Below are positions 1 through 55,732 of a stretch of DNA of 55,732 bases, in pieces. This DNA comes from Propionivibrio sp. GTDB taxonomy: Bacteria > Pseudomonadota > Gammaproteobacteria > Burkholderiales > Rhodocyclaceae. Made by a program: the position numbers and the translations under genes. The DNA lies in contig NZ_JAEUOI010000175.1 in the NCBI RefSeq assembly GCF_016790145.1, positions 1 through 55,732 on the forward strand. The letters are read 5' to 3'. The first letter of the stretch is position 1. Every line of letters begins with the position of its first letter. The notes below the pieces were generated by a model. The model was not told where the DNA came from and made no database searches. It worked only from the letters and a program-made list of their open reading frames with translations.

Positions 1-174
1 CCAATGGCGCGTTCTCATCACCCCCCCGAGACTCGGAAGACAAGGCGGCTACGATCGCGTTGCCCAACTGTTGCATGGCTCATCCAAATTGAGTCAGGTT
101 CTTTTTGTAGTCTTTTCTGGCCAACCAGAATGTACCTTGAAGTAAATCTTGTGGCTCAGAACCAAGTTACGCTA

Positions 175-993
175 CTACAACCGACTCAAGGCCGATTCGA
201 TGCCGCACAAGGCCTCCAGCCCGCCAACTGCTATCGTAACCCCATTCCCCTCGCCCAAGTCCGGCTCGCTCGGGTTGATGCGGATCAGTTGACCGGGCAG
301 CGATTCACCCATAAGACGAACTGTCGGAATATGGGTACCGGCACCGATCTCGATCACCAGCAGGCGTTCTACCTGGTGCAACCACGCACTCATGCGCCGG
401 TTCTGCTCGGCAGTGCGCTGCTCCAGCCAGCCCCAGTCGCCGAACATCAGGATGTTCGGCCGCGCCATGCCCTGGCAGCGCGGGCACGCGGGGAAGTCCG
501 AGGTCAGCAGGCAGTTTTCATCGTCAATTTCGGGGAGGTAGTCATCCGCAGCCCAGATCTCCCCGGCACACCCAGCCAGGCATTGCAGGTGATGGATCGA
601 ACCGTGACACTCGTTGATGCGGCTTCTGTCAAACCCGGCTTTCAGGAACTGGCCATCGACATTGCTGGTAAAGACGAAGCAGCCCGCTGGCATCTGCTCG
701 CCGATCTGCCTCAGGATACGAAAGCCCGCATGCGGAATGGTCGCCCGGTAAAGGTTCAGACGATGTCCGTAGAAGCCCCAGGCCAGCCTCGGATTGCTCT
801 CGAAAGCGGCGGGATTGGCGATCCGCTCAAAGGCAATCCTCGCCCGGCCCAGCGCCGGATACGCGCCCCAGAACCCTTGTGTTCCCCGAAAATCAGGCAG
901 TCCGGAATCAACGCCCATGCCGGCACCGGCAGTAATCAGCAGCCCGTCGGCGTGAGCGATGAGTTCAGCGCAGCGCGCGTATTCGGCAGACAA
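175..993 (-). CDS. Sir2-family NAD-dependent protein deacylase
   Basis: The 272-residue product carries the sirtuin signature in order: the NAD-binding GAGMGVDSGLPDFRG near residues 23-37, TSNVDGQ near 109 (the TQNVDG-type motif), a HG pair shortly after that would hold the catalytic His, and two Cys pairs (CLAGC and CPRC) expected to bind structural zinc. Family members remove acetyl or other acyl groups from lysine while consuming NAD. The length fits a single-domain sirtuin. It is followed closely upstream by the HD-domain gene, with only 24 bases between them on the same strand, so they may be co-transcribed. The substrate is unknown. The long plus-strand reading frame across the same DNA is an antisense shadow. 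Confidence 0.9.
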   Translation of the reverse strand: MSAEYARCAELIAHADGLLITAGAGMGVDSGLPDFRGTQGFWGAYPALGRARIAFERIANPAAFESNPRLAWGFYGHRLNLYRATIPHAGFRILRQIGEQMPAGCFVFTSNVDGQFLKAGFDRSRINECHGSIHHLQCLAGCAGEIWAADDYLPEIDDENCLLTSDFPACPRCQGMARPNILMFGDWGWLEQRTAEQNRRMSAWLHQVERLLVIEIGAGTHIPTVRLMGESLPGQLIRINPSEPDLGEGNGVTIAVGGLEALCGIESALSRL

Positions 994-1017
994 GGCTCAC
1001 TCCCGACAAAGTACCGA

Positions 1018-1560
1018 TCAGAACCTGCCCAGACTCAGACGTTCGTCGAATACGGCTTCGATCCAGGCGTTAACGCCACGACAGCCGCTCACCACTTCGG
1101 CGGCCCAGGCAAAATACTTGCGTTTCCTGGTCGCCGACCAATCGTGCGGCGGTGTTTGCAGAATCGAATTGAGGTTGGCCGACTTGTCGGCGATCTTGAG
1201 AATCTTCGCGCGCCGCGACAGATGCGGCGCATGGACCACCTGTAAGCGCTTGCGTTCGTCTTTCGGCAACGACTTGTCATCAGTCACCTCGCGCACGATA
1301 TTCGCTACCCGTTTGCCGAAGTTCTCGACCAGCATTTCGTAATTGACATGCATCGATTGATCTTCCAGCACGTCGTGCAACAGCGCGGCAATGATCAGCT
1401 TCTCGTCATTGCCGCCGGTAGCCTGCGCCACCAGCCGTGCCACCTCGGTCAGGTGATTGATGTAGGGCTCGCGCGCACCGCCCTTGCGCCGCTGCGCCGA
1501 ATGCGCCCAAGCGGCGAAGTCGAGCGCGCGGACAATCTGAAGTACTTTTTTTGCTTCCAT
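1018..1560 (-). CDS. HD-domain phosphohydrolase, SpoT/MESH1-like
   Basis: The 180-residue product has the metal-binding pattern of the (p)ppGpp hydrolase half of SpoT: INHLTEV near residue 35 (His), ALLHDVLED near 60 (His-Asp) and KIADKSAN near 125 (Asp). No synthetase, TGS or ACT domain follows, so it resembles a small alarmone hydrolase of the MESH1 type. I chose the ATG at 1560 because the family begins just before its first helix (MEAKKVLQIVRALDFA); an in-frame ATG at 1632 would add 24 unconserved residues. Neither start has a strong Shine-Dalgarno sequence. The family assignment is strong; whether the substrate is ppGpp or another nucleotide cannot be told from sequence alone. Confidence 0.85.
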   Translation of the reverse strand: MEAKKVLQIVRALDFAAWAHSAQRRKGGAREPYINHLTEVARLVAQATGGNDEKLIIAALLHDVLEDQSMHVNYEMLVENFGKRVANIVREVTDDKSLPKDERKRLQVVHAPHLSRRAKILKIADKSANLNSILQTPPHDWSATRKRKYFAWAAEVVSGCRGVNAWIEAVFDERLSLGRF

Positions 1561-1669
1561 AGCATAGGCTTTCAACTGGTTCTGCCAGCGGTCATTACCG
1601 GCAATATTATCCGTCCTGTCGCCGTCGATCAATCTGAGATGCTCGAGCTGAGATTCTCGAGCGCGGCCT

Positions 1670-1978
1670 GATGTCGACGCTCACCCTGTCACGCACGATC
1701 AACTCATCCCAGTCATAAGACCGCCAGTGCCCGTCGGGGTTCTCAAGCGACCACGTCGCCTGGCGCAGATGCCATCGGCAAACGGAACAGCGTTGGCATA
1801 TCGCATTGGTATAGCCGCTTGCGGGGGATCGTCCTACCGTCTTCCAGCCGTGCGGTCTGAACAACGGCCTGATGCGCTGGACGAAGCTGATCTGCTTTTT
1901 CGACGTGTCGGCAAGGAAACCGTCACGCTCGATGACCTTCTTATCGGTCGACAACCTTCTCTCGGCACCGCTGATCAC
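1670..1978 (-). pseudogene. decayed stretch, possible type I methyltransferase (HsdM) remnant
   Basis: The 1633-2045 interval holds no convincing gene. A minus-strand frame contains WRSYDWDELIVRDRVSVDI (about 1672-1735), which resembles the segment near the C-terminus of type I restriction methyltransferases that reads roughly YSYDELIARDKxxLDI. The following residues do not continue the family, and the upstream part of the frame is not recognisable. I read it as a possible frameshifted fragment of an old hsdM gene. The match rests on one short segment recalled from the family, so this is tentative. Confidence 0.25.
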
Positions 1979-2045
1979 GGTACTGCACTTCTTGTCCTAG
2001 CATACATGTAGGTGGATTGAGTAACATCCGGTTGATGCGTGGGCG

Positions 2046-2699
2046 CTACGGTTTCTGCTTGCGCAGTTGGTGATAGGCCGTGATGACGGCGGGGACGTAG
2101 GCCAGCGTTTCAGGGTACGGCGGTATCTGATTGCCATGCCGAATCACCGCGTTTTCACCAGCGTTGTAGGCTGCCAGCGCAAGCTGGACGTCCTTCCCGA
2201 AAATATCGAGCAGGAAGCGCATATAACGAGCACCGGCATTGATGTTGGCTGCCGGGGTGCTGATGCTATCGACGCCCATCCGCCGGGCCGTTTCCGGCAG
2301 GACCTGCATCAGGCCGATCGCCCCTTTCGGCGAGACGGCCTCCGGATTGTGCCGTGACTCGACGTGAATGATGGCGTGCAACAGCGCCGGGTCAAGTTGC
2401 TGTTCGGTGGCTGCGGCAGCGACCATGGCGGCAAACGGGAGTTTGTCCTGGCCGATGGTCAAAGCTCGCGATGGGCTGGTCCGGGAAGCGGCAACACCTG
2501 AATTGAACTCGGGTTTCAGGCGGTAACTTCCAGGGGTTTTGAGATACAGGCGATACCGCGCATTGTCCGGAACATTGGAGAAATGTGTAACGCCGTCACT
2601 GTCTTCATAGGACCAGACATTGCCTTCCGCTGCGGCCAACAACGCAGGACTGGCCAGCAGGCCAGCGGCAACGAGCAGATAGCGCAAACAGTTTCGCAT
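2046..2699 (-). CDS. exported lytic transglycosylase with N-terminal DUF4124-like segment
   Basis: The 217-residue protein starts with a signal peptide (hydrophobic stretch to about residue 23), then a DUF4124-like piece (VWSYEDSDGVTHFSNVP, residues 28-44), then an SLT domain. The catalytic Glu lies in HVESRHNPEAVSPKGAIGL (about residues 112-130), followed by GLMQVLPETA and the AYNAGE motif near 177. Such enzymes cleave the glycan strand of peptidoglycan with 1,6-anhydro product formation; in secretion loci they often open the wall for an envelope machine. It lies 7 bases downstream of the sugar transferase gene, so it probably shares that gene's Pho-box promoter. Confidence 0.92.
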   Translation of the reverse strand: MRNCLRYLLVAAGLLASPALLAAAEGNVWSYEDSDGVTHFSNVPDNARYRLYLKTPGSYRLKPEFNSGVAASRTSPSRALTIGQDKLPFAAMVAAAATEQQLDPALLHAIIHVESRHNPEAVSPKGAIGLMQVLPETARRMGVDSISTPAANINAGARYMRFLLDIFGKDVQLALAAYNAGENAVIRHGNQIPPYPETLAYVPAVITAYHQLRKQKP

Positions 2700-2706
2700 A
2701 GCCTTC

Positions 2707-4104
2707 TCAATAAGCCTGTTTGTCGTTCACAACCACGAGAACGGTTCTGGCGATAATCGCCAGGTCGAGTTTGAGTGACCAATTGCGCAGATAGTCCAGG
2801 TCGAATTCAATGCGGGCCTCCATTTTTTCCAGTTGTTCGGTTTCACCGCGATGTCCATTCACCTGAGCCCAGCCGGTAATCCCCGGTTTGACCTTGTGCC
2901 GAACCATGTAACCCTTAATCAGCTTGCGGTAAGTCTCGTTGTGGGCGACCGCGTGCGGTCGTGGCCCGACGATGCTCATGCGCCCCTGCAGAACGTTGAT
3001 AAACTGTGGCAATTCATCCAGCGAAGTCTTGCGCAGGAAAGCACCGAGCCGGGTAATCCTTTCATCGTTGCGCGTCGCCTGCCTGATTTGTTCGCCATCC
3101 TCACAGACGGTCATCGAACGGAACTTGTAGACCAGAATATCCTTTCCGTCAAGTCCATATCGGCGTTGCACGAAAAGCACCGGACCGGGCGAACTCAGTT
3201 TTATGCACAGTGCGATAGCCAGCATGAGTGGCGAAATCAGCAGCAGGATGAGGATCGACAACACAATGTCGCTGCCTCGCTTGACAATGCCGTTTACGCC
3301 ATGGAACGGCGTATCGCAGACACCGACAAGGGGAATGCCATTGATGCTGTCGACGTGCCCCTGAATCAGATCGGTGATGAAAATATCCGGAACGAAGTTG
3401 ATCGAAACCGTGGTATCGCGCAAATCGTCAAGCAGTTTGAGGATGCGCGGCTGGGTCGTCATCGGCAGTGTGATGTAGATGATATCGACCCCTGTTTCGC
3501 TGGCATAGCCTGTCAGGCTGTCGATTCTTCCGAGCAGCAGCAAAGGCGCATCGAGGCTGCCCAGTCGGACAGGATTTCGGTCATCAAAAAAGCCGTGAAC
3601 ATCGATCCCGAGATAGGGGCTGGCCTGGATCTCGCGTGCCAGCCGGATACCGAGTTCCCCCATGCCGATGATGACGGATTTCTTGCGGTTAATGCCGGCA
3701 AGCAATGACTGGCGCATCGAAAGCCTGAGCACAAGCTGACCGAGAAACATCATCAAGGGGGTCAGCGCCACCCAGACCAGGAGCATGTCGCGCGGAAAGG
3801 TTTTCAGATAGTCGCTGGCATAGCCAAAGATAACCAGGAGGGCCACGATTCCCGCCCAGCCGATGGCGATATCCAGCGTAGCAGCACGCAATGATTTGTC
3901 ATGCCTCGACTCGCCGGGGAATGAAATCGAAAACGCGATAAGTGAAAGGATGACATAGCTGCGATCGAAGCTTTCATCGGCCCAGGCGACCGCCACCAGC
4001 AGGGAAAAAATGATCAACAGCGGATCGAGGAATGCATTGCCCAGCGACAGCAATGAGATCTTCGCACTCATCAGTTTCTGTTGTCGTTGTAGGTTAGCAA
4101 ACAT
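2707..4104 (-). CDS. undecaprenyl-phosphate hexose-1-phosphate transferase (WcaJ/EpsB type)
   Basis: The 465-residue protein has four to five N-terminal membrane spans (about residues 15-125), a central nucleotide-binding-like region ([15 protein letters not shown] near 147-161), another span near 282-300, and a C-terminal bacterial sugar transferase domain with [31 protein letters not shown] and [10 protein letters not shown]. Proteins of this build load the first sugar phosphate onto undecaprenyl phosphate to start exopolysaccharide synthesis. Related transferases are regularly found with EpsA and PEP-CTERM genes. No other polysaccharide genes lie in the window, so the rest of the pathway must be elsewhere. 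A Pho-box-like repeat lies 43 bases upstream. Confidence 0.92.
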
Positions 4105-4146
4105 GTTCTAGACCTCGGTGGAAGGTGTGTAGCCTAACCTAAGTCT

Positions 4147-4164
4147 GTGACAAAGGCGTGAATT
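4147..4164 (-). promoter_or_regulatory. Pho-box-like repeat before the sugar transferase
   Basis: On the minus strand the site reads AATTCAC-GCCT-TTGTCAC: two heptamers with an 11-base period. Against CTGTCAY the second matches 6 of 7 and the first 4 of 7 (the TCAC half). It ends 43 bases before the ATG at 4104, a geometry shared with the other Pho-box-like sites in this window. Confidence 0.6.
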
Positions 4165-4172
4165 CACAGGAT

Positions 4173-4222
4173 ACGGGTTAAGCATCTGGCATCTCAGGCT
4201 AGCCTTTAAGGCCGTAACCCGT
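4173..4222. repeat. inverted repeat ACGGGTTA...TAACCCGT
   Basis: Two 8-base arms (4173-4180 and 4215-4222) are exact reverse complements across a 34-base spacer in the gap between the sugar transferase promoter and the end of the secretion operon. It resembles the TCGGGTTA/TAACCCGA elements found elsewhere in the window and may be a divergent copy or a weak terminator. Confidence 0.45.
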
Positions 4223-4331
4223 CACCAAAGAGCTGATTTGCCAGAGATCATGGAACGCACGAATTGTGCCAATCACCGATGCTGCAATGCGCTACGATTA
4301 ATGCACCCGGTCGTGCACCTTGCCGGCTTTG

Positions 4332-4889
4332 TTACTTCTCGCTGCCGATCGAGAGCACCTGTCTTTCCTTCAGCGGCTGATAGAGCAAGGTCATCCGGCT
4401 GCCGGCGATTTCCTCTACTCGGTAGATACCGTCAATCACGTCGCCTTTCCTGGCGATCAGGTACCTGCCCTGGTGGTTCAGGAATACGCTGATCTGGCCG
4501 TCTTCGCTGAGTTTGCCGAGGTACTGGAAAGGCAGCGGCGGGGCGACTGGTTTGGGTGGTGGCAGTGGCGGCGGGGCAACGTACCAGCTCTTGTTGCGGA
4601 AGGGATCGATGATCTCCTTCTCTTCTTCCTTCTCGCCCTCCGGCTCACTTTCTCCAGCATCCGCCGGCTCGGGAAAGCTGAGTGGTGCGGCGTTGGTTTC
4701 GGGCATTTTATCGTTGATGCTGGTACGGCGATTCTCCTTGGTGGCGCCGCTCGCCGCCACCGTGCTGGCCGAAGCAGCCTTCCTGCGTGGGCTCTTTTCA
4801 GCTACCGGTTCGTCGTCTACCAGATATCCGGCAACAAGCGTGGCCAGCAGCAGGCCGCCGATGAGCATCCAGCGTTGCTTCGGCTTCAT
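4332..4889 (-). CDS. secretion-system periplasmic linker, GspC/PilP-like
   Basis: The 185-residue product has one N-terminal membrane span (about residues 8-22), a long acidic and Pro-rich linker (EPEGEKEEEKE near 82-92, then PPPLPPPKP), and a small C-terminal domain of about 75 residues beginning PFQYLGKLSEDGQ. This plan (anchor, flexible linker, HR-like beta domain) is that of GspC and PilP, which couple the inner-membrane platform to the secretin. The start overlaps the preceding gene by four bases, typical of tight translational coupling. It is the last gene of the gspG operon. Sequence similarity alone would not distinguish GspC from PilP. Confidence 0.7.
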   Translation of the reverse strand: MKPKQRWMLIGGLLLATLVAGYLVDDEPVAEKSPRRKAASASTVAASGATKENRRTSINDKMPETNAAPLSFPEPADAGESEPEGEKEEEKEIIDPFRNKSWYVAPPPLPPPKPVAPPLPFQYLGKLSEDGQISVFLNHQGRYLIARKGDVIDGIYRVEEIAGSRMTLLYQPLKERQVLSIGSEK

Positions 4890-5455
4890 GCGTTCTTCCT
4901 GCGGCCAAAGAGGACGAAGCGAAACTGCGCTTCGACCTCGGCGCTGCCAATGTTTTCGCGACGCAGTGTGATGTCCTCGACCGCCAGGTCGGGAAACTCG
5001 CTGCGTACTGCCGTCACAAAGCGACGAATCGCCTGGTAGCTGCCCTTGACCGGCAGATTGAGCACATAACGATCAAAAAGCCCATCTTTGCCTGGTATCA
5101 GCCGATAATCGCCGCTCGGCACCTGCAAGCCCTGCTGGGTGGCCAACTCGATCAGGCGACCAAGCTCCGAGTTGAGCTGGTCTTCGCTCGGAAAGCGGTC
5201 GAGCAGCCGCTGGCGGGTAGCTTCAGGCGAAACGCGATCACTCCGGCGTTCGATCAGGGCGTGGCGTGTGCTGCGTTCCAGGCTGGCCAGGCGATGCTCG
5301 GCCTCCTCAATGGCGGCTTCGCGGGCGGGCAGCAGGAAAAGCTGGGTCAGCGCGGCGGCAACGACCAGCAGCAAGGCGATCAGCGGCAGCACCTGCAGGT
5401 TGGCGAGCGCAAAGCGCAGGCGGGCCAGCGAGGCGCTCAGGAACCGCTCAGCCAT
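4886..5455 (-). CDS. PilO/GspM-like inner-membrane protein
   Basis: The 189-residue product has a single membrane span near residues 22-46, a coiled-coil region (residues 48-75) and a C-terminal ferredoxin-like domain with the PilO-type features YRLIPGKDGLFDRYVLNLPVKGSYQAIRRF spread over residues 121-150. PilO and GspM are bitopic proteins that pair with PilN and GspL in the assembly platform. It overlaps the upstream PilN-like gene by 19 bases and the downstream PilP-like gene by four, so all are in one operon. Confidence 0.75.
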   Translation of the reverse strand: MAERFLSASLARLRFALANLQVLPLIALLLVVAAALTQLFLLPAREAAIEEAEHRLASLERSTRHALIERRSDRVSPEATRQRLLDRFPSEDQLNSELGRLIELATQQGLQVPSGDYRLIPGKDGLFDRYVLNLPVKGSYQAIRRFVTAVRSEFPDLAVEDITLRRENIGSAEVEAQFRFVLFGRRKNA

Positions 5456-5964
5456 GTCGCGGAAATCTCGAAAACGATTGGGTGTTGCGGGTCGTTCTGC
5501 TTGATCTGGTGCGAGAGCAGCGCGACGTGGGCCAGCGGTTCGCGGCGCAGCGCTTCGACAAAGGCCAGCGCTGCCGCCATGTCGCGCGCCTCACCGGAAA
5601 TCTGCAGCGATTTGCCGGCAGCATTGGGGCGAATGGCAAGCAGGCTGACCTCCTCGCTGACCGCCCTGTCGATGCTCCGGTAGAGCTTATCCCAGTCAAT
5701 CCGGATGGCCCCAATGGCCTGGCGCAGAGCACTGTTTTCTTCTGCCGAGAAAACGTTCTCCGGGCGGCTGTCACGGCGACCGGCCGCGAGCCGGTCGGCG
5801 CGTTGCCGGGCCTGGGCAAGACGGGATTCAACGTCGTTCAGCCGTTCGCGCAGCGTCGTGTCTTCCAGCCAGGCATCGGCACACAGCAGCACACCGGCGA
5901 ACAACAGTACGAGCGCCAGCAAGCCCGGTCGGCGAGGCTGAAAGTCAAGCATGATTTCACGCAT
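5437..5964 (-). CDS. PilN-like inner-membrane protein
   Basis: From the ATG at 5964 the product has about 175 residues: a short cytoplasmic head (MREIMLDFQPRRPG), one membrane span (LLALVLLFAGVLLCADAWL), a coiled coil rich in Arg, and a C-terminal PilN-like domain. I prefer 5964 over the longer frame start at 6036 because MLDFQP-like heads are typical and the extra N-terminus is Arg/Ser-rich and unconserved. The chosen ATG overlaps the stop of the upstream PilM-like gene (ATGCGTGA). A second in-frame ATG at 5952 is also possible. Confidence 0.72.
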   Translation of the reverse strand: MREIMLDFQPRRPGLLALVLLFAGVLLCADAWLEDTTLRERLNDVESRLAQARQRADRLAAGRRDSRPENVFSAEENSALRQAIGAIRIDWDKLYRSIDRAVSEEVSLLAIRPNAAGKSLQISGEARDMAAALAFVEALRREPLAHVALLSHQIKQNDPQHPIVFEISATWLSGS

Positions 5965-6730
5965 GGAGGTCGGCGCCGACGGAGGCCGGCCAGCGTGTCG
6001 TCTCCCAGTCGCCGACGAGCGACGGGATGGCGACATCGCGGCTTGAAATGAACAGATTCCTGCCCTCGACCGCCGCCCTTTCAGCGGCTAGCAGCCCGGC
6101 CAGTTCGACGACCAGCAGGGCCGCGTCGCCGGTACTGGCGCGGTGGTTGTGCAGGCAGCCGATTTCGCCGCGGCGCAGTCCAACAAGTGTCAGCCATTCG
6201 CGGTCGATACAGGCAAACCAGCCATCTTCCATTTGCTTGTGCCTGGCCGCCAGTTCGGCAATCAAGCGCACTTGCAAGCTGTCCAGTCGCAGTCGATGCT
6301 CCTGAGCACTGGCACGCAGACCGGCCAGCAACTGGCGATCAACGCCGGCTGCGATGCCGTTCTTTCCGAAGGCCGGCCGGTCGAGCGCTATTTCCAGCGC
6401 CTTGACCCTGTCGCCCATTGAATTTTTCAGCAACGCCAGCGCCAGCGCCAGCCGTGCCTTGTTGCCGATAATGTCTTCGCTCCACGGCAGCAACGCATAA
6501 CGCACAAAATGATCGGCGATGACGATACGCAGCGCAGCGCCCCGCCGGCCGTGGGCTTTGAGCAGTGCTCCGGCGGCAGTAAGCGCCGGCTGCCAGTCGG
6601 ATTCGCCAGCCGCCGGCAGGTCGACGTCGGCCTGTTGTCGGCTGGCCGTTCCCCGCCAGGGCTGCCGATCAAGGAGTACCCGGTGCGGGTGTACGAAGAG
6701 GGTCAGACGATCAAGCCACGAAAGTAACAC
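5957..6730 (-). CDS. PilM/GspL-like cytoplasmic platform protein
   Basis: The product, about 257 residues from a GTG at 6730, has an actin-like feel: alternating beta and helix segments, LRIVIADHFVRYALLPW, a MEDGWFACIDREWLTLVGL strand pair and a C-terminal LFISSRD piece. It has no membrane span. Its position between gspE and a PilN-like gene is where GspL or PilM sits, linking the ATPase to the platform. The GTG lies inside the last 20 bases of gspE; starts farther upstream would only add sequence read out of frame from gspE. Similarity to PilM is weak, so the call depends partly on position. Confidence 0.62.
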   Translation of the reverse strand: MLLSWLDRLTLFVHPHRVLLDRQPWRGTASRQQADVDLPAAGESDWQPALTAAGALLKAHGRRGAALRIVIADHFVRYALLPWSEDIIGNKARLALALALLKNSMGDRVKALEIALDRPAFGKNGIAAGVDRQLLAGLRASAQEHRLRLDSLQVRLIAELAARHKQMEDGWFACIDREWLTLVGLRRGEIGCLHNHRASTGDAALLVVELAGLLAAERAAVEGRNLFISSRDVAIPSLVGDWETTRWPASVGADLHA

Positions 6731-8420
6731 GGTTGGCTTCCTCCAGGCTGGTAGTACCATCACGCACCAGATCGACGGCGCTTTCGCGAAGCGAACGTGT
6801 CCCGCCACGGCGGGCCGCTTCCTTGAGCTGGCGGATCGGTGCGCGAGCAATGATCAGTTCGCGGATTTCATCGTTGAGTACCAGTAGTTCGGCAATGGCC
6901 CGCCGCCCACGATAGCCGGTACCCCGGCAGGCACCACACCCGACGGCCTGACGAAAGGTCCAGCCGGTACTGGCGATCGGGTCAATGTCGGCACTGGACA
7001 ATTCGTCCTCCGAAGGCGTCACCGGCTTCGTACAGGCCGGGCACAGCGTGCGTATCAAGCGCTGGGCAACAACGCCGTTGAGCGCTGAAACCAGGTTGTA
7101 AGGATCCACCTCCATGTGCAGGAAGCGGCCGATGACGTCGAACACGTTGTTGGCGTGCACCGTGGTAAAAACCAGGTGGCCGGTAAGCGCGGCCTGGACG
7201 GCGATCTGTGCGGTTTCGGCGTCGCGGATCTCGCCGACCATGATCTTGTCCGGATCGTGGCGCAGGATGGAGCGCAGGCCACGAGCGAAAGTCAGGCCTT
7301 TTTTCTCATTGACCGGAATCTGCAGCACGCCGGAGAGCTGGTACTCGACAGGATCCTCGATGGTGACGATCTTGTCTTCGCCGCGGTTGATCTCGCTGAG
7401 CGCGGCATACAGGGTAGTGGTCTTGCCGCTGCCGGTCGGGCCGGTGACCAGCACCATGCCGTAGGGTTCGCTGGAAAGACGGCGAATGTGCGCAATGATA
7501 TCGACATCGAAACCCATGGCGTCGAGGCGCAAGCCCTGCAGGTGGTCAGTAAGCGCCTGCTTGTCGAGCACGCGCAACACCGCATCCTCGCCCCAGATGC
7601 TGGGCATGATCGAGACGCGGATGTCGATTTCGCGGCCCTGCCAACTGACCTTGAAGCGACCGTCCTGCGGAACCCGGCGCTCGGAAATATCGAGCTCGGA
7701 AAGTACCTTGATGCGTGAAACCATCTGCTCGGCGGTTTCGCTGCCGTCAAGCGAACCGGCGTAGTTGAGCACACCGTCGATGCGGTACTTGATCGCCAGG
7801 CCGCGATTATTGGCCTCGATGTGGATGTCGCTGGCACCGGCTTTCAGACCGTCATGCAGGGTAGAACGCAGCAGGCGGACGACGGTGCTGCCGTCTTCCG
7901 AAATACGTTGCAATGAAAGGTCTTCAGCGACCGCACCAATGGCGATCTGCCCGACATCTCCGCTCAGGCTACCATCGAGCGCACGCACCCGCGACTCTTC
8001 ACGGGCCAGATAGGCGCTCAGCACCGCGGCCGGCGCCAGCCGCCAGTGCAGCGGTTTGCCCAGGGGTACCAACCCTTCGAGCCAGTCGCGCAGGGCCACG
8101 TCGAAGGGGTTGGGCGTCGCAACCAGATACCCCTCGCCCACCTCCAGAACCAGCACCTGACGGCGGATGAATTCGGCAAAGGGGGCCAGCGTCAGCGCCA
8201 GCGAGTGTTCGCTGAGTGCGGTCAGGCTGATCGCGGAAAGACCGAAGGCCGCCGCCGCCAGCTCACCAGCCGCTTCTTCGCTCTGGCCAAATTCAGTCTG
8301 CAAGCCGGCCATCACCGCCGGCAGGCCACCGCCGGCCGCTGCCAGTTTCCGCGCCTCGGCGAGCAACGCCTCCCTATCCAGGCTGTTGATCAGCAGGCGA
8401 TCTTCCGCAGATGAATTCAT
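6711..8420 (-). CDS. gspE: type II secretion ATPase GspE
   Basis: All hallmarks of the secretion ATPase are present in 569 residues: an N1E-like region to about residue 160, Walker A GPTGSGKT at 327-334, Asp box TIEDPVEY at 353-360, Walker B IMVGEIRD at 393-400, His box TGHLVFTTVHAN at 413-424, and a zinc-binding tetracysteine at 460, 463, 495 and 498. It powers pseudopilus assembly on the cytoplasmic face. Nine bases separate it from gspF upstream, and its 3' end overlaps the PilM-like gene. Its length and the tetracysteine fit GspE or PilB equally; the GspG partner favours GspE. Confidence 0.95.
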   Translation of the reverse strand: MNSSAEDRLLINSLDREALLAEARKLAAAGGGLPAVMAGLQTEFGQSEEAAGELAAAAFGLSAISLTALSEHSLALTLAPFAEFIRRQVLVLEVGEGYLVATPNPFDVALRDWLEGLVPLGKPLHWRLAPAAVLSAYLAREESRVRALDGSLSGDVGQIAIGAVAEDLSLQRISEDGSTVVRLLRSTLHDGLKAGASDIHIEANNRGLAIKYRIDGVLNYAGSLDGSETAEQMVSRIKVLSELDISERRVPQDGRFKVSWQGREIDIRVSIMPSIWGEDAVLRVLDKQALTDHLQGLRLDAMGFDVDIIAHIRRLSSEPYGMVLVTGPTGSGKTTTLYAALSEINRGEDKIVTIEDPVEYQLSGVLQIPVNEKKGLTFARGLRSILRHDPDKIMVGEIRDAETAQIAVQAALTGHLVFTTVHANNVFDVIGRFLHMEVDPYNLVSALNGVVAQRLIRTLCPACTKPVTPSEDELSSADIDPIASTGWTFRQAVGCGACRGTGYRGRRAIAELLVLNDEIRELIIARAPIRQLKEAARRGGTRSLRESAVDLVRDGTTSLEEANRVTFVA

Positions 8421-8428
8421 CGCCGCAC

Positions 8429-9631
8429 CTACTGAAAATTACCGGCCAACTCGAAAATCGGCATGTACAACAACAGCACGATGCCGCCGATGACACCGCC
8501 GATGACGGTCATCAACAAAGGTTCGAACAGACGGGTGAAGGTATCCACCAGATCGTTGATCTCCTCGTCGTAAAAGGTGGCGACCGCTTCCATCATGTCA
8601 CCGAGCTGGCCACTGCGCTCGCCGACGGCAATCATGCGCAAGGCGACCGGAGTCGACAGGCCACCACGCTCGGCCGCTTTTGAAAACGGCTGCCCTTGCT
8701 CGATGTCGGCCACTGCCTGCTGCAAACCTGCGCGCAAGGCCACTGGAAGGATGTCGGCGACCATCGCGAGCGTAGTCTTGAGCGGGATGCCGGCGCGCAA
8801 CAGCATGCCGGTGGTGCGGTAGAAACGGGCCAGATAGACGAGGCGAATGCGCTCGCCCAGCGCCGGAACGCGCCATGCGGAATGTGCCAGGGCGGCACGG
8901 ACAGCAGGCAATGAAAACAGTCCGGCCAGTCCGGCGACGGCAAACAAAGCGCCAATCGCCAGCGCGCCAGCGTGATTGTTGATGAAGCCGCCCCAGGCAA
9001 AGAGCAGGCTGGAGAGTCCTTGCGGGTCACGTCCGCTGTCGGCAAAGACGAGGCTGAAGCGTGGCACGACGAAGCCGAGCAGAAAGAGCGTGACCAGCGC
9101 GCCGACCGACATCAGCAATACCGGGTAGATGGCGGCACTGACAATCTTCTTTTTCAGGTCGGCCAGCTTTTCGTGGAAAACGATATAGCGCTGCAATGCC
9201 TCGGGCATATCACCGGTGCGCTCGCTGGCCTTCACCGTCGCCACGTAAAGATCGGGAAAGGCCTCGGGATGGAGCTGCAGTGCTGCCGACAGCGACTGGC
9301 CCTCACGCAGGTGGGCGAGCAGGCTGCCCAGCACGTCGGCGGTGAGCGAACCCTGATCCTGCGCAGACAATGTTTCGAGCCCTTCGACCACGGTCAGCCC
9401 GGCCTTGAGCAGCGAAAGCATCTGACGTGTGAACAGCGGCAGCGGAAACTTGCCGCGACGAGCACGCGACTTGTTTTGCCCGAGTGGGCGTAGCGATACA
9501 ACGACGCCGCCCTGCAAGGCCGGGGCGACCGCCGCCAGATCGGGCGATTCGGCCACGACGCGCAACCGGGATACACCCCTGCCAGGAAACACGGCCATCA
9601 CCTCGTAATCCATGATCGCTCCGACGCTCAC
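8429..9631 (-). CDS. gspF: type II secretion inner-membrane protein GspF
   Basis: The 400-residue protein has two GspF domains: FTRQMLSLLKAGLTVVEGLETL near 68-89 and the matching FYRTTGMLLRAGIPLKTTLAMV near 270-291, with membrane spans near 165-190, 218-240 and 370-390. GspF is the polytopic centre of the assembly platform. It overlaps gspG by four bases. The N-terminal 60 residues are the variable cytoplasmic part. Confidence 0.94.
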   Translation of the reverse strand: MSVGAIMDYEVMAVFPGRGVSRLRVVAESPDLAAVAPALQGGVVVSLRPLGQNKSRARRGKFPLPLFTRQMLSLLKAGLTVVEGLETLSAQDQGSLTADVLGSLLAHLREGQSLSAALQLHPEAFPDLYVATVKASERTGDMPEALQRYIVFHEKLADLKKKIVSAAIYPVLLMSVGALVTLFLLGFVVPRFSLVFADSGRDPQGLSSLLFAWGGFINNHAGALAIGALFAVAGLAGLFSLPAVRAALAHSAWRVPALGERIRLVYLARFYRTTGMLLRAGIPLKTTLAMVADILPVALRAGLQQAVADIEQGQPFSKAAERGGLSTPVALRMIAVGERSGQLGDMMEAVATFYDEEINDLVDTFTRLFEPLLMTVIGGVIGGIVLLLYMPIFELAGNFQ

Positions 9632-10086
9632 CAGTTGGTGATGTCGGCCGCCTCGCCATCACCCCCGGCCTTGCCGTCCTTGCCGAAGGAGAAAAGGTCG
9701 AACTCGCCGTGTTCGCCAGGCTGGCGGTACTGGTAGGCCGTGCCCCAGGGGTCGAGCGGAACATCCTTCCTGAGATACGGCCCCTGCCAGCGGGCTTCGC
9801 CGGCCGGTTGCTTCATCAGCGCGCTCAGCCCCTGCTCGGTGCTCGGATAATGGCCGACATCGAGACGATACTGATCGAGCGCCTTCTCCAGCGCGTCGAT
9901 CTGGGCGCGCGTCGCCTTGATTTCGGATTTGCCGATCTGTGCGAAATACTTCGGTCCGACATAGCCGGCGAGCAGGCCGATAATGACCATGACGACGAGC
10001 AGTTCGAGCAGGGTGAAGCCCTGCTGACGCAGCAAGGAGACCCTGGAAATGCTGCCGGGGAGGAAAGGAAGCAGATTGCCGAGCAT
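9628..10086 (-). CDS. gspG: major pseudopilin GspG
   Basis: The product begins with a leader ending in Gly followed by FTLLELLVVMVIIGLL, the class III prepilin signal with Glu at mature position 5. The rest has the GspG pattern: DQYRLDVGHYPSTEQGL, WQGPYLRKDVPLDPWGT and a C-terminal aspartate-rich loop (GKDGKAGGDGE) that binds calcium in GspG. This assigns the machine to the type II side rather than to type IV pili. It is the first gene of the seven-gene operon. The prepilin peptidase needed to process it is not in the window. Confidence 0.94.
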   Translation of the reverse strand: MLGNLLPFLPGSISRVSLLRQQGFTLLELLVVMVIIGLLAGYVGPKYFAQIGKSEIKATRAQIDALEKALDQYRLDVGHYPSTEQGLSALMKQPAGEARWQGPYLRKDVPLDPWGTAYQYRQPGEHGEFDLFSFGKDGKAGGDGEAADITNW

Positions 10087-10135
10087 GGGATCGCCAAAGT
10101 TTGGTTGAGAACAACGATGATACTAGGCTTCGAGC

Positions 10136-10153
10136 GTTACAGGAACGTGACGT
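10136..10153 (-). promoter_or_regulatory. Pho-box-like repeat before the gspG operon
   Basis: On the minus strand the site reads ACGTCAC-GTTC-CTGTAAC, two heptamers with an 11-base period matching CTGTCAY at 5 and 6 of 7 positions. It ends 49 bases before the gspG ATG. The 10087-10305 gap holds no gene and otherwise shows nothing I can assign. Confidence 0.65.
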
Positions 10154-10305
10154 GCGAAGTACGATTAAGTCACTCGGCTTAATCCTGTCACGTTTGCAAT
10201 GTGCCAGTCGGGTCAGGCCATCAGGCCGCACAAGGGTACGTGCTGTATGGCGAAGCCCGAAATGGTTCCTGCGATGCAGGAAATGTCTGATAACGAGGAA
10301 TACCG

Positions 10306-11046
10306 CTAACCACCCAATGATCTGAAACCGAGATTGCCGAATTGAAGCGAATCACCCGCAACCAGCTTGGAAAAGCGATAGCCTGAACCGCGCACCGTTT
10401 GCACCATCGAATCGCAGTCATGTGGCTCAAGCGCTGAGCGCAATCGCCTGATATGTACATCAATGGTTCGCTCCTCGACGCTGGAACACTCTCCCCAGAC
10501 ACTGACAATCAACTGACGGCGGCTATACACCCGTTCGGAGTGGCTCATCAAAAAATGCAACAAGCGGAATTCCACTGGCCCAAGTTCCACCCCAATGCCA
10601 CGAACCGTGGCTTTTCGAGCGACTGAACTCAGGCATATCTCTCCAGACTCGACGATATCTTCATCCGTTTGCATTTCATGCCGACGCAAGACCGCCTTGA
10701 CACGTGCCACCAGCTCACGGGGAGAAAAGGGTTTGGTCACATAATCATCGACCCCTGCTTCAAGCGCAGCGATTTTATCTACCTCGTCCACCCGTGCCGT
10801 AAGCATGACAACGGGCAGATCGCGCATACGCATATCGGCACGCAAACGGCGCAGTAATTGAAAACCGGACATACCCGGAAGCATCCAGTCAAGGAGAACA
10901 GCATCAGGAGAAGACGAAACAAGCCTTTTCCAGGCCGACTCGGCGTCCACTGATTTTTCAACGGAGTATCCGGCATGGGCCAAAGTCGTCGCGATTAGCG
11001 CTGTTATTGCAGGATCATCTTCAACCACAAGAATTCTTGCAGGCAT
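10306..11046 (-). CDS. PhoB-like OmpR-family response regulator
   Basis: The 246-residue protein has a receiver domain (acidic pocket Asp10-Asp11, phospho-acceptor Asp53 in LLDWMLPG, Thr83 and Lys105 in VTKPFSPREL) and a C-terminal winged helix with VEFRLLHFLMSHSERVYSRRQL and RTIDVHIRRLRSALEP. The receiver motifs LLDWMLPGMSG and the winged-helix text are those of PhoB. A cognate PhoR kinase is not nearby, so this may be a second, locus-specific PhoB paralogue. The last 12 residues (GDSLQFGNLGFR...) extend beyond the usual PhoB end. It is the obvious candidate to bind the Pho-box-like sites around it. Confidence 0.9.
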   Translation of the reverse strand: MPARILVVEDDPAITALIATTLAHAGYSVEKSVDAESAWKRLVSSSPDAVLLDWMLPGMSGFQLLRRLRADMRMRDLPVVMLTARVDEVDKIAALEAGVDDYVTKPFSPRELVARVKAVLRRHEMQTDEDIVESGEICLSSVARKATVRGIGVELGPVEFRLLHFLMSHSERVYSRRQLIVSVWGECSSVEERTIDVHIRRLRSALEPHDCDSMVQTVRGSGYRFSKLVAGDSLQFGNLGFRSLGG

Positions 11047-11190
11047 TTTATATCTCAGGATGAAACACGGAATTCACTGGAAGATAACCCAGCCAGATTA
11101 CGAAAATATGATACGCATGTTTTCGTTCAGGTGATTTAGTCAGAAAATGCAGGTCGGTTCAGGTCGCCAGACTGCACCCGAAGTCTCCAT

Positions 11191-11784
11191 TCACGATCCC
11201 GATCGCAGGCCATCGAGCTTGTCGCGCAGGTCCTCGACGGCGTTCTCGATCTCGACCCGCTTCAGGCCGGTGAACGGTTCGCTCTGCAGCGCGCTGTCGA
11301 GGCACGTTTTTTTCTCGTAGAGTTCCAGCACCTCGCCACTGACCTTGCGCAGTTCGTTGCCACGTTCGACGCAGGTGGCATGCTGCTGCCTTTCTGCAGA
11401 CAGTGCCGACTGCAAGCGCTTGCCCTCAGCTTCGGCCGCACGCTGGGCCTCCTGGGTCTTGCGCAGTTCGGCCTCGGTTTCGGCCAGTTTGGCCGCCACC
11501 GCGTCGCGCGCCGAGCGCAGGCCGTTCACATCGCGCTTCAGCGCGCTGGCGCGAAGCGCCTCGCTTTCTGCCCTCTTTTTTTCCTCGTCAAGTTCGCTCT
11601 CCACGGCGGCCTTCTGCGCCGCCAACTGGGCTTTTTCCTGCTCCAGCTTGCGCTGCGCCTGCTGCATTCGACGCACCTGCTCCTTGTTCGGGTCGGCTTT
11701 TTTATCAGCGGCCAACGCCGGTGAAACGGCCAATGCCGACATCAGCAGTAGCAGCGCTGCGACCGATGTCTTAGAAGCGTACAT
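11191..11784 (-). CDS. exported coiled-coil protein, function unknown
   Basis: From the ATG at 11784 the 197-residue product has a signal peptide (LLLLMSALAVSPALA, cleavage about residue 25) and then an almost continuous charged coiled coil (EQEKAQLAAQKAAVESELDE...) to about residue 140, ending in a short segment with two Cys (ATCVERG and KTCLDS). The ATG is inside the last codons of the porin gene (a 14-base overlap in another frame), so translation is probably coupled to the porin. It could be a periplasmic spacer or scaffold for the porin or the TonB system. I do not recognise a named family. Confidence 0.75.
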   Translation of the reverse strand: MYASKTSVAALLLLMSALAVSPALAADKKADPNKEQVRRMQQAQRKLEQEKAQLAAQKAAVESELDEEKKRAESEALRASALKRDVNGLRSARDAVAAKLAETEAELRKTQEAQRAAEAEGKRLQSALSAERQQHATCVERGNELRKVSGEVLELYEKKTCLDSALQSEPFTGLKRVEIENAVEDLRDKLDGLRSGS

Positions 11785-13408
11785 TGACATCCGCCTGGAG
11801 GACATCCACCGCATAACGCTGTGATGGAACAAGCGAGAAGGAATCAATCGACTCCGCCGACAACCAGCGCAGGTTCAGCCAGGCATTCTGGTCGACAGCG
11901 TAGCTCAGACCCAGCGTATAACCTTTCATGTTGGTGCCGCCCAGACCGAAATCGGAATCCGTAAAGCCGTCGATCGTCGCATCGGATCCGAGGAAGCGGT
12001 AAGAAAAAGTCGCCTGCCAGTCATGACGCTTCTCCAGCTTCGGCATGCCGACGGCTACCTTGTAAAGATAGCCGTAATCCTTGCCGTCGGTCAGCGCGAT
12101 TCCGGTACGGCGCTTGATTTCGCTGCGGCTGTATGCCGTGTTCTTGACGTAATCGGCGGTCAGGATAACGTGCACCGGATCAAAATGAGCCAGGTCGACC
12201 ATGGCCGTCAGATTGAGCGGACGGAACTTTGAAGCCAGACCCCAATACTGGGGTGCCTCTCCATCGGTGCGATCAAAATCCGTGAGAAACAGCGTGTTGC
12301 CTTTCTGCCGCAAACTATTTCCATATCCATATTGACCGAAACCCGGGACCAGATCGATTCCTGGGTCACCGTCCGGTTGACCTCCCATATTGTTGTAGTC
12401 GTACAAGGCGGCACCGACGGTCAGGCTGGACTTGTGCGTCATGTCCCACTTGGCGCCCGCCTGCACCGCACTCAACCAGCGGGTACTTGAATTGGGTGGA
12501 TTGTCGGCTGTAATCGGGAAGGCGCCGATGGTCAGGAATGGCTTAATGCTACCATCGCCAATTGCCGGTTTGAAGGTCGCCGCGATACCATCGAAATTCA
12601 GATCCTCATCCCACACCAGGTCGGTGGAGAAGAAGGGATTCGGAATTCGCCCGCCGATGATCGTTAGCCAATCGGCAGGCTGGTACCTGATGTAGGCACG
12701 ATCCACGTAAAGGGTGTACTTGTTGAAATTCGTACCGAGGGTCTGGTTGGTCGACACTCGATCGGTATCATTGCCAGTCGTCAGACGGACACCCGCGCTC
12801 CAGTCGTCGGAAATCCTGGCCAGCATGCCAAGGCGCGCGCGCAGGCGATAGAGATCCTGGTCATTGGTGGTATTGGCGGTCGGCCCTGTCTGCAAGGTAC
12901 CTGTCAGGAAATTGGCTGCACGGGTGGTACCACTATCCGCAGCAAAAATATAGTCGATGGGCGGCGCGTTGTTCGGGTCGAACTGGTTCATCTGATAGCG
13001 CAAGCGAAGATCGCCCTCCCACATGATTCGGTCGAGCCAAGAGGGAACGGCATTGGGTTCGGCCCAGCGCTCGGCTTTGGCCTGCGCCAAAACTTCCTGC
13101 TTGAGCTGGTCGCGAATTTCGTTCTTTACCGTTTCCGGAACGTATTGCACACGAACCGGCGCACCGGCCTTGGGTTTCTCTGCCGCCACAGTTTTTGCTG
13201 CCTTGACCTGAGCGGCCTTGACCATTGCTTCGGCCTGTTCGCGGCTGAATACCTTCTGCTCGACGAGTGCGTCGATCAGGTTCAGCGTCGTTTCGCGTAG
13301 CGCCTCAAGAGACTCGCGATCATCCGCACGTACCGGTTGTCCGATGACCAGCGAAGTGAATAGCAACCCGACGATTACCCGACAGGCGTGTTTTGAATTG
13401 GATTTCAT
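11771..13408 (-). CDS. outer-membrane porin (putative porin family)
   Basis: The 545-residue protein has a signal peptide (cleavage near VRADD, residue 28), a periplasmic helical stretch (residues 30-130, rich in Lys/Glu/Ala) and then a beta-rich barrel with alternating aromatic residues and the start LDRIMWEGDLRLRYQMNQF. It ends in Phe (DVNVRF), the signature for BAM-dependent insertion. This resembles the putative porin family common in proteobacteria. Substrate specificity cannot be read from sequence. Its position next to a PhoB-like regulator suggests phosphate or phosphorylated solutes, but no Pho box was found in front of it. Confidence 0.85.
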   Translation of the reverse strand: MKSNSKHACRVIVGLLFTSLVIGQPVRADDRESLEALRETTLNLIDALVEQKVFSREQAEAMVKAAQVKAAKTVAAEKPKAGAPVRVQYVPETVKNEIRDQLKQEVLAQAKAERWAEPNAVPSWLDRIMWEGDLRLRYQMNQFDPNNAPPIDYIFAADSGTTRAANFLTGTLQTGPTANTTNDQDLYRLRARLGMLARISDDWSAGVRLTTGNDTDRVSTNQTLGTNFNKYTLYVDRAYIRYQPADWLTIIGGRIPNPFFSTDLVWDEDLNFDGIAATFKPAIGDGSIKPFLTIGAFPITADNPPNSSTRWLSAVQAGAKWDMTHKSSLTVGAALYDYNNMGGQPDGDPGIDLVPGFGQYGYGNSLRQKGNTLFLTDFDRTDGEAPQYWGLASKFRPLNLTAMVDLAHFDPVHVILTADYVKNTAYSRSEIKRRTGIALTDGKDYGYLYKVAVGMPKLEKRHDWQATFSYRFLGSDATIDGFTDSDFGLGGTNMKGYTLGLSYAVDQNAWLNLRWLSAESIDSFSLVPSQRYAVDVLQADVNVRF

Positions 13409-13450
13409 CTCGTTCTCTCAGTTTGTTTCATCCTGAAAAGCTCAGTCCAG

Positions 13451-13544
13451 TAGGTCGGTAAGCCCAGATGGCGCAACCCGAACGTCCTTTTCAACGTCCG
13501 CAACCGCCTCTGTCGGGTTACGCCCTCTGGGTTTGCCCGACCTG
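13451..13544. repeat. long imperfect inverted repeat between porin and tonB
   Basis: Arms 13451-13481 and 13513-13544 pair as GGTCGG..AAGCCCAGA..GCG..AACCCGA with its complement. It has the TCGGGTTA/TAACCCGA core seen at two other intergenic sites here. It is probably a mobile REP-like intergenic element that can also act as a hairpin between the tonB transcript and the porin gene. Confidence 0.7.
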
Positions 13545-13572
13545 CAAATATCCTTCGCTACGTTTTCTCTGA

Positions 13573-14229
13573 TCAGACCGCACCCCGGTTGGTGACGCGA
13601 ATCCTGATCGGTTGCACCAGTTTCTCGGGCATCGCCTCACGCATCGGCGGAATCTGCTGCAAGGATTCACGCAGCAACTGATCCAGCTTTTCAAAACCTG
13701 TCGTACCGGCCAGTTCCGCCCTTTCGATCGAGCCGTCGCGGCGCAGCCAGATTTTCACGGTGACCGTATAGTCCGACTCACGCAGCTTTCGCGTGCGGCT
13801 CAGTTGCTCCTGAAAATGCCGTTGCAGGCGACCGGCAAAGGTACCTGCACCACCGATGCCGCCGATCGACCCGCCGCTGTATTCGCGCCCGACCGTGCCG
13901 GCACCGAAGGGCCCGCCACCCTCGCCGGCCACGCCCTCCATCTTCAGCGGCTCGTTTTGCGCGGGTTGAGGCGCCTGCTCGGTGGGCTGGACGACTTTGA
14001 CTTCCTTCTTGTCTTCCTTCGGCGGCTCCGGTTTCTTTTCCTCCTTGGGCGGTGGCGGTGGCGGCTTGTCCGGCATCAGCGTCACCGTCGGCGGCTTGCG
14101 CGGCTTGCCCGTTTTGCTGCCCATCAGGCTCTTGACGCCGAGGCCGATCAGGCCGAGCAAGGCCAGGCCAGCGAGCGCAATGACAAGGTTTTTCAGCCAG
14201 CGGCGAGGTGGCGGATTGGCGGTCTCCAT
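13573..14229 (-). CDS. TonB-like energy transducer
   Basis: The 218-residue protein has an N-terminal membrane span (NLVIALAGLALLGLIGLGV, about residues 15-33), a Pro-Lys-Glu rigid region (PPPPPKEEKKPEPPKED near 57-73), a Gly-rich hinge (residues 100-130) and a C-terminal domain with YTVTVKIWLRRDGSIERAEL like the TonB C-terminus. It ends the exbB-exbD-exbD-tonB set. The genes are spaced by a few bases, so it is co-transcribed. TonB carries proton-motive energy to outer-membrane proteins; the target here is not known. Confidence 0.88.
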   Translation of the reverse strand: METANPPPRRWLKNLVIALAGLALLGLIGLGVKSLMGSKTGKPRKPPTVTLMPDKPPPPPPKEEKKPEPPKEDKKEVKVVQPTEQAPQPAQNEPLKMEGVAGEGGGPFGAGTVGREYSGGSIGGIGGAGTFAGRLQRHFQEQLSRTRKLRESDYTVTVKIWLRRDGSIERAELAGTTGFEKLDQLLRESLQQIPPMREAMPEKLVQPIRIRVTNRGAV

Positions 14230-14234
14230 GGCGC

Positions 14235-14639
14235 CTAGTTTCCAATTTTCGACGTGATCAGACCCACCGAACCGATGCCCATGGCACCGGTGAGGTCGAG
14301 TACTTCAACCACCCGCGCGAAATTGACGGCCGGATCGCCCTTGAGCACGACCGAGGCCTGCGGGTCGCGCGCCAGTGTGGCCTTGAGCTGTACCTCGAGT
14401 TCGCGCACGCTGACGCCAACGCCATTCAGGTGCAATGAGCCGTCCGGCCGGATCTGGATGATCCTGATCTCGTGCTTTTCGGTGCTCGGCTTGGTCGACG
14501 GCTTCGGCAGGTTGATCGACAGCCCCTGCACCGATGCCGTAGTCATCAGGATGAAGATAACCAGCAGCACGTAGGCAAGATCGAGCATCGGCGTCACATT
14601 GATACTGTCGTAGGGTTTGGTTTCGGCCTGAACCTGCAT
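14235..14639 (-). CDS. ExbD-like biopolymer transport protein (second copy)
   Basis: The 134-residue product has the ExbD plan: short cytoplasmic tail, one span with the essential Asp (Asp20 in NVTPMLDLAYVLLVIF), and a periplasmic domain. It is similar to the next gene upstream, which shares the VTPMLDLAYVLLVIF core, so the two are tandem duplicates that may form a mixed ExbD dimer in the motor pore. Confidence 0.92.
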   Translation of the reverse strand: MQVQAETKPYDSINVTPMLDLAYVLLVIFILMTTASVQGLSINLPKPSTKPSTEKHEIRIIQIRPDGSLHLNGVGVSVRELEVQLKATLARDPQASVVLKGDPAVNFARVVEVLDLTGAMGIGSVGLITSKIGN

Positions 14640-14643
14640 GGTC

Positions 14644-15051
14644 TTACCTCGGCGCGGCGCGCGTCGTGGCCAGACCGAGGCTGGTAATTTCGTTGCGTTT
14701 GAGCAACTCCATCACCTCCATGACCCTGGCGTACTGGACATGCGCATCGCCCTTGATGACGATCGACAGCGCCGGGTTTGCCGAGCGGTACTGTGCCAGA
14801 CGAAGGTCGAGTTGCTCCATGGTCACCGGATAGGCGTCGAGAAACACGTCGCCGCGCTGGTTGATGGTTACCGCCTTGGTCCCGGGCTTTGCCAGGCTGG
14901 CGGTGGCCTGGGTTTTCGGCAGGTCGACCTTGACCCCCTGCACCGAAGCCGTGGTCATGATGATGAAGATGACCAGCAATACGTAGGCGAGGTCGAGCAT
15001 CGGCGTGACATTGATCTCGTCATAGGGCTGGTTGTCTTGCTGAACGTGCAT
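14644..15051 (-). CDS. ExbD-like biopolymer transport protein (first copy)
   Basis: The 135-residue product has Asp20 in NVTPMLDLAYVLLVIF and the usual periplasmic domain (LSIVIKGDAHVQYARVMEVM). It lies 16 bases after the large ExbB-like gene and 4 bases before its paralogue. Two ExbD copies with one ExbB is a known arrangement in some TonB systems, often linked to large outer-membrane substrates. Confidence 0.92.
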   Translation of the reverse strand: MHVQQDNQPYDEINVTPMLDLAYVLLVIFIIMTTASVQGVKVDLPKTQATASLAKPGTKAVTINQRGDVFLDAYPVTMEQLDLRLAQYRSANPALSIVIKGDAHVQYARVMEVMELLKRNEITSLGLATTRAAPR

Positions 15052-15067
15052 GGTCAGCGCTTCTGCA

Positions 15068-16804
15068 TCAGGTCGAGTACAGCTCGGCCGCTTCGGTCAG
15101 AAACTGATCGGCGAACACCTGTGTGTCGGCAGAAACGTTCTTGATCTGGATCGCCAGCCAGTTGTATCCAAACAACGCCGGAATCGCCACCGCCAGGCCC
15201 GCTACGGTGGCCACCAGCGCCGCTGCGATTCCCGGTGCGATCGAATTCACATTGACGTCGCCGGCGGCGGCGATCGCTGCGAAGGTGATCATCACGCCGA
15301 CCACCGTGCCGAGCAGACCAAGGAAGGGGCCGCCCGAGATGGCAATTGTCAGCAGAACGATCTGACTGTTCAGGCGCTGATTTTCACGCACCATCGCCGC
15401 GTCCATGGACGCCCGGATAGCATTTAGCGCCGCCCCCGACAGGCTGTTCTCCTTCCCGCTTGCGCTTTGCGCCTCAAAACGGTGTCGCATCTCCTCGATA
15501 CCGATCCTGTAGAGACGGAAAATGGTCGAATGACGCAATGCAGCGTCAGCAGTTATCGCCTTGGTGTCCAGCGAATCCGGTCGCAGCAGCTTGCGCGAGT
15601 TGTCGCGGAAATGGTTGATGAAGGTATCGTTGGCCTTGTTGGCGCGTCCGAGAAACAGCGTCTTGCCGATCATCACGGCAACACTGACGACACCCATGAC
15701 GGCCAGGATGGCAATAACAACCCAGCCGTCGACCGTTAGCGCACCAAGCAGGATGCCGATATACGACGCACTCTCACCAGCCGATTCTTCCTCGGCGGAG
15801 AACATCGGGCTATCCGGCTGCTGACTGCCATGCAGCGCTTTGATATAGTCAGCCGAACGTGCCGCTGCGGCGAGCGTCACTTCATCGAGTTCGCCGCGAA
15901 AACCAGCGCCGATCGCGATGTCGCCGCCGCTGTCGGCAATCGCTACCTCGGCCGTACCGGCCTCGGCACCTTCATGATAGAAGGTCAGCTTGCCACCGAT
16001 GACGGTCAGAGCCACATGCTGCCAGATGTCGGCCAGCACGCTAGCCTTCGAGGCAATTTCCTTGCCGTTAACCACGGCCACCAGCTTGCCGCCCTTGAGC
16101 GCCAGCGCCAGCCCCTGGCCTTTTTCGCTTTGCTGAAACAACGTCGCGCTCAAATTGACCGCCGGCTTGATCCAGGCAGTAAAGGTCAGCCCGTTGGCGG
16201 CAACCAGCTTCAAGGAGGACGAGGCCGGTATGGTCAGCACCGTGCTGCCATCGAGGCTGGCCGCGTCGCCCAGCGGCCCGGGCACGACCTTCACACTGAT
16301 CTCGCGCGGGTGGTTGCCGTTGCCTGTCGAATCGCGCAGCGGGCCATTTTCGGAGAAATGCAGCACCAGGTTCTGCGGCGTATCGTAGCTGCCCCTGGCA
16401 TCGCTGGCTGCGCTCGCCTTTTCATTACCCCACAGCAGGTTGAGCGCATCGGTCTTCGCCGCAGGCGACAGTTTGGGTTGTTGCACCCAGACCACGCCCA
16501 GCTCGTTTGCCGAATCGTATTTTTCGATATGGAAACGCAAGGGCGTCTTGCCGTCTGCGGCCGTCACGCGCAGATCGCTTCCATCAGGCTTCGCCTCGGC
16601 AAAGGGAAAGTTACCGGTGTGCAGGCGCAGCGCGAGCGGCAACTGGCTGGCACCCTGCTTGAGTTCAACGCCCTCGGCGGTGGTATCGATCAGCGTTTTC
16701 TGCTTGTGCTTCCAGTCATCGGCATTGAAGCCATCCGCCGCGTGGGCGGCCAGGGCCAGCAGGCTTGCCAGCGCAAGCATCCGGTGTGCAAGGTTTCTCA
16801 TCAT
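15068..16804 (-). CDS. ExbB/TolQ/MotA-family protein with periplasmic DUF2341 and LamG-like domains
   Basis: This 578-residue ExbB is more than twice the usual size. After a signal peptide (LALASLLALAAHAADG) comes a DUF2341-like region (about 24-140, with LPLALRLHTGNFPF and GVVWVQQPKL), then a LamG/concanavalin-like sandwich (about 145-330, with LVLHFSENGPLRDSTGNGN and FTAWIKP), then the MotA/TolQ/ExbB channel part (about 350-578, with spans near 350-375, 490-515 and 535-555). The N-terminal part would be periplasmic and could bind sugar or protein, so the motor may be gated by a ligand. An 80-base gap separates it from the fhaB-like gene upstream. Confidence 0.88.
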   Translation of the reverse strand: MMRNLAHRMLALASLLALAAHAADGFNADDWKHKQKTLIDTTAEGVELKQGASQLPLALRLHTGNFPFAEAKPDGSDLRVTAADGKTPLRFHIEKYDSANELGVVWVQQPKLSPAAKTDALNLLWGNEKASAASDARGSYDTPQNLVLHFSENGPLRDSTGNGNHPREISVKVVPGPLGDAASLDGSTVLTIPASSSLKLVAANGLTFTAWIKPAVNLSATLFQQSEKGQGLALALKGGKLVAVVNGKEIASKASVLADIWQHVALTVIGGKLTFYHEGAEAGTAEVAIADSGGDIAIGAGFRGELDEVTLAAAARSADYIKALHGSQQPDSPMFSAEEESAGESASYIGILLGALTVDGWVVIAILAVMGVVSVAVMIGKTLFLGRANKANDTFINHFRDNSRKLLRPDSLDTKAITADAALRHSTIFRLYRIGIEEMRHRFEAQSASGKENSLSGAALNAIRASMDAAMVRENQRLNSQIVLLTIAISGGPFLGLLGTVVGVMITFAAIAAAGDVNVNSIAPGIAAALVATVAGLAVAIPALFGYNWLAIQIKNVSADTQVFADQFLTEAAELYST

Positions 16805-16837
16805 GTCCAGATTGTTGTTGGGTTGATCGATTATCGA

Positions 16838-16855
16838 ATTCTTTTGTTACAGGCG
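16838..16855 (-). promoter_or_regulatory. weak Pho half-site before the exbB operon
   Basis: The minus strand carries one good heptamer (CTGTAAC) 40 bases before the exbB-like ATG; the expected partner 11 bases upstream (GTTTAGC) matches only 3 of 7. It may be a degenerate Pho box or chance. The operon could equally be served by read-through from the fhaB-like gene. Confidence 0.25.
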
Positions 16856-16884
16856 TGCTAAACCGATGCCGCCAGAACAAGGAA

Positions 16885-19800
16885 TCAGCGCTTCTTTTTC
16901 TTCTCCTCGTCTTTCTCCGATGCGGGCTCTGCGGCGGCCTCGCCGCTCTCAAGCACTTCAACGGTGAGAATACCCAGTGGCGACTCACGATTACTGGCCA
17001 GCGCACTGGCCGCCTGCGCATCGCCCTTTTCGGTAGTTGCCGGTGAAGCGGGAATGGCGACCGGCACCGCGCTGGCCGCAGGCGCCGGGGCACCGCTGAC
17101 GGTACCGGCGGCCTGGATATTGCTGGCGTTGAGGATCGTTTGTGCGCCCAGGGTGATGTTGCCGGTACTGCGCAGCCCGGCATCGCCGGCATCGATGGCG
17201 CCTTTCGGTGCGAACAGGTCTATGTCGCTGGCCGGCGTATCGTCACGCGAGGCCAGAGCGCCGATGCCGGATCCGGAAACCGAGTTGGACGTATCGAGGA
17301 CGATCTGTCCGTTGCGGATGACCAATGCCGGCGGCGGCGTCGAGCTGACGGTCTTTGCCCCGCTACCGGCATCAATGCTGCCGGTATCGGCCCAGACCAG
17401 GATGTTGCCGCCGTCCAGTGTGAACACCCGCGACTGGTTCACCAGGAAGTTGTTCTTCACGTAAGCTCGGATGTCGCCGTCGCGCAAGGTGAACAAGCCC
17501 TGTAACGCAGATCGCTTCTTGATGGAAGGATCGGCAACACCGACCACGACGCTGCCGCCGGGGGCCAGCAAGTCAATGCCGCCACCCTGTTCGGTCTTGA
17601 TCTGGCTGGCAAACAGGTTGATGTCACCGCCATTGATGTTCTTTTGCGGGAACAGGGCGCGGATCGCAACCCGGCCTTTCTCGTAGCTGGCCTCACCGCC
17701 CCCCGCTTCGGCCGCGCGGCCAAAATCGCGCAACAAGACGTAAAAGCGCTGGCGCAGATCCGCTTCGCTGACTTCGCTGCCAACCTTAAGGTAATCGCGG
17801 AATGCGCTGTAATCCGGCGTACCTCCAGCCAGGGCAAAAATGCTGGCGCCGCTTTCGGGGAGATACGGGTTGTTCAGGTTGCCACGCGTGACGATGCCCG
17901 TGGTGTCGCTGAGTTCGATGCTGCCGCCGGCGCTGACCTCGAGGCGACCGGGACCGCTGAGTTCGATGGCCGGAGGCGGCAACGAGCCTCCATCGACCTT
18001 GTAGCTGATGCCACCACCTGCCGCCACCACGCTGACGTCTTTGCTGTGGTTATGCTGCGCGACTACTCTCAGGTTGGAAATAGTGCCCCTGGCTTCGATG
18101 CGCACCGCTTCGTTGAAATCGGCGAAGCTCAACCTGGCAGAGGGATCGCCGCTGATGTCGCCGCGCAGTGCGACAAGTCGGCTGGGTTCGCTGTCGTCGG
18201 CATGCCAACCAGTTGAACTGTGTTTTTCGATCGGTGTGCCGCCGGTGAAGTCCAGGACCCCCGCCAGGTCGAAATTCAGCGCCTCGATCGGATTGCGCAC
18301 GCTGGGCAGCGCGGCGGCGGGAACGTCGAGTTGCTTGGCGACCTGGTTGTTGAAGTTGATCGAACCAGCCGCCAACAGGTCGAGCTGGCCCTTCGCGCCC
18401 GGTGCCTGGATAACGCCGCCCGTGATGTTCCCGTTTAAGGCGACCGCCTTGAACTGTGATGGCGCCAGGGAATGGGTTTTATCCGTGACGTTAAGGACGG
18501 TGTTACCGCCGTTGAGCGCAAGGTTTCCCGCCACCGATACGACATTGAACGAGGACTCCGGCCCGTAAGTGCCAATACGCATGCCAAGGAGCGTGTTTTT
18601 CCCGCTTGCAAAGCTGCCGGAACTGGCGACGGCTCGCTGTGGCGCCCACATGGGATTGAAAATGCCGCCCAGCGCCACATTGCCAGCCGCAACCACCCGC
18701 GCCGACGTGTTGCCCAACGCAATGTTGACGTTCGATGCCAGCGCGGCGGCATCGATCCGCAGGCGGCCGGTTTCGGCATAGAACAGGCCGCCGGTCACCA
18801 TCCCGTCAGCACCGACTGTCAGATCGCCGCCGCCCTGCACTACCGCGAGGTCGGGCTGGCGCTCGCCGCCGATGGTCGGCACACGAGCGTTGCTGGGGAT
18901 GACCGTCGTGAAGTTCCTGATCTCGGTGCCGGCCGCAAGCGCGATATCACCGCCACCGAAGGCGGCGACTCCCTGCTGGAAGGATGGGATGCGCGGCCAC
19001 CATTGCAGATCGGAAGTCGGGTCGGTGCGCAGCAGCCATTGGTTGATGTGGCGCGGATCAGGTGCGGTTTCCGCGGCGACTGCCGTCGTGGCTTTGGTCA
19101 TCACGATACGTTCGCCCGCTGTCAGGCTAAGGTCGCCGCCGCCGTCCGGAAACAGCGCAAGGGTGCCGGCCGTGGTCGCGGTGGAGGGTGTAAAACCCGT
19201 TGGGTGGGTGCTGGCGGCGACGCCGGCGGTGTATATCGCAGCGCGGTCCAGCAGTTTGATATCGCGGCGCGCGGCCAGATCGATGGTGCCCGTGCCGGTA
19301 CGTACCAGTTTGTTGGTCGCCAGCACAATGCTGCCCGTTGGAGCTGTCGCTTTCGTTGCCAGCGGTGAGGCAGCGGCGGGATCGGCGCCCGCCACCAGGC
19401 GATAGGACCAGGACGGGCCGCTGGTGGTCAGCGCAGCGTCGCGCGTGGCATTGGCGAAGCCGTCGCTGAGCGTGCCATTGATGTTCAGATTGCCCTGTGC
19501 ACGAACGGTCAGTACCCCGGCCTCACCGGCAAAGCGCAGGCTGCTGAAGTCGAGATCGGCGGCGCTGGCGCCGAGGTTGAAATCGGCCGTCGTCGCGCTG
19601 CCGATGTCGACGCCGGCGCGAACGTGGTAGAGCGGTGAGCCGAAACCCAGATGGCCGCGCAGGGTGGCCATGTTGCCTGCCGAGTACAGGCTGTTCAGCG
19701 CGGACCTGATCGATGTCAGGCCGAGCGTCGTGCCGCTGGTGGTACCTGCGATCAACGAGCTTCCGATATATTTGCTGACAATCTCCGCACCGACATCACT

Positions 19801-22800
19801 GGCACCATTGATCGTACCGGCCAGTTGGACATTGAGATCCGCAGCGTTGACGATTGAGGCCGATGCGCCGGCGCGCAAGTTCACCTTGCCGCCGCTCGCC
19901 AGGCTGCCATCCGCAACGCCGACGTCGATGCCGCTGCCGGTTGCGGTGAACACCTTGCCGCTACCGTCGGCGGCGAGCAGAACCGAACCGCCCTGACCGC
20001 GCGTACCGGCGTTCGACGCGTTGTCGATCCTGTCCGTCGCCCTGGCCAGCAATTGGCCTGCCAGATGGACATCGCCGTTGCGTGAGAAAAGCTGGATGTT
20101 CCCGCCCTTGGCGCCGGAGGCGTCGATCTTGCCGCTGGCTCCCACGCTTACGCTGCCATTGTCGGCGGCAATCGTCACGTCGGCGGACTTGATGCTCCGC
20201 GACAAGTTCAAATCGCCGTTGCGACGACGAACATCCCAGGCGCCGGTGAAGTGCGTCACCGGGCCGTCCGCCGTGGTTTGCTCTACCGCGGCGGTGAGCG
20301 TATCGAGAGCCACGGCATTGGCATCGACCGTCAATTCCCCCCCCCGCGTTGCGCTGTCCGCGCTATTGGCGGACGCCCGCAGCGAACCGGCAGCCGCCGA
20401 GACCGTTCCGTCCTTCGCTTCGAGCCTGAGCCGGCCGGCATCGCCGCCTTCCGGCGCAGCAGAAACCGAAACCACGGCGCCGTTCCGTACATCGACATTA
20501 CCCCTGGCGGCGCGCAGTACGATCTGCCCGCCCGGCGCATAGGCGGCAGTGTCGGCGAACGCCACTTTGACTCCGTCAGCAGCAAGCACAGCCCCATTTT
20601 GAATGCTCACGTTGTCGGCAGCCGCAGTGCCGGCGGCGGCCAGCGTGAGTTTGCCCGCCGGGGTTTCGATGCGGCCCGAAACGTCGATGGCTCTGGCCCG
20701 TAATTCCAGCACACCGCCAAGACCCGTGGGCTCAGTGCTGCTGCGGCCACTGGCGGTGACGCTGGCATTGCCGCTGGCCACCAGCAGGTGGTCGGCGGTG
20801 TCGATCGTGGCGATGCGTGCGGCCGAGACAGCCAGCGCGGCGGCTGCGCCGCTGCCGCCAATGTTGTTGACGGCAGAGACGCCGCGGCCTGAGAAAAGCA
20901 GGTCACCGGCAGCGGCCAGATTAACCGCAGCAAAACCGCGCAGGTCAAAGCCGCTGGTTTCGGCGCCACGCATTGGCGCCGTGGCGTTGCTGCCGAAACG
21001 GATGGTTTCCGCCACGACCTGCAGCGCGCCGCTGCCCAGCGGAGCGCCTGCGCTAAAGATCGACGCGCCTGGATTCGGGTTATCGAAGACGACGTTCTGC
21101 GCTGCGATTTTTGCTGTACCACTCCCGTGGCCGGCAATGCCCGCCGCGCCGATCACCAGTTCCTTGAGCTCAGCCGTACCCAGCAATGCATTGCCATAGA
21201 GGTCAAGCGTGGTATAACTGGTCAGGCGCAACTGATCGGCCAGCGCGAACCGGACCAGAGCGGTGCTGTCGAGGCTGAGGCCGTCGGCGGGTATGGTCGA
21301 GTCGCCGACAATATTGATGCGCCCGGCGCCGAGAGCGAGATAGCCACCGCTGCGGCTGGAATCGGCCTGCAGGGTACCGAGGGCCACGGTTCCGGAAAGA
21401 ATAGTGCTGTTCGTCGCGTCGAAAACCAGCGAGCGGCCGGCGACGGATGCACCACTGGTCAGCAGCAGATTGCCCTGGGTCCTGCTCACGGTACCTGCGC
21501 GGGTCACCATGGCCTGGTTGCCGGCAGCGGCGCGCAGGAAAGCGCCATCACCATCAAGCGTTACGCTGCGCTCAATGGCATCGCCACTGGCCTCGATACG
21601 GCTACCCGCAGCAAGCTTTACTTCATTGGTCGCGGACAGCATCAATTCCGGCCCGCGCAGTGCCTGTTGCGCATTGGCGACACCGTTGTTGTGCACGTGC
21701 ACCTGACTGGCGATGGTCTCGATGCGGGTCGTGGCACCGTCAATGGTGCGCACGCCGCCGAGCAGCAGGCTGGCCGCACCGAGGGCATTCAGTTTGTTCT
21801 GATCGATTAATGACCATGACGCATCAGGCGCAGTGCCGGCATCCGTAATCAGCAGTCTGGGTGCGGCGAGGTCGACTTCAAGGCCCTGCCCGGCGCGCTT
21901 GCGGCCGTCGGCGGCGCTGATTTCAGCCTGGCGCATGGCTACGATGGACGGATCGAAAGCCAGGCTGCTGCGGCCAATGACCGTCAGTTGTCCGGCATCG
22001 CCCGGCAGCCTGGCGCCGGCCTGGTCATAGAAAAATTCACTGGCGGTGGTGGTGAGGTACCTGGCACGTTTGGCCGTCACGCTACTGCTCGCCAGTTCCA
22101 GTGTCAAAGCGCGCTGGGAATAGGGTGTTGCGCTGCCATCGGCATTGACGGCAAGACGTGTGCCGGCAACCAGCCAGGATCCGTCGGCCTGTGTCTTCGT
22201 AGCGCGCAGTACATCGTCGCTGGTCGTCTTGACCGTCACCAGGTAGGCGCCGGGCAACAGGGCGTAGCGTGCTGGTAGCAGGACGTACGGTCCGCTGATG
22301 CCGGCCGGGTTGGTCGCCAGGGCGATGCGGTCGCCGGCCTTCAACGAAGGCACCTGCGAATAGGTGGAACCGGATGAACTTCCGGTGGCACTGACATTGT
22401 AGAATTGCTGCAACTGGCTGTCGGTTGCCGAGAAGCCGTTCCAGTTCGGCACGATGGCAAACTCGGTGGGCGACCCCCGCAGAATATCCGTTTTGCCGCC
22501 CGGCCCGGCGGTGAATTCCCAGGCCACGGCATCGCCGCCGGCGGAGAGGTCGAGCCTGGCGCCGCTGGCAATCGTGCTTTGCGCGGCATCGATGCGAATG
22601 GATTTCCCTGGCGCACGTATGTTGTCCTGACTTGATCCGGCGACGGGGATACTGCCGTTGGGCTGCCAGCTCACCCCCTGATAATTCCATTTGCTGCCGG
22701 ACTCGATGGTGTTGCCGAGCAGCAGATCTCGATCTGCAGCAACCGAGGTCAGGCTGCTGGCACCGAGCGTCACCGAGCCAGCGGGCGCATTGAATACGAT

Positions 22801-25800
22801 TTCGCCGAGAGGCGCCGTCACCGTCCCCTGGTGATCGATACTGGCGGCCGCAAACTCCAGACGCCCGGCTGGCGAAAGAGAAACATCGGCACTCGCACCG
22901 GCAGGCCGGGTGATGGCGATGCGACCTGCTGGGTCGGACAGCAGGTCGACGCGGAAGTCGCTGTACGTCGACGGGCTCAGGCGGGCGGCAGACAACTCGA
23001 GATTGCCCGTCGTGTTGATCTGGCCGGCGAAGAGACGAGCGCCACTGCGCAGTGGTGCAGACTGATTGACGCTGTCAAAATGGATCTCGCCGTGGCTGAC
23101 CAGGCGAGTGCTGCCGAATCCGTCCCAGGTGAAGGCGCCGACCAGGCCGATATCCAGGGCTTCGATGCTCGCCTGCGCGTTGCCAATTGTTGCGACAGCA
23201 GGTGTGCCACTGCTGGTGTAAGTGCCGATCTGCACGGCGGTCGCTTTAAGTGCGAGGCGACTGGCGTCGTTACTTGCGGACAGGCGGGGCGCGTCGAGCC
23301 GCAACTGGTTATTCACCGTCGCCGCAATGCTGCCCGAAAAGCGCATCGCGTCCTGGCTGGCGAGATACCACGAACCGAAGCCGGCCGACTGCAGCAGTGC
23401 CAGGTCAAGTGCAGCCTTGCCGTTGAATTGCACCGGATCGAGCGTCGCACTGCCGGCAAGATAGTCGGAAGTTGCGATTGCCGACGGCCACAAAGCGTTA
23501 TGCAGGCCGCCTGATTGGTAAAGCGCCAGTTCGCGTTTGCCGAGAACGGCAACCACCTCAGGAGAAACCGGGGTTTGCGCTGGCGGTGTTGCATCCCAGG
23601 GATCGGACTTGCCTTGTGCGTCGGCATGGCGCAGCGAGAAGGTACCGCCAAGGGCATTGCGGCCGCCGGCAGCACGGTAACTGCCATCAAGGAACAGTCC
23701 GTCGCGTGCGGCAAGACTGATGCTACCGCCGGCGCTGCCCAGGGTTTGCTCCAGGTAGCTGATGCCCCTGGTCAGGGAGGTTGCGCTGTTCAGCGTTCCG
23801 CTAGCGCCCTGGACGTCGATCAGCGATCCGCTGCGGGCGATCAGGTAACCCAGCCCGGCATCGATATCGACTGTGCCGCCGGGCAATATTTCCCCCTTGT
23901 AGCGGCGCAGTGCACGTAACGCGTCGGCCGACACCCCCGCCTCGAGCGCCAGTCGAGTTGGCGCGCCGAGCACGCTGGTACCGGCGGCCAGCAGACGGCT
24001 GTCCGCACCGAGGTAAATCGATTCGGATTGCTTGGCCTCCGAGTAGGCGATCAGTTCAACGTTGTAGGGATCGCTGGTGCGGTTGGCCGGACGGCTCAGT
24101 TTGATGTTGCCGGCAGGCGCTTCGAGTGTGCCGAGAACGCTCAACTGGCCGCGCGACTCAAGATTGATGCTGCCTTTAGGCGCCACCTCGAGATAGGCGT
24201 CGTCGCCGACGAGCAGATCGCCAAAATTCAGGCTGCGCGTCGCCAGCGTCAGATCGGTCGCCGAACTGCGCAGGTCAGGATGCAGAACGAGCGAAGCGGC
24301 GAAACTGCCCAGATCGCTGCCGCTCGACTTGCGCCGATAACCCGGCAAGCCCGCCAGCGACCAGTTTAGCGGCTGGGCGGCGATACGCGTTCCGTCCTGC
24401 ACCGTCACGCCGTCGCGCCCGACGAGCTTGAAGTCATAAAAACCGCTGGCATTGAAGAAATCCGGGGTCAGCGCCACACCCACCTGGTTTTCGCTCAGAC
24501 GTTTGCTACGCGACCAATCCCGACTGTCAGCAACAAAACGGTCGCCAAGCTGCACCGCGGAGGTGTTGAGCTCGAGCGTACCGCCACTGCCCAGGGCATA
24601 AGCCGCCAGCGTGCCGTCAAGGAAAAGGCTGGCATCACGGCGATCTCCATCGCTCAGGAAATTGTAGCCCGCACCGCTGCTCTTGCCCACGCCGCCACTG
24701 GTCAGGACGATGCTTCCGGCATTGCCAGCCTCCAGCTTGCCTTTGCTATTGACCAGCGCGCCTCCGGAAACGTTGAGCTGGCTACCGGCGCGCAGATCGA
24801 TGTCATGGGCCGAGACAAGGCTGATACTGCCACCGCTGATCGCCTTCGGCTTGCGGCTGCTTTCCTGGCGATCGAGGTAGTCGTTAACCCACTGGCCGGC
24901 GGTGGACAGCAAAGCACCCTGGTCGACGACCAGCGTCGAATACTTCGCATCGCTCTCGGTCGGGAACAAACCCGCAGCCGTGCTCATGTCCCTCGATGTC
25001 AGGCTGATCTTGCCATTGGGGGCGCCGATATCGCCGGCGACATATACCTGGCGGCCTGCCAGAGTAATCTCGCCGCCGGGCGCCAGTTTCAGGGCTACAT
25101 CGGCGCCAACGTCGATGCGCCCGTCGCTCCTGATGTCAAAGCGAGAGAAACCGGCATCGACCAGGGTCTGCGACAGTTCCAGTCGGCGCCCCGCCGAATC
25201 CCCGACCTGCAGACCCGCCGAGGCATTGGCCGCACCCTTGACGAAAGCGATCTGGGCCTCGGTATACTCCCGCATTTTCTCTTCTTCATCGGCAGCATAG
25301 CGGTCCGCTACCGGAAAATGATGGCCGGCGTCGCGAATGATCAGCTTGCCGCCCAGTGGCACCGCGTAATGAATGTTTGCCGAACCGCCAACGTTGCGCT
25401 GCCTGGGTCCACGCGTGGTATTGGCAAGCAATTTTCCGTCGACGGCCAGACTGTGAGCAATCAATTCCAGCGTCCCCGCGCTTCGCCCCTCGTAGTAGTC
25501 AGCCAGAGTTCTATTGCGCTCCCGCATGCCGTAATACTTGGCCGACGTCGGCGCATCGTTGAGGCGAAATGCCTTGCCGCCAACCGAAAGCACACGGCTC
25601 TCGGTCACCCTGCCGCCCGCATAGGCGATGCCGCCGCCAGAAACATCGAGCTCGGCATCCGGCTTGACGATGACGCTGCCGGCACTGCGCAGCGAGATGC
25701 TGCCGCCGCTCGTGGCTTTTTCCTCGAGACTTTGCCCGACCCTGGCGAACCAGCCCGAGAGATCGGCAATCTTGACATCATCGCGAATATCGACCCAGGC

Positions 25801-28266
25801 CGTTTTGCCGCGCAGCGTGCCGTTGCGCTGCACCGGGTTGCCGGCAAACTCGTCGCCGCGCAGTTCTACCTTGATGAACAGGTCGGCAACCGACTTCTGC
25901 GCAACGACACCCGAAGCATCGATGCGGGAGCCCGTACCGATAAAGATACCTACCCCGCCCATTGCGCTGCTCGCCTGATCGACGCTCACCGGATCGACAG
26001 CGAAGGCCGAGAAGGAGGGATCGAAGGACTCGCTGGAACGCAAGCCGATGCGACCGCCCTTCGCTTCGACCAGGGCGCCGGCCGCCGTGCCGCTCGCGTC
26101 TGCCACGACGATCTGTTTCGCTGCGCTATCGATCAATGAGGAAATAAAGGGCTGGTCGGAGCCCAGGGTCTTGCCGTCGCTGCCGTCGAGCACAACTTTT
26201 GTCGAGCTGCCGGCGGCCAGGGTCAGTGTACCGCCGACCTTGCCGCTGGTAAATTCCGGCTCGTTGGCCTTGTCACTGCTGTTGTAGGTTTCGTTGGTCT
26301 GAACGGCAGCGATGCCGTTGCCGTCCAGTTTGCGCTGGCTTTTGATGGCGATCGGCGCGCCCGCTCCGCGGTCGTTCACCTGGTCGCGGGCGAGCAGGTT
26401 GATCGAACCGTTGGTCGTTACCGAAGTGCTGGCGAGCAGCGTTCCGGCCTGCGTGATTTCGTGACCTGCCAGGCTGATGTTGCCGAGAGCCGCCGTGATG
26501 CGGCCGCTATTGCTCACCGCATTGGCATCGCTCCCTCGCGACAGCGCGATCCAGGGATTGACGATGCCGGCTGTATCGGCACCGATCACATAGAGCGGGT
26601 TGACTTCGGCGCTGAAACCGCGCACCGCCTGGGCATAAGCCGGCTTCAGGTACAGATCGGCGCCGGCGGCGAGCAGTGTCTGGCCCTGCGGGGTAGTGAT
26701 CGTTCCGTCCTGCTTCACCTTGCCGCCAGCCAGAATCACGTAACCGTTGCTGGCGCTTTCGATGCTGGCGCCAGCCTTGACCTCGACCGTCGACTGGCGG
26801 AAAGCTTCGAGCGCCGCCAGTCGTGCCACCGGACTGTCGGCGCTGGGGGTCTTGTTCAGGTAAAAGGCACGGGCGCTGACGCCGTCCTGCAGCAGCAGGC
26901 CGCTGGCGGCCACATCCGGGTTGATGCCCAGCGCCGAGGCGACGAAATTGCTTGCCGACACGCGCGCGTCGGCGCCGAAGTCTATGCCCTTTTCGTTGAT
27001 CAGCAGCAACTGGCCGTTGGCCTTGAGCGTGCCGTCGATACTGGAGCGCCCGGCGACATTTAGCACCGAGCCGTCGGCTGCCGTCCGGTCTGGATCGTAA
27101 ACATGGTTGTAGACCACCGCACCGCTCGCTGGCTGGACGAACTCGACCCTCTTGCCGGCACCGACGTTGAAACCGCTGACCCAGTCGATCTCGGCCCTGT
27201 CGCCACGCTGGTTGACGGTCAGGCGGTTTGTTTCGGTCGACCCGGAAACCAGCATCGTCGTGCCGTTGAGGTTGACTGCTTTGGACGCGTTGACGATGCC
27301 CTTCTGGTTGACCGCCAGTGCCGCCAGCGTCACCACCCCGCCGCTGCCGCTGTCAATCGTTCCTTTATTAGTTACGCTGCCGTCCAGGCTGACATTGTTG
27401 CCGAGGCTGTCCTTGCCAGTGAAGGATTTCGTCTCGACCAGGAGACCGCGCAGGTTGGGGTCGTCCGGCGCCGTCAGGATTACCTTGCCACCGGCGCCGA
27501 GGATGGCTTCGGCACCGCCGCCGCCCTCGATCAGGCCCAGGTTCTCTACAGTCTTCGGTGCGATCAGCAGTACTCGGCCGCCGGACGGCGTACTGATCCT
27601 CGCCCCGGTATCGAGCGTAATGAAGCCGGCATTGAACCCGGCGGCGCTGCCGTCCCAGGCGAATTCGAGGCGATCGCCCTTGACCGAGGGCAAGCCGCTG
27701 TTGAGCAACTGGCTGACCATGCTGTCGGACAGATTCAAAGCAGAAGCGATCAGCCCGCCGACATTCACCTGCGCGCCGTTGCCGAACAGGATGCCGTTCT
27801 GGTTGATCAGATAGACTTCGCCGTTGGCATTCAGGCGCCCCATGATCACGCTCGGGTCCGCACTCCAGATGCGGTTCAACACGCGCGACGTGGCGTCGGG
27901 CTGATTGAAAGTCAGCGAGGCGTCGCTGCCGATATTGAAGCTGGCCCAGTTGAGGCCAAGGGCGCGGCTCGGCGTCGTGATCGTCATCGCACTGCCGGTC
28001 ACCGAAGGCTGACCGCCATTGACGCTGCCGGCGAATACGAAAGGCCGGGCACCACTTGAGGGCACCGGCAGGGCATTGGCCGGCGGTATCGTCGGCCCGG
28101 CCAGCGCGCTACCCGCCAGCGCCATGACCAACCCGAGCACCACGGCGGCGGCTGGTGCTGACGAACGGCGGGCATTTCTCTTGCTGCTGCCGCGCACCGT
28201 CTCGGCGACGGCAAGCCAGGCATTGCGTTGACGGTTGAAGACCAGTCGATAGCAGTTGCGGTTCAT
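16885..28266 (-). CDS. giant filamentous-haemagglutinin-like exoprotein (TpsA)
   Basis: The 3793-residue protein begins with an extended signal peptide (MNRNCYRLVFNRQRNAWLAV, the ESPR type) followed by a hydrophobic core ending ALAGSALAG near residue 57. The TPS secretion domain follows (about 60-330) with RIWSADPSVIMGRLNANGEV and LINQNGILFGNGAQV. A second, related block with LINEKGIDFGADARVSAS lies near 400-440, so the module is repeated. The rest is a very long beta-helix of LDASG, GGxxxLxA and AxG repeats. The C-terminus has no toxin or CTERM domain and ends in EKDEEKKKKR. Its partner TpsB is just upstream. It is expected to be a surface or released adhesin or matrix protein. Confidence 0.93.
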   Translation of the reverse strand: MNRNCYRLVFNRQRNAWLAVAETVRGSSKRNARRSSAPAAAVVLGLVMALAGSALAGPTIPPANALPVPSSGARPFVFAGSVNGGQPSVTGSAMTITTPSRALGLNWASFNIGSDASLTFNQPDATSRVLNRIWSADPSVIMGRLNANGEVYLINQNGILFGNGAQVNVGGLIASALNLSDSMVSQLLNSGLPSVKGDRLEFAWDGSAAGFNAGFITLDTGARISTPSGGRVLLIAPKTVENLGLIEGGGGAEAILGAGGKVILTAPDDPNLRGLLVETKSFTGKDSLGNNVSLDGSVTNKGTIDSGSGGVVTLAALAVNQKGIVNASKAVNLNGTTMLVSGSTETNRLTVNQRGDRAEIDWVSGFNVGAGKRVEFVQPASGAVVYNHVYDPDRTAADGSVLNVAGRSSIDGTLKANGQLLLINEKGIDFGADARVSASNFVASALGINPDVAASGLLLQDGVSARAFYLNKTPSADSPVARLAALEAFRQSTVEVKAGASIESASNGYVILAGGKVKQDGTITTPQGQTLLAAGADLYLKPAYAQAVRGFSAEVNPLYVIGADTAGIVNPWIALSRGSDANAVSNSGRITAALGNISLAGHEITQAGTLLASTSVTTNGSINLLARDQVNDRGAGAPIAIKSQRKLDGNGIAAVQTNETYNSSDKANEPEFTSGKVGGTLTLAAGSSTKVVLDGSDGKTLGSDQPFISSLIDSAAKQIVVADASGTAAGALVEAKGGRIGLRSSESFDPSFSAFAVDPVSVDQASSAMGGVGIFIGTGSRIDASGVVAQKSVADLFIKVELRGDEFAGNPVQRNGTLRGKTAWVDIRDDVKIADLSGWFARVGQSLEEKATSGGSISLRSAGSVIVKPDAELDVSGGGIAYAGGRVTESRVLSVGGKAFRLNDAPTSAKYYGMRERNRTLADYYEGRSAGTLELIAHSLAVDGKLLANTTRGPRQRNVGGSANIHYAVPLGGKLIIRDAGHHFPVADRYAADEEEKMREYTEAQIAFVKGAANASAGLQVGDSAGRRLELSQTLVDAGFSRFDIRSDGRIDVGADVALKLAPGGEITLAGRQVYVAGDIGAPNGKISLTSRDMSTAAGLFPTESDAKYSTLVVDQGALLSTAGQWVNDYLDRQESSRKPKAISGGSISLVSAHDIDLRAGSQLNVSGGALVNSKGKLEAGNAGSIVLTSGGVGKSSGAGYNFLSDGDRRDASLFLDGTLAAYALGSGGTLELNTSAVQLGDRFVADSRDWSRSKRLSENQVGVALTPDFFNASGFYDFKLVGRDGVTVQDGTRIAAQPLNWSLAGLPGYRRKSSGSDLGSFAASLVLHPDLRSSATDLTLATRSLNFGDLLVGDDAYLEVAPKGSINLESRGQLSVLGTLEAPAGNIKLSRPANRTSDPYNVELIAYSEAKQSESIYLGADSRLLAAGTSVLGAPTRLALEAGVSADALRALRRYKGEILPGGTVDIDAGLGYLIARSGSLIDVQGASGTLNSATSLTRGISYLEQTLGSAGGSISLAARDGLFLDGSYRAAGGRNALGGTFSLRHADAQGKSDPWDATPPAQTPVSPEVVAVLGKRELALYQSGGLHNALWPSAIATSDYLAGSATLDPVQFNGKAALDLALLQSAGFGSWYLASQDAMRFSGSIAATVNNQLRLDAPRLSASNDASRLALKATAVQIGTYTSSGTPAVATIGNAQASIEALDIGLVGAFTWDGFGSTRLVSHGEIHFDSVNQSAPLRSGARLFAGQINTTGNLELSAARLSPSTYSDFRVDLLSDPAGRIAITRPAGASADVSLSPAGRLEFAAASIDHQGTVTAPLGEIVFNAPAGSVTLGASSLTSVAADRDLLLGNTIESGSKWNYQGVSWQPNGSIPVAGSSQDNIRAPGKSIRIDAAQSTIASGARLDLSAGGDAVAWEFTAGPGGKTDILRGSPTEFAIVPNWNGFSATDSQLQQFYNVSATGSSSGSTYSQVPSLKAGDRIALATNPAGISGPYVLLPARYALLPGAYLVTVKTTSDDVLRATKTQADGSWLVAGTRLAVNADGSATPYSQRALTLELASSSVTAKRARYLTTTASEFFYDQAGARLPGDAGQLTVIGRSSLAFDPSIVAMRQAEISAADGRKRAGQGLEVDLAAPRLLITDAGTAPDASWSLIDQNKLNALGAASLLLGGVRTIDGATTRIETIASQVHVHNNGVANAQQALRGPELMLSATNEVKLAAGSRIEASGDAIERSVTLDGDGAFLRAAAGNQAMVTRAGTVSRTQGNLLLTSGASVAGRSLVFDATNSTILSGTVALGTLQADSSRSGGYLALGAGRINIVGDSTIPADGLSLDSTALVRFALADQLRLTSYTTLDLYGNALLGTAELKELVIGAAGIAGHGSGTAKIAAQNVVFDNPNPGASIFSAGAPLGSGALQVVAETIRFGSNATAPMRGAETSGFDLRGFAAVNLAAAGDLLFSGRGVSAVNNIGGSGAAAALAVSAARIATIDTADHLLVASGNASVTASGRSSTEPTGLGGVLELRARAIDVSGRIETPAGKLTLAAAGTAAADNVSIQNGAVLAADGVKVAFADTAAYAPGGQIVLRAARGNVDVRNGAVVSVSAAPEGGDAGRLRLEAKDGTVSAAAGSLRASANSADSATRGGELTVDANAVALDTLTAAVEQTTADGPVTHFTGAWDVRRRNGDLNLSRSIKSADVTIAADNGSVSVGASGKIDASGAKGGNIQLFSRNGDVHLAGQLLARATDRIDNASNAGTRGQGGSVLLAADGSGKVFTATGSGIDVGVADGSLASGGKVNLRAGASASIVNAADLNVQLAGTINGASDVGAEIVSKYIGSSLIAGTTSGTTLGLTSIRSALNSLYSAGNMATLRGHLGFGSPLYHVRAGVDIGSATTADFNLGASAADLDFSSLRFAGEAGVLTVRAQGNLNINGTLSDGFANATRDAALTTSGPSWSYRLVAGADPAAASPLATKATAPTGSIVLATNKLVRTGTGTIDLAARRDIKLLDRAAIYTAGVAASTHPTGFTPSTATTAGTLALFPDGGGDLSLTAGERIVMTKATTAVAAETAPDPRHINQWLLRTDPTSDLQWWPRIPSFQQGVAAFGGGDIALAAGTEIRNFTTVIPSNARVPTIGGERQPDLAVVQGGGDLTVGADGMVTGGLFYAETGRLRIDAAALASNVNIALGNTSARVVAAGNVALGGIFNPMWAPQRAVASSGSFASGKNTLLGMRIGTYGPESSFNVVSVAGNLALNGGNTVLNVTDKTHSLAPSQFKAVALNGNITGGVIQAPGAKGQLDLLAAGSINFNNQVAKQLDVPAAALPSVRNPIEALNFDLAGVLDFTGGTPIEKHSSTGWHADDSEPSRLVALRGDISGDPSARLSFADFNEAVRIEARGTISNLRVVAQHNHSKDVSVVAAGGGISYKVDGGSLPPPAIELSGPGRLEVSAGGSIELSDTTGIVTRGNLNNPYLPESGASIFALAGGTPDYSAFRDYLKVGSEVSEADLRQRFYVLLRDFGRAAEAGGGEASYEKGRVAIRALFPQKNINGGDINLFASQIKTEQGGGIDLLAPGGSVVVGVADPSIKKRSALQGLFTLRDGDIRAYVKNNFLVNQSRVFTLDGGNILVWADTGSIDAGSGAKTVSSTPPPALVIRNGQIVLDTSNSVSGSGIGALASRDDTPASDIDLFAPKGAIDAGDAGLRSTGNITLGAQTILNASNIQAAGTVSGAPAPAASAVPVAIPASPATTEKGDAQAASALASNRESPLGILTVEVLESGEAAAEPASEKDEEKKKKR

Positions 28267-28337
28267 GAGTGTTCTCTGTTCGAACTCAGGGGAGTGGCGC
28301 AGTGCTCCAGCTCCGTTGCTGGAATATTCCGCTGTGA

Positions 28338-28425
28338 AACCCCTCCCGGCCTCCCCTTTTCAGGTGAGGAGCAGACCGCTCCGCGCCACCGGGCTCCCCC
28401 CTGACAAGGGGGGCTGGGGGGGTTT
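28338..28425. repeat. large inverted repeat between tpsB and fhaB-like genes
   Basis: Arms 28338-28372 and 28391-28425 are imperfect reverse complements (AACCCCTCCCGGCCTCCCC against AAACCCCCCCAGCCCCCC, both running on to a TCAGG..GAGC end). The second arm itself holds a hairpin CCCCCCTGACAAGGGGGG. It resembles the widespread CCCCTCCC/GGGGAGGG intergenic repeats. It would form a strong RNA structure between transporter and exoprotein messages. Confidence 0.7.
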
Positions 28426-28472
28426 AAAATCAAGCCCGAAACCGCCGAAATGTAGATCATTGCTCGCTCATC

Positions 28473-30053
28473 TCAGAATTCATAACCGAGGCGGAAATTC
28501 ACGCGGTAGTCTCCGCGCTCGGTCGTCGGTCCGGACTTCAGCGCACGACCGAGATAGGCGGCAAGCAGCGGCCCGCCGGTGCTGTCTTTCATTAGCAGGC
28601 CGACGCCGACACTGGCCAGCGTGAATTCACTGATCTGGCGGGGCAGCGGGCTGTTCAGCCAGGCTTGCGCGCCCTCGACAAAACCCAGCGCGCGCAAACC
28701 GGCACCGCCCACTTCGAGCAGGCTCGGCGTATTGACCTGGGCGCCCAGACGCCAGCCGTAATCTCCCGCCACCTCGCCCTCGTAGTAGGCGCGCACGCTA
28801 TCCATGCCGCCGGCCAGAAACTGCTCCGACGAAACCAGCGGCTGCCCACTGAACTGGAAATTCAGTCTGGCCAGCGCTTCCCAGCCGAGCAGCCGTTTTG
28901 AATAGGCCAGATCGCCGCGCAGGATGGAAAATCCGGGGCGCGCACCGAAACGCGCACACTCGAACTGGTCGATTTCGATCCCCTGGCAATCGACCGTCCG
29001 GTACTTCGTACCCAGATTGACTGCCAGCCCGACGTTGCCGCCAAGCTCGCCGTAGTCGCCAAAGTGGCTGAAGGTGTACTGCGCCACCAGAGGCATGTAG
29101 AGCAGGGGCGTTTGCTTGAGGTCCGAGCCGAGCGCGCGCTGGGTCTGTTGCAGATCCTTGAAATCGACCCCGATCGAAAGCGAATGGAAATAATTGGCGA
29201 TGCCCGGCGGTGACGGCAGGGTCTGCGAAAAGCGCAGGCCAAGGGTGCTGCCCTTGCCCAGCACATTGCTGCCCAGCGCCGAGACGATGTTGCTGTTCGA
29301 ATACTGGAAAAAGGCCGACAGCGACTGCGTCGCGTTGAGCGGCGCGTTGTAAAAACCGGCGAGCACGCCGACTTCGCTCGGTTCCTGCGGCGAGACCACG
29401 TAATTGAGGCCGATGGTGTGCTGTTTCTGGAACAGGTTGGCGTAGCGGATGCCGGCCTCCAGGCGCAGCGGCGAGGTATCCGGGCTTTGCCGGTTATTCA
29501 GTTCGATGTTGCCGTGCAGCGGCAGTTGGTCCTCGACGGCGAGTTCCACTTCCATGGTTCCGGGGCGGGCGCCGGGGCGCAGCAGCGGCGTCACGCGGCG
29601 GTCGGGCGAGCGGCCGGCCTGCGCCAGTTCGGCCTGCATGCTCGGGAAATGCGGAACTTTACCCGGTGTCAGTTCGGGCACTTCGGCGCGCAGTTCGTTG
29701 CGCGAGGTATAACGGTTGCCGCTGACCTTGAGGCGCTCGATCTGGCCCTCGATGACCTGCAGGCGGATGACGCCATCGGCCACTGACTGCTCGGGCAGCG
29801 CTACTGAGACCGAAAGATAGCCACTCTGTTGATACGCCGCTTCGAGCGCGGCGCGCGCCTTTTCTACATCCTCGACGCTCTTGCCCGGCCCCAGCCACGG
29901 ATAGACGGCGCGCTCGATCTCGATCTCGGCGAGAACGGTATTGCCTTCGACGGTGTATTCGAACACGTCGAAAGCGGCGTTGGCCTGCGCGACAGCCGAC
30001 AGAGAGGCGGTGACCAGCAGACCGGCGGCAAGGAGGTATTTGAGCATTGGCAT
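28473..30053 (-). CDS. two-partner secretion transporter TpsB (ShlB/FhaC family)
   Basis: From the ATG at 30053 the 526-residue product has a signal peptide (LLAAGLLVTASLSAVAQA), POTRA-type regions (VFEYTVEGNTVLAEIEIERAVYPWLG, about 32-57; RLQVIEGQIERLKVSGN, about 103-119) and an Omp85-like barrel with SLGIRFSQTL-type strands, ending in Phe (NFRLGYEF). This is the outer-membrane channel for the exoprotein encoded 207 bases downstream. I rejected the longer frame from 30179 because it would cover the palindromic operator at 30111-30128 and has no signal-peptide start. Confidence 0.93.
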   Translation of the reverse strand: MPMLKYLLAAGLLVTASLSAVAQANAAFDVFEYTVEGNTVLAEIEIERAVYPWLGPGKSVEDVEKARAALEAAYQQSGYLSVSVALPEQSVADGVIRLQVIEGQIERLKVSGNRYTSRNELRAEVPELTPGKVPHFPSMQAELAQAGRSPDRRVTPLLRPGARPGTMEVELAVEDQLPLHGNIELNNRQSPDTSPLRLEAGIRYANLFQKQHTIGLNYVVSPQEPSEVGVLAGFYNAPLNATQSLSAFFQYSNSNIVSALGSNVLGKGSTLGLRFSQTLPSPPGIANYFHSLSIGVDFKDLQQTQRALGSDLKQTPLLYMPLVAQYTFSHFGDYGELGGNVGLAVNLGTKYRTVDCQGIEIDQFECARFGARPGFSILRGDLAYSKRLLGWEALARLNFQFSGQPLVSSEQFLAGGMDSVRAYYEGEVAGDYGWRLGAQVNTPSLLEVGGAGLRALGFVEGAQAWLNSPLPRQISEFTLASVGVGLLMKDSTGGPLLAAYLGRALKSGPTTERGDYRVNFRLGYEF

Positions 30054-30110
30054 AACCGGTCGATTATCGGCAGTTTGCGTTACAAAACGTGTACGCCACG
30101 AGCAGGAAAA

Positions 30111-30128
30111 ATAGTCCGAACGGACTAT
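30111..30128. promoter_or_regulatory. 18-bp palindrome, site 1 (tpsB-fhaB promoter)
   Basis: ATAGTCCGAACGGACTAT has two perfect 8-base arms around AA. It lies 57 bases upstream of the tpsB start. It is the best copy of a motif found in front of five exported-protein operons in this window. Length and symmetry suit a dimeric helix-turn-helix regulator. Confidence 0.8.
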
Positions 30129-30228
30129 CGTGAATAGCCCGGCCGGTAGAAAGGGTATGCGGAGTTTCAGGACTTTCAATCGTCAGAAACACGGGTTAAC
30201 TGACCCTGGCGGCTGATCAGGCCGGCGT

Positions 30229-30266
30229 ATAAAAAACGCGGCAGACGGTTGCCCGCTCGCCGCGTT
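30229..30266 (-). terminator. rho-independent terminator after the PstS-like gene
   Basis: On the minus strand the stem AACGCGGC/GCCGCGTT (arms 30235-30242 and 30259-30266) is followed at once by a run of six T (30231-30236). Confidence 0.8.
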
Positions 30267-30318
30267 GAGGCCGCCGACCGCGCCGAAGCGCGACCAGCAG
30301 GCGTTCAGGGTATTGCGT

Positions 30319-31824
30319 CTAGCGATACAGCGGACCGCACTGGTTACCAAGGACGTACTGGACTTTCTGCACGCCAGCGCCCGAGTAGCTGCTGTACGGT
30401 GCCGGCAGCGCCAGCGCGACCCAGTTGGTATCCGGTACGCCGTTGAGCACTGCCGGATCCTGCGCGGCATCACGGAAGGCATCGGCGACGCCGAGCTTGG
30501 TTGCGTCGGCGACGGTGCGTGCCGGAACGTTCCAGCTCACCCAGCCCTGCAAGTCCCACGTCCCGTCGGCGAGGTTGGCCTCGTTCGGGAAGATGCCGGT
30601 GCCGGCCTCGACCGGTGCGGTCGTCGCCGGGCAGGTGCCGGTGCACGAGACCGTGCCCTTGCCGCCAAGCGAGCGGAAGGACCAGCCGAGCGGTGCGGTG
30701 GCGGCATTCGACGACGCGATGCTGTCCATCGACAGAACGCCGATCGCCTTGTGGCCTCCGGCTTTGGCTTTGAAGGTCACGGTGACTGGGGCTCCGTCTC
30801 TGTCCTTGGTCGCGTAGGACTTGTCGGTAGTCGTCGCTGCGGCGGCGTTGGTCAGGCAGTTGCGAACGTCGCCCGAAGTCGAGTTCTCGATGACCTGGAA
30901 GCCGCTGGCGGCATTGATCGTGTAGGTATTCGCAGCGTTGTTCCAGGCCGTGGTCGACTCACGATTGGCCGGCTCATTGACCAGGTTGGCGCTGCACGGA
31001 TAGTTGCCGAAGTACAGGTTATCGACGGCCTGCGAGCCCGAACCCTGGACGCGGCGGCAGATGATGATGTCGGCTGATGGCTCGGCCGGATCGACCTCAT
31101 TCCAGTTGGTGATGTTGCCGGTCATGACGCCGGCAACGGTGGCGCGCGTCAGCTTCGGGTTGACGTTGTTGGTGACCGGAACACCAAAGGCCAGCGTGTA
31201 AATCGGTTGGACGGTGAGGTCGGCGAGTTCCTGTTCACTCAGCGTGGGGGCGGCGGTCTCGCCCTCGGTGTTGACCGGGCTGACAAACTTGTCCGGCGCG
31301 ACGTCGGAGATGCCGGCATCGGGAATCCTGTGCGGACGCGTGCCACCGTTGGTCGTCAGACAGATGTAGGGATCGGCAACGGTGCCGCTACCCGTAGTAC
31401 AGTCGGTTGTATTGACCGACAGACTCTCGATCGCTTCGCCTTCGTTCGGCGAAATGCCATCACCGTTGGTGTCGCGCGCAACCGAATTGACACCGAAGAC
31501 CGAACCGCCCTTGACGCGATCGATGATGATCGCCGTCTGGCCGGACCACGGGCCGACCTGCATGGTGCCGGCGACGGCCTCGAAGTCCCGCGATGACGCA
31601 GAGGTGTTGGCCAGGCGGAACGAGGAACTGAACAGCGTGGTGGCGATACCGGCGAGGCCCTTTTGCGTGGCCGAGGCGCCGGAGATGAAGAAGACCCGTC
31701 CGCCGGTAACGGCAGAAGAGATCACCGCCGTATTGGCAGCGGAATCACTGAGTGCGGCACTGGCCTGCCCCGAGAGACCGGCGCAGGCGACAGCGACGAG
31801 CGCTGCAATTTTCTTGAGGTGCAT
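30319..31824 (-). CDS. exported PstS-like substrate-binding protein
   Basis: The 501-residue protein has a clear signal peptide (MHLKKIAALVAVACAGLSGQ, cleavage after ASA at 23) and a periplasmic-binding-protein fold resembling PstS: VFFISGASATQKGLAGI (about 45-61) like the phosphate-loop start, and VAGVMTGNITNWNEVDP (about 231-247) followed by IIICRRVQGSGSQ (about 254-266) like PstS LADIFLGKITNWN...RSDGSG. It is about 150 residues longer than a typical PstS, and no pstCAB genes are nearby. It may bind phosphate at the cell surface or outside. It follows a PEP-CTERM gene, separated by a hairpin. Confidence 0.8.
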   Translation of the reverse strand: MHLKKIAALVAVACAGLSGQASAALSDSAANTAVISSAVTGGRVFFISGASATQKGLAGIATTLFSSSFRLANTSASSRDFEAVAGTMQVGPWSGQTAIIIDRVKGGSVFGVNSVARDTNGDGISPNEGEAIESLSVNTTDCTTGSGTVADPYICLTTNGGTRPHRIPDAGISDVAPDKFVSPVNTEGETAAPTLSEQELADLTVQPIYTLAFGVPVTNNVNPKLTRATVAGVMTGNITNWNEVDPAEPSADIIICRRVQGSGSQAVDNLYFGNYPCSANLVNEPANRESTTAWNNAANTYTINAASGFQVIENSTSGDVRNCLTNAAAATTTDKSYATKDRDGAPVTVTFKAKAGGHKAIGVLSMDSIASSNAATAPLGWSFRSLGGKGTVSCTGTCPATTAPVEAGTGIFPNEANLADGTWDLQGWVSWNVPARTVADATKLGVADAFRDAAQDPAVLNGVPDTNWVALALPAPYSSYSGAGVQKVQYVLGNQCGPLYR

Positions 31825-31848
31825 GATGGTTTCCTTTTCAGATTAAAT

Positions 31849-31872
31849 AGCCCCCCGGAGTATCCGGGGGCT
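31849..31872 (-). terminator. intercistronic hairpin between PEP-CTERM and PstS-like genes
   Basis: The GC-rich stem AGCCCCC..GG / CC..GGGGGCT has a 4-base loop and a short T/A-rich tail on the minus strand. It may partly terminate or protect the upstream message so that less of the PstS-like protein is made. Confidence 0.65.
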
Positions 31873-31893
31873 TATGCAAATACAGGTACAGGC

Positions 31894-32700
31894 TCAGACG
31901 CGGTTGTTGAGACGGCGACGGGCCATGAAGCCGAGCATGCCGAGACCGGCGAGCAGCATGGCGTAGGACTCGGGTTCCGGAACGACAGCAATCGACTGGA
32001 TGTGAAGGGCCTTGTTGGCGTCGAAGTAGACGTGAACTTCCGAGTTGCCGAAGGCACCGATGTCGAGGTACTGGTTGTAGATCGAAGCCGAGGAGCCTGT
32101 TGAGGCAGCGTCGATACGCATGAAGCTGAGACCGCTGGCAAAAGTGTTGTTGGTTACGCCACCAGCGTTGCTGAAATTGATGGCGCCACCGACGGTATCC
32201 TTGAAGGCTGCCTTGCCAGTCCAGGCACTACTGGAATTATTGACTGCAACTGAATCGTTCGCGCCCATTGCACTGTTGATGAACCCAATGTGCGTTGATG
32301 TGGCACTTGTTCCTGTGCGAATAGTGGTGCTTGTATTTGTCGTCAGGGGCGCCGGTTCAGTAAAGCTGCTGAGCAAGCGACGGGCGCCGGAGTTGTCGTT
32401 GGCAACAAGGTTGAACTTGAATGCACCGGTACGAGTGCCGGCTGCGGATGAGCCAGTGAAAAAGTTGCCCAGCAAGGTGTCAGCGTTAAAGGTCAGATGG
32501 AAATCACCTGGAGCGGCAATGAGAGACTCAAAGCTGTCGATCGAAATGTTAAGGTCGCGGCTGTAGGAGCCGTTGGCGTCCCAGATGTTGAAAAACAGTT
32601 CGCCATTGCCGCCGGCACCGTTATCGATAGCGGCACTGGCGCCGCCAGCAGCCGAAGCCATGGCGACAGCCGCAGCGAGGGTTTTGAGAGAAAATTTCAT
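31894..32700 (-). CDS. PEP-CTERM-anchored exported protein 1
   Basis: The 268-residue protein has a signal peptide (LKTLAAAVAMASAAGGASA) and a C-terminal sorting signal VPEPESYAMLLAGLGMLGF followed by MARRR: the Pro-Glu-Pro motif, a membrane span and a basic tail recognised by exosortase. The middle is a beta-rich Ser/Thr/Asn-rich domain of unknown role (FFNIWDANGSYSRDL). I chose the ATG at 32700 because the signal peptide starts there; the frame runs open farther upstream to 32931. It probably becomes a glycosylated, exosortase-processed matrix protein. The exosortase is not in the window. Confidence 0.9.
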   Translation of the reverse strand: MKFSLKTLAAAVAMASAAGGASAAIDNGAGGNGELFFNIWDANGSYSRDLNISIDSFESLIAAPGDFHLTFNADTLLGNFFTGSSAAGTRTGAFKFNLVANDNSGARRLLSSFTEPAPLTTNTSTTIRTGTSATSTHIGFINSAMGANDSVAVNNSSSAWTGKAAFKDTVGGAINFSNAGGVTNNTFASGLSFMRIDAASTGSSASIYNQYLDIGAFGNSEVHVYFDANKALHIQSIAVVPEPESYAMLLAGLGMLGFMARRRLNNRV

Positions 32701-32843
32701 TGGATAAGTCCTTTCAAGAAATGCGTAAGTGATCGTCGAAGCAGGTAGGTGACGAAGTTCCGACATGCCCGTCCGGCTGACTGTATCCGGGTGTCCGCTC
32801 ACAAAAACCTCGGAAGTCTTCCTTCTCACCCGACAACAAACCG

Positions 32844-32855
32844 GCACTGCCATGT
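32844..32855. promoter_or_regulatory. 12-mer shared by two PEP-CTERM leaders
   Basis: On the minus strand this leader carries ATGGCAGTGCCG, and the same 12-mer occurs at 53097-53108 on the plus strand in the leader of the fourth PEP-CTERM gene. Its core GGCAGTGCC is a GGCA-N-TGCC inverted repeat. It starts like a sigma-54 -24 element (TGGCA), but no GC at the -12 position follows. Function unknown. Confidence 0.35.
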
Positions 32856-32935
32856 CGTGAGGGCACTTTAAGGAAGGGAGATGACGGGGTGATGGGACTG
32901 AAGTGTTTTTTTTATCCGCCGAACAGACCATTCCA

Positions 32936-32953
32936 ATAGTCCGTTCGACTCAT
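32936..32953. promoter_or_regulatory. 18-bp palindrome-related site 2 (PEP-CTERM 1 / PstS-like operon)
   Basis: ATAGTCCGTTCGACTCAT has the left arm and centre of site 1 intact (12 bases), while the right arm is shifted by a base. It lies 235 bases upstream of the PEP-CTERM 1 start in the 357-base gap before epsA. Nothing else gene-like lies in that gap. Confidence 0.55.
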
Positions 32954-33057
32954 GTTTTGTGCCCAGCGGCTAATCAGAAAATCACCCGTCATGGCGATCA
33001 TGCCGGTTATCCACGGCAATCTGCCACGTGAACACCCCACAACCCGCCGGAAGAGGT

Positions 33058-33843
33058 TCAGCTATTCGCCTCGTAGCCGATCAGACGGCTTTTGACGGCT
33101 TTGCCGACGGCTTCGGCGCGGTTGCCCACCTTCAGCTTGCGCAGGATGTGCTGGATGTGGTTCTTGACGGTATGCGGGCTGAGTTCGAGGTTCTCGGCGA
33201 TCTGCTGGTTGGTTTTGCCGTCGCGCACCATGGTGATGACTTCGGTTTCGCGTCTGCTGAGCTTGATGCCGTGGCTGCGGCGACGCTCCGGGAAATTTTT
33301 CTCGGCGACCAGCATGCGGTGCAGGCTGGTATGCAGATAGGGCATCAGCATGTCGGCGAAGTAGACATGGCGAGCGTCCGGCGCTACTGGCATGCGCAGA
33401 AAGACGAAGAAGCCGGAACTTTCGCCGGGAAACTCCTTGGCGCCATGCGCCAGCGCGTGGCCAAGGTCAAGGCGGCGCAGTGTCCGGCTGATGGCACAGA
33501 CGCTGGCGCTATCCTCTTCACCAGCGTTCGGGTAGAGCCGGGGAAAAGAACCCTTGTGCCGCCAGTGATCGACCATCAGTTCGACCAGGCTGTCAAGTTC
33601 CCTGTGCAGCGCCTGATCCTGCCAGGTGTTGGCACGCGCCAGCACCTCGCAACTGAAACCGGGGCCGCCGTATTCACCATGCCCGAAAATCAGCACCTCA
33701 TGCGGCAGAAAGCTCTGCAAGGCGCCTTGCGACCACAGAAAAAACTGATGGCGCCGCTGTACCTGCTGCGCCGATTCGAGGGTGATCAGCAGCCGTTCCA
33801 TTTCAACGGTGCTCAGGGTGACCAGCGTGTCCGGCGTTTCCAT
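33058..33843 (-). CDS. epsA: LuxR-family regulator of the EpsA type (copy 1)
   Basis: The 261-residue protein has a long N-terminal sensory region and a C-terminal LuxR helix-turn-helix (LSRRETEVITMVRDGKTNQQ, then ELSPHTVKNHIQHILRKLKV). Residues 20-50 (RRHQFFLWSQGALQSFLPHE) match the second LuxR gene at 39220 almost word for word, so they are paralogues of the EpsA family tied to exosortase/PEP-CTERM loci. It is 12 bases downstream of the ankyrin gene, whose promoter has a triple Pho-box repeat, so its synthesis should rise on phosphate starvation. It is my favoured candidate to bind the 18-bp palindromes. Confidence 0.88.
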   Translation of the reverse strand: METPDTLVTLSTVEMERLLITLESAQQVQRRHQFFLWSQGALQSFLPHEVLIFGHGEYGGPGFSCEVLARANTWQDQALHRELDSLVELMVDHWRHKGSFPRLYPNAGEEDSASVCAISRTLRRLDLGHALAHGAKEFPGESSGFFVFLRMPVAPDARHVYFADMLMPYLHTSLHRMLVAEKNFPERRRSHGIKLSRRETEVITMVRDGKTNQQIAENLELSPHTVKNHIQHILRKLKVGNRAEAVGKAVKSRLIGYEANS

Positions 33844-33855
33844 GGGCGGCTTTGA

Positions 33856-34659
33856 TTACCTTTCCGGGATCGGCCAGGCTTCGCGGCTGGCGCCTTGCGC
33901 GATGAGCAGACTCTCTGCCAGATCCTGGTTGTAGCGGCGCGCCCAGTAAAGCGCGGTGAGACCGGTGCGGTCAGGCAGATCGGGGGCGATGCCGGAATCG
34001 AGAAGGGCTTGCAGGCAGGCCAGACGGCCCTGGGCCGCCGCCAGGGCGAGCGGATGCAGGCCTTCGCGGTCATAGCGTTCGGAGTCCGGTGCGGCAGCGA
34101 TCAGGATGCGGACGATCTCGGGGTGATCGAAACGCACCGCTTCGTGCAACGCCGTGGCCCGGTTGTCGCTGCGCGCGTCAACATCGGCGCCGGCGCGCAA
34201 CAGCAGACGGACGATGCCGGGATTGCCGGCGGCGGAGGCCAGCCCAAGCGGCGTGCGCCCCTGCGGGCCTTTGACATTGGGGCTGGCGCCAGACTGCAGC
34301 AGCAGGCGGACGATTTCGGCATGGCCGGCGGCGACAGCCACCAGCAAGGGGCGTTGTCCGAGATCATCGGCCGCGTTGGGCAGCGCGCCGCCGGCCAGCA
34401 GGGCCTTGACCATATCGATCTGACCGACCTGACTGGCGGCGATCAGTTCGCTGGAACTGTCAGGCGTAACGCCTACGCCAAAGGCCCATGCCGGTGCGGA
34501 AATGGCTTTGAAATGCTCGGGCAAGGCTCGCTGGCGACCCTGGCCGCCGGGACTTGAGCGCTCCGGCAACGCCGGGGACTCCTCAAAGGCATATGCCGAA
34601 TGTATTATGCTGCTGCCCGAGCTGAACAGCAGCAGGGCGCAAAGGGTTTTGAGGTTCAT
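33856..34659 (-). CDS. exported ankyrin-repeat protein
   Basis: The 267-residue protein has a signal peptide (LCALLLFSSGSSIIHSAYA) and about five ankyrin repeats between residues 70 and 250 (GQRPLLVAVAAGHAEIVRLL, GRTPLGLASAAGNPGIVRLL, ATALHEAVRFDHPEIVRIL and so on). It is probably periplasmic. It is the first gene of a two-gene operon with epsA copy 1. Ankyrin proteins bind other proteins; a role in holding or protecting an envelope component is possible but not shown. Confidence 0.88.
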   Translation of the reverse strand: MNLKTLCALLLFSSGSSIIHSAYAFEESPALPERSSPGGQGRQRALPEHFKAISAPAWAFGVGVTPDSSSELIAASQVGQIDMVKALLAGGALPNAADDLGQRPLLVAVAAGHAEIVRLLLQSGASPNVKGPQGRTPLGLASAAGNPGIVRLLLRAGADVDARSDNRATALHEAVRFDHPEIVRILIAAAPDSERYDREGLHPLALAAAQGRLACLQALLDSGIAPDLPDRTGLTALYWARRYNQDLAESLLIAQGASREAWPIPER

Positions 34660-34714
34660 CGGGAGGGTGGGTTGCGGATTGAGCCGACTGAAAGCAGGAA
34701 TCTAAACTTTTTTG

Positions 34715-34743
34715 GTTACAGGGCTGTTGCGGAATTATGTCAG
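34715..34743 (-). promoter_or_regulatory. triple Pho-box-like repeat before ankyrin-epsA
   Basis: On the minus strand: CTGACAT-AATT-CCGCAAC-AGCC-CTGTAAC, three heptamers exactly 11 bases apart, matching CTGTCAY at 6, 4 and 6 of 7. It ends 55 bases before the ankyrin ATG. Three phased repeats make chance unlikely. Confidence 0.7.
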
Positions 34744-34752
34744 GTTGAAATC

Positions 34753-34770
34753 GGCACTGGATTCAGTGCC
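34753..34770. promoter_or_regulatory. 18-bp palindrome GGCACTG-GATT-CAGTGCC
   Basis: Perfect 7-base arms lie 10 bases upstream of the triple Pho box. No T-run follows, so a terminator is unlikely. It has the size of a helix-turn-helix operator but does not match the ATAGTCCG family. Confidence 0.4.
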
Positions 34771-34899
34771 TCGTGGGGGTAGCAAATCTTGGAGTGAGTT
34801 GACTGATGGTGGCGTTGCCGGGCTGAAGAAGTGTGCCGGCCATGCTTGCACTTGTTTTACGTTGGTGACCCGACGCTTCAGGAAACTGAGCTTCATTAC

Positions 34900-34930
34900 G
34901 TCGGGTTACGTCCTTGCAGCCTAACCCGAC
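34900..34930. repeat. GTCGGGTTA...TAACCCGAC intergenic element
   Basis: Perfect 9-base arms (34900-34908 and 34922-34930) belong to the TCGGGTTA/TAACCCGA family also seen near 13.5 and 39.0 kb. It ends about 24 bases before the point where the truncated PIN-domain gene becomes recognisable. Confidence 0.7.
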
Positions 34931-34953
34931 CTACAGAATTTACAGATTCCGAG

Positions 34954-35347
34954 TCGCCAATCTGGTTATTGGGCGGCAACGAGCGTCAGGGCGTCAAGGC
35001 CCGTACAGCGATACAGGATGCGGCCAACGCCGACTCGCTCTATCTGTCGGCAATCTCGGCAGGGGAAATTGCCGCCCTGGTCAGCAAGGATCGGCGGGTC
35101 CTGGAACAGGATGTGGGCGAATGGATACAGGCCGCACTGCCCCTCCCTGGCCTGCGCCTCGAAGCGCTGTCGCCCGAGATCGCTGTTGCCGGCACTCGCC
35201 TCCCTGGAAATATTCATCCCGACCCGGCAGAGCGAATCATTGCCGCTACGGCACGCCATCTCGGCGCGGCACTGGTCACGGCGGATGGCCTGCATCTCGA
35301 CTACAGCACAGAGGGCCATCTGAAAGTCATCCCGGCCGAGGAAAAAG
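34954..35347 (+). pseudogene. 5'-truncated VapC-like PIN-domain toxin remnant
   Basis: A plus-strand frame reads SPIWLLGGNERQGVKARTA, LYLSAISAGEIAALVSKDR, LPLPGLRLEALSPEIAVAG, HPDPAERIIAATARHLGAA and LVTADGLHLDYSTEGHLKVI: the middle and end of a VapC ribonuclease. The family's first strand with its catalytic Asp (LLDTHV) is missing, and no start codon fits. No antitoxin gene lies upstream. The break coincides with the repeat at 34900-34930. It is an inactive remnant. Confidence 0.75.
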
Positions 35348-35376
35348 CGATATCCGGTTCGGGCCGTACTTTAAAG

Positions 35377-35907
35377 CTACCCCGGTGCCGCTACAGGAGC
35401 ACTTGGAAGGCTGTTGCCGTTGCTGATGAAGCGCCATTTGGCATAGCTCTCGGCGCCCTCGAAATCCTCTTGCCCGGTGGCGAAGCCAGCGATCTTGATC
35501 GGTTCTTCACGCGACTTGCTGGCGACGCCGGTGATGCGTCCCTGCTGCTTGATGAGTTCCCACTCGCCATCAGGTGTCATCGGATCGCGGTAGAGGCGTC
35601 GCAGGTGGTGGACGGGCACCGGAAAGCGTTTGTCCTGGAGCAGGTCTTCGAGTTTCTCCGGGTACTGTTTGGCCGCACCCGGTGTTTTGTCGTAGTAGCG
35701 GTCGATGGCGCGGCGGTATTCCTCGCCGATGAAAAGCAGTTCCTTCTCCTTTTCGCGCCGGCTTTCCAGTTGCCAGAGAACGCCGGTACCGGCCAGCGCG
35801 ATGCCGGCGATGGCCATTGCAAACAGCACGACGAGGAAGGTGATGCCAGCCTGCCGGTGAAGCGCATCCAGGCCGTGACCGGGCTGTCGATGGGTGGGAA
35901 TCACCAT
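35377..35907 (-). CDS. atypical pseudopilin lacking Glu5
   Basis: The 176-residue product has a prepilin-like N-terminus: basic leader, Gly, then ITFLVVLFAMAIAGIALAG. Mature position 5 is Val, not the usual Glu, as in tip pseudopilins of the GspK type, although this protein is much shorter than GspK. The rest (RREKEKELLFIGEEYRRAID, YPEKLEDLLQDKRFPVPVHH) is like pseudopilin-like proteins of secretin operons. It overlaps the next pseudopilin gene by seven bases and is last in the gspD operon. It may cap the pseudopilus. Confidence 0.8.
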   Translation of the reverse strand: MVIPTHRQPGHGLDALHRQAGITFLVVLFAMAIAGIALAGTGVLWQLESRREKEKELLFIGEEYRRAIDRYYDKTPGAAKQYPEKLEDLLQDKRFPVPVHHLRRLYRDPMTPDGEWELIKQQGRITGVASKSREEPIKIAGFATGQEDFEGAESYAKWRFISNGNSLPSAPVAAPG

Positions 35908-36281
35908 GAGCTGTAGGCGCTACCGTTCAACCCCTGCCCTTCGGCACCACTGCGGATGTCCCAGACCTTTTTCTGGCCTGGCTCGTCCGGCGGCGGCACG
36001 ATGACCCAGGTTTCCGTACTCTCGGTGATCGGGTCCGGCGGCACCTTGCGCAGATAGCGCCGGGTGACCAGATCCTCCAGTGTTTCAGGGTAGCGGCCGG
36101 TGTCACCGTGATACTTGTCAACGGCGTCACGCATTACCGCCAGCGACTCACGCAGCGCCGCTTCACGCGCCCGGTCGAGATGCTGGAAGTAGCGCGGAAC
36201 GGCAATCGTCAGCAACGTGGCGATTACCGACATGACGACCAGCAGTTCGATCAACGTGAAGCCTTTTCTTGCATACCTCAT
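35901..36281 (-). CDS. pseudopilin, GspG/PulG-like
   Basis: The 126-residue product has the class III signal KGFTLIELLVVMSVIATLL with Glu5, then a helix and a short globular part (RYPETLEDLVTRRYLRKVPP, DIRSGAEGQGLNGSAYSSW). It belongs to the gspD operon. Together with the neighbouring pseudopilins it could make the minor tip complex, while GspG at 10 kb is the major subunit. Confidence 0.88.
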   Translation of the reverse strand: MRYARKGFTLIELLVVMSVIATLLTIAVPRYFQHLDRAREAALRESLAVMRDAVDKYHGDTGRYPETLEDLVTRRYLRKVPPDPITESTETWVIVPPPDEPGQKKVWDIRSGAEGQGLNGSAYSSW

Positions 36282-36284
36282 GTT

Positions 36285-36764
36285 TCACCACTCCCGGTAG
36301 GGGATACCGTTGAGACCCACTCCGCTGGACAGCGAATAGACGTCGAAGACATCGGCGCCTTCGGTTGGCGCATCGGGCGGGCTGCCATAGCTGCGCTTAC
36401 CCCAGGTCTGCACAGCCGTCTGCGAGGGATCGGTGTTGAACGGGTCGCGCGGCAGGCGGCGCAGGAAGAAGATTTTCGGCTTGTTCGGATCCTGAATATT
36501 CTCGACCCCCTGGTACAGTTCTTCGAGTCGATGCGGGTAGCCGCTTTCAGCGACTTTTTTTTCCAGTTTTCCCTCGTCCAACGCACGCCGATAGGCGTCG
36601 ATGCCGCCGCGTATCTCGCGCAGCGCGGCGCGTAACTCGGTTTCCTTCTGCCGCTTGACGTTCATCTCCAGCATGGGCATGGCAACCAGTGCCAGGATGC
36701 CGACAATGGCCACGGTGACGACCAGTTCGATCAGGGTAAACCCCCGGCCAGACTTGCCGATCAT
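36285..36764 (-). CDS. pseudopilin, GspG/PulG-like
   Basis: The 159-residue product starts at the ATG at 36764, inside a much longer open frame whose upstream part is a shadow of gspD. It has RGFTLIELVVTVAIVGILAL with Glu5, a long helix (NVKRQKETELRAALREIRGG), and ends DVYSLSSGVGLNGIPYREW. The end resembles that of the next pseudopilin (LNGSAYSSW), suggesting a gene duplication. The start lies 2 bases after the gspD stop. Confidence 0.88.
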   Translation of the reverse strand: MIGKSGRGFTLIELVVTVAIVGILALVAMPMLEMNVKRQKETELRAALREIRGGIDAYRRALDEGKLEKKVAESGYPHRLEELYQGVENIQDPNKPKIFFLRRLPRDPFNTDPSQTAVQTWGKRSYGSPPDAPTEGADVFDVYSLSSGVGLNGIPYREW

Positions 36765-36766
36765 GG

Positions 36767-38911
36767 CTAATTGGGTTTCAGCACATGCGGCTGTGCTGCG
36801 GGCATGGGCTCCCGGCTTGCCGGCGGAGCGCCAAACGCTTCGGGATTGTTTTCTCTGCCAGGAGCGGCTCCGTCCGGGGAACCGGGTTGCTGACCAAAAG
36901 CAGCCGTTGGCGGCTCGATGTTGTCGGGCGCTGCGAATGGTGTCGCAACTGGCGCTGCGACTGGTGCCGAGATTGGCGCCGCGATCGGCTCCACGACTGG
37001 AACGGCCATATCTTGCGCGATCGGCGTGGTTCTCCCGCCCGCCCCCCCTGAGCTCATTTCCAGCGACCTGGCTCCTGGCGTCTTGATTTTCAACGGTGCC
37101 GAGCCAATGGCCGATTCGGTGCCCGAGGGCAGCGCCGGCTGCCCGAAATCCGGGCGATGTATATTGCGCAGGACGCGTGGCGTGATGAGCAGGATGATCT
37201 CGCTCTTGATGTTTTCGTCGCGCTGGGTGCCAAACAAACGACCGAGGATCGGCATCTCGCCAAGACCGGGCAGGTGGGCGGTACTTTTTCTGTCCTGGTC
37301 GCTGATCAGGCCGGCGAGTACCTGGGTTTCGCCATTCCTGAGACGCAGCACGGTCGTTGCACTGCGCGTGCCCAACTGATAGGCAAGCGATCCGGAGGGT
37401 CCGGGCACTTCCTTGACGATGTTGCTGACGTCCAGCCCGACCTTGATCGACACCTCGTCGTCGAGCGTGACATTGCATTCGACGTCGAGCTTGAGGCCAA
37501 CGTCGAGATAGCTAACCGAGGCGGAAACACCGACGTTGGCGGTCGAGGTGGTAGTAAATACCGGCAGCTTTTCGCCGATGTGGATCTTGGCTTTTTCGCG
37601 GTTCTTGACGCGGATGCGCGGGTTGGCGAGCAGATTGGTGTCGGCGTTATTGCCCTTGATATTGAGCATGAGGGCGGGGTTGGCAACAAAACTGGTCAGC
37701 GGAAATGCGTTGTTCAGGTTGATATAGCCAGGCGCCAGCGTACCGCCGGGCGTTGTGCTGATACTCTGCGGCACGCCATTGACCAGCACCGTCGTCGTCT
37801 GCGGCGCCTGCAGCAAGCCATAGCCTACCGAATCCGGCCATTTCACGCCCAGCTCGTTGAGACGGCTGCGCGAGACTTCCATCACCTCAACTTCAAGCAT
37901 CACTTCCGGTTCGGCCAGATCGAGAGAGTCGATCAGGCGTTCGATCAGGCGAATGGCATCAGGTGTATCCTTGACGATGATCAGGTTGAGCTTTTCATCG
38001 GCAAAAACGTCCTTGCTTTTGGCTACCGTCTTGATCAGATTCTGTGCCTGCTTGACGTCGGTATTGGCCAGGTAAAAGCTGCGCACCACCAGTTCCTGAT
38101 ACTCCTTGGCCTTGGCTGGCGTATTCGGGTAGATCAGGAAGCTGTTTTCGTTGAGTAGCCTTTTTTCCAGCTGGTTGGTGGTCAGGATCAGCCGGATGAT
38201 GTCCTCGAGCGGGCTGTTGCGGACGAAGAAGGTGACTTTGCTGTCGCCCTTGACGTCCTTGTCGAAGACAAAGTTAAGCCCGGACGAGCGGGACAAAACC
38301 TCAAAGACCGATTTCAGGGTGGCATCGCGAAACTCCAGCGCGACCGGTTTGGCCAGTGCCGCCTTGACCGCCGGATTTGATGCCGGGCTGTTTTCCTTTT
38401 CGCGCTTCTGGTCGATCTGCTCTTGCAGGCGCCGCGCCAGCGGGTTGAGCGGATCCTGCCCGCGAACGGTACGCACGATGCGTTCGGCCCCCATCACGTC
38501 GCCCTTGTTGAGCATCTGTTCGGCCTGCCGTAACTGCGCGAGGTTGCGCCGGTCGACCGCGATCTGTTCCATGGCCTGCATGGCCCGGACATTGTTCGCT
38601 TCTATCGTCAGCACCCGCCGGTAGGCCTCTTCGGCGGCCTCCGGCTGTCCGGAGGCGCGCAGGCGTTCGGCGTCGCTCAGATAGGAATCGATGGTCTGGC
38701 CCTTGTTACGAATCAGCGCGGCCTTGATTTCCGCATTGCGTGGCTCGTCCTGAACCGCTTTTTCCAACGCGGCGATGCCCTGTTCCCGGTTGCCGGCGGC
38801 CATGGAATCAAGCCCTTGCTTGTAAAAGGGGTTGGCGCAGCCTGCCAGCACGATGGCCAGCAGCAGGTAAATCGAGCACCGTCTCAGGCAGGCTTTAAAT
38901 CCGTGCAACAT
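36767..38911 (-). CDS. gspD: secretin GspD, lipoprotein with N-terminal TPR region
   Basis: From the ATG at 38911 the product has about 714 residues: a lipoprotein signal with lipobox VLAGC, a TPR-like region (about 30-150: EAYRRVLTIEANNVRAMQAM), an STN-like N0 domain (LEFRDATLKSVFEVLSRSSG), N1-type modules (LIIVKDTPDAIRLIERLIDS), the secretin barrel (LRLRNGETQVLAGLISDQDR, LPGLGEMPILGRLF, EIILLITPRVL) and a Pro/Ala-rich tail. The TPR extension and lipid anchor resemble BfpB/PilQ-like or self-piloting secretins. The alternative ATG at 38929 has no Shine-Dalgarno and sits too near the Pho box; 38911 has GGA eight bases upstream. Confidence 0.93.
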   Translation of the reverse strand: MLHGFKACLRRCSIYLLLAIVLAGCANPFYKQGLDSMAAGNREQGIAALEKAVQDEPRNAEIKAALIRNKGQTIDSYLSDAERLRASGQPEAAEEAYRRVLTIEANNVRAMQAMEQIAVDRRNLAQLRQAEQMLNKGDVMGAERIVRTVRGQDPLNPLARRLQEQIDQKREKENSPASNPAVKAALAKPVALEFRDATLKSVFEVLSRSSGLNFVFDKDVKGDSKVTFFVRNSPLEDIIRLILTTNQLEKRLLNENSFLIYPNTPAKAKEYQELVVRSFYLANTDVKQAQNLIKTVAKSKDVFADEKLNLIIVKDTPDAIRLIERLIDSLDLAEPEVMLEVEVMEVSRSRLNELGVKWPDSVGYGLLQAPQTTTVLVNGVPQSISTTPGGTLAPGYINLNNAFPLTSFVANPALMLNIKGNNADTNLLANPRIRVKNREKAKIHIGEKLPVFTTTSTANVGVSASVSYLDVGLKLDVECNVTLDDEVSIKVGLDVSNIVKEVPGPSGSLAYQLGTRSATTVLRLRNGETQVLAGLISDQDRKSTAHLPGLGEMPILGRLFGTQRDENIKSEIILLITPRVLRNIHRPDFGQPALPSGTESAIGSAPLKIKTPGARSLEMSSGGAGGRTTPIAQDMAVPVVEPIAAPISAPVAAPVATPFAAPDNIEPPTAAFGQQPGSPDGAAPGRENNPEAFGAPPASREPMPAAQPHVLKPN

Positions 38912-38943
38912 TGTCAGTATCCATCGCAAAAGCTTAGCATGTT

Positions 38944-38972
38944 ATGAACAGAGCGTTACAGATGTGTGAACT
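38944..38972 (-). promoter_or_regulatory. triple Pho-box-like repeat before the gspD operon
   Basis: On the minus strand: AGTTCAC-ACAT-CTGTAAC-GCTC-TGTTCAT, three heptamers with an 11-base period. The central one matches CTGTCAY at 6 of 7; the flanks keep the TCAY half (4 of 7). It lies 32 bases before the chosen gspD start. Confidence 0.6.
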
Positions 38973-39003
38973 ACAGATATTGATAGGCGATCATTTTTGC
39001 AGT

Positions 39004-39040
39004 TCGGGTTCGTCCTGTGCTCTTGCCAGTCTAACCCGAC
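39004..39040. repeat. TCGGGTT...AACCCGA intergenic element
   Basis: Arms TCGGGTT (39004-39010 region) and AACCCGA (near 39034-39040) pair across about 23 bases. It is another member of the element family near 13.5 and 34.9 kb, lying between the divergent gspD and epsA copy 2 promoters. Confidence 0.55.
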
Positions 39041-39141
39041 TTAAGAAAAACTGGCGGGCTGTCCCGTCCGAGCGACATCCTGCAAAAGCTAGCATCAAAT
39101 CGTCTCTCGCAACAAAAACAAAATCTGATTGAAATACAGGG

Positions 39142-39159
39142 CTGTCATGATCGTTGCCT
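39142..39159 (+). promoter_or_regulatory. possible Pho box before epsA copy 2
   Basis: CTGTCAT-GATC-GTTGCCT: the first heptamer is perfect, the second matches 3 of 7. It ends 60 bases before the ATG at 39220. It is weaker than the other sites and is offered as tentative. Confidence 0.35.
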
Positions 39160-39175
39160 CACAACACATAAGAAT

Positions 39176-39191
39176 CTCCGCTGTAGCGGAG
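39176..39191. promoter_or_regulatory. hairpin or operator CTCCGC-TGTA-GCGGAG
   Basis: Perfect 6-base arms around TGTA end 28 bases before the epsA copy 2 ATG. In RNA it would form a stable hairpin in the 5' leader; in DNA it could bind a dimer. It does not cover the GGGG Shine-Dalgarno at about 39210. Confidence 0.45.
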
Positions 39192-39219
39192 CACGCTCGA
39201 CCTTGCGATTTGGGGATTC

Positions 39220-40032
39220 ATGAACGCAGCATTTTACATACTAACGGACGAGGAGCAGGAAAACCTGCTGCGCGCCATCGAGACCTCACTGCAGGTCAGG
39301 CGGCGCCATCAGTTCTACCTGTGGACGCAAGGCCCCTTGCAGGCCTTCATTCCGCACAAAATTCTGATCAGCCTGTTTACCCGTGACGGCAAGGAGGTGA
39401 TGGCGATGGATCGCTTCAACTCATGTATCGTCAGCGAGCAGACCTTCGAGGAGGTCTGTGATAAGGATGATGGACTGGTAATGCAGGCCATGAGCGCCTG
39501 GCGTGAAGCTGGCGAATCGCCCATCCTGATGGCACCTGGAAAACACTTGCCGCTGGCACTCTATGAGCGATTTGGTCACCGGCTCGAAGGTATCAATTTC
39601 GGCAGCGCTGCCGGGCATGGCAGTGCGCCCGTCGATGGCAGCGGTATCAACAGCAGTTTTTTCTTTTTCGCGCAAATGCCTAACAATCTCACGCTGCGCC
39701 ACGCCTATTTCATCGAATTGCTGATGCCGAACATTCACATGGCCTTCCTGCGCACGCTCGGACGGAGCGAGCGCGTGGCGCTCGGAGTTGACGACAGCAT
39801 GTGTTTTTACGACCTGGGCAAGACAGTGACCGAGCGCGAACTGGAAATCCTCGTCTGGGTGCAGGAGGGCAAGAGCAACCAGGAGATCGCAACTTTCCTT
39901 AACATCAGCCCGCTCACCGTCAAGAACCACGTGCAGAAGATCCTGCGCAAGCTCAAGGTACGCAATCGCGCCCAGGCTGTTTCCAAAGCCACGGCGATGA
40001 GGCTCATCGTCGGTTACAACGGCTCGGCCTGA
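39220..40032 (+). CDS. epsA: LuxR-family regulator of the EpsA type (copy 2)
   Basis: The 270-residue protein shares RRHQFYLWTQGPLQAFIPHK (about 27-46) and the C-terminal helix-turn-helix (TERELEILVWVQEGKSNQE, then ISPLTVKNHVQKILRKLKV) with the copy at 33058. Outside these regions the two differ widely, so this is an old duplication with room for different signals or targets. The recognition helix core SPxTVKNHxQxILRKLKV is nearly identical in both, so they may bind the same DNA. It is divergent from gspD, and it precedes the CAAX-type protease gene on the same strand. Confidence 0.9.
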   Translation: MNAAFYILTDEEQENLLRAIETSLQVRRRHQFYLWTQGPLQAFIPHKILISLFTRDGKEVMAMDRFNSCIVSEQTFEEVCDKDDGLVMQAMSAWREAGESPILMAPGKHLPLALYERFGHRLEGINFGSAAGHGSAPVDGSGINSSFFFFAQMPNNLTLRHAYFIELLMPNIHMAFLRTLGRSERVALGVDDSMCFYDLGKTVTERELEILVWVQEGKSNQEIATFLNISPLTVKNHVQKILRKLKVRNRAQAVSKATAMRLIVGYNGSA

Positions 40033-40088
40033 ATCCGCACCCTTAGCGGATGAAGCCGGTCATGGTAAAAACGCTCAGGGGAATGACC

Positions 40089-40277
40089 ATGAAAAAAACG
40101 AAGCAAAATGATTCAGACAGACCAAGGCCGCAAAACGAACACCTGCGTCAGCCACAAGCCGAAATGCCGCGCCAGCGCGCTGAAGGACTTGTCGAGTGCC
40201 TGTTCGGCAAAATGATGCATTTGTCTTTTGTCGTCGAGCATGGCGCCAAAGTCTGGTGCGAAAGGAGCTGTTCTTGA
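40089..40277 (+). CDS. small hypothetical protein
   Basis: A 62-residue frame starts MKKTKQNDSDRPRPQNEH after a good Shine-Dalgarno (AGGGGA, 7 bases upstream). The product is hydrophilic at first, with two Cys near the end, and has no family I recognise. A short minus-strand frame (40113-40241) competes for the same DNA. The 40033-40350 gap has no other candidate. Real coding is uncertain. Confidence 0.3.
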   Translation: MKKTKQNDSDRPRPQNEHLRQPQAEMPRQRAEGLVECLFGKMMHLSFVVEHGAKVWCERSCS

Positions 40278-40350
40278 GGGAAATGACCCACTTGCTTCTG
40301 TTGGCGCCTGTCAACAGCGGGGCGAAGCGACGCGCTGGCGAAAGCCTGTC

Positions 40351-41064
40351 ATGACCCGCACTTCAATGCGGCCACCTTTGCGACCGGTGCTGGCGCGCGG
40401 CCTGCCCTTCGCCTGCTACATTGTTTTTCTGGTCGTGGCTTCATCGCTGCCTACGTTGCAAACCGAAAGTGAGCTGGCGTCCGGATTGCCAATCGATCTG
40501 CGCTGGCTCTATGCCATGCAGATTACGCTCGTCCTCGGCATACTGGTGATTTTTCGTCGCGACTACCTTGAGCTGGAGGTGCCCAAGTCGGTGCGTTTCG
40601 CCGACTGGTGCTTGTCCCTGTTGCTCGGGGCAGGTGTTTTTGTGATGTGGATCAATCTCGACAGCGGCTGGATGACGCTCGGCGAGGCCAGGTCAGGCTT
40701 CGTACCGACAAACGATGCTGGCAAAATTGACTGGCCGCTGGTCCTTGTCCGCATTTTTGGTGCAGCCGCCGTGGTGCCGGTGATGGAGGAGCTTTTCTGG
40801 CGTTCATTTGTGCAGCGCTGGATCGATCAAAAGGATTTTCTGGCGCTGGCGCCGGCTGCAGGCAGCCTGCGTGCCCTGCTGCTGACTTCGCTGGTATTCG
40901 GTTTCGAGCACGGCCTATGGCTGGCGGGGATCTTCGCCGGGCTGGCCTACGGCTGGCTCTACCGGCGCAGCAGCAGCCTGTGGCCACCGATTGTGGCTCA
41001 CAGCCTGACCAATCTCCTGCTCGGGGTCTGGGTGGTGCGTACCGGACAGTGGCATTTCTGGTAG
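40351..41064 (+). CDS. CAAX-type membrane protease linked to exosortase systems
   Basis: From the ATG at 40351 the 237-residue protein has six to seven membrane spans and the CPBP/Abi motifs: EELFWRSFVQRW (about 157-168, the EExxxR motif), FGFEHGLWLAGIFAGLAYGW (about 193-212, His) and IVAHSLTNLL (about 222-231, His). A CAAX-protease-related family is known as an accessory of exosortase/PEP-CTERM loci, which fits the neighbouring EpsA. It is probably an inner-membrane protease. The upstream frame extension to 40228 is unsupported. Confidence 0.85.
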   Translation: MTRTSMRPPLRPVLARGLPFACYIVFLVVASSLPTLQTESELASGLPIDLRWLYAMQITLVLGILVIFRRDYLELEVPKSVRFADWCLSLLLGAGVFVMWINLDSGWMTLGEARSGFVPTNDAGKIDWPLVLVRIFGAAAVVPVMEELFWRSFVQRWIDQKDFLALAPAAGSLRALLLTSLVFGFEHGLWLAGIFAGLAYGWLYRRSSSLWPPIVAHSLTNLLLGVWVVRTGQWHFW

Positions 41065-41139
41065 GCGGCAAGTGGCGCGGAACCAGGCTGGCTGGCGCCG
41101 GACTCAATCCAGGCCTTTATTCGCTCGATAGTGCTGAAA

Positions 41140-41157
41140 GAATCATTTCGCTGTCAT
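41140..41157 (+). promoter_or_regulatory. Pho-box-like repeat before a small unknown gene
   Basis: GAATCAT-TTCG-CTGTCAT: the second heptamer is perfect, the first keeps TCAT (4 of 7), with an 11-base period. It ends 73 bases before the ATG at 41231. Confidence 0.55.
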
Positions 41158-41230
41158 CACCCGGAAAGAATTAGCTGGAATGATGCAGGCACCGCGGATA
41201 CTGATTCCGCATTTCTGAAAGGAAGTTTCC

Positions 41231-41521
41231 ATGTCAAGGAGTGAAATGATTGCTGTATTGGTCAACGATACGGTAGAGCGAATGGTGGACTTGCGCCAGG
41301 TCTTCTGGTTGCAGGGCATTCTGGAAAACGGATTTGCCGGGTTCGCAAAGTGGTCGGATGATGAGCTACGCCGGGAATTGAAAGGGCGTGGCATCGATTC
41401 AGACAAGACGGGTGACGAAGCGGGCGAGTGCGACTCTGACGAGCGCGAGGAAGGTCACGAGTTCCTCCGGCTCGCCGGCCATCTGGGCTCGAATAGTCAG
41501 CTTCACTATCTGAACGACTAG
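41231..41521 (+). CDS. small conserved-looking acidic protein, unknown function
   Basis: The 96-residue product begins MSRSEMIAVLVNDTVERMVD after an AGGAAG Shine-Dalgarno 6 bases upstream. The first 55 residues look like a folded helical domain (LRQVFWLQGILENGFAGFAK, SDDELRRELKGRGI); the rest is acidic (GDEAGECDSDEREEG). No signal peptide or membrane span. The Pho-box-like site upstream suggests it belongs to the phosphate-responsive set and is made in the cytoplasm. I recognise no family. Confidence 0.7.
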   Translation: MSRSEMIAVLVNDTVERMVDLRQVFWLQGILENGFAGFAKWSDDELRRELKGRGIDSDKTGDEAGECDSDEREEGHEFLRLAGHLGSNSQLHYLND

Positions 41522-41538
41522 CCCGGCATGCGGGGCTA
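41519..41538 (+). terminator. probable terminator after the small acidic protein
   Basis: The stem TAGCCC/GGGCTA begins at the stop codon and is followed by a T/C-rich stretch rather than a clean T-run, so it is moderately convincing. Confidence 0.4.
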
Positions 41539-41715
41539 CTTTGCCCCTTTCATCCTTTCGCTAGCGGGGCGCCGGGGAGTTGTTCTTCGTCCTCCGGTTC
41601 GACGAGTGGCTTTCATTGTTGCGCCCGCCGCACTTCCGGTCTGGCTCGAATTTTTGCCAGCATAGTTTAATGGCGCGATCTCAAACCAATGACATCGACC
41701 GGCTATTATTCAGAG

Positions 41716-41840
41716 CACGTCACACCGGCGGAGGCCGGTATCCAGAATGGTACCCCGTTACTGGGTCACAGCTATTGCCCCGAAGGTGTCAGGGCCAAGG
41801 GCTCAAATACCCTTGTGGTGCGCCGGGACGACGCGTCATC
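41716..41840. repeat. REP-like intergenic repeat pair
   Basis: GTCACACCGGCGGAGGCCGG followed by TATCCAG, and about 75 bases later CCGGGACGACGCGTCATC in the opposite sense, look like the two arms of the common GTCATTCCGGC..GCCGGAATCCAG type element. The 41522-41955 gap holds no gene besides this. Confidence 0.5.
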
Positions 41841-41955
41841 TCATTTTGCTATAGTAGAAGATTGGGCAATGCCATTGCAAGCATTGCCCGTTTGATTGGT
41901 GAATTTGCAATCCATCAGCCTTGGCGACACTTAGCCCTTGTCTGCCGCACAGAGC

Positions 41956-42342
41956 TCAGTGGTCCTGCGGTTCTTCAGCAACTTGCAGCGCCTGGATGAC
42001 GTTGTCAACAGAAAGTGCGGCAACTTCCTGAGCGGAGCTATCACTGATTTCACCGGGGCCGGCAGCTTGTTGGCCGGCATTTTCCTGCCCGATCCTTGAC
42101 CTGCCGCCCAACTCTGCCGGCGCGATGACGGTCGATCTTGTCCTAGCCGCCAGTTTGTTTTTTTCCTGGGGCATCGGCGGCGGTGCAATATTGCTGAAAA
42201 TCTCGATACCATTTTCGTCCTGTGAGACATAAATCTCGTTCTCGGGAAGTTTCTCGGCGACAGCGGCAGACGAAATCAGGGCGAACAGAAGGCAGGCTGT
42301 TGTGAATCGGCGGGGCAAGGTCGGTGGCATGATTGGAATCAT
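41956..42342 (-). CDS. exported hypothetical protein, DUF4124-like start
   Basis: The 128-residue product has a signal peptide (FTTACLLFALISSAAVAEK) and then NEIYVSQDENGIEIFSNI, resembling the start of DUF4124 domains (YxWxDxxGxxxxSxxPP). The remainder is low-complexity Gln/Ala/Ser. Its start codon lies at the edge of the terminator of the upstream PEP-CTERM gene, so expression by read-through or its own promoter is possible. Function unknown. Confidence 0.65.
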   Translation of the reverse strand: MIPIMPPTLPRRFTTACLLFALISSAAVAEKLPENEIYVSQDENGIEIFSNIAPPPMPQEKNKLAARTRSTVIAPAELGGRSRIGQENAGQQAAGPGEISDSSAQEVAALSVDNVIQALQVAEEPQDH

Positions 42343-42376
42343 AAAAAAACCCAGCGCCGTGAAGTTCAGGCGCTGG
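42343..42376 (-). terminator. rho-independent terminator after PEP-CTERM 2
   Basis: On the minus strand CCAGCGCC-loop-GGCGCTGG (arms 42369-42376 and 42351-42358 on plus) is followed by seven T. It ends the exported protein/phosphatase/PEP-CTERM operon. Confidence 0.85.
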
Positions 42377-42400
42377 TTAAAGTACAGCAGGGAGGAGGTT

Positions 42401-43066
42401 TCAGTGCGAACGGCGGCGACGGGGCATGAAGCCGAACAGGCCGAGGCCAGCGAGCATCAGCGCGTAGGCATCGGGTTCGGGTACGGCAGAGACCGACATA
42501 TTGTCATAGCTCTTGCCACCGGCCAGCAGTACGGCACTGACATTCGTCCAGGTACCGGTACTCTGGATCAGCAGTCCCGGATTTTCGTACTGGGTGTACG
42601 AAAACTGCGCTCCGGCGATTTCGTGGCCGGTGCTGTCGAGGAAGGCCATGTAACTGCTGCCCGGATAGCCAAATTTCGACATGTCCTGCTGAATGGAGAA
42701 CGACGCGATGGTCTGTGGTGCGGAGAACATTACGAGGATGGGTTGGTTGTCGTTCCACAGCACATTGGGTAGCGAAACTGCGCTGCCGTCGTTCTTGGCC
42801 AGCACGTTGCCGTAAGTGGTCGTCGCGTCGATCCAGTGGAATGTGCCTGTCAGATCGCCCCAGGCATCGACGTCGTCCACCGTGCCTGCATTGCCGAAAT
42901 GGATAAGTGAGGCGTATGAGCCCAGGGCCGTATCGGCGACACTGCCGGAGGCGACATTGTCGAAGTTGAAGGAGGCCGAGAAATTGGCAGCGGACGCCGT
43001 TGCCGAGGTGACCACAAGGGCCGCCGCCAGCATCGTGGCACGCAGACTGAAAAGATTCTTGCGCAT
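42401..43066 (-). CDS. PEP-CTERM-anchored exported protein 2
   Basis: The 221-residue protein has a signal peptide (LRATMLAAALVVTSATASA), a beta-sandwich-like middle (NFSASFNFDNVASGSVADTA, QTIASFSIQQDMSKFGYPG) and the sorting tail VPEPDAYALMLAGLGLFGF with MPRRRR after the span. The middle resembles lectin- or carbohydrate-binding-like PEP-CTERM proteins. It starts 25 bases after the alkaline phosphatase stop, so it is the last gene of that operon. Confidence 0.9.
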   Translation of the reverse strand: MRKNLFSLRATMLAAALVVTSATASAANFSASFNFDNVASGSVADTALGSYASLIHFGNAGTVDDVDAWGDLTGTFHWIDATTTYGNVLAKNDGSAVSLPNVLWNDNQPILVMFSAPQTIASFSIQQDMSKFGYPGSSYMAFLDSTGHEIAGAQFSYTQYENPGLLIQSTGTWTNVSAVLLAGGKSYDNMSVSAVPEPDAYALMLAGLGLFGFMPRRRRSH

Positions 43067-43091
43067 GGAGAAAATCCTTTGTCAGGTTGGA

Positions 43092-45086
43092 TTACTTGGC
43101 GCCGCCGACGGCGATCTGGCCAAGCTTGAAGAACACGTCGGTGTTGTCGAACACGCCGGTGAATAACGATGCACCGCGACCGTAGGCCGACAGCGGGATA
43201 TCGGTCGCGGTATGCACCGCCTGCTCGCCAGACACCTGACCGGACACCAGATAGCCGGTGCCTGAATTGCGCACATTCGGATTGGCCGGATAGGTGTTCA
43301 GCGGTGCACTACCGACAAAGGGCTGCTGCGAATCCTGGGTTGGCTGCGGGTTGGACTGCCAGGTTTCGTAACGGTCGGCGTTGGCACCGTAACCGATCAG
43401 CATCTTGCCGCTCACGTCGGTGCTGGCCGGATAGCCGTCGGCGTTGATCGTGTATTTCGGGAACTTGGCGTCCTGATAAGTCAGAACGCTGGTCTTCGCC
43501 GCACCGCCACCGCTGTAGGCGCCGATGATGGCTGCTCCGGCACATTCATGGTCGGCGGTGACGATGACGATGGTGTCGGGATTGGTGCTGGCGAAGTCCT
43601 GGGCCTTCTTTATGGCCCGGTCGAATTCGATGGTTTCAAGAATCCAGCGGTCACTGTCCATCAGGTGGGCCTGCTTGTCGATCGAAGCCGCTTCAACCAT
43701 CAACACGAAGCCGTTGGCGTTGTTCTTGTTGAGTACCTGCAGTGCCTTGTCGGTCATCTCGTCGAGCATCGGCTGGTCGGGGAAGCCGTAGTCGTTCACG
43801 ATGCTGGAGGCACCGCGACGAGCGTTGATTTTGTCGAAGGCCACGTTCATGTTGGAGAAGCTGAAGAGACCGAGCAGCTTGTCGGGAACGCCGGCGGAGT
43901 CCATCGCGGTCTTGTCGGCGGCATAGGTGTAACCTGCGCTCTGGAAACTGGCGATCAGATCGCGTGACGCGTCAAGCGCTCCGGCTGCGGCGCCCCAGCC
44001 GGCAACGATGTCACCTGGCAAAACGTAGTCGGAAGAGTTTTTGCGCTGCGAACCATTGACCGGCTGCGGACTGGTGGTGTTGGAGGGGTTGCTCAGGAAC
44101 CACTTGCGACCGCCGCCCATGAGAACGGTCAGGCCGGTCAGATTGCGGTCGTCAAGGTACTGGTCGACGATGCCGGTACCGTTGCCACGGTTCGAGGTGT
44201 GCACGGCGTTGGCCGCCGGCGTGGCATCGAACACGTCGGCGGTGGTCACGATACCCAGCGTAGTCCCCTTGGTGCGATGCAGGAATTCGGAAAGGTACTC
44301 GACGCGCGGGTTATCGAAAGCATCGCTGGTGTCATCCGGAAAAACGCCCTCCTGATTGTTGGCCGCCTTGTTGCCGTTGACGTAGTTGGCCATGCCGGGC
44401 GCCGAGTCGGTGACGATGGAGTCGAGCGAAGAGGTCATCACCATGCCGGTGACGGGGAAGGTGTCCATCGCCAAACGTCCCTGGGCCTTGCCCTGGGCAT
44501 AGCCCTTGACCATGATGCGGGCGGCTGTGCGGTGGGCGGCGCCCATGCCGTCGCCGAGCATGATGATGATGTTCTTGGCCGTGCGGCCGTTGTTGGGAAT
44601 GATGCCGACGACTTCGAAGTTGCCGCTGCGCTCGACGACAGCGCCGTCACTCTGCGTGGCTTTGGCGGTCAGGGTGTGCATTCCGGCAGCGGAGTTGGAG
44701 TAAGCACGAATCGAGGCAGCAACGGCACACGGTACGCTCGCCGTGATGGCCGTAGCGGGCAGCATCCCCTTGTTGCCTGATGCGACCTTGTCGCTGCAGG
44801 TCGCACCGGCAGTAACGGTGCCGACGCTCACACCATCAACCTTGAATTCGACCGACGAGATAGCCTGGCCGGCAATCGGCTGCACCGTCGCTTGCAGGTC
44901 AAAGCGCTGGCCGGGCAGGAAGCGCGCCAGCGTGCTGGCGCCGCTAACGATGGGGTTGGACGGCGGCGTCAGGCGGGAGATGGTCAGCGTGGAGGGGGAG
45001 GCGGAAAAGGCCGCGCTGGCCATTGAGGCGAGTGCGGCGCTGATCATGAGATGCATGCAGTTGCGTGTAAATGCGGGCGTGTTCAT
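43092..45086 (-). CDS. exported alkaline phosphatase with N-terminal Ig-like domain
   Basis: The 664-residue protein has a signal peptide (MISAALASMASAAFSA), an Ig-like beta domain (about 35-160) and a PhoA-type catalytic domain from about 165: NIIIMLGDGMG (metal Asp near 179), IVTDSAPGMANY with the nucleophile Ser228, MVEAASIDKQAH and VTADHECAG with metal ligands. It hydrolyses phosphate monoesters outside the cytoplasm. Canonical E. coli PhoA lacks the N-terminal domain and is about 470 residues. It sits in an operon headed by the palindromic site at 45857 and not by a Pho box. Confidence 0.92.
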   Translation of the reverse strand: MNTPAFTRNCMHLMISAALASMASAAFSASPSTLTISRLTPPSNPIVSGASTLARFLPGQRFDLQATVQPIAGQAISSVEFKVDGVSVGTVTAGATCSDKVASGNKGMLPATAITASVPCAVAASIRAYSNSAAGMHTLTAKATQSDGAVVERSGNFEVVGIIPNNGRTAKNIIIMLGDGMGAAHRTAARIMVKGYAQGKAQGRLAMDTFPVTGMVMTSSLDSIVTDSAPGMANYVNGNKAANNQEGVFPDDTSDAFDNPRVEYLSEFLHRTKGTTLGIVTTADVFDATPAANAVHTSNRGNGTGIVDQYLDDRNLTGLTVLMGGGRKWFLSNPSNTTSPQPVNGSQRKNSSDYVLPGDIVAGWGAAAGALDASRDLIASFQSAGYTYAADKTAMDSAGVPDKLLGLFSFSNMNVAFDKINARRGASSIVNDYGFPDQPMLDEMTDKALQVLNKNNANGFVLMVEAASIDKQAHLMDSDRWILETIEFDRAIKKAQDFASTNPDTIVIVTADHECAGAAIIGAYSGGGAAKTSVLTYQDAKFPKYTINADGYPASTDVSGKMLIGYGANADRYETWQSNPQPTQDSQQPFVGSAPLNTYPANPNVRNSGTGYLVSGQVSGEQAVHTATDIPLSAYGRGASLFTGVFDNTDVFFKLGQIAVGGAK

Positions 45087-45140
45087 ATTGACGGCTCCTA
45101 GACAAATGTGAGGTTGGGGCGGCGGGGAAACGTTGCGGGA

Positions 45141-45728
45141 TTATTTTTGCGGCTGGCCGGCAAGCATCAGTCGGGTCAGATCCGGGTCGAGCTGCATGCG
45201 TACTGCCGAGACGTGGCCGTCGGCCTCTTCATGCGGGCCGACACTCAAGGTTCCGGTCAAGCGCAACAGACCGGGGAAAAATGGAATCGTTCGGCCTTCC
45301 GGTTGAGCGGCATGTACGAATATGACACTGGCCGGAAGATCGTCGGCCAGGCTTTCGTCTTCGTCGCCGAGCGTGACGGGCACGGGCGACAGGATAAAGG
45401 CGTCGGCCATGGGTGTTTCATGGTGCGCCATGAAGCCGACGATGCGCACACGTTTACCGTCAAGCGAGATCAGTTTCTCGGTGGGTTCGAGGCCGCGCGG
45501 GCCGACCGGCAGGCGGAAGAATTCGCGGAATTTCAGGTCGGTCATTCCCTCCGGCGCGGGGCCGGCATCTTTAATTGCGCTGATTGCCGCCGGGACTTCG
45601 CTGACGGCTTTATCTGCTTCATTGGGCTGCATGCCATGGGCCTGGACGTTTGCGGCGATCGCCAGATAGCTCGAGGCCAGGATCATGAAGCGTTTCAGAT
45701 GCCTGCGTGTAGCTGATGATTGGTTCAA
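45141..45728 (-). CDS. exported protein with probable Tat signal, DUF3299-like
   Basis: I take the TTG at 45728 as start because AAGGAG lies 6 bases upstream and no suitable ATG precedes the signal. The product (about 195 residues) then begins with SATRRHLKRFM and a hydrophobic stretch ending VQAHG, a plausible twin-arginine signal. The mature part has LDGKRVRIVGFMAHHETPM and PASVIFVHAAQPEGRTIPFF, which recall DUF3299 proteins. It is first in the operon with alkaline phosphatase, 54 bases upstream of it. A folded, cofactor-carrying partner of the phosphatase is possible. Function unknown. Confidence 0.7.
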   Translation of the reverse strand: MNQSSATRRHLKRFMILASSYLAIAANVQAHGMQPNEADKAVSEVPAAISAIKDAGPAPEGMTDLKFREFFRLPVGPRGLEPTEKLISLDGKRVRIVGFMAHHETPMADAFILSPVPVTLGDEDESLADDLPASVIFVHAAQPEGRTIPFFPGLLRLTGTLSVGPHEEADGHVSAVRMQLDPDLTRLMLAGQPQK

Positions 45729-45856
45729 TTGCAACTCCTTGTCTGAAAAATTGTGCTTGCCAGAGAAACACGCTCCGTGGAGGGTGCCTCGTGCAAGAAT
45801 GAAAGGCATCATAGCCCGCTGAAATGAAGCTTTGATGTATCCCGATTGCTTTTCGC

Positions 45857-45874
45857 ATAGTCCGATCAGACTAT
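45857..45874. promoter_or_regulatory. 18-bp palindrome, site 3 (exported protein/alkaline phosphatase operon)
   Basis: ATAGTCCGATCAGACTAT has 6-base perfect arms (ATAGTC/GACTAT) and matches site 1 at 16 of 18 positions when read in the same register. It lies 128 bases before the TTG start at 45728 and just after the end of the GGDEF-EAL gene. Confidence 0.75.
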
Positions 45875-45907
45875 TCGCCAAGAGCATGATTTTTTCGCCA
45901 AACTGCC

Positions 45908-47755
45908 CTATTGGTTGCTGGACAGCCAGTTCAGCAGGTCTTCGGCCGGCATCGGCCGGGCGTGGTAATAGCCCTGAATTTCGTCGCAGGCCGAGGCGCT
46001 GGTCAGTTCATATTCGGCTGCCGTTTCAACGCCTTCGGCTACCGTCTCCAGCGAAAGACTCCTGGCCAGGGAGACTATGGCCTGGACAATGGACTCGTTG
46101 GCCGGAACGTTTTCGATACCGCGAATGAATGACTGGTCAATCTTCAGACGATCGATCGGAAAACGCTGCAGGTAGCTGAGATTGGAGAAGCCGGTGCCGA
46201 AATCGTCAATGGCCAGCTTGACGCCAATGCGCTTGAGCTCGCGCAGCGTGTTCAGCACATCGTCGGCATGATGCATGGCATTGTTTTCGGTCAGTTCAAG
46301 CTCGATATGGCACGGATCGATCCCGGTTTCCTGAATGATCCGGCGCACATTTTCGGTGAAGTTCCTGCGCCGGAACTGCACCGCCGAAATATTGATTGCC
46401 ATGCGTAGCGGCGGGTTGTGGCACAAGGCCCAGGCCCGTTGCTGACGACAGGCTTCGCGCAATACCCAGTTGCCGATGTCGATGATCAACCCGCTCTCTT
46501 CGGCAATCCTGATGAAGGCTGCAGGCGAGAGCAGGCCTCGTTGCGGGTGCTGCCAGCGGATCAGGGCCTCGACACCGATGGTCTTGCCGCTCGCCACGCT
46601 GACCTGAGGCTGGTAGTGCAGCACCAGTTCGTTGCGGGCAATTGCATGTCTGAGGTCCGACTCAAGCGACGAATGATCCATCAGTCCCATGGCCAACCCC
46701 GGTGCGTAACAACGGAATGCATTGCGACCGCTTTGTTTGGCCTCGTACATTGCGGCGTCGGCTTTGGCCAGCAGGCTGCTGCTCTCCGTCTCGTCGACCG
46801 GATATATTGCAATGCCCAGACTGGCGGTAATGAATATTTCTCGCTCGAGTATACTGAAGGGCAAACGGAAATAATCGACGATTCGTCGGGCAGTGATTTC
46901 CGCCTCGCGGGCATCGGGCAAATTCACCAAAAGGACGGCAAACTCGTCTCCTCCGAGTCGAGCCACCGTATCGTTGCAGCGGATGCAGGACTCCAGCCGC
47001 TCGGCCACTGCTTGCAGCAGGAGATCGCCAAAACCGTGCCCCATGGTGTCGTTGATCTGCTTGAATCGATCCAGATCGACAAACATCAGGCCGACCTGCG
47101 TACCGTTCCGTTTTGCTTCACGACAGGCCATGTGCAGACGGTCGTTCATCAGCATGCGATTGGGTATCCGGGTCAACTGGTCGTAGTGGGCCAGGTAGTA
47201 GAGTTCATCCTGTTTGCGCTGGGTGATGCTGTTGAGCAGACTATGACCGTTGGCAATACCAAGATACTTTTTTTCGTCGGTGACGATGAAGCCGCTGACC
47301 ATGTGTTGCATTCCGGCGTCGATGATGATCGCCGCCACGTCGTCGATGCTGGTGGCCGCGTCAACCACAATCGGCCTGTTGTTGATCGCCGGCGCAATAT
47401 CGACAATTTGCGAGAGGGGCTTCCTGCCGAAAACCTCAATCGAATAGGTGCGACTGAAGTACTCAATGTAGGCGTGCCGCTCAATCAGGGCGCGCGGCAC
47501 GCTCGCCTCATCGATCACCGGGATCGCATAAATACTGGCGTCCTGCATGAACAGATTCAGGACATCGCAGCACAGCGCCGAGCGGGTAACGGGTGGCAGC
47601 ATCCGATGCAATTGCCTGACCGAAGGCGCCACCTGCATATCCTTGAAATCAAGATAAGCATTCCTGGCAACACTCGGTTTTGATAAATTTTCGTACGGCA
47701 AAGGACTCGGCGAATTGCCGTGGGCATGGTCCAGGCCAGCTTCACGTTTTAACAT
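45908..47755 (-). CDS. CBS-like, GGDEF and EAL domain c-di-GMP protein
   Basis: From the ATG at 47755 the 615-residue protein has an N-terminal CBS-like pair (about 45-195: YAIPVIDEASVPRALIERHA, HMVSGFIVTDEKKYLGIANG), a GGDEF domain (about 200-360) with intact LGGDEFAVLL, and an EAL domain (about 375-610) with VEALIRW, ELELTENN, IDDFGTGFSNL and VAEGVET. All usual catalytic residues appear present, so it could make or break cyclic di-GMP. The CBS-like part may sense nucleotides. I prefer 47755 to the ATG at 47782, which would lie only 15 bases from the Pho box. Confidence 0.92.
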   Translation of the reverse strand: MLKREAGLDHAHGNSPSPLPYENLSKPSVARNAYLDFKDMQVAPSVRQLHRMLPPVTRSALCCDVLNLFMQDASIYAIPVIDEASVPRALIERHAYIEYFSRTYSIEVFGRKPLSQIVDIAPAINNRPIVVDAATSIDDVAAIIIDAGMQHMVSGFIVTDEKKYLGIANGHSLLNSITQRKQDELYYLAHYDQLTRIPNRMLMNDRLHMACREAKRNGTQVGLMFVDLDRFKQINDTMGHGFGDLLLQAVAERLESCIRCNDTVARLGGDEFAVLLVNLPDAREAEITARRIVDYFRLPFSILEREIFITASLGIAIYPVDETESSSLLAKADAAMYEAKQSGRNAFRCYAPGLAMGLMDHSSLESDLRHAIARNELVLHYQPQVSVASGKTIGVEALIRWQHPQRGLLSPAAFIRIAEESGLIIDIGNWVLREACRQQRAWALCHNPPLRMAINISAVQFRRRNFTENVRRIIQETGIDPCHIELELTENNAMHHADDVLNTLRELKRIGVKLAIDDFGTGFSNLSYLQRFPIDRLKIDQSFIRGIENVPANESIVQAIVSLARSLSLETVAEGVETAAEYELTSASACDEIQGYYHARPMPAEDLLNWLSSNQ

Positions 47756-47797
47756 GATTACCCTGTTGAAATTGAATGACAAGTTTCACAGTTTTCT

Positions 47798-47815
47798 GTT
47801 ACAGCCTGATGACAG
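47798..47815 (-). promoter_or_regulatory. Pho box before the GGDEF-EAL gene (best match)
   Basis: On the minus strand: CTGTCAT-CAGG-CTGTAAC, matching CTGTCAY at 7 and 6 of 7 with an 11-base period. It ends 42 bases before the ATG at 47755. This is the strongest Pho-box match in the window. Confidence 0.8.
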
Positions 47816-47880
47816 GCCTTGGCTGATCCGTTGGTTCGTGGAACTGCGATTGATGTGGCAATAATTCCTTGTACAGGGTT

Positions 47881-47926
47881 GACAACAAAAGGCCCGGAAC
47901 TGAATAGCTCCAGGCCTTTTGTTGTT
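47881..47926. terminator. strong bidirectional terminator after the nuclease
   Basis: The 13-base perfect stem ACAACAAAAGGCC/GGCCTTTTGTTGT (47882-47894 and 47913-47925) has A-rich and T-rich outer halves that give T-runs on both strands. It ends the PEP-CTERM/nuclease operon. Confidence 0.85.
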
Positions 47927-47943
47927 ACCGGGTGCTTGATCAA

Positions 47944-48861
47944 TCAGTAGCTGAAATCACGGCTTACGTCGATCTGCGACGGTGTCAGGCCGCGCAAGGT
48001 CACCAGTGGCGTGAAAACCGCCGGGCCATTCGGGCCATCGCCATCGACCTGAACGCTAACACCGCTATTGCTGGCGATGGCGCGTACCCAACCGTCGGCG
48101 AAGGGGTTGCTGCCCCGGTAACCGATACTGGCGAGCAGGCTGCGCAGATCGATACGATCCTGGCCGGGGGCGAAGTCGGTGATCGTATCGATGCCCTCGT
48201 TGAGACTGCGATAGACGAACACGTCCTTGCCGGCGCCGCCGCTGAGTACATCGCCACCCAGGCCGCCGTAGATGATCTCGTCAGCCGTGGTTCCTTTCAG
48301 CACGTCGCGATTTCCGCTGCCGTCGATACGCTTCATCAAGTGCAGGCCGACGATGACCGGGTCGTGATCGGAAGCGCGATACGGCGTCGCCGAATACAGG
48401 TCCTGTAGCTTGAACTCGGTGTTGTAGTCGATGACCGATGGTTCGTCGGCATTGATGTGCCATTCGCCGATGCCGGTAACCTGGTCGGTCAGGCTGGCGC
48501 TGGCCAGGGCGTGATCGAGATAGCCACTCTCACCGTCGAAGGTGTAGGAGTAAGGATCGGCAATGTAGCGGGCGATGAGATTGGTGAGGCCGCCGCCAGT
48601 CAGCGTGGTGATCGGATTTTCCATGCCGTAGGCGTTGAGATCGCCGATCACCAGCACGTCGCCATCGCCGGACTGGCTCTTGACCGTCTCGATGAAAGTG
48701 AGAAGCTCGCTGGCCTGCTGCACCCGGCGGGCGTTGAAGCAGCTCTGGCCGTCACCCTGGTCGGTGTCGGAGCCGCTGGCGCCGTCACAGCCCTTGGACT
48801 TGAAATGGTTTACGATCAACGTGAACTTCTCGCCGTTGCCCGCCTGGAAGGTCTGAGCCAA
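47944..48861 (-). CDS. C-terminal part of the interrupted extracellular nuclease, with RTX repeats
   Basis: This 305-residue frame is in the same phase as the gene upstream and is separated from it only by a TAA at 48931-48933. It holds the second half of the endonuclease/exonuclease/phosphatase domain (LVIGDLNAYGMENPITTL, ASDHDPVIVGLHL) and an RTX-like block (GGLGGDVLSGGAGKDVF) expected to bind calcium, then a short C-terminal tail that could be a secretion signal. The apparent start is a TTG and is probably not a real one. It is best read as part of one gene spanning 47944-51027. Confidence 0.85.
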   Translation of the reverse strand: MAQTFQAGNGEKFTLIVNHFKSKGCDGASGSDTDQGDGQSCFNARRVQQASELLTFIETVKSQSGDGDVLVIGDLNAYGMENPITTLTGGGLTNLIARYIADPYSYTFDGESGYLDHALASASLTDQVTGIGEWHINADEPSVIDYNTEFKLQDLYSATPYRASDHDPVIVGLHLMKRIDGSGNRDVLKGTTADEIIYGGLGGDVLSGGAGKDVFVYRSLNEGIDTITDFAPGQDRIDLRSLLASIGYRGSNPFADGWVRAIASNSGVSVQVDGDGPNGPAVFTPLVTLRGLTPSQIDVSRDFSY

Positions 48862-48930
48862 CGGCGGGCGATTGTGGATCGGATCGTTGTCGGAAAACGC
48901 CTGGCCGACCGGGGTGAGCGCTGCCAGCTT

Positions 48931-51027
48931 TTAGATCATGGCGACGCGGATGGCATCACTGCCGGTGCTGCCGCTGAGGTTCGTAATGGCCGCATAGATG
49001 TTGCTGCCATAGGCCGCATTCAGTGCGTTGGCCAGATTCTGCACGGCGACGACCCCGTTGTTCTGGATTTCCATCAGACCGACGACGTCGGCATTGACGG
49101 CTTTTATCGCGGCGACGATCTTGGCTTGCTGGCGGGCGAACTCGGAAGCATTGTCGGCGCCGCGGCAATTGGCGGCTGACGTTGCGCCGCCGAGGGTACA
49201 CCCCTGGCCGCTCTGGCCATCGCTCGTCTTGCCGTCGGTAAAGGTGGTGAAATAGTTTAGTACGTTGAAGCTGGCCACCTTGATGCTGCCGCCGACGCTG
49301 GCGGGAGCCGCCGTGCGCGTATTGTCACGGCTGAACACCGGGATCGCCGTAGGATGCAGTTTGTAGTCGCGCTGGCCGGTGCCGCTGGAGGTGATCAGGC
49401 CATGGTCGATTATGCCGGTCAGGTCGTGCACCGTGTCACCGGCGCGCAGCGTGTTGTCGGCACCGATGTAGGGAATCGGGTTGGGGTTCTGGGCGCTTGA
49501 ACCATCGTCGAGGACGATGCGGCGGCGCGCATTCCCGTCGGCCTGGGCGAAGGCTTCCGGCGAGCCGGGTGCGAAGTGGTTGGTCGGAATTTCCATGCGG
49601 CCATCGGCGGCAAGGGTGACCTGGCCGTAGCGGCCCAGGAAATAGTTCTGCGAGACGGTCAGTGGGGTGACGATGCGCACCAGCATGCCCTCGTAGCGTT
49701 CCAGCTCGCCTTCGACGGTTTCCGGCAGCACGATGTCGGTCGGCGCCACGGTGAAACTGCTGCCCAGCACCTGCACATTGGTCGGGCCGGTCAGTTCGGT
49801 AACGGTGCTGAACTCCGCCACTGTCGCGGTAAGGCGTAGTTTCTGGCCGACCGTCACGCTGTTGCCCGGGGCATAGACGAAGATGCCGTCGGAGGTGGTG
49901 ACGTTGCCGTCGCCGCTTTCATCCTGCAGGTAGTAGCCGCCCAGATTGGGGAAGACGGCAGAAACGATGCCTTCGGTGGTCACGGTCTGGTTAACGAGCG
50001 GGCTGGCGCTACCGTCACCCTGGATGTCGTAGATGCGGGTGACGGCCGCGGCCGGCTGGACCGTGACGGCGACGGTGCACGTGGCGCTCTGCGCCTCGTC
50101 GTTGTTAAACAGCACCGGCACGCTGTAGTTGCCGGTCGCCACACTGGCGGCGACCGAGACGCTGGCTGTGGCGCTGCCGCCTTCACCGGCGGCAGGGGTG
50201 ATCGAATCAAGCGTAATACCGGGCGGCAGGCTGCCGTTGGCGACAATGCCATTGACCGTGCTGTCGGCATCGCTGGCGCTGATGGCTACGCTGCCGCCTA
50301 TGCCCTGATCTGCGACAAGGGCGGGGCAGGAAGCGACGATGGGCTGGTTGATTGCGACTCCACCACAAGCGGACAAGGGGCTGGCGCTGTTGCGCGGCGC
50401 CGGAGCACCGGTTTCGAAATCAGCGCTGTTGGTGTTGCTGTCGATGCAGCCGCCGGCCTTGCGGAAAATAGCCGTAGCGGCGGACGGGGCGGTGGCGGCA
50501 GAACCCTCCGCGAAATTGGCGTTGCCGAAACCGACCAGATCGACGATCTGGGCGAGTTGGGCTGTTGAGCACGGCGTGGAGCCGCCGTTGCAGCCGAGGC
50601 CGGTGGCGGAGCTGACCAGAACGACCTTGCCGGCCGTTCCCGACATGTTTTGCGTACCACTGGCGTCGGCGCTGATCAGGGCGATGCCGTTGGTACCACC
50701 ACTGGCCTGCTGGACAAGGAAATACTGCCCAGGCAGCAGCGAAGTGCTGGGCAAGGCAACCACCGCATTGGCGGCAAAGTTGCCAGTACCGGTAGCGCTG
50801 GCGTACTGCACGGACCAGCCGTTCAGGCTGACCGTGCTGTTGCCGGCGTTGAACAATTCGACGTAATCGTTCCTGTACGTCGCTCCGCTATTACCGCCGG
50901 CGCCGTAAATCTGGCTGATGACCACCGGGCCGGCGAAAGCGACTGAGGAAGTGAACAGGCCGGCAGCCACAAGGGCAGCGAAAATCCGCCTTGGTACGGG
51001 CGCGTCGGGAAACCGGGTGTTATTCAT
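48931..51027 (-). CDS. N-terminal part of the extracellular nuclease (ExeM/NucH-like), ended by an in-frame TAA
   Basis: From the ATG at 51027 this part has 698 residues: signal peptide (FAALVAAGLFTSSVAFAG), lamin-tail domain (about 30-150: VVISQIYGAGGNSG, YVELFNAGNSTVSLNGWSV), Ig-like domains, an OB-fold-like region (GIFVYAPGNSVTVGQKLRL) and the start of the nuclease domain (IKVASFNVLNYFTTFTDGK). It ends GSDAIRVAMI then TAA, where the family usually has Tyr-Lys. Sequence identity to the family continues in the same frame after the stop. Such nucleases release phosphate from extracellular DNA. Unless the stop is read through, the product is inactive. Confidence 0.88.
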   Translation of the reverse strand: MNNTRFPDAPVPRRIFAALVAAGLFTSSVAFAGPVVISQIYGAGGNSGATYRNDYVELFNAGNSTVSLNGWSVQYASATGTGNFAANAVVALPSTSLLPGQYFLVQQASGGTNGIALISADASGTQNMSGTAGKVVLVSSATGLGCNGGSTPCSTAQLAQIVDLVGFGNANFAEGSAATAPSAATAIFRKAGGCIDSNTNSADFETGAPAPRNSASPLSACGGVAINQPIVASCPALVADQGIGGSVAISASDADSTVNGIVANGSLPPGITLDSITPAAGEGGSATASVSVAASVATGNYSVPVLFNNDEAQSATCTVAVTVQPAAAVTRIYDIQGDGSASPLVNQTVTTEGIVSAVFPNLGGYYLQDESGDGNVTTSDGIFVYAPGNSVTVGQKLRLTATVAEFSTVTELTGPTNVQVLGSSFTVAPTDIVLPETVEGELERYEGMLVRIVTPLTVSQNYFLGRYGQVTLAADGRMEIPTNHFAPGSPEAFAQADGNARRRIVLDDGSSAQNPNPIPYIGADNTLRAGDTVHDLTGIIDHGLITSSGTGQRDYKLHPTAIPVFSRDNTRTAAPASVGGSIKVASFNVLNYFTTFTDGKTSDGQSGQGCTLGGATSAANCRGADNASEFARQQAKIVAAIKAVNADVVGLMEIQNNGVVAVQNLANALNAAYGSNIYAAITNLSGSTGSDAIRVAMI

Positions 51028-51080
51028 GGGAATTCTCCGTTGTATTCGGCCCGCGCACACGGAGGCGCAGGCCGGCGAAT

Positions 51081-51113
51081 AAAGAACGCCCCCGCTGTTC
51101 GGGCGGAGGCGTT
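51081..51113 (-). terminator. intercistronic hairpin between PEP-CTERM 3 and the nuclease
   Basis: AACGCCTCCGC/GCGGGGGCGTT pairs (arms 51085-51095 and 51103-51113) with TTCTTTATT following on the minus strand. It is a likely partial terminator inside the operon, like the one between PEP-CTERM 1 and the PstS-like gene. Confidence 0.65.
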
Positions 51114-51128
51114 GGCAGTGGCGAGGAC

Positions 51129-51893
51129 TTAACGAACCACGCGACGGCGGGCGATTGCGCCAATCAGCCCAAGACCGGCCAGGAAAAGGGCGTAGCTTTC
51201 GGGTTCCGGGACGGCCGTTATGGTGAAGGCGGTGGTATTCGGAACGCTTGTCGCATAGCTTCCATCGGTGGTATCGACCGTCCAGTTGGCCGCGTTATTC
51301 ACCAGAGCCCTGTAGTTAACGAAGCTGGTCTCACCGTTTCGGCTGCCGTTGTACTCGGCGTAATCCGGAGTGGCTGAGGTAGCATAGGTATTCAGACGTA
51401 TTGCGTTGTCACCCTCGGTCAGGCCGGTGCCATCCAGTGGACCATTGGAAGTAAAGCTGCCGTTGGTAATGGCGGAGAGGAAGGTAGTCGGAGTGGTTGC
51501 AGCAGTTCCAAGGTAGGCGTAAATCGTTTCGTTGGAGTTGGCGATGCCCCAGTTGGAGCTTCCGGACACGGTAACGCGACTAAGGGTGCCTACGGAAGAA
51601 CTGAGCGTGGTTTTGTCGTACGCACTGAAGCGTACGACGGAGCCGGCTGCGATTGCGCTGGAACCGCTGTTCCATTGGTTAAAACTTTCACCGGTATTAA
51701 ATGCGCCGCTGACAAACTCGTTGTCGGAGAAGTAAATGTTGGTATTGGCTGCGATGTTGGTGAGAGCAACGAAAGACAGACCATCCTCGTCCGCATTGAA
51801 AGAAGTGAAGGCGATGTCGCCGGTATTGAGTGCAGCGTGGGCGCTGACGCCGGAGGCGGCGAGCAGGACAGCAAGCAGAGTTTTTCGGATCAT
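51129..51893 (-). CDS. PEP-CTERM-anchored exported protein 3
   Basis: The 254-residue protein has a signal peptide (IRKTLLAVLLAASGVSAHA), a beta-rich middle that starts ALNTGDIAFTSFNADEDGL and resembles lamin-tail-like or adhesion PEP-CTERM proteins, and the tail VPEPESYALFLAGLGLIGA with IARRR. It is first in the operon with the nuclease, 101 bases upstream of the nuclease start and separated from it by a hairpin. Confidence 0.9.
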   Translation of the reverse strand: MIRKTLLAVLLAASGVSAHAALNTGDIAFTSFNADEDGLSFVALTNIAANTNIYFSDNEFVSGAFNTGESFNQWNSGSSAIAAGSVVRFSAYDKTTLSSSVGTLSRVTVSGSSNWGIANSNETIYAYLGTAATTPTTFLSAITNGSFTSNGPLDGTGLTEGDNAIRLNTYATSATPDYAEYNGSRNGETSFVNYRALVNNAANWTVDTTDGSYATSVPNTTAFTITAVPEPESYALFLAGLGLIGAIARRRVVR

Positions 51894-52010
51894 GGTTTTC
51901 CCCAGGCTAAGTTGTATGGTGGACCTTGGCTACTCGCATTTCAATTGCGAGGCTGATTCCGAGCTTAGGAGGGTAAAGTGACAATCATTACCTCGTGCAT
52001 TGCAAGAATC

Positions 52011-52028
52011 ATGATCCGAATGGACTAG
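52011..52028. promoter_or_regulatory. 18-bp palindrome-related site 4 (PEP-CTERM 3/nuclease operon)
   Basis: ATGATCCGAATGGACTAG matches site 1 at 14 of 18 positions. It lies 117 bases before the PEP-CTERM 3 start. It shares the run GGATCATGAT with site 5 when both are read toward their genes. Confidence 0.6.
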
Positions 52029-53073
52029 TCGCCCCTGTAAATGATGAGGGATTTCCTGTTTGCCGGCGCTCTTTGTCCAGGTCGCGTTTTCCATCTCATG
52101 GACCGGAAAAATTGCCCAATGACCAGACTGCCGATTATGAATTATCATGTTCGATGATACTGAACTGAAACTTTCGGGCAGGCTGAAAGCATCATGCAGC
52201 AATGCATGTAGCGAATCAGTGCCAATCACCCTGTTGGTGGATCAAGGAGTGAAGTATCGCTTGTCAAAATTCATCGGCTAATACCTGAATGGAATGAACA
52301 CATACGGTGCGATGGCGACCCAGGCCAGCACGGCAACCCAGAAACGTCATTCGAGCAGATTGTAGTTGGCGAGCAGCTTGGACCATGAACGGCCGCCAAC
52401 ATAATGAAAAAATAGAAACGCGAAGGCAACAGTAAGCGCCATTAAAAAACAGTCCGATGCAAAGCGCTCTGAACTGAATCTGGCGGATAACGCCGCATAT
52501 AACCCCAATGACGATGCCCAATCATAAGATGCCAATGGTATAATAGATCAGGTGGGAGCCAGATTCATCGATGTATTTGCCAAAAGCGAACTGGCGAATG
52601 GCAGCATTTCCAGCGAGACCGCCAACATCACAATCCAGGTAATCAGGTATTTCCACATGCTCGATCACCTGCACCAATACTGCTTGTAGCTGACGCCGCA
52701 CCGATCTGGGCATATCCGGCCATGGCTTCTCCGCAGAACGCAGCCCGGCTGCATTGACGTTTGGGATTTGCTTCGAATAGCAGCGACCAATTATAAAGAA
52801 GTACGCATAAGTCATGCCTGCAGGTACGTTGAATGCTTCCTCATAACCGGCTTTGCTGGCGGCATCGAAGGAGCATGCTTGCAAGGTCAGTAACCCATAC
52901 GGGAACGATGTCGCGGAAAGAATAAACGTTGCTCTTGAAAGTATTGCAACAATCTGGACCCCCATGCCAAGATCTTTTGCCATTGGCTAAACCGATGGTA
53001 TGAAAGTTAAGAAGACAGAGAACCACTCTCGTCAGATTGTGGCTTCTGAAGTCACGCTCAATAAAAGGAGGAA
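52029..53073. other. decayed, gene-poor stretch with membrane-protein fragments
   Basis: About 1 kb here is more AT-rich than its surroundings and has no frame that looks like an intact gene. Minus-strand fragments such as MALTVAFAFLFFHYVGGRSW (about 52380-52440), WVAVLAWVAIAPYVFIPFRY after an in-frame TGA (about 52285-52345), and MWKYLITWIVMLAVSLEMLP (about 52600-52660) look like pieces of a small polytopic membrane protein broken by stops and frameshifts. I cannot name the family. Confidence 0.45.
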
Positions 53074-53091
53074 ATGATCTGAATGGATCAT
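53074..53091. promoter_or_regulatory. 18-bp palindrome, site 5 (PEP-CTERM 4 gene)
   Basis: ATGATCTGAATGGATCAT has perfect 6-base arms (ATGATC/GATCAT). It is closest to site 4 and matches site 1 at 12 of 18. It lies 126 bases before the PEP-CTERM 4 start, a spacing close to sites 3 and 4. Confidence 0.6.
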
Positions 53092-53217
53092 GATAAATGG
53101 CAGTGCCGAACGTCACCGTGTAACAAAGCCATAGGATGATAAGCACGTTGCCCGATGGACACTCTGGTTCGTAGGCAGCCCCGACCATTTACTCATCAAC
53201 ACGAGCGAGAAACGACC

Positions 53218-54150
53218 ATGAAAATCCTGAAATGTGCTGCTGCGGCCCTGGCTGTGGCATTTGCTTCTGTTCCGGCAGTTGCCGGGACTACTCTCACACC
53301 CAATCTCAAAGCCAGTGCCTTTATCACCGAAACTGGCGACAAATCTTCCTTCAACTGGTCCGTCGATTTATCCCCCTTGCTGACCTTCAATTCCACAACC
53401 GGAGCAATCGGCGTCGTCGACAAAACATACAATGGTGTCAATCTGAACAACGATTCCGGCGGCTGGGCCTGGAAGACGCAGAATATCATCAACCCTGGCG
53501 ACGGAAAGATTATCGCCACCAAGGAAGGCTGGCGCTGGAACTCCTGGGATCACCAGGACGGTACAAAGAACACAATCGAAAACGCAGGCAACCCTTGGCG
53601 CTCGACGTTCATGCTCGACGCCGTCGGTGGCAACGTTGATCCAATCATGACGTACGGCTTTTCAGCAAAGAACAACACGGCCTTCACCCAGACCTATACC
53701 TTTGCCATCGGCGAAGCCATCGTACCGACGATTTCCGGTGCCTATACGGTCTACGCCGATATCGCCGGCAGCCTGACCAACGGCGTCGCCGGCTCCAACG
53801 TCCAGATCACTCCGGTCAATGCCAAGTTGCAGACACTGCGTCTGTCCACCGACAACGGCACTACTTTCGTCAATGCCGGCGTCGATGTCGGCATTGCGGC
53901 GACCAATGGCACCGCAAAGGGGTCTTACACCTACGGCCCCTTTGCGGCAAATAACAGCGGCAGCGGCAGTTACAACTATTGGGAAATCGAAACCAAGTTC
54001 AAGCTCAGCGGTGGTAACGATGTCGCTACGATGAGCGGTTACGCTGAAATCACCCCGGTTCCAGAACCCGAAAATTTCGCCCTTTTTCTGGCCGGTCTCG
54101 GCCTTATCGGCGCCATCGTGCGCCGTCGCGACAGCCACGTCAGACGCTAA
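53218..54150 (+). CDS. PEP-CTERM-anchored exported protein 4
   Basis: The 310-residue protein has a signal peptide (ILKCAAAALAVAFASVPAVA), a beta-rich body with several aromatic-Gly segments (WSVDLSPLLTFNSTTGAIGV, IGEAIVPTISGAYTVYADI) and the tail VPEPENFALFLAGLGLIGA with IVRRR. I chose the ATG at 53218 because the signal peptide begins there; the frame continues upstream to 53155 without support. It stands alone, with its own palindromic site and terminator. Confidence 0.9.
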   Translation: MKILKCAAAALAVAFASVPAVAGTTLTPNLKASAFITETGDKSSFNWSVDLSPLLTFNSTTGAIGVVDKTYNGVNLNNDSGGWAWKTQNIINPGDGKIIATKEGWRWNSWDHQDGTKNTIENAGNPWRSTFMLDAVGGNVDPIMTYGFSAKNNTAFTQTYTFAIGEAIVPTISGAYTVYADIAGSLTNGVAGSNVQITPVNAKLQTLRLSTDNGTTFVNAGVDVGIAATNGTAKGSYTYGPFAANNSGSGSYNYWEIETKFKLSGGNDVATMSGYAEITPVPEPENFALFLAGLGLIGAIVRRRDSHVRR

Positions 54151-54171
54151 ACCGGCTGTCGAACGCTAAAC

Positions 54172-54202
54172 CGGCCCGCCGATCGGAGGGCCGTTTTCTT
54201 TT
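54172..54202 (+). terminator. rho-independent terminator after PEP-CTERM 4
   Basis: The stem CGGCCC/GGGCCG (54172-54177 and 54188-54193) is followed by TTTTCTTTTT. The 54203-54633 interval beyond it holds no gene I can support. Confidence 0.85.
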
Positions 54203-54633
54203 TCAAGAGCAGTGCTATTGGCGAATGAGTTGCCCTCACCTGAGCGTTGCACAATGAATTTAAAAGTATATTTTCATTGATCTCGCATAGTTAAGGATGA
54301 TCGACCGTTACGACACAGGAAAGGGAATGCAGAACCGTGTATTCAGTTGTGAGAAACAAGGCGGTTAAGGATTCACTCGTAACGTAGTCCTGGCCGAGTT
54401 TTTCCATTCTACAAAATATAGTAGCGCCATGAAACCCAGACTAGATCAATAGTGCCGCCGGCTGAAGCGGAAAATTTTACAGGCCCCGGACTTTGGTGCT
54501 CATAAAGGATACCAATGCGGACAAGAACAATCGTCAGATTACGGGATGGTAGCCTGGTTCTGACTCGATCAGCTGCGCAGCGGACATTGATTCGTATCTG
54601 CAAAAAGCCGCTGCTAGGTACAGTTCCTCAGAC

Positions 54634-55732
54634 TCACAGCCTGAGCAGCTCCAGCCGTGCCAGAAGTTCACTCGGGTATTCGATTTCGGTGTGTACGGCT
54701 CCTGCGTAGAGAGCACCCTCGTTGCCGTCGAGCGTCAGCAGTTCGCCCTCATGCAGCCTCGTATCTCCTAGCGTGATGGTGCGTGCGTCCTCGTCGATTT
54801 GCAGTTCCGCGCAGCCGACGAGACAGACCTTGCCCAACTGACGCGCCACGTCGGCGGCATGGGAGGTACGCGCGCCGCGCTGGGTGAGCAGACCGGTGGC
54901 CGATTCGAGAGCGCCGAGATCGCTGGTCTCGGCGTCACGACGAACCAGAATGACCGGCACGCCGGCACCGTGGCGAGCGAGGGCACGTGCTTCGTCGAGC
55001 GCTACTTCGCCGCAGGCCACCCCGCTGCTGGCACTGACGGCCCGCGCGAGCGGCGCCAGTAGCGCACCATTCCGGGCGACGATGCGGGGCAGCGCCAGCG
55101 CGTCCCGGCCCAGCCCGGCAGTGCGCTCGCGCGCGAGATCAGCCTCGATCAGGCCTGCGTCGAGCATGTCAAATGCCATGCGCGCGGCGGCGTAGGGCGT
55201 GCGTTTGCCGGCGCGGGTCTGGAGCATGTACAGCCGGGCGTCCTGGACGGTGAACTCGAAATCCTGCATGTCGGCAAAGGTGTTTTCGAGTCGCCGGGCA
55301 GCATCCTGCAACGCCAGCCAGACTTCCGGCAGGACAACAGCCAGTTCGTCATGCCCATGGGCACTGCGCCGCCCCGACACCACGTCTTCGCCCTGCGCAT
55401 TGAAGAGAAAATCCACCCACAAGGCTGGCTCACCGGTGGCCGGGTTGCGGGTGAAACCGACGCCGGCGCCGGATTGCCCGCCCGAATTGCCGAATACCAT
55501 GCTCTGCACGGTGACGGCCGTCCCGATCATGTCGGGTATGCTGTTCAGGCGTCGATACTCGCAGGCCTTGGCGGACTGCCAGGAGGCAAAGACGGCCTCG
55601 ATCGCCCCCGCAAGCTGCTGTCCGCAATCTTGCGGGAACGGGTGGCCTGACGCTTGCGCATAAACTTCGAGAAATCGATGCGTGAGTTCCCTCAACTCGG
55701 CAAAGTCGAGCTCGCGTTCATCGCGCGTGCCG
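54634..55732 (-). CDS. pyruvate phosphate dikinase-like protein, partial, lacking the C-terminal barrel
   Basis: The frame is open to the window edge (GTRDERELDFAEL at its upstream end), so the N-terminus is missing. The visible part resembles PPDK: MVFGNSGGQSGAGVGFTRNP and LFNAQGEDVVSGRR from the ATP-grasp domain, then the phosphohistidine swivel domain with LTQRGARTSHAADVARQLG (catalytic His in TSHA). It stops about 40 residues after the swivel domain, whereas a full PPDK has another 350 or so residues forming the PEP/pyruvate barrel. It may be a natural two-domain variant or a truncated gene. PPDK swaps phosphate between ATP/Pi and PEP. Confidence 0.82.
   Translation of the reverse strand, partial: GTRDERELDFAELRELTHRFLEVYAQASGHPFPQDCGQQLAGAIEAVFASWQSAKACEYRRLNSIPDMIGTAVTVQSMVFGNSGGQSGAGVGFTRNPATGEPALWVDFLFNAQGEDVVSGRRSAHGHDELAVVLPEVWLALQDAARRLENTFADMQDFEFTVQDARLYMLQTRAGKRTPYAAARMAFDMLDAGLIEADLARERTAGLGRDALALPRIVARNGALLAPLARAVSASSGVACGEVALDEARALARHGAGVPVILVRRDAETSDLGALESATGLLTQRGARTSHAADVARQLGKVCLVGCAELQIDEDARTITLGDTRLHEGELLTLDGNEGALYAGAVHTEIEYPSELLARLELLRL

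Follow-up and report, generated by a model that had tools for sequence, protein, structure and literature searches.

A 16-bp inverted repeat upstream of PEP-CTERM genes as a predicted operator of EpsA-family regulators in Propionivibrio and relatives

The PEP-CTERM box of PrsK/PrsR, with sigma-54, is an intergenic signal located before PEP-CTERM genes. In the sections of Haft et al. 2006 cited here (PMC1569441), motif 1 of this box is 17 nt long and ends in TTTACA, a -24/-12 sigma-54 motif follows about 63 nt further on, and the authors state that many PEP-CTERM genes have no PrsR box and that more regulators and motifs are yet to be found. The 7-2-7 sites of NarL span, in the parts of PMC4549865 drawn on here, 16 bp and consist of inverted heptamers separated by two bases and bearing TA ends, such as TACCCCTAAAGGGGTA; according to the same parts, NarL activates from sites at -40 to -49 (napF) and -38 to -47 (yeaR), and a 7-2-7 site close to the transcription start mediates its repression of frdA. 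The NCBIfam family TIGR03020 comprises EpsA, an XrtB/PEP-CTERM-associated transcriptional regulator, and in the open-licence PMC literature searched, we found no description of a DNA site or targets of this family, a search that leaves their absence unproven.

Here, we describe a palindrome with the 16-bp core TRRTCCNNNNGGAYYA (best form TAGTCCGWWCGGACTA) in a 55,732-nucleotide stretch of Propionivibrio sp. DNA (hereafter, the window), and propose, with a probability of roughly 0.7, that EpsA-family LuxR-type regulators of the PEP-CTERM/exopolysaccharide (EPS) system use it as their operator ('EpsA box'), binding as dimers through their GerE domains and activating. As far as the cited sections describe the PrsR box, the two are alike in being conserved intergenic signals before PEP-CTERM genes that are tied to a regulator by phylogenetic profile, but instead of 17 nt plus a -24/-12 motif, the present one is a 16-bp palindrome that tracks EpsA. 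The relevant parts of PMC1569441, PMC9850573, PMC9012009 and PMC4195743 do not describe it.

The core is laid out as TAGTCCG-WW-CGGACTA, an inverted 7-2-7 repeat in which the inner G/C of the half-sites varies more than the remaining positions, and the refined pattern used for scoring sites was TRRTCYN4RGAYYA. The first-pass annotation had reported an 18-bp palindrome at 30111, 32936, 45857, 52011 and 53074. All five sequences are present there, the core measures 16 bp rather than 18, and the shared pattern holds for four sites, the one at 32936 being degenerate. The copies in the window are:

30112..30127, minus strand: core TAGTCCGTTCGGACTA, an exact core and the top match in the genome profile search
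32937..32952, minus strand: degenerate copy with two mismatches to the core, upstream of the PEP-CTERM gene adjoining epsA, with another weak copy nearby at 32914
45858..45873, minus strand: core TAGTCTGATCGGACTA, which fits TRRTCYN4RGAYYA and heads an operon for an exported protein, an alkaline phosphatase-like protein (scoring below its family cut-off) and a PEP-CTERM protein
52012..52027, minus strand: core TAGTCCATTCGGATCA, with core fit and profile match, 117 bp upstream of the genes for a PEP-CTERM protein and an ExeM-like nuclease
53075..53090, plus strand: core TGATCTGAATGGATCA, fitting only the relaxed core, 126 bp upstream of a PEP-CTERM gene

The genes of the window that bear on the argument are:

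10306-11046: OmpR-type response regulator
16885..28266, minus strand: FhaB-type exported protein gene (TPS domain, ESPR)
28473..30047, minus strand: TpsB-type transporter gene (POTRA_2, ShlB)
31894..32700, minus strand: PEP-CTERM gene
33058..33843, minus strand: epsA paralogue (TIGR03020, 203.1 bits, cut-off 170; GerE domain PF00196)
39220..40032, plus strand: epsA paralogue (TIGR03020, 235.3 bits; GerE domain PF00196; structure model)
48931..51027, minus strand: ExeM/NucH-type nuclease gene (349.1 bits, cut-off 300)
51129..51893, minus strand: PEP-CTERM gene
53218..54150, plus strand: PEP-CTERM gene, its start set by the signal peptide

The TAGTCCGTTCGGACTA site lies 57 or 63 bp from the tpsB start of the tpsB-fhaB operon, and the degenerate copy lies 235 bp from the ATG at 32700. 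A common spacing of 117-128 bases had been suggested for three sites; the values of 117 (52011) and 126 (53074) stand, and 128 (45857) applies only if translation starts at TTG 45728, the start being uncertain and the distance 170 if ATG 45686 is used. With the consensus of the first-pass annotation at up to three mismatches, the window yields 13 matches, whereas 100 shuffles average 1.39 (sd 1.27, maximum 6), a test that is circular because the pattern was derived from those same sites; the five sites, counted on two strands, account for 10 of the 13 rows.

A genome-wide profile search placed the motif at 14 positions, of which 8 are upstream of PEP-CTERM genes, 5 upstream of tpsB, exported-protein or EPS genes, and 1 at a contig edge; thus 13 of the 14 precede fitting genes, although 13 also belonged to the training set of the profile. 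The 53074 site was missed by this search at E<=10. Support independent of the window test comes from the rest of the genome: at up to two mismatches, the genome contains 22 forward and 16 reverse matches, against 5 and 5 for a reversed-pattern control, and seven such matches on six other contigs (C24, C46, C109 twice, C116, C149 and C183) precede PEP-CTERM genes. The tpsB gene in L088 is preceded by the same site as that of the window. Strong sites (>=10/12) were found at 9 of the 33 assessable PEP-CTERM genes, or 11 of 33 when C46 and 53074 are counted, so that the motif marks only a subset of the PEP-CTERM genes in this genome, between roughly one quarter and one third. The earlier statement that no copy precedes machinery genes is true of good copies in the window, where only weak ones with one mismatch, at 11085 and 40109, were listed, but not beyond it: one site (L071:4451) lies upstream of epsD, beside the third epsA gene of the genome, and sites in relatives precede pseudopilin-like, epsA and sugar-transferase genes. 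Besides exported cargo, the marked set takes in EPS genes in this genome and, among relatives, eps or secretion genes.

Because the reversed-pattern control was itself abundant in several genomes, EpsA-less genomes and scrambled half-sites served as the yardsticks among relatives. In a sample of 120 genomes of the order, 27 with EpsA (TIGR03020) and 93 without, 20 exact sites were found in the former and 8 in the latter. Genomes with an exact site numbered 8/27 and 7/93, respectively (p 0.0053), and those with profile matches, the own genome left out, 9/26 and 4/93 (p 1.3e-4), these p-values being optimistic owing to relatedness among the genomes and to the duplicate or congeneric origin of certain sites (the G037 pair, G025/G072, Massilia). 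No link was detected across the 120 genomes between the presence of the motif and that of PrsR (p 0.54), which is absent from 5 of the 8 EpsA-encoding genomes that have a site. By co-occurrence, the motif tracks EpsA and not PrsR.

Placement points the same way. At 31 EpsA loci, 9 exact cores are intergenic and 0 genic, and one-mismatch copies are 32 intergenic and 10 genic, compared to 0-6 intergenic matches for each of 20 scrambled palindromes; the 18 PrsR loci of EpsA-less genomes hold 0 exact copies and 1 intergenic copy at one mismatch. Behind the exact sites, genes encoding a PEP-CTERM-type tail follow 13 of the 20 in EpsA-encoding genomes versus 0 of 8 in the others. Among the matches listed, a site is present at 6/40 PEP-CTERM genes in genomes with EpsA and at 1/37 in those without (p 0.11, a trend only). 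The PEP-CTERM gene adjoining epsA has a site also in L083, L099, G052 and G075, and one with a single mismatch in G025 and G072. Exact copies are lacking in 19 of the 27 EpsA-encoding genomes, intergenic copies are missing even at one mismatch from 12 of the 31 EpsA loci, and in G067, where EpsA is absent, a perfect palindrome precedes unrelated genes. The scans for random placement or lack of conservation proposed in the first-pass annotation, genome-wide and in relatives, did not refute its reading of the motif.

The three EpsA proteins of the genome all exceed the TIGR03020 cut-off. EpsA is of the LuxR type, with a C-terminal GerE domain (PF00196 in both paralogues of the window) that has invariant residues in the last helix. 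The palindrome shares with NarL operators, as the cited parts present them, the 7-2-7 inverted repeat, and EpsA has the same class of DNA-binding domain, but the half-site here is TAGTCCG and EpsA has no receiver domain in a Pfam scan. The best PDB matches of the EpsA structure model are the LuxR-type quorum-sensing receptors CviR, SdiA, RhlR and TraR, likewise two-part proteins with a C-terminal GerE domain; judging from this model, the N-terminal part of EpsA resembles such receptors, although full-length TM-scores are <0.5 and the Pfam scan matched no autoinducer-binding family. A search for LuxI (PF00765) gave no match in the genome, nor in the control genomes.

We infer EpsA as the binder, the dimer geometry and the activating effect from these comparisons. 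In an EpsA dimer, each C-terminal GerE/NarL-type domain would contact one 7-bp half-site of the palindrome. The core is followed in this genome by a -35-like box at offset 0 and a -10-like box at offset 23, so that the site would abut or sit just upstream of the -35 of sigma-70-type promoters, where EpsA would most likely aid RNA polymerase and activate EPS genes along with those for matrix cargo, namely PEP-CTERM proteins, TpsB-FhaB, the nuclease and the phosphatase. A single promoter geometry for all species was rejected, as neither box peaks clearly at 31 sites outside this genome. The evidence favors the earlier idea that a single type of regulator, most likely EpsA, coordinates exported cargo through this operator, except that the set extends beyond cargo.

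The same dimer could instead repress, blocking RNA polymerase at the -35 until a signal releases it. The near-consensus TTGAC directly after the core at several sites outside the window would fit such an arrangement, as would the repression of frdA by NarL, whereas the napF and yeaR sites, in the cited parts of PMC4549865, activate. At the sites in the window, the match to a -35 box at offset 0 is poor, as would often be the case for activator-dependent promoters, and we consider activation more likely and repression a minority reading. Somewhat less probable still is that another regulator of the same cassette binds the palindrome, either a further LuxR-type protein tracking EpsA or the OmpR-type regulator. 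OmpR-type proteins usually bind direct repeats, and although relatives of this one occur in some EpsA loci, e.g. in Massilia and Herbaspirillum, they were found (E<1e-20, fetched DNA) at no more than 8 of the 29 EpsA loci with a site versus 2 of the 24 without, making the OmpR-type protein an unlikely binder.

That the palindrome is a PrsR enhancer with sigma-54 promoters, that is, the known PEP-CTERM box, is very improbable. PrsR is encoded in the genome, and its box likewise precedes PEP-CTERM genes (PMC1569441, cited sections), but TRRTCCNNNNGGAYYA does not contain motif 1 ending in TTTACA as given there. Within 400 bp upstream of the nine PEP-CTERM genes with strong sites, the best sigma-54 match scores 6-8/10 for eight, and the 9/10 match of the ninth lies upstream of its palindrome. 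On these sequence differences and the distribution described above, including the PrsR loci of EpsA-less genomes that have no exact copy, we reject PrsR/sigma-54 as the binder. Scanned with a sigma-54 consensus at 3 mismatches, the window gave 622 matches where 583.72 were expected, which is uninformative. Chance, i.e. a pattern tuned to five sequences, is the least probable account: in its favor are the circularity of the test within the window and the weakness of two sites (32936, 53074) out of five, but exact and near copies greatly outnumber scrambled palindromes and lie between genes, ahead of one functional class, in this genome and in relatives, which refutes chance for the motif family as a whole.

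The motif is a candidate signal of the kind left to be found beyond the PrsR/sigma-54 box. It supplies a candidate target set for EpsA and may allow matrix proteins that are possibly made together with exopolysaccharide in floc- or biofilm-forming betaproteobacteria to be predicted from DNA. More tentatively, the order might possess a second, sigma-70-based PEP-CTERM regulon apart from PrsK/PrsR, in which a quorum-receptor-like 'solo' EpsA senses a small molecule and, acting at a single 7-2-7 box, jointly controls matrix cargo and EPS genes as well as, in certain species, the linked secretion machinery.

The palindrome is a real, conserved and regulatory element. The five window copies reported in the first-pass annotation (30111, before tpsB-fhaB, 32936, 45857, 52011 and 53074) lie exactly where it placed them, and its consensus, allowing ≤3 mismatches, matches the window 13 times against 1.39 expected, although this count is circular. 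The element had been described as an 18-bp palindrome; the symmetry holds but not the length, the outer bases of the 18-mer being variable, and alignment of further copies gives a 16-bp core, TRRTCCNNNNGGAYYA, with GWWC as the commonest centre type. The last T of the 18-mer is frequently the first base of a TTGAC. Of the window sites, four match TRRTCYN4RGAYYA without mismatch and the one at 32936, which has a further degenerate copy 22 bp away, with two. Weak one-mismatch copies are also found at 11085-11100, directly upstream of an OmpR-type response regulator gene (10306-11046), and at 40109, near the following gene, located downstream of one epsA:

40387-41064, CAAX prenyl protease-related protein, PEP-CTERM family TIGR03008

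From the 4.05-Mb draft genome of this Propionivibrio, which has 36 PEP-CTERM matches, 560,629 bp were analyzed, namely, the window and 40 stretches picked around hits and PEP-CTERM genes and hence enriched. This DNA contains four exact and eight one-mismatch copies of TAGTCCN4GGACTA, whereas 30 scrambled versions with unchanged composition yielded no exact copy in 29 cases and a single one in the remaining case, and 0-4 one-mismatch copies each. At one mismatch, TRRTCCN4GGAYYA occurs 20 times in intergenic and eight times in genic DNA, the intergenic share being only 28% according to a simple gene caller. With this caller, which overlooks some starts, a site was found ≤300 bp upstream of 6/25 PEP-CTERM-type genes vs 8/421 other genes (P = 3.7e-5). 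Under a signal-peptide start rule, by which three of the 36 PEP-CTERM genes were not assessable, nine of 33 carry a copy scoring at least 10/12 within 400 bp, two of them sharing one divergent site on contig C183; the number rises to 11 with the addition of 53074 and a gene on C46, the start of which was misplaced in that run. The box thus marks a subset of PEP-CTERM genes. In the C183 stretch (L055:9737-10436), the single palindrome is flanked by two divergent genes, both with PEP-CTERM tails.

A 20-column profile searched against the whole genome (E ≤ 10; 150 of 554 candidates scored) yielded 22 rows representing 14 places, 13 of which had been used for training; the training sites 53074 and C46 fell below the limit. 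The places cluster, as the check proposed in the first-pass annotation required, before PEP-CTERM (eight of 14: C109, twice, C149, C116, C24, 52011 in the window, C212 and C183), tpsB and exported-protein/phosphatase operon genes. The others precede epsD (C225), a family-2 glycosyltransferase gene (C230) and, on C35, a gene for a long protein that looks exported by eye and has no Pfam match, or lie at a contig edge (C139).

The sites are not confined to exported cargo, and the earlier observation of no copy before machinery genes holds for good copies in the window but not elsewhere. On C225, the site separates a group made up of a third epsA, genes for undecaprenyl-phosphate glucose phosphotransferase and a CRP-like cyclic-nucleotide-binding protein, and epsL from epsD and a gene truncated by the contig end, which come after it. 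In relatives, judged by eye from protein starts, sites precede pseudopilin-like genes (L176, L185), epsA (L164, L167, L187) and sugar-transferase-like genes (L171, L187); exact sites precede genes for TolC-family outer-membrane proteins in two related genomes (L203:5229-7109; L206, identified by similarity). In another genome, an exact site lies ahead of the gene for a protein with an IPTL-CTERM-like end (L207:3142-4548).

The proposal of an operator for one regulator survives, with the LuxR-type regulator EpsA as the most likely, predicted binder. Among 120 genomes of the order, EpsA is present in 27 (E ≤ 1e-25) and PrsR, the regulator of the known sigma-54 PEP-CTERM box, in 32. The 27 EpsA-positive genomes contain 20 exact TAGTCCN4GGACTA sites and the 93 others eight, three of them genic; sites occur in 8/27 vs 7/93 genomes (P = 0.0053; this and the other P values are optimistic because genomes of one order are related). 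The profile with stricter filters gave 10/27 vs 4/93 genomes, or 9/26 vs 4/93 without the Propionivibrio genome itself (P = 1.3e-4). The gene behind an exact site has a PEP-CTERM-type tail in 13/20 vs 0/8 cases (P = 0.0025), three of the 13 belonging to G104, where tails were recognized by eye without a TIGR02595 match, and the others including duplicates (G037) or congener pairs (G025/G072). The 31 EpsA loci taken from other genomes contain nine exact copies of TRRTCCN4GGAYYA, all intergenic, and, at one mismatch, 32 intergenic and 10 genic ones, with 19 loci carrying an intergenic copy (20 scrambled patterns: 0-6 intergenic, 2-22 genic).

The sites do not follow PrsR as they do EpsA, and the window's OmpR-type regulator is an unlikely binder. 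PrsR shows no association with site presence across the 120 genomes (P = 0.54) and is absent from five of the eight EpsA-positive site-bearing genomes; at 18 PrsR loci of EpsA-less genomes, there were no exact copies and, at one mismatch, one intergenic and three genic copies. A relative of the window's OmpR-type regulator is encoded at 8/29 site-bearing loci and 2/24 others. Against EpsA, 12/31 EpsA loci lack an intergenic one-mismatch box, 19/27 EpsA-positive genomes lack an exact copy, and the EpsA-less G067 has a perfect palindrome upstream of unrelated genes. Among 80 PEP-CTERM genes hand-picked from the matches listed (≤4 per genome; 77 assessable), a site preceded 6/40 from EpsA-positive vs 1/37 from EpsA-negative genomes (P = 0.11), and scrambled patterns a mean of 0.4 and 0.3 genes.

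The sites are conserved in relatives. With EpsA as the query, 21 named loci were returned, mostly betaproteobacterial, nine of which contain a box, four being from Massilia and not independent (weak two-mismatch matches in L084 and L089 were left out). By-eye gene identities indicate retention before tpsB (L088; G097, one mismatch), the epsA-adjacent PEP-CTERM gene (L083, L099, G052, G075; G025 and G072, one mismatch) and the nuclease gene (Massilia; G016, one mismatch).

The EpsA model (39220-40032; mean pLDDT 84.8, pTM 0.70) is closest to CviR, SdiA, RhlR and TraR, with full-length TM-scores normalized by EpsA <0.5 and 0.63, normalized by target, for the CviR ligand-binding domain alone. The predicted N-terminal half resembles acyl-homoserine-lactone receptor domains; a Pfam scan detected no autoinducer domain, and a LuxI search (PF00765) had no match in this genome, nor in control genomes. 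EpsA may be a quorum-receptor-like solo. Its GerE domain aligns with the VraR, NarL and DosR structures, and an alignment of 16 EpsA proteins shows no variation at T233, K235, N236, H237 and Q239. According to PMC4549865, NarL sites are inverted heptamers two bases apart, e.g. TACCCCTAAAGGGGTA; this 7-2-7 arrangement shares the 16-bp layout and TA ends with the box.

In 17 rows from the Propionivibrio genome, which include one site in both orientations, similarity to the -35 hexamer TTGACA is highest at offset 0 downstream of the core and similarity to the -10 hexamer TATAAT at offset 23, leaving 17 bp as the spacer. In 20,000 flank shuffles of 15 rows, the -35 sum was never reached and the -10 sum had P = 0.0003. 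It is the out-of-window sites that give rise to the -35 signal, each of the four window rows matching that hexamer at 1-2 of 6 positions, and the spacing is not retained in relatives. These offsets would place the core centre near -43.5. The same paper links activation of napF and yeaR to NarL 7-2-7 sites spanning -40 to -49 and -38 to -47, and repression of frdA to one close to the start; at the putative EpsA box, activation is likelier than repression.

The regulon would be new, of a familiar type and distinct from that of the PrsR/sigma-54 box. We assign a probability of about 0.4 to a second, sigma-70-based PEP-CTERM regulon apart from PrsK/PrsR, in which solo EpsA would sense a small molecule and, via the 7-2-7 box, switch cargo, EPS genes and, in some species, linked secretion machinery; the value is set there because the promoter evidence comes from out-of-window sites and strong-site PEP-CTERM genes number 9/33, not 11.

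Separately, epsA and genes for PEP-CTERM, PstS-like, TpsB and FhaB proteins form one cassette with secretin, pseudopilin and GspE/GspF-like genes (2046-41064), which recurs, whole or in part and partly by eye, in betaproteobacterial loci (L083, L088, L089, L095, L099 and, in Massilia, L098 and L100).
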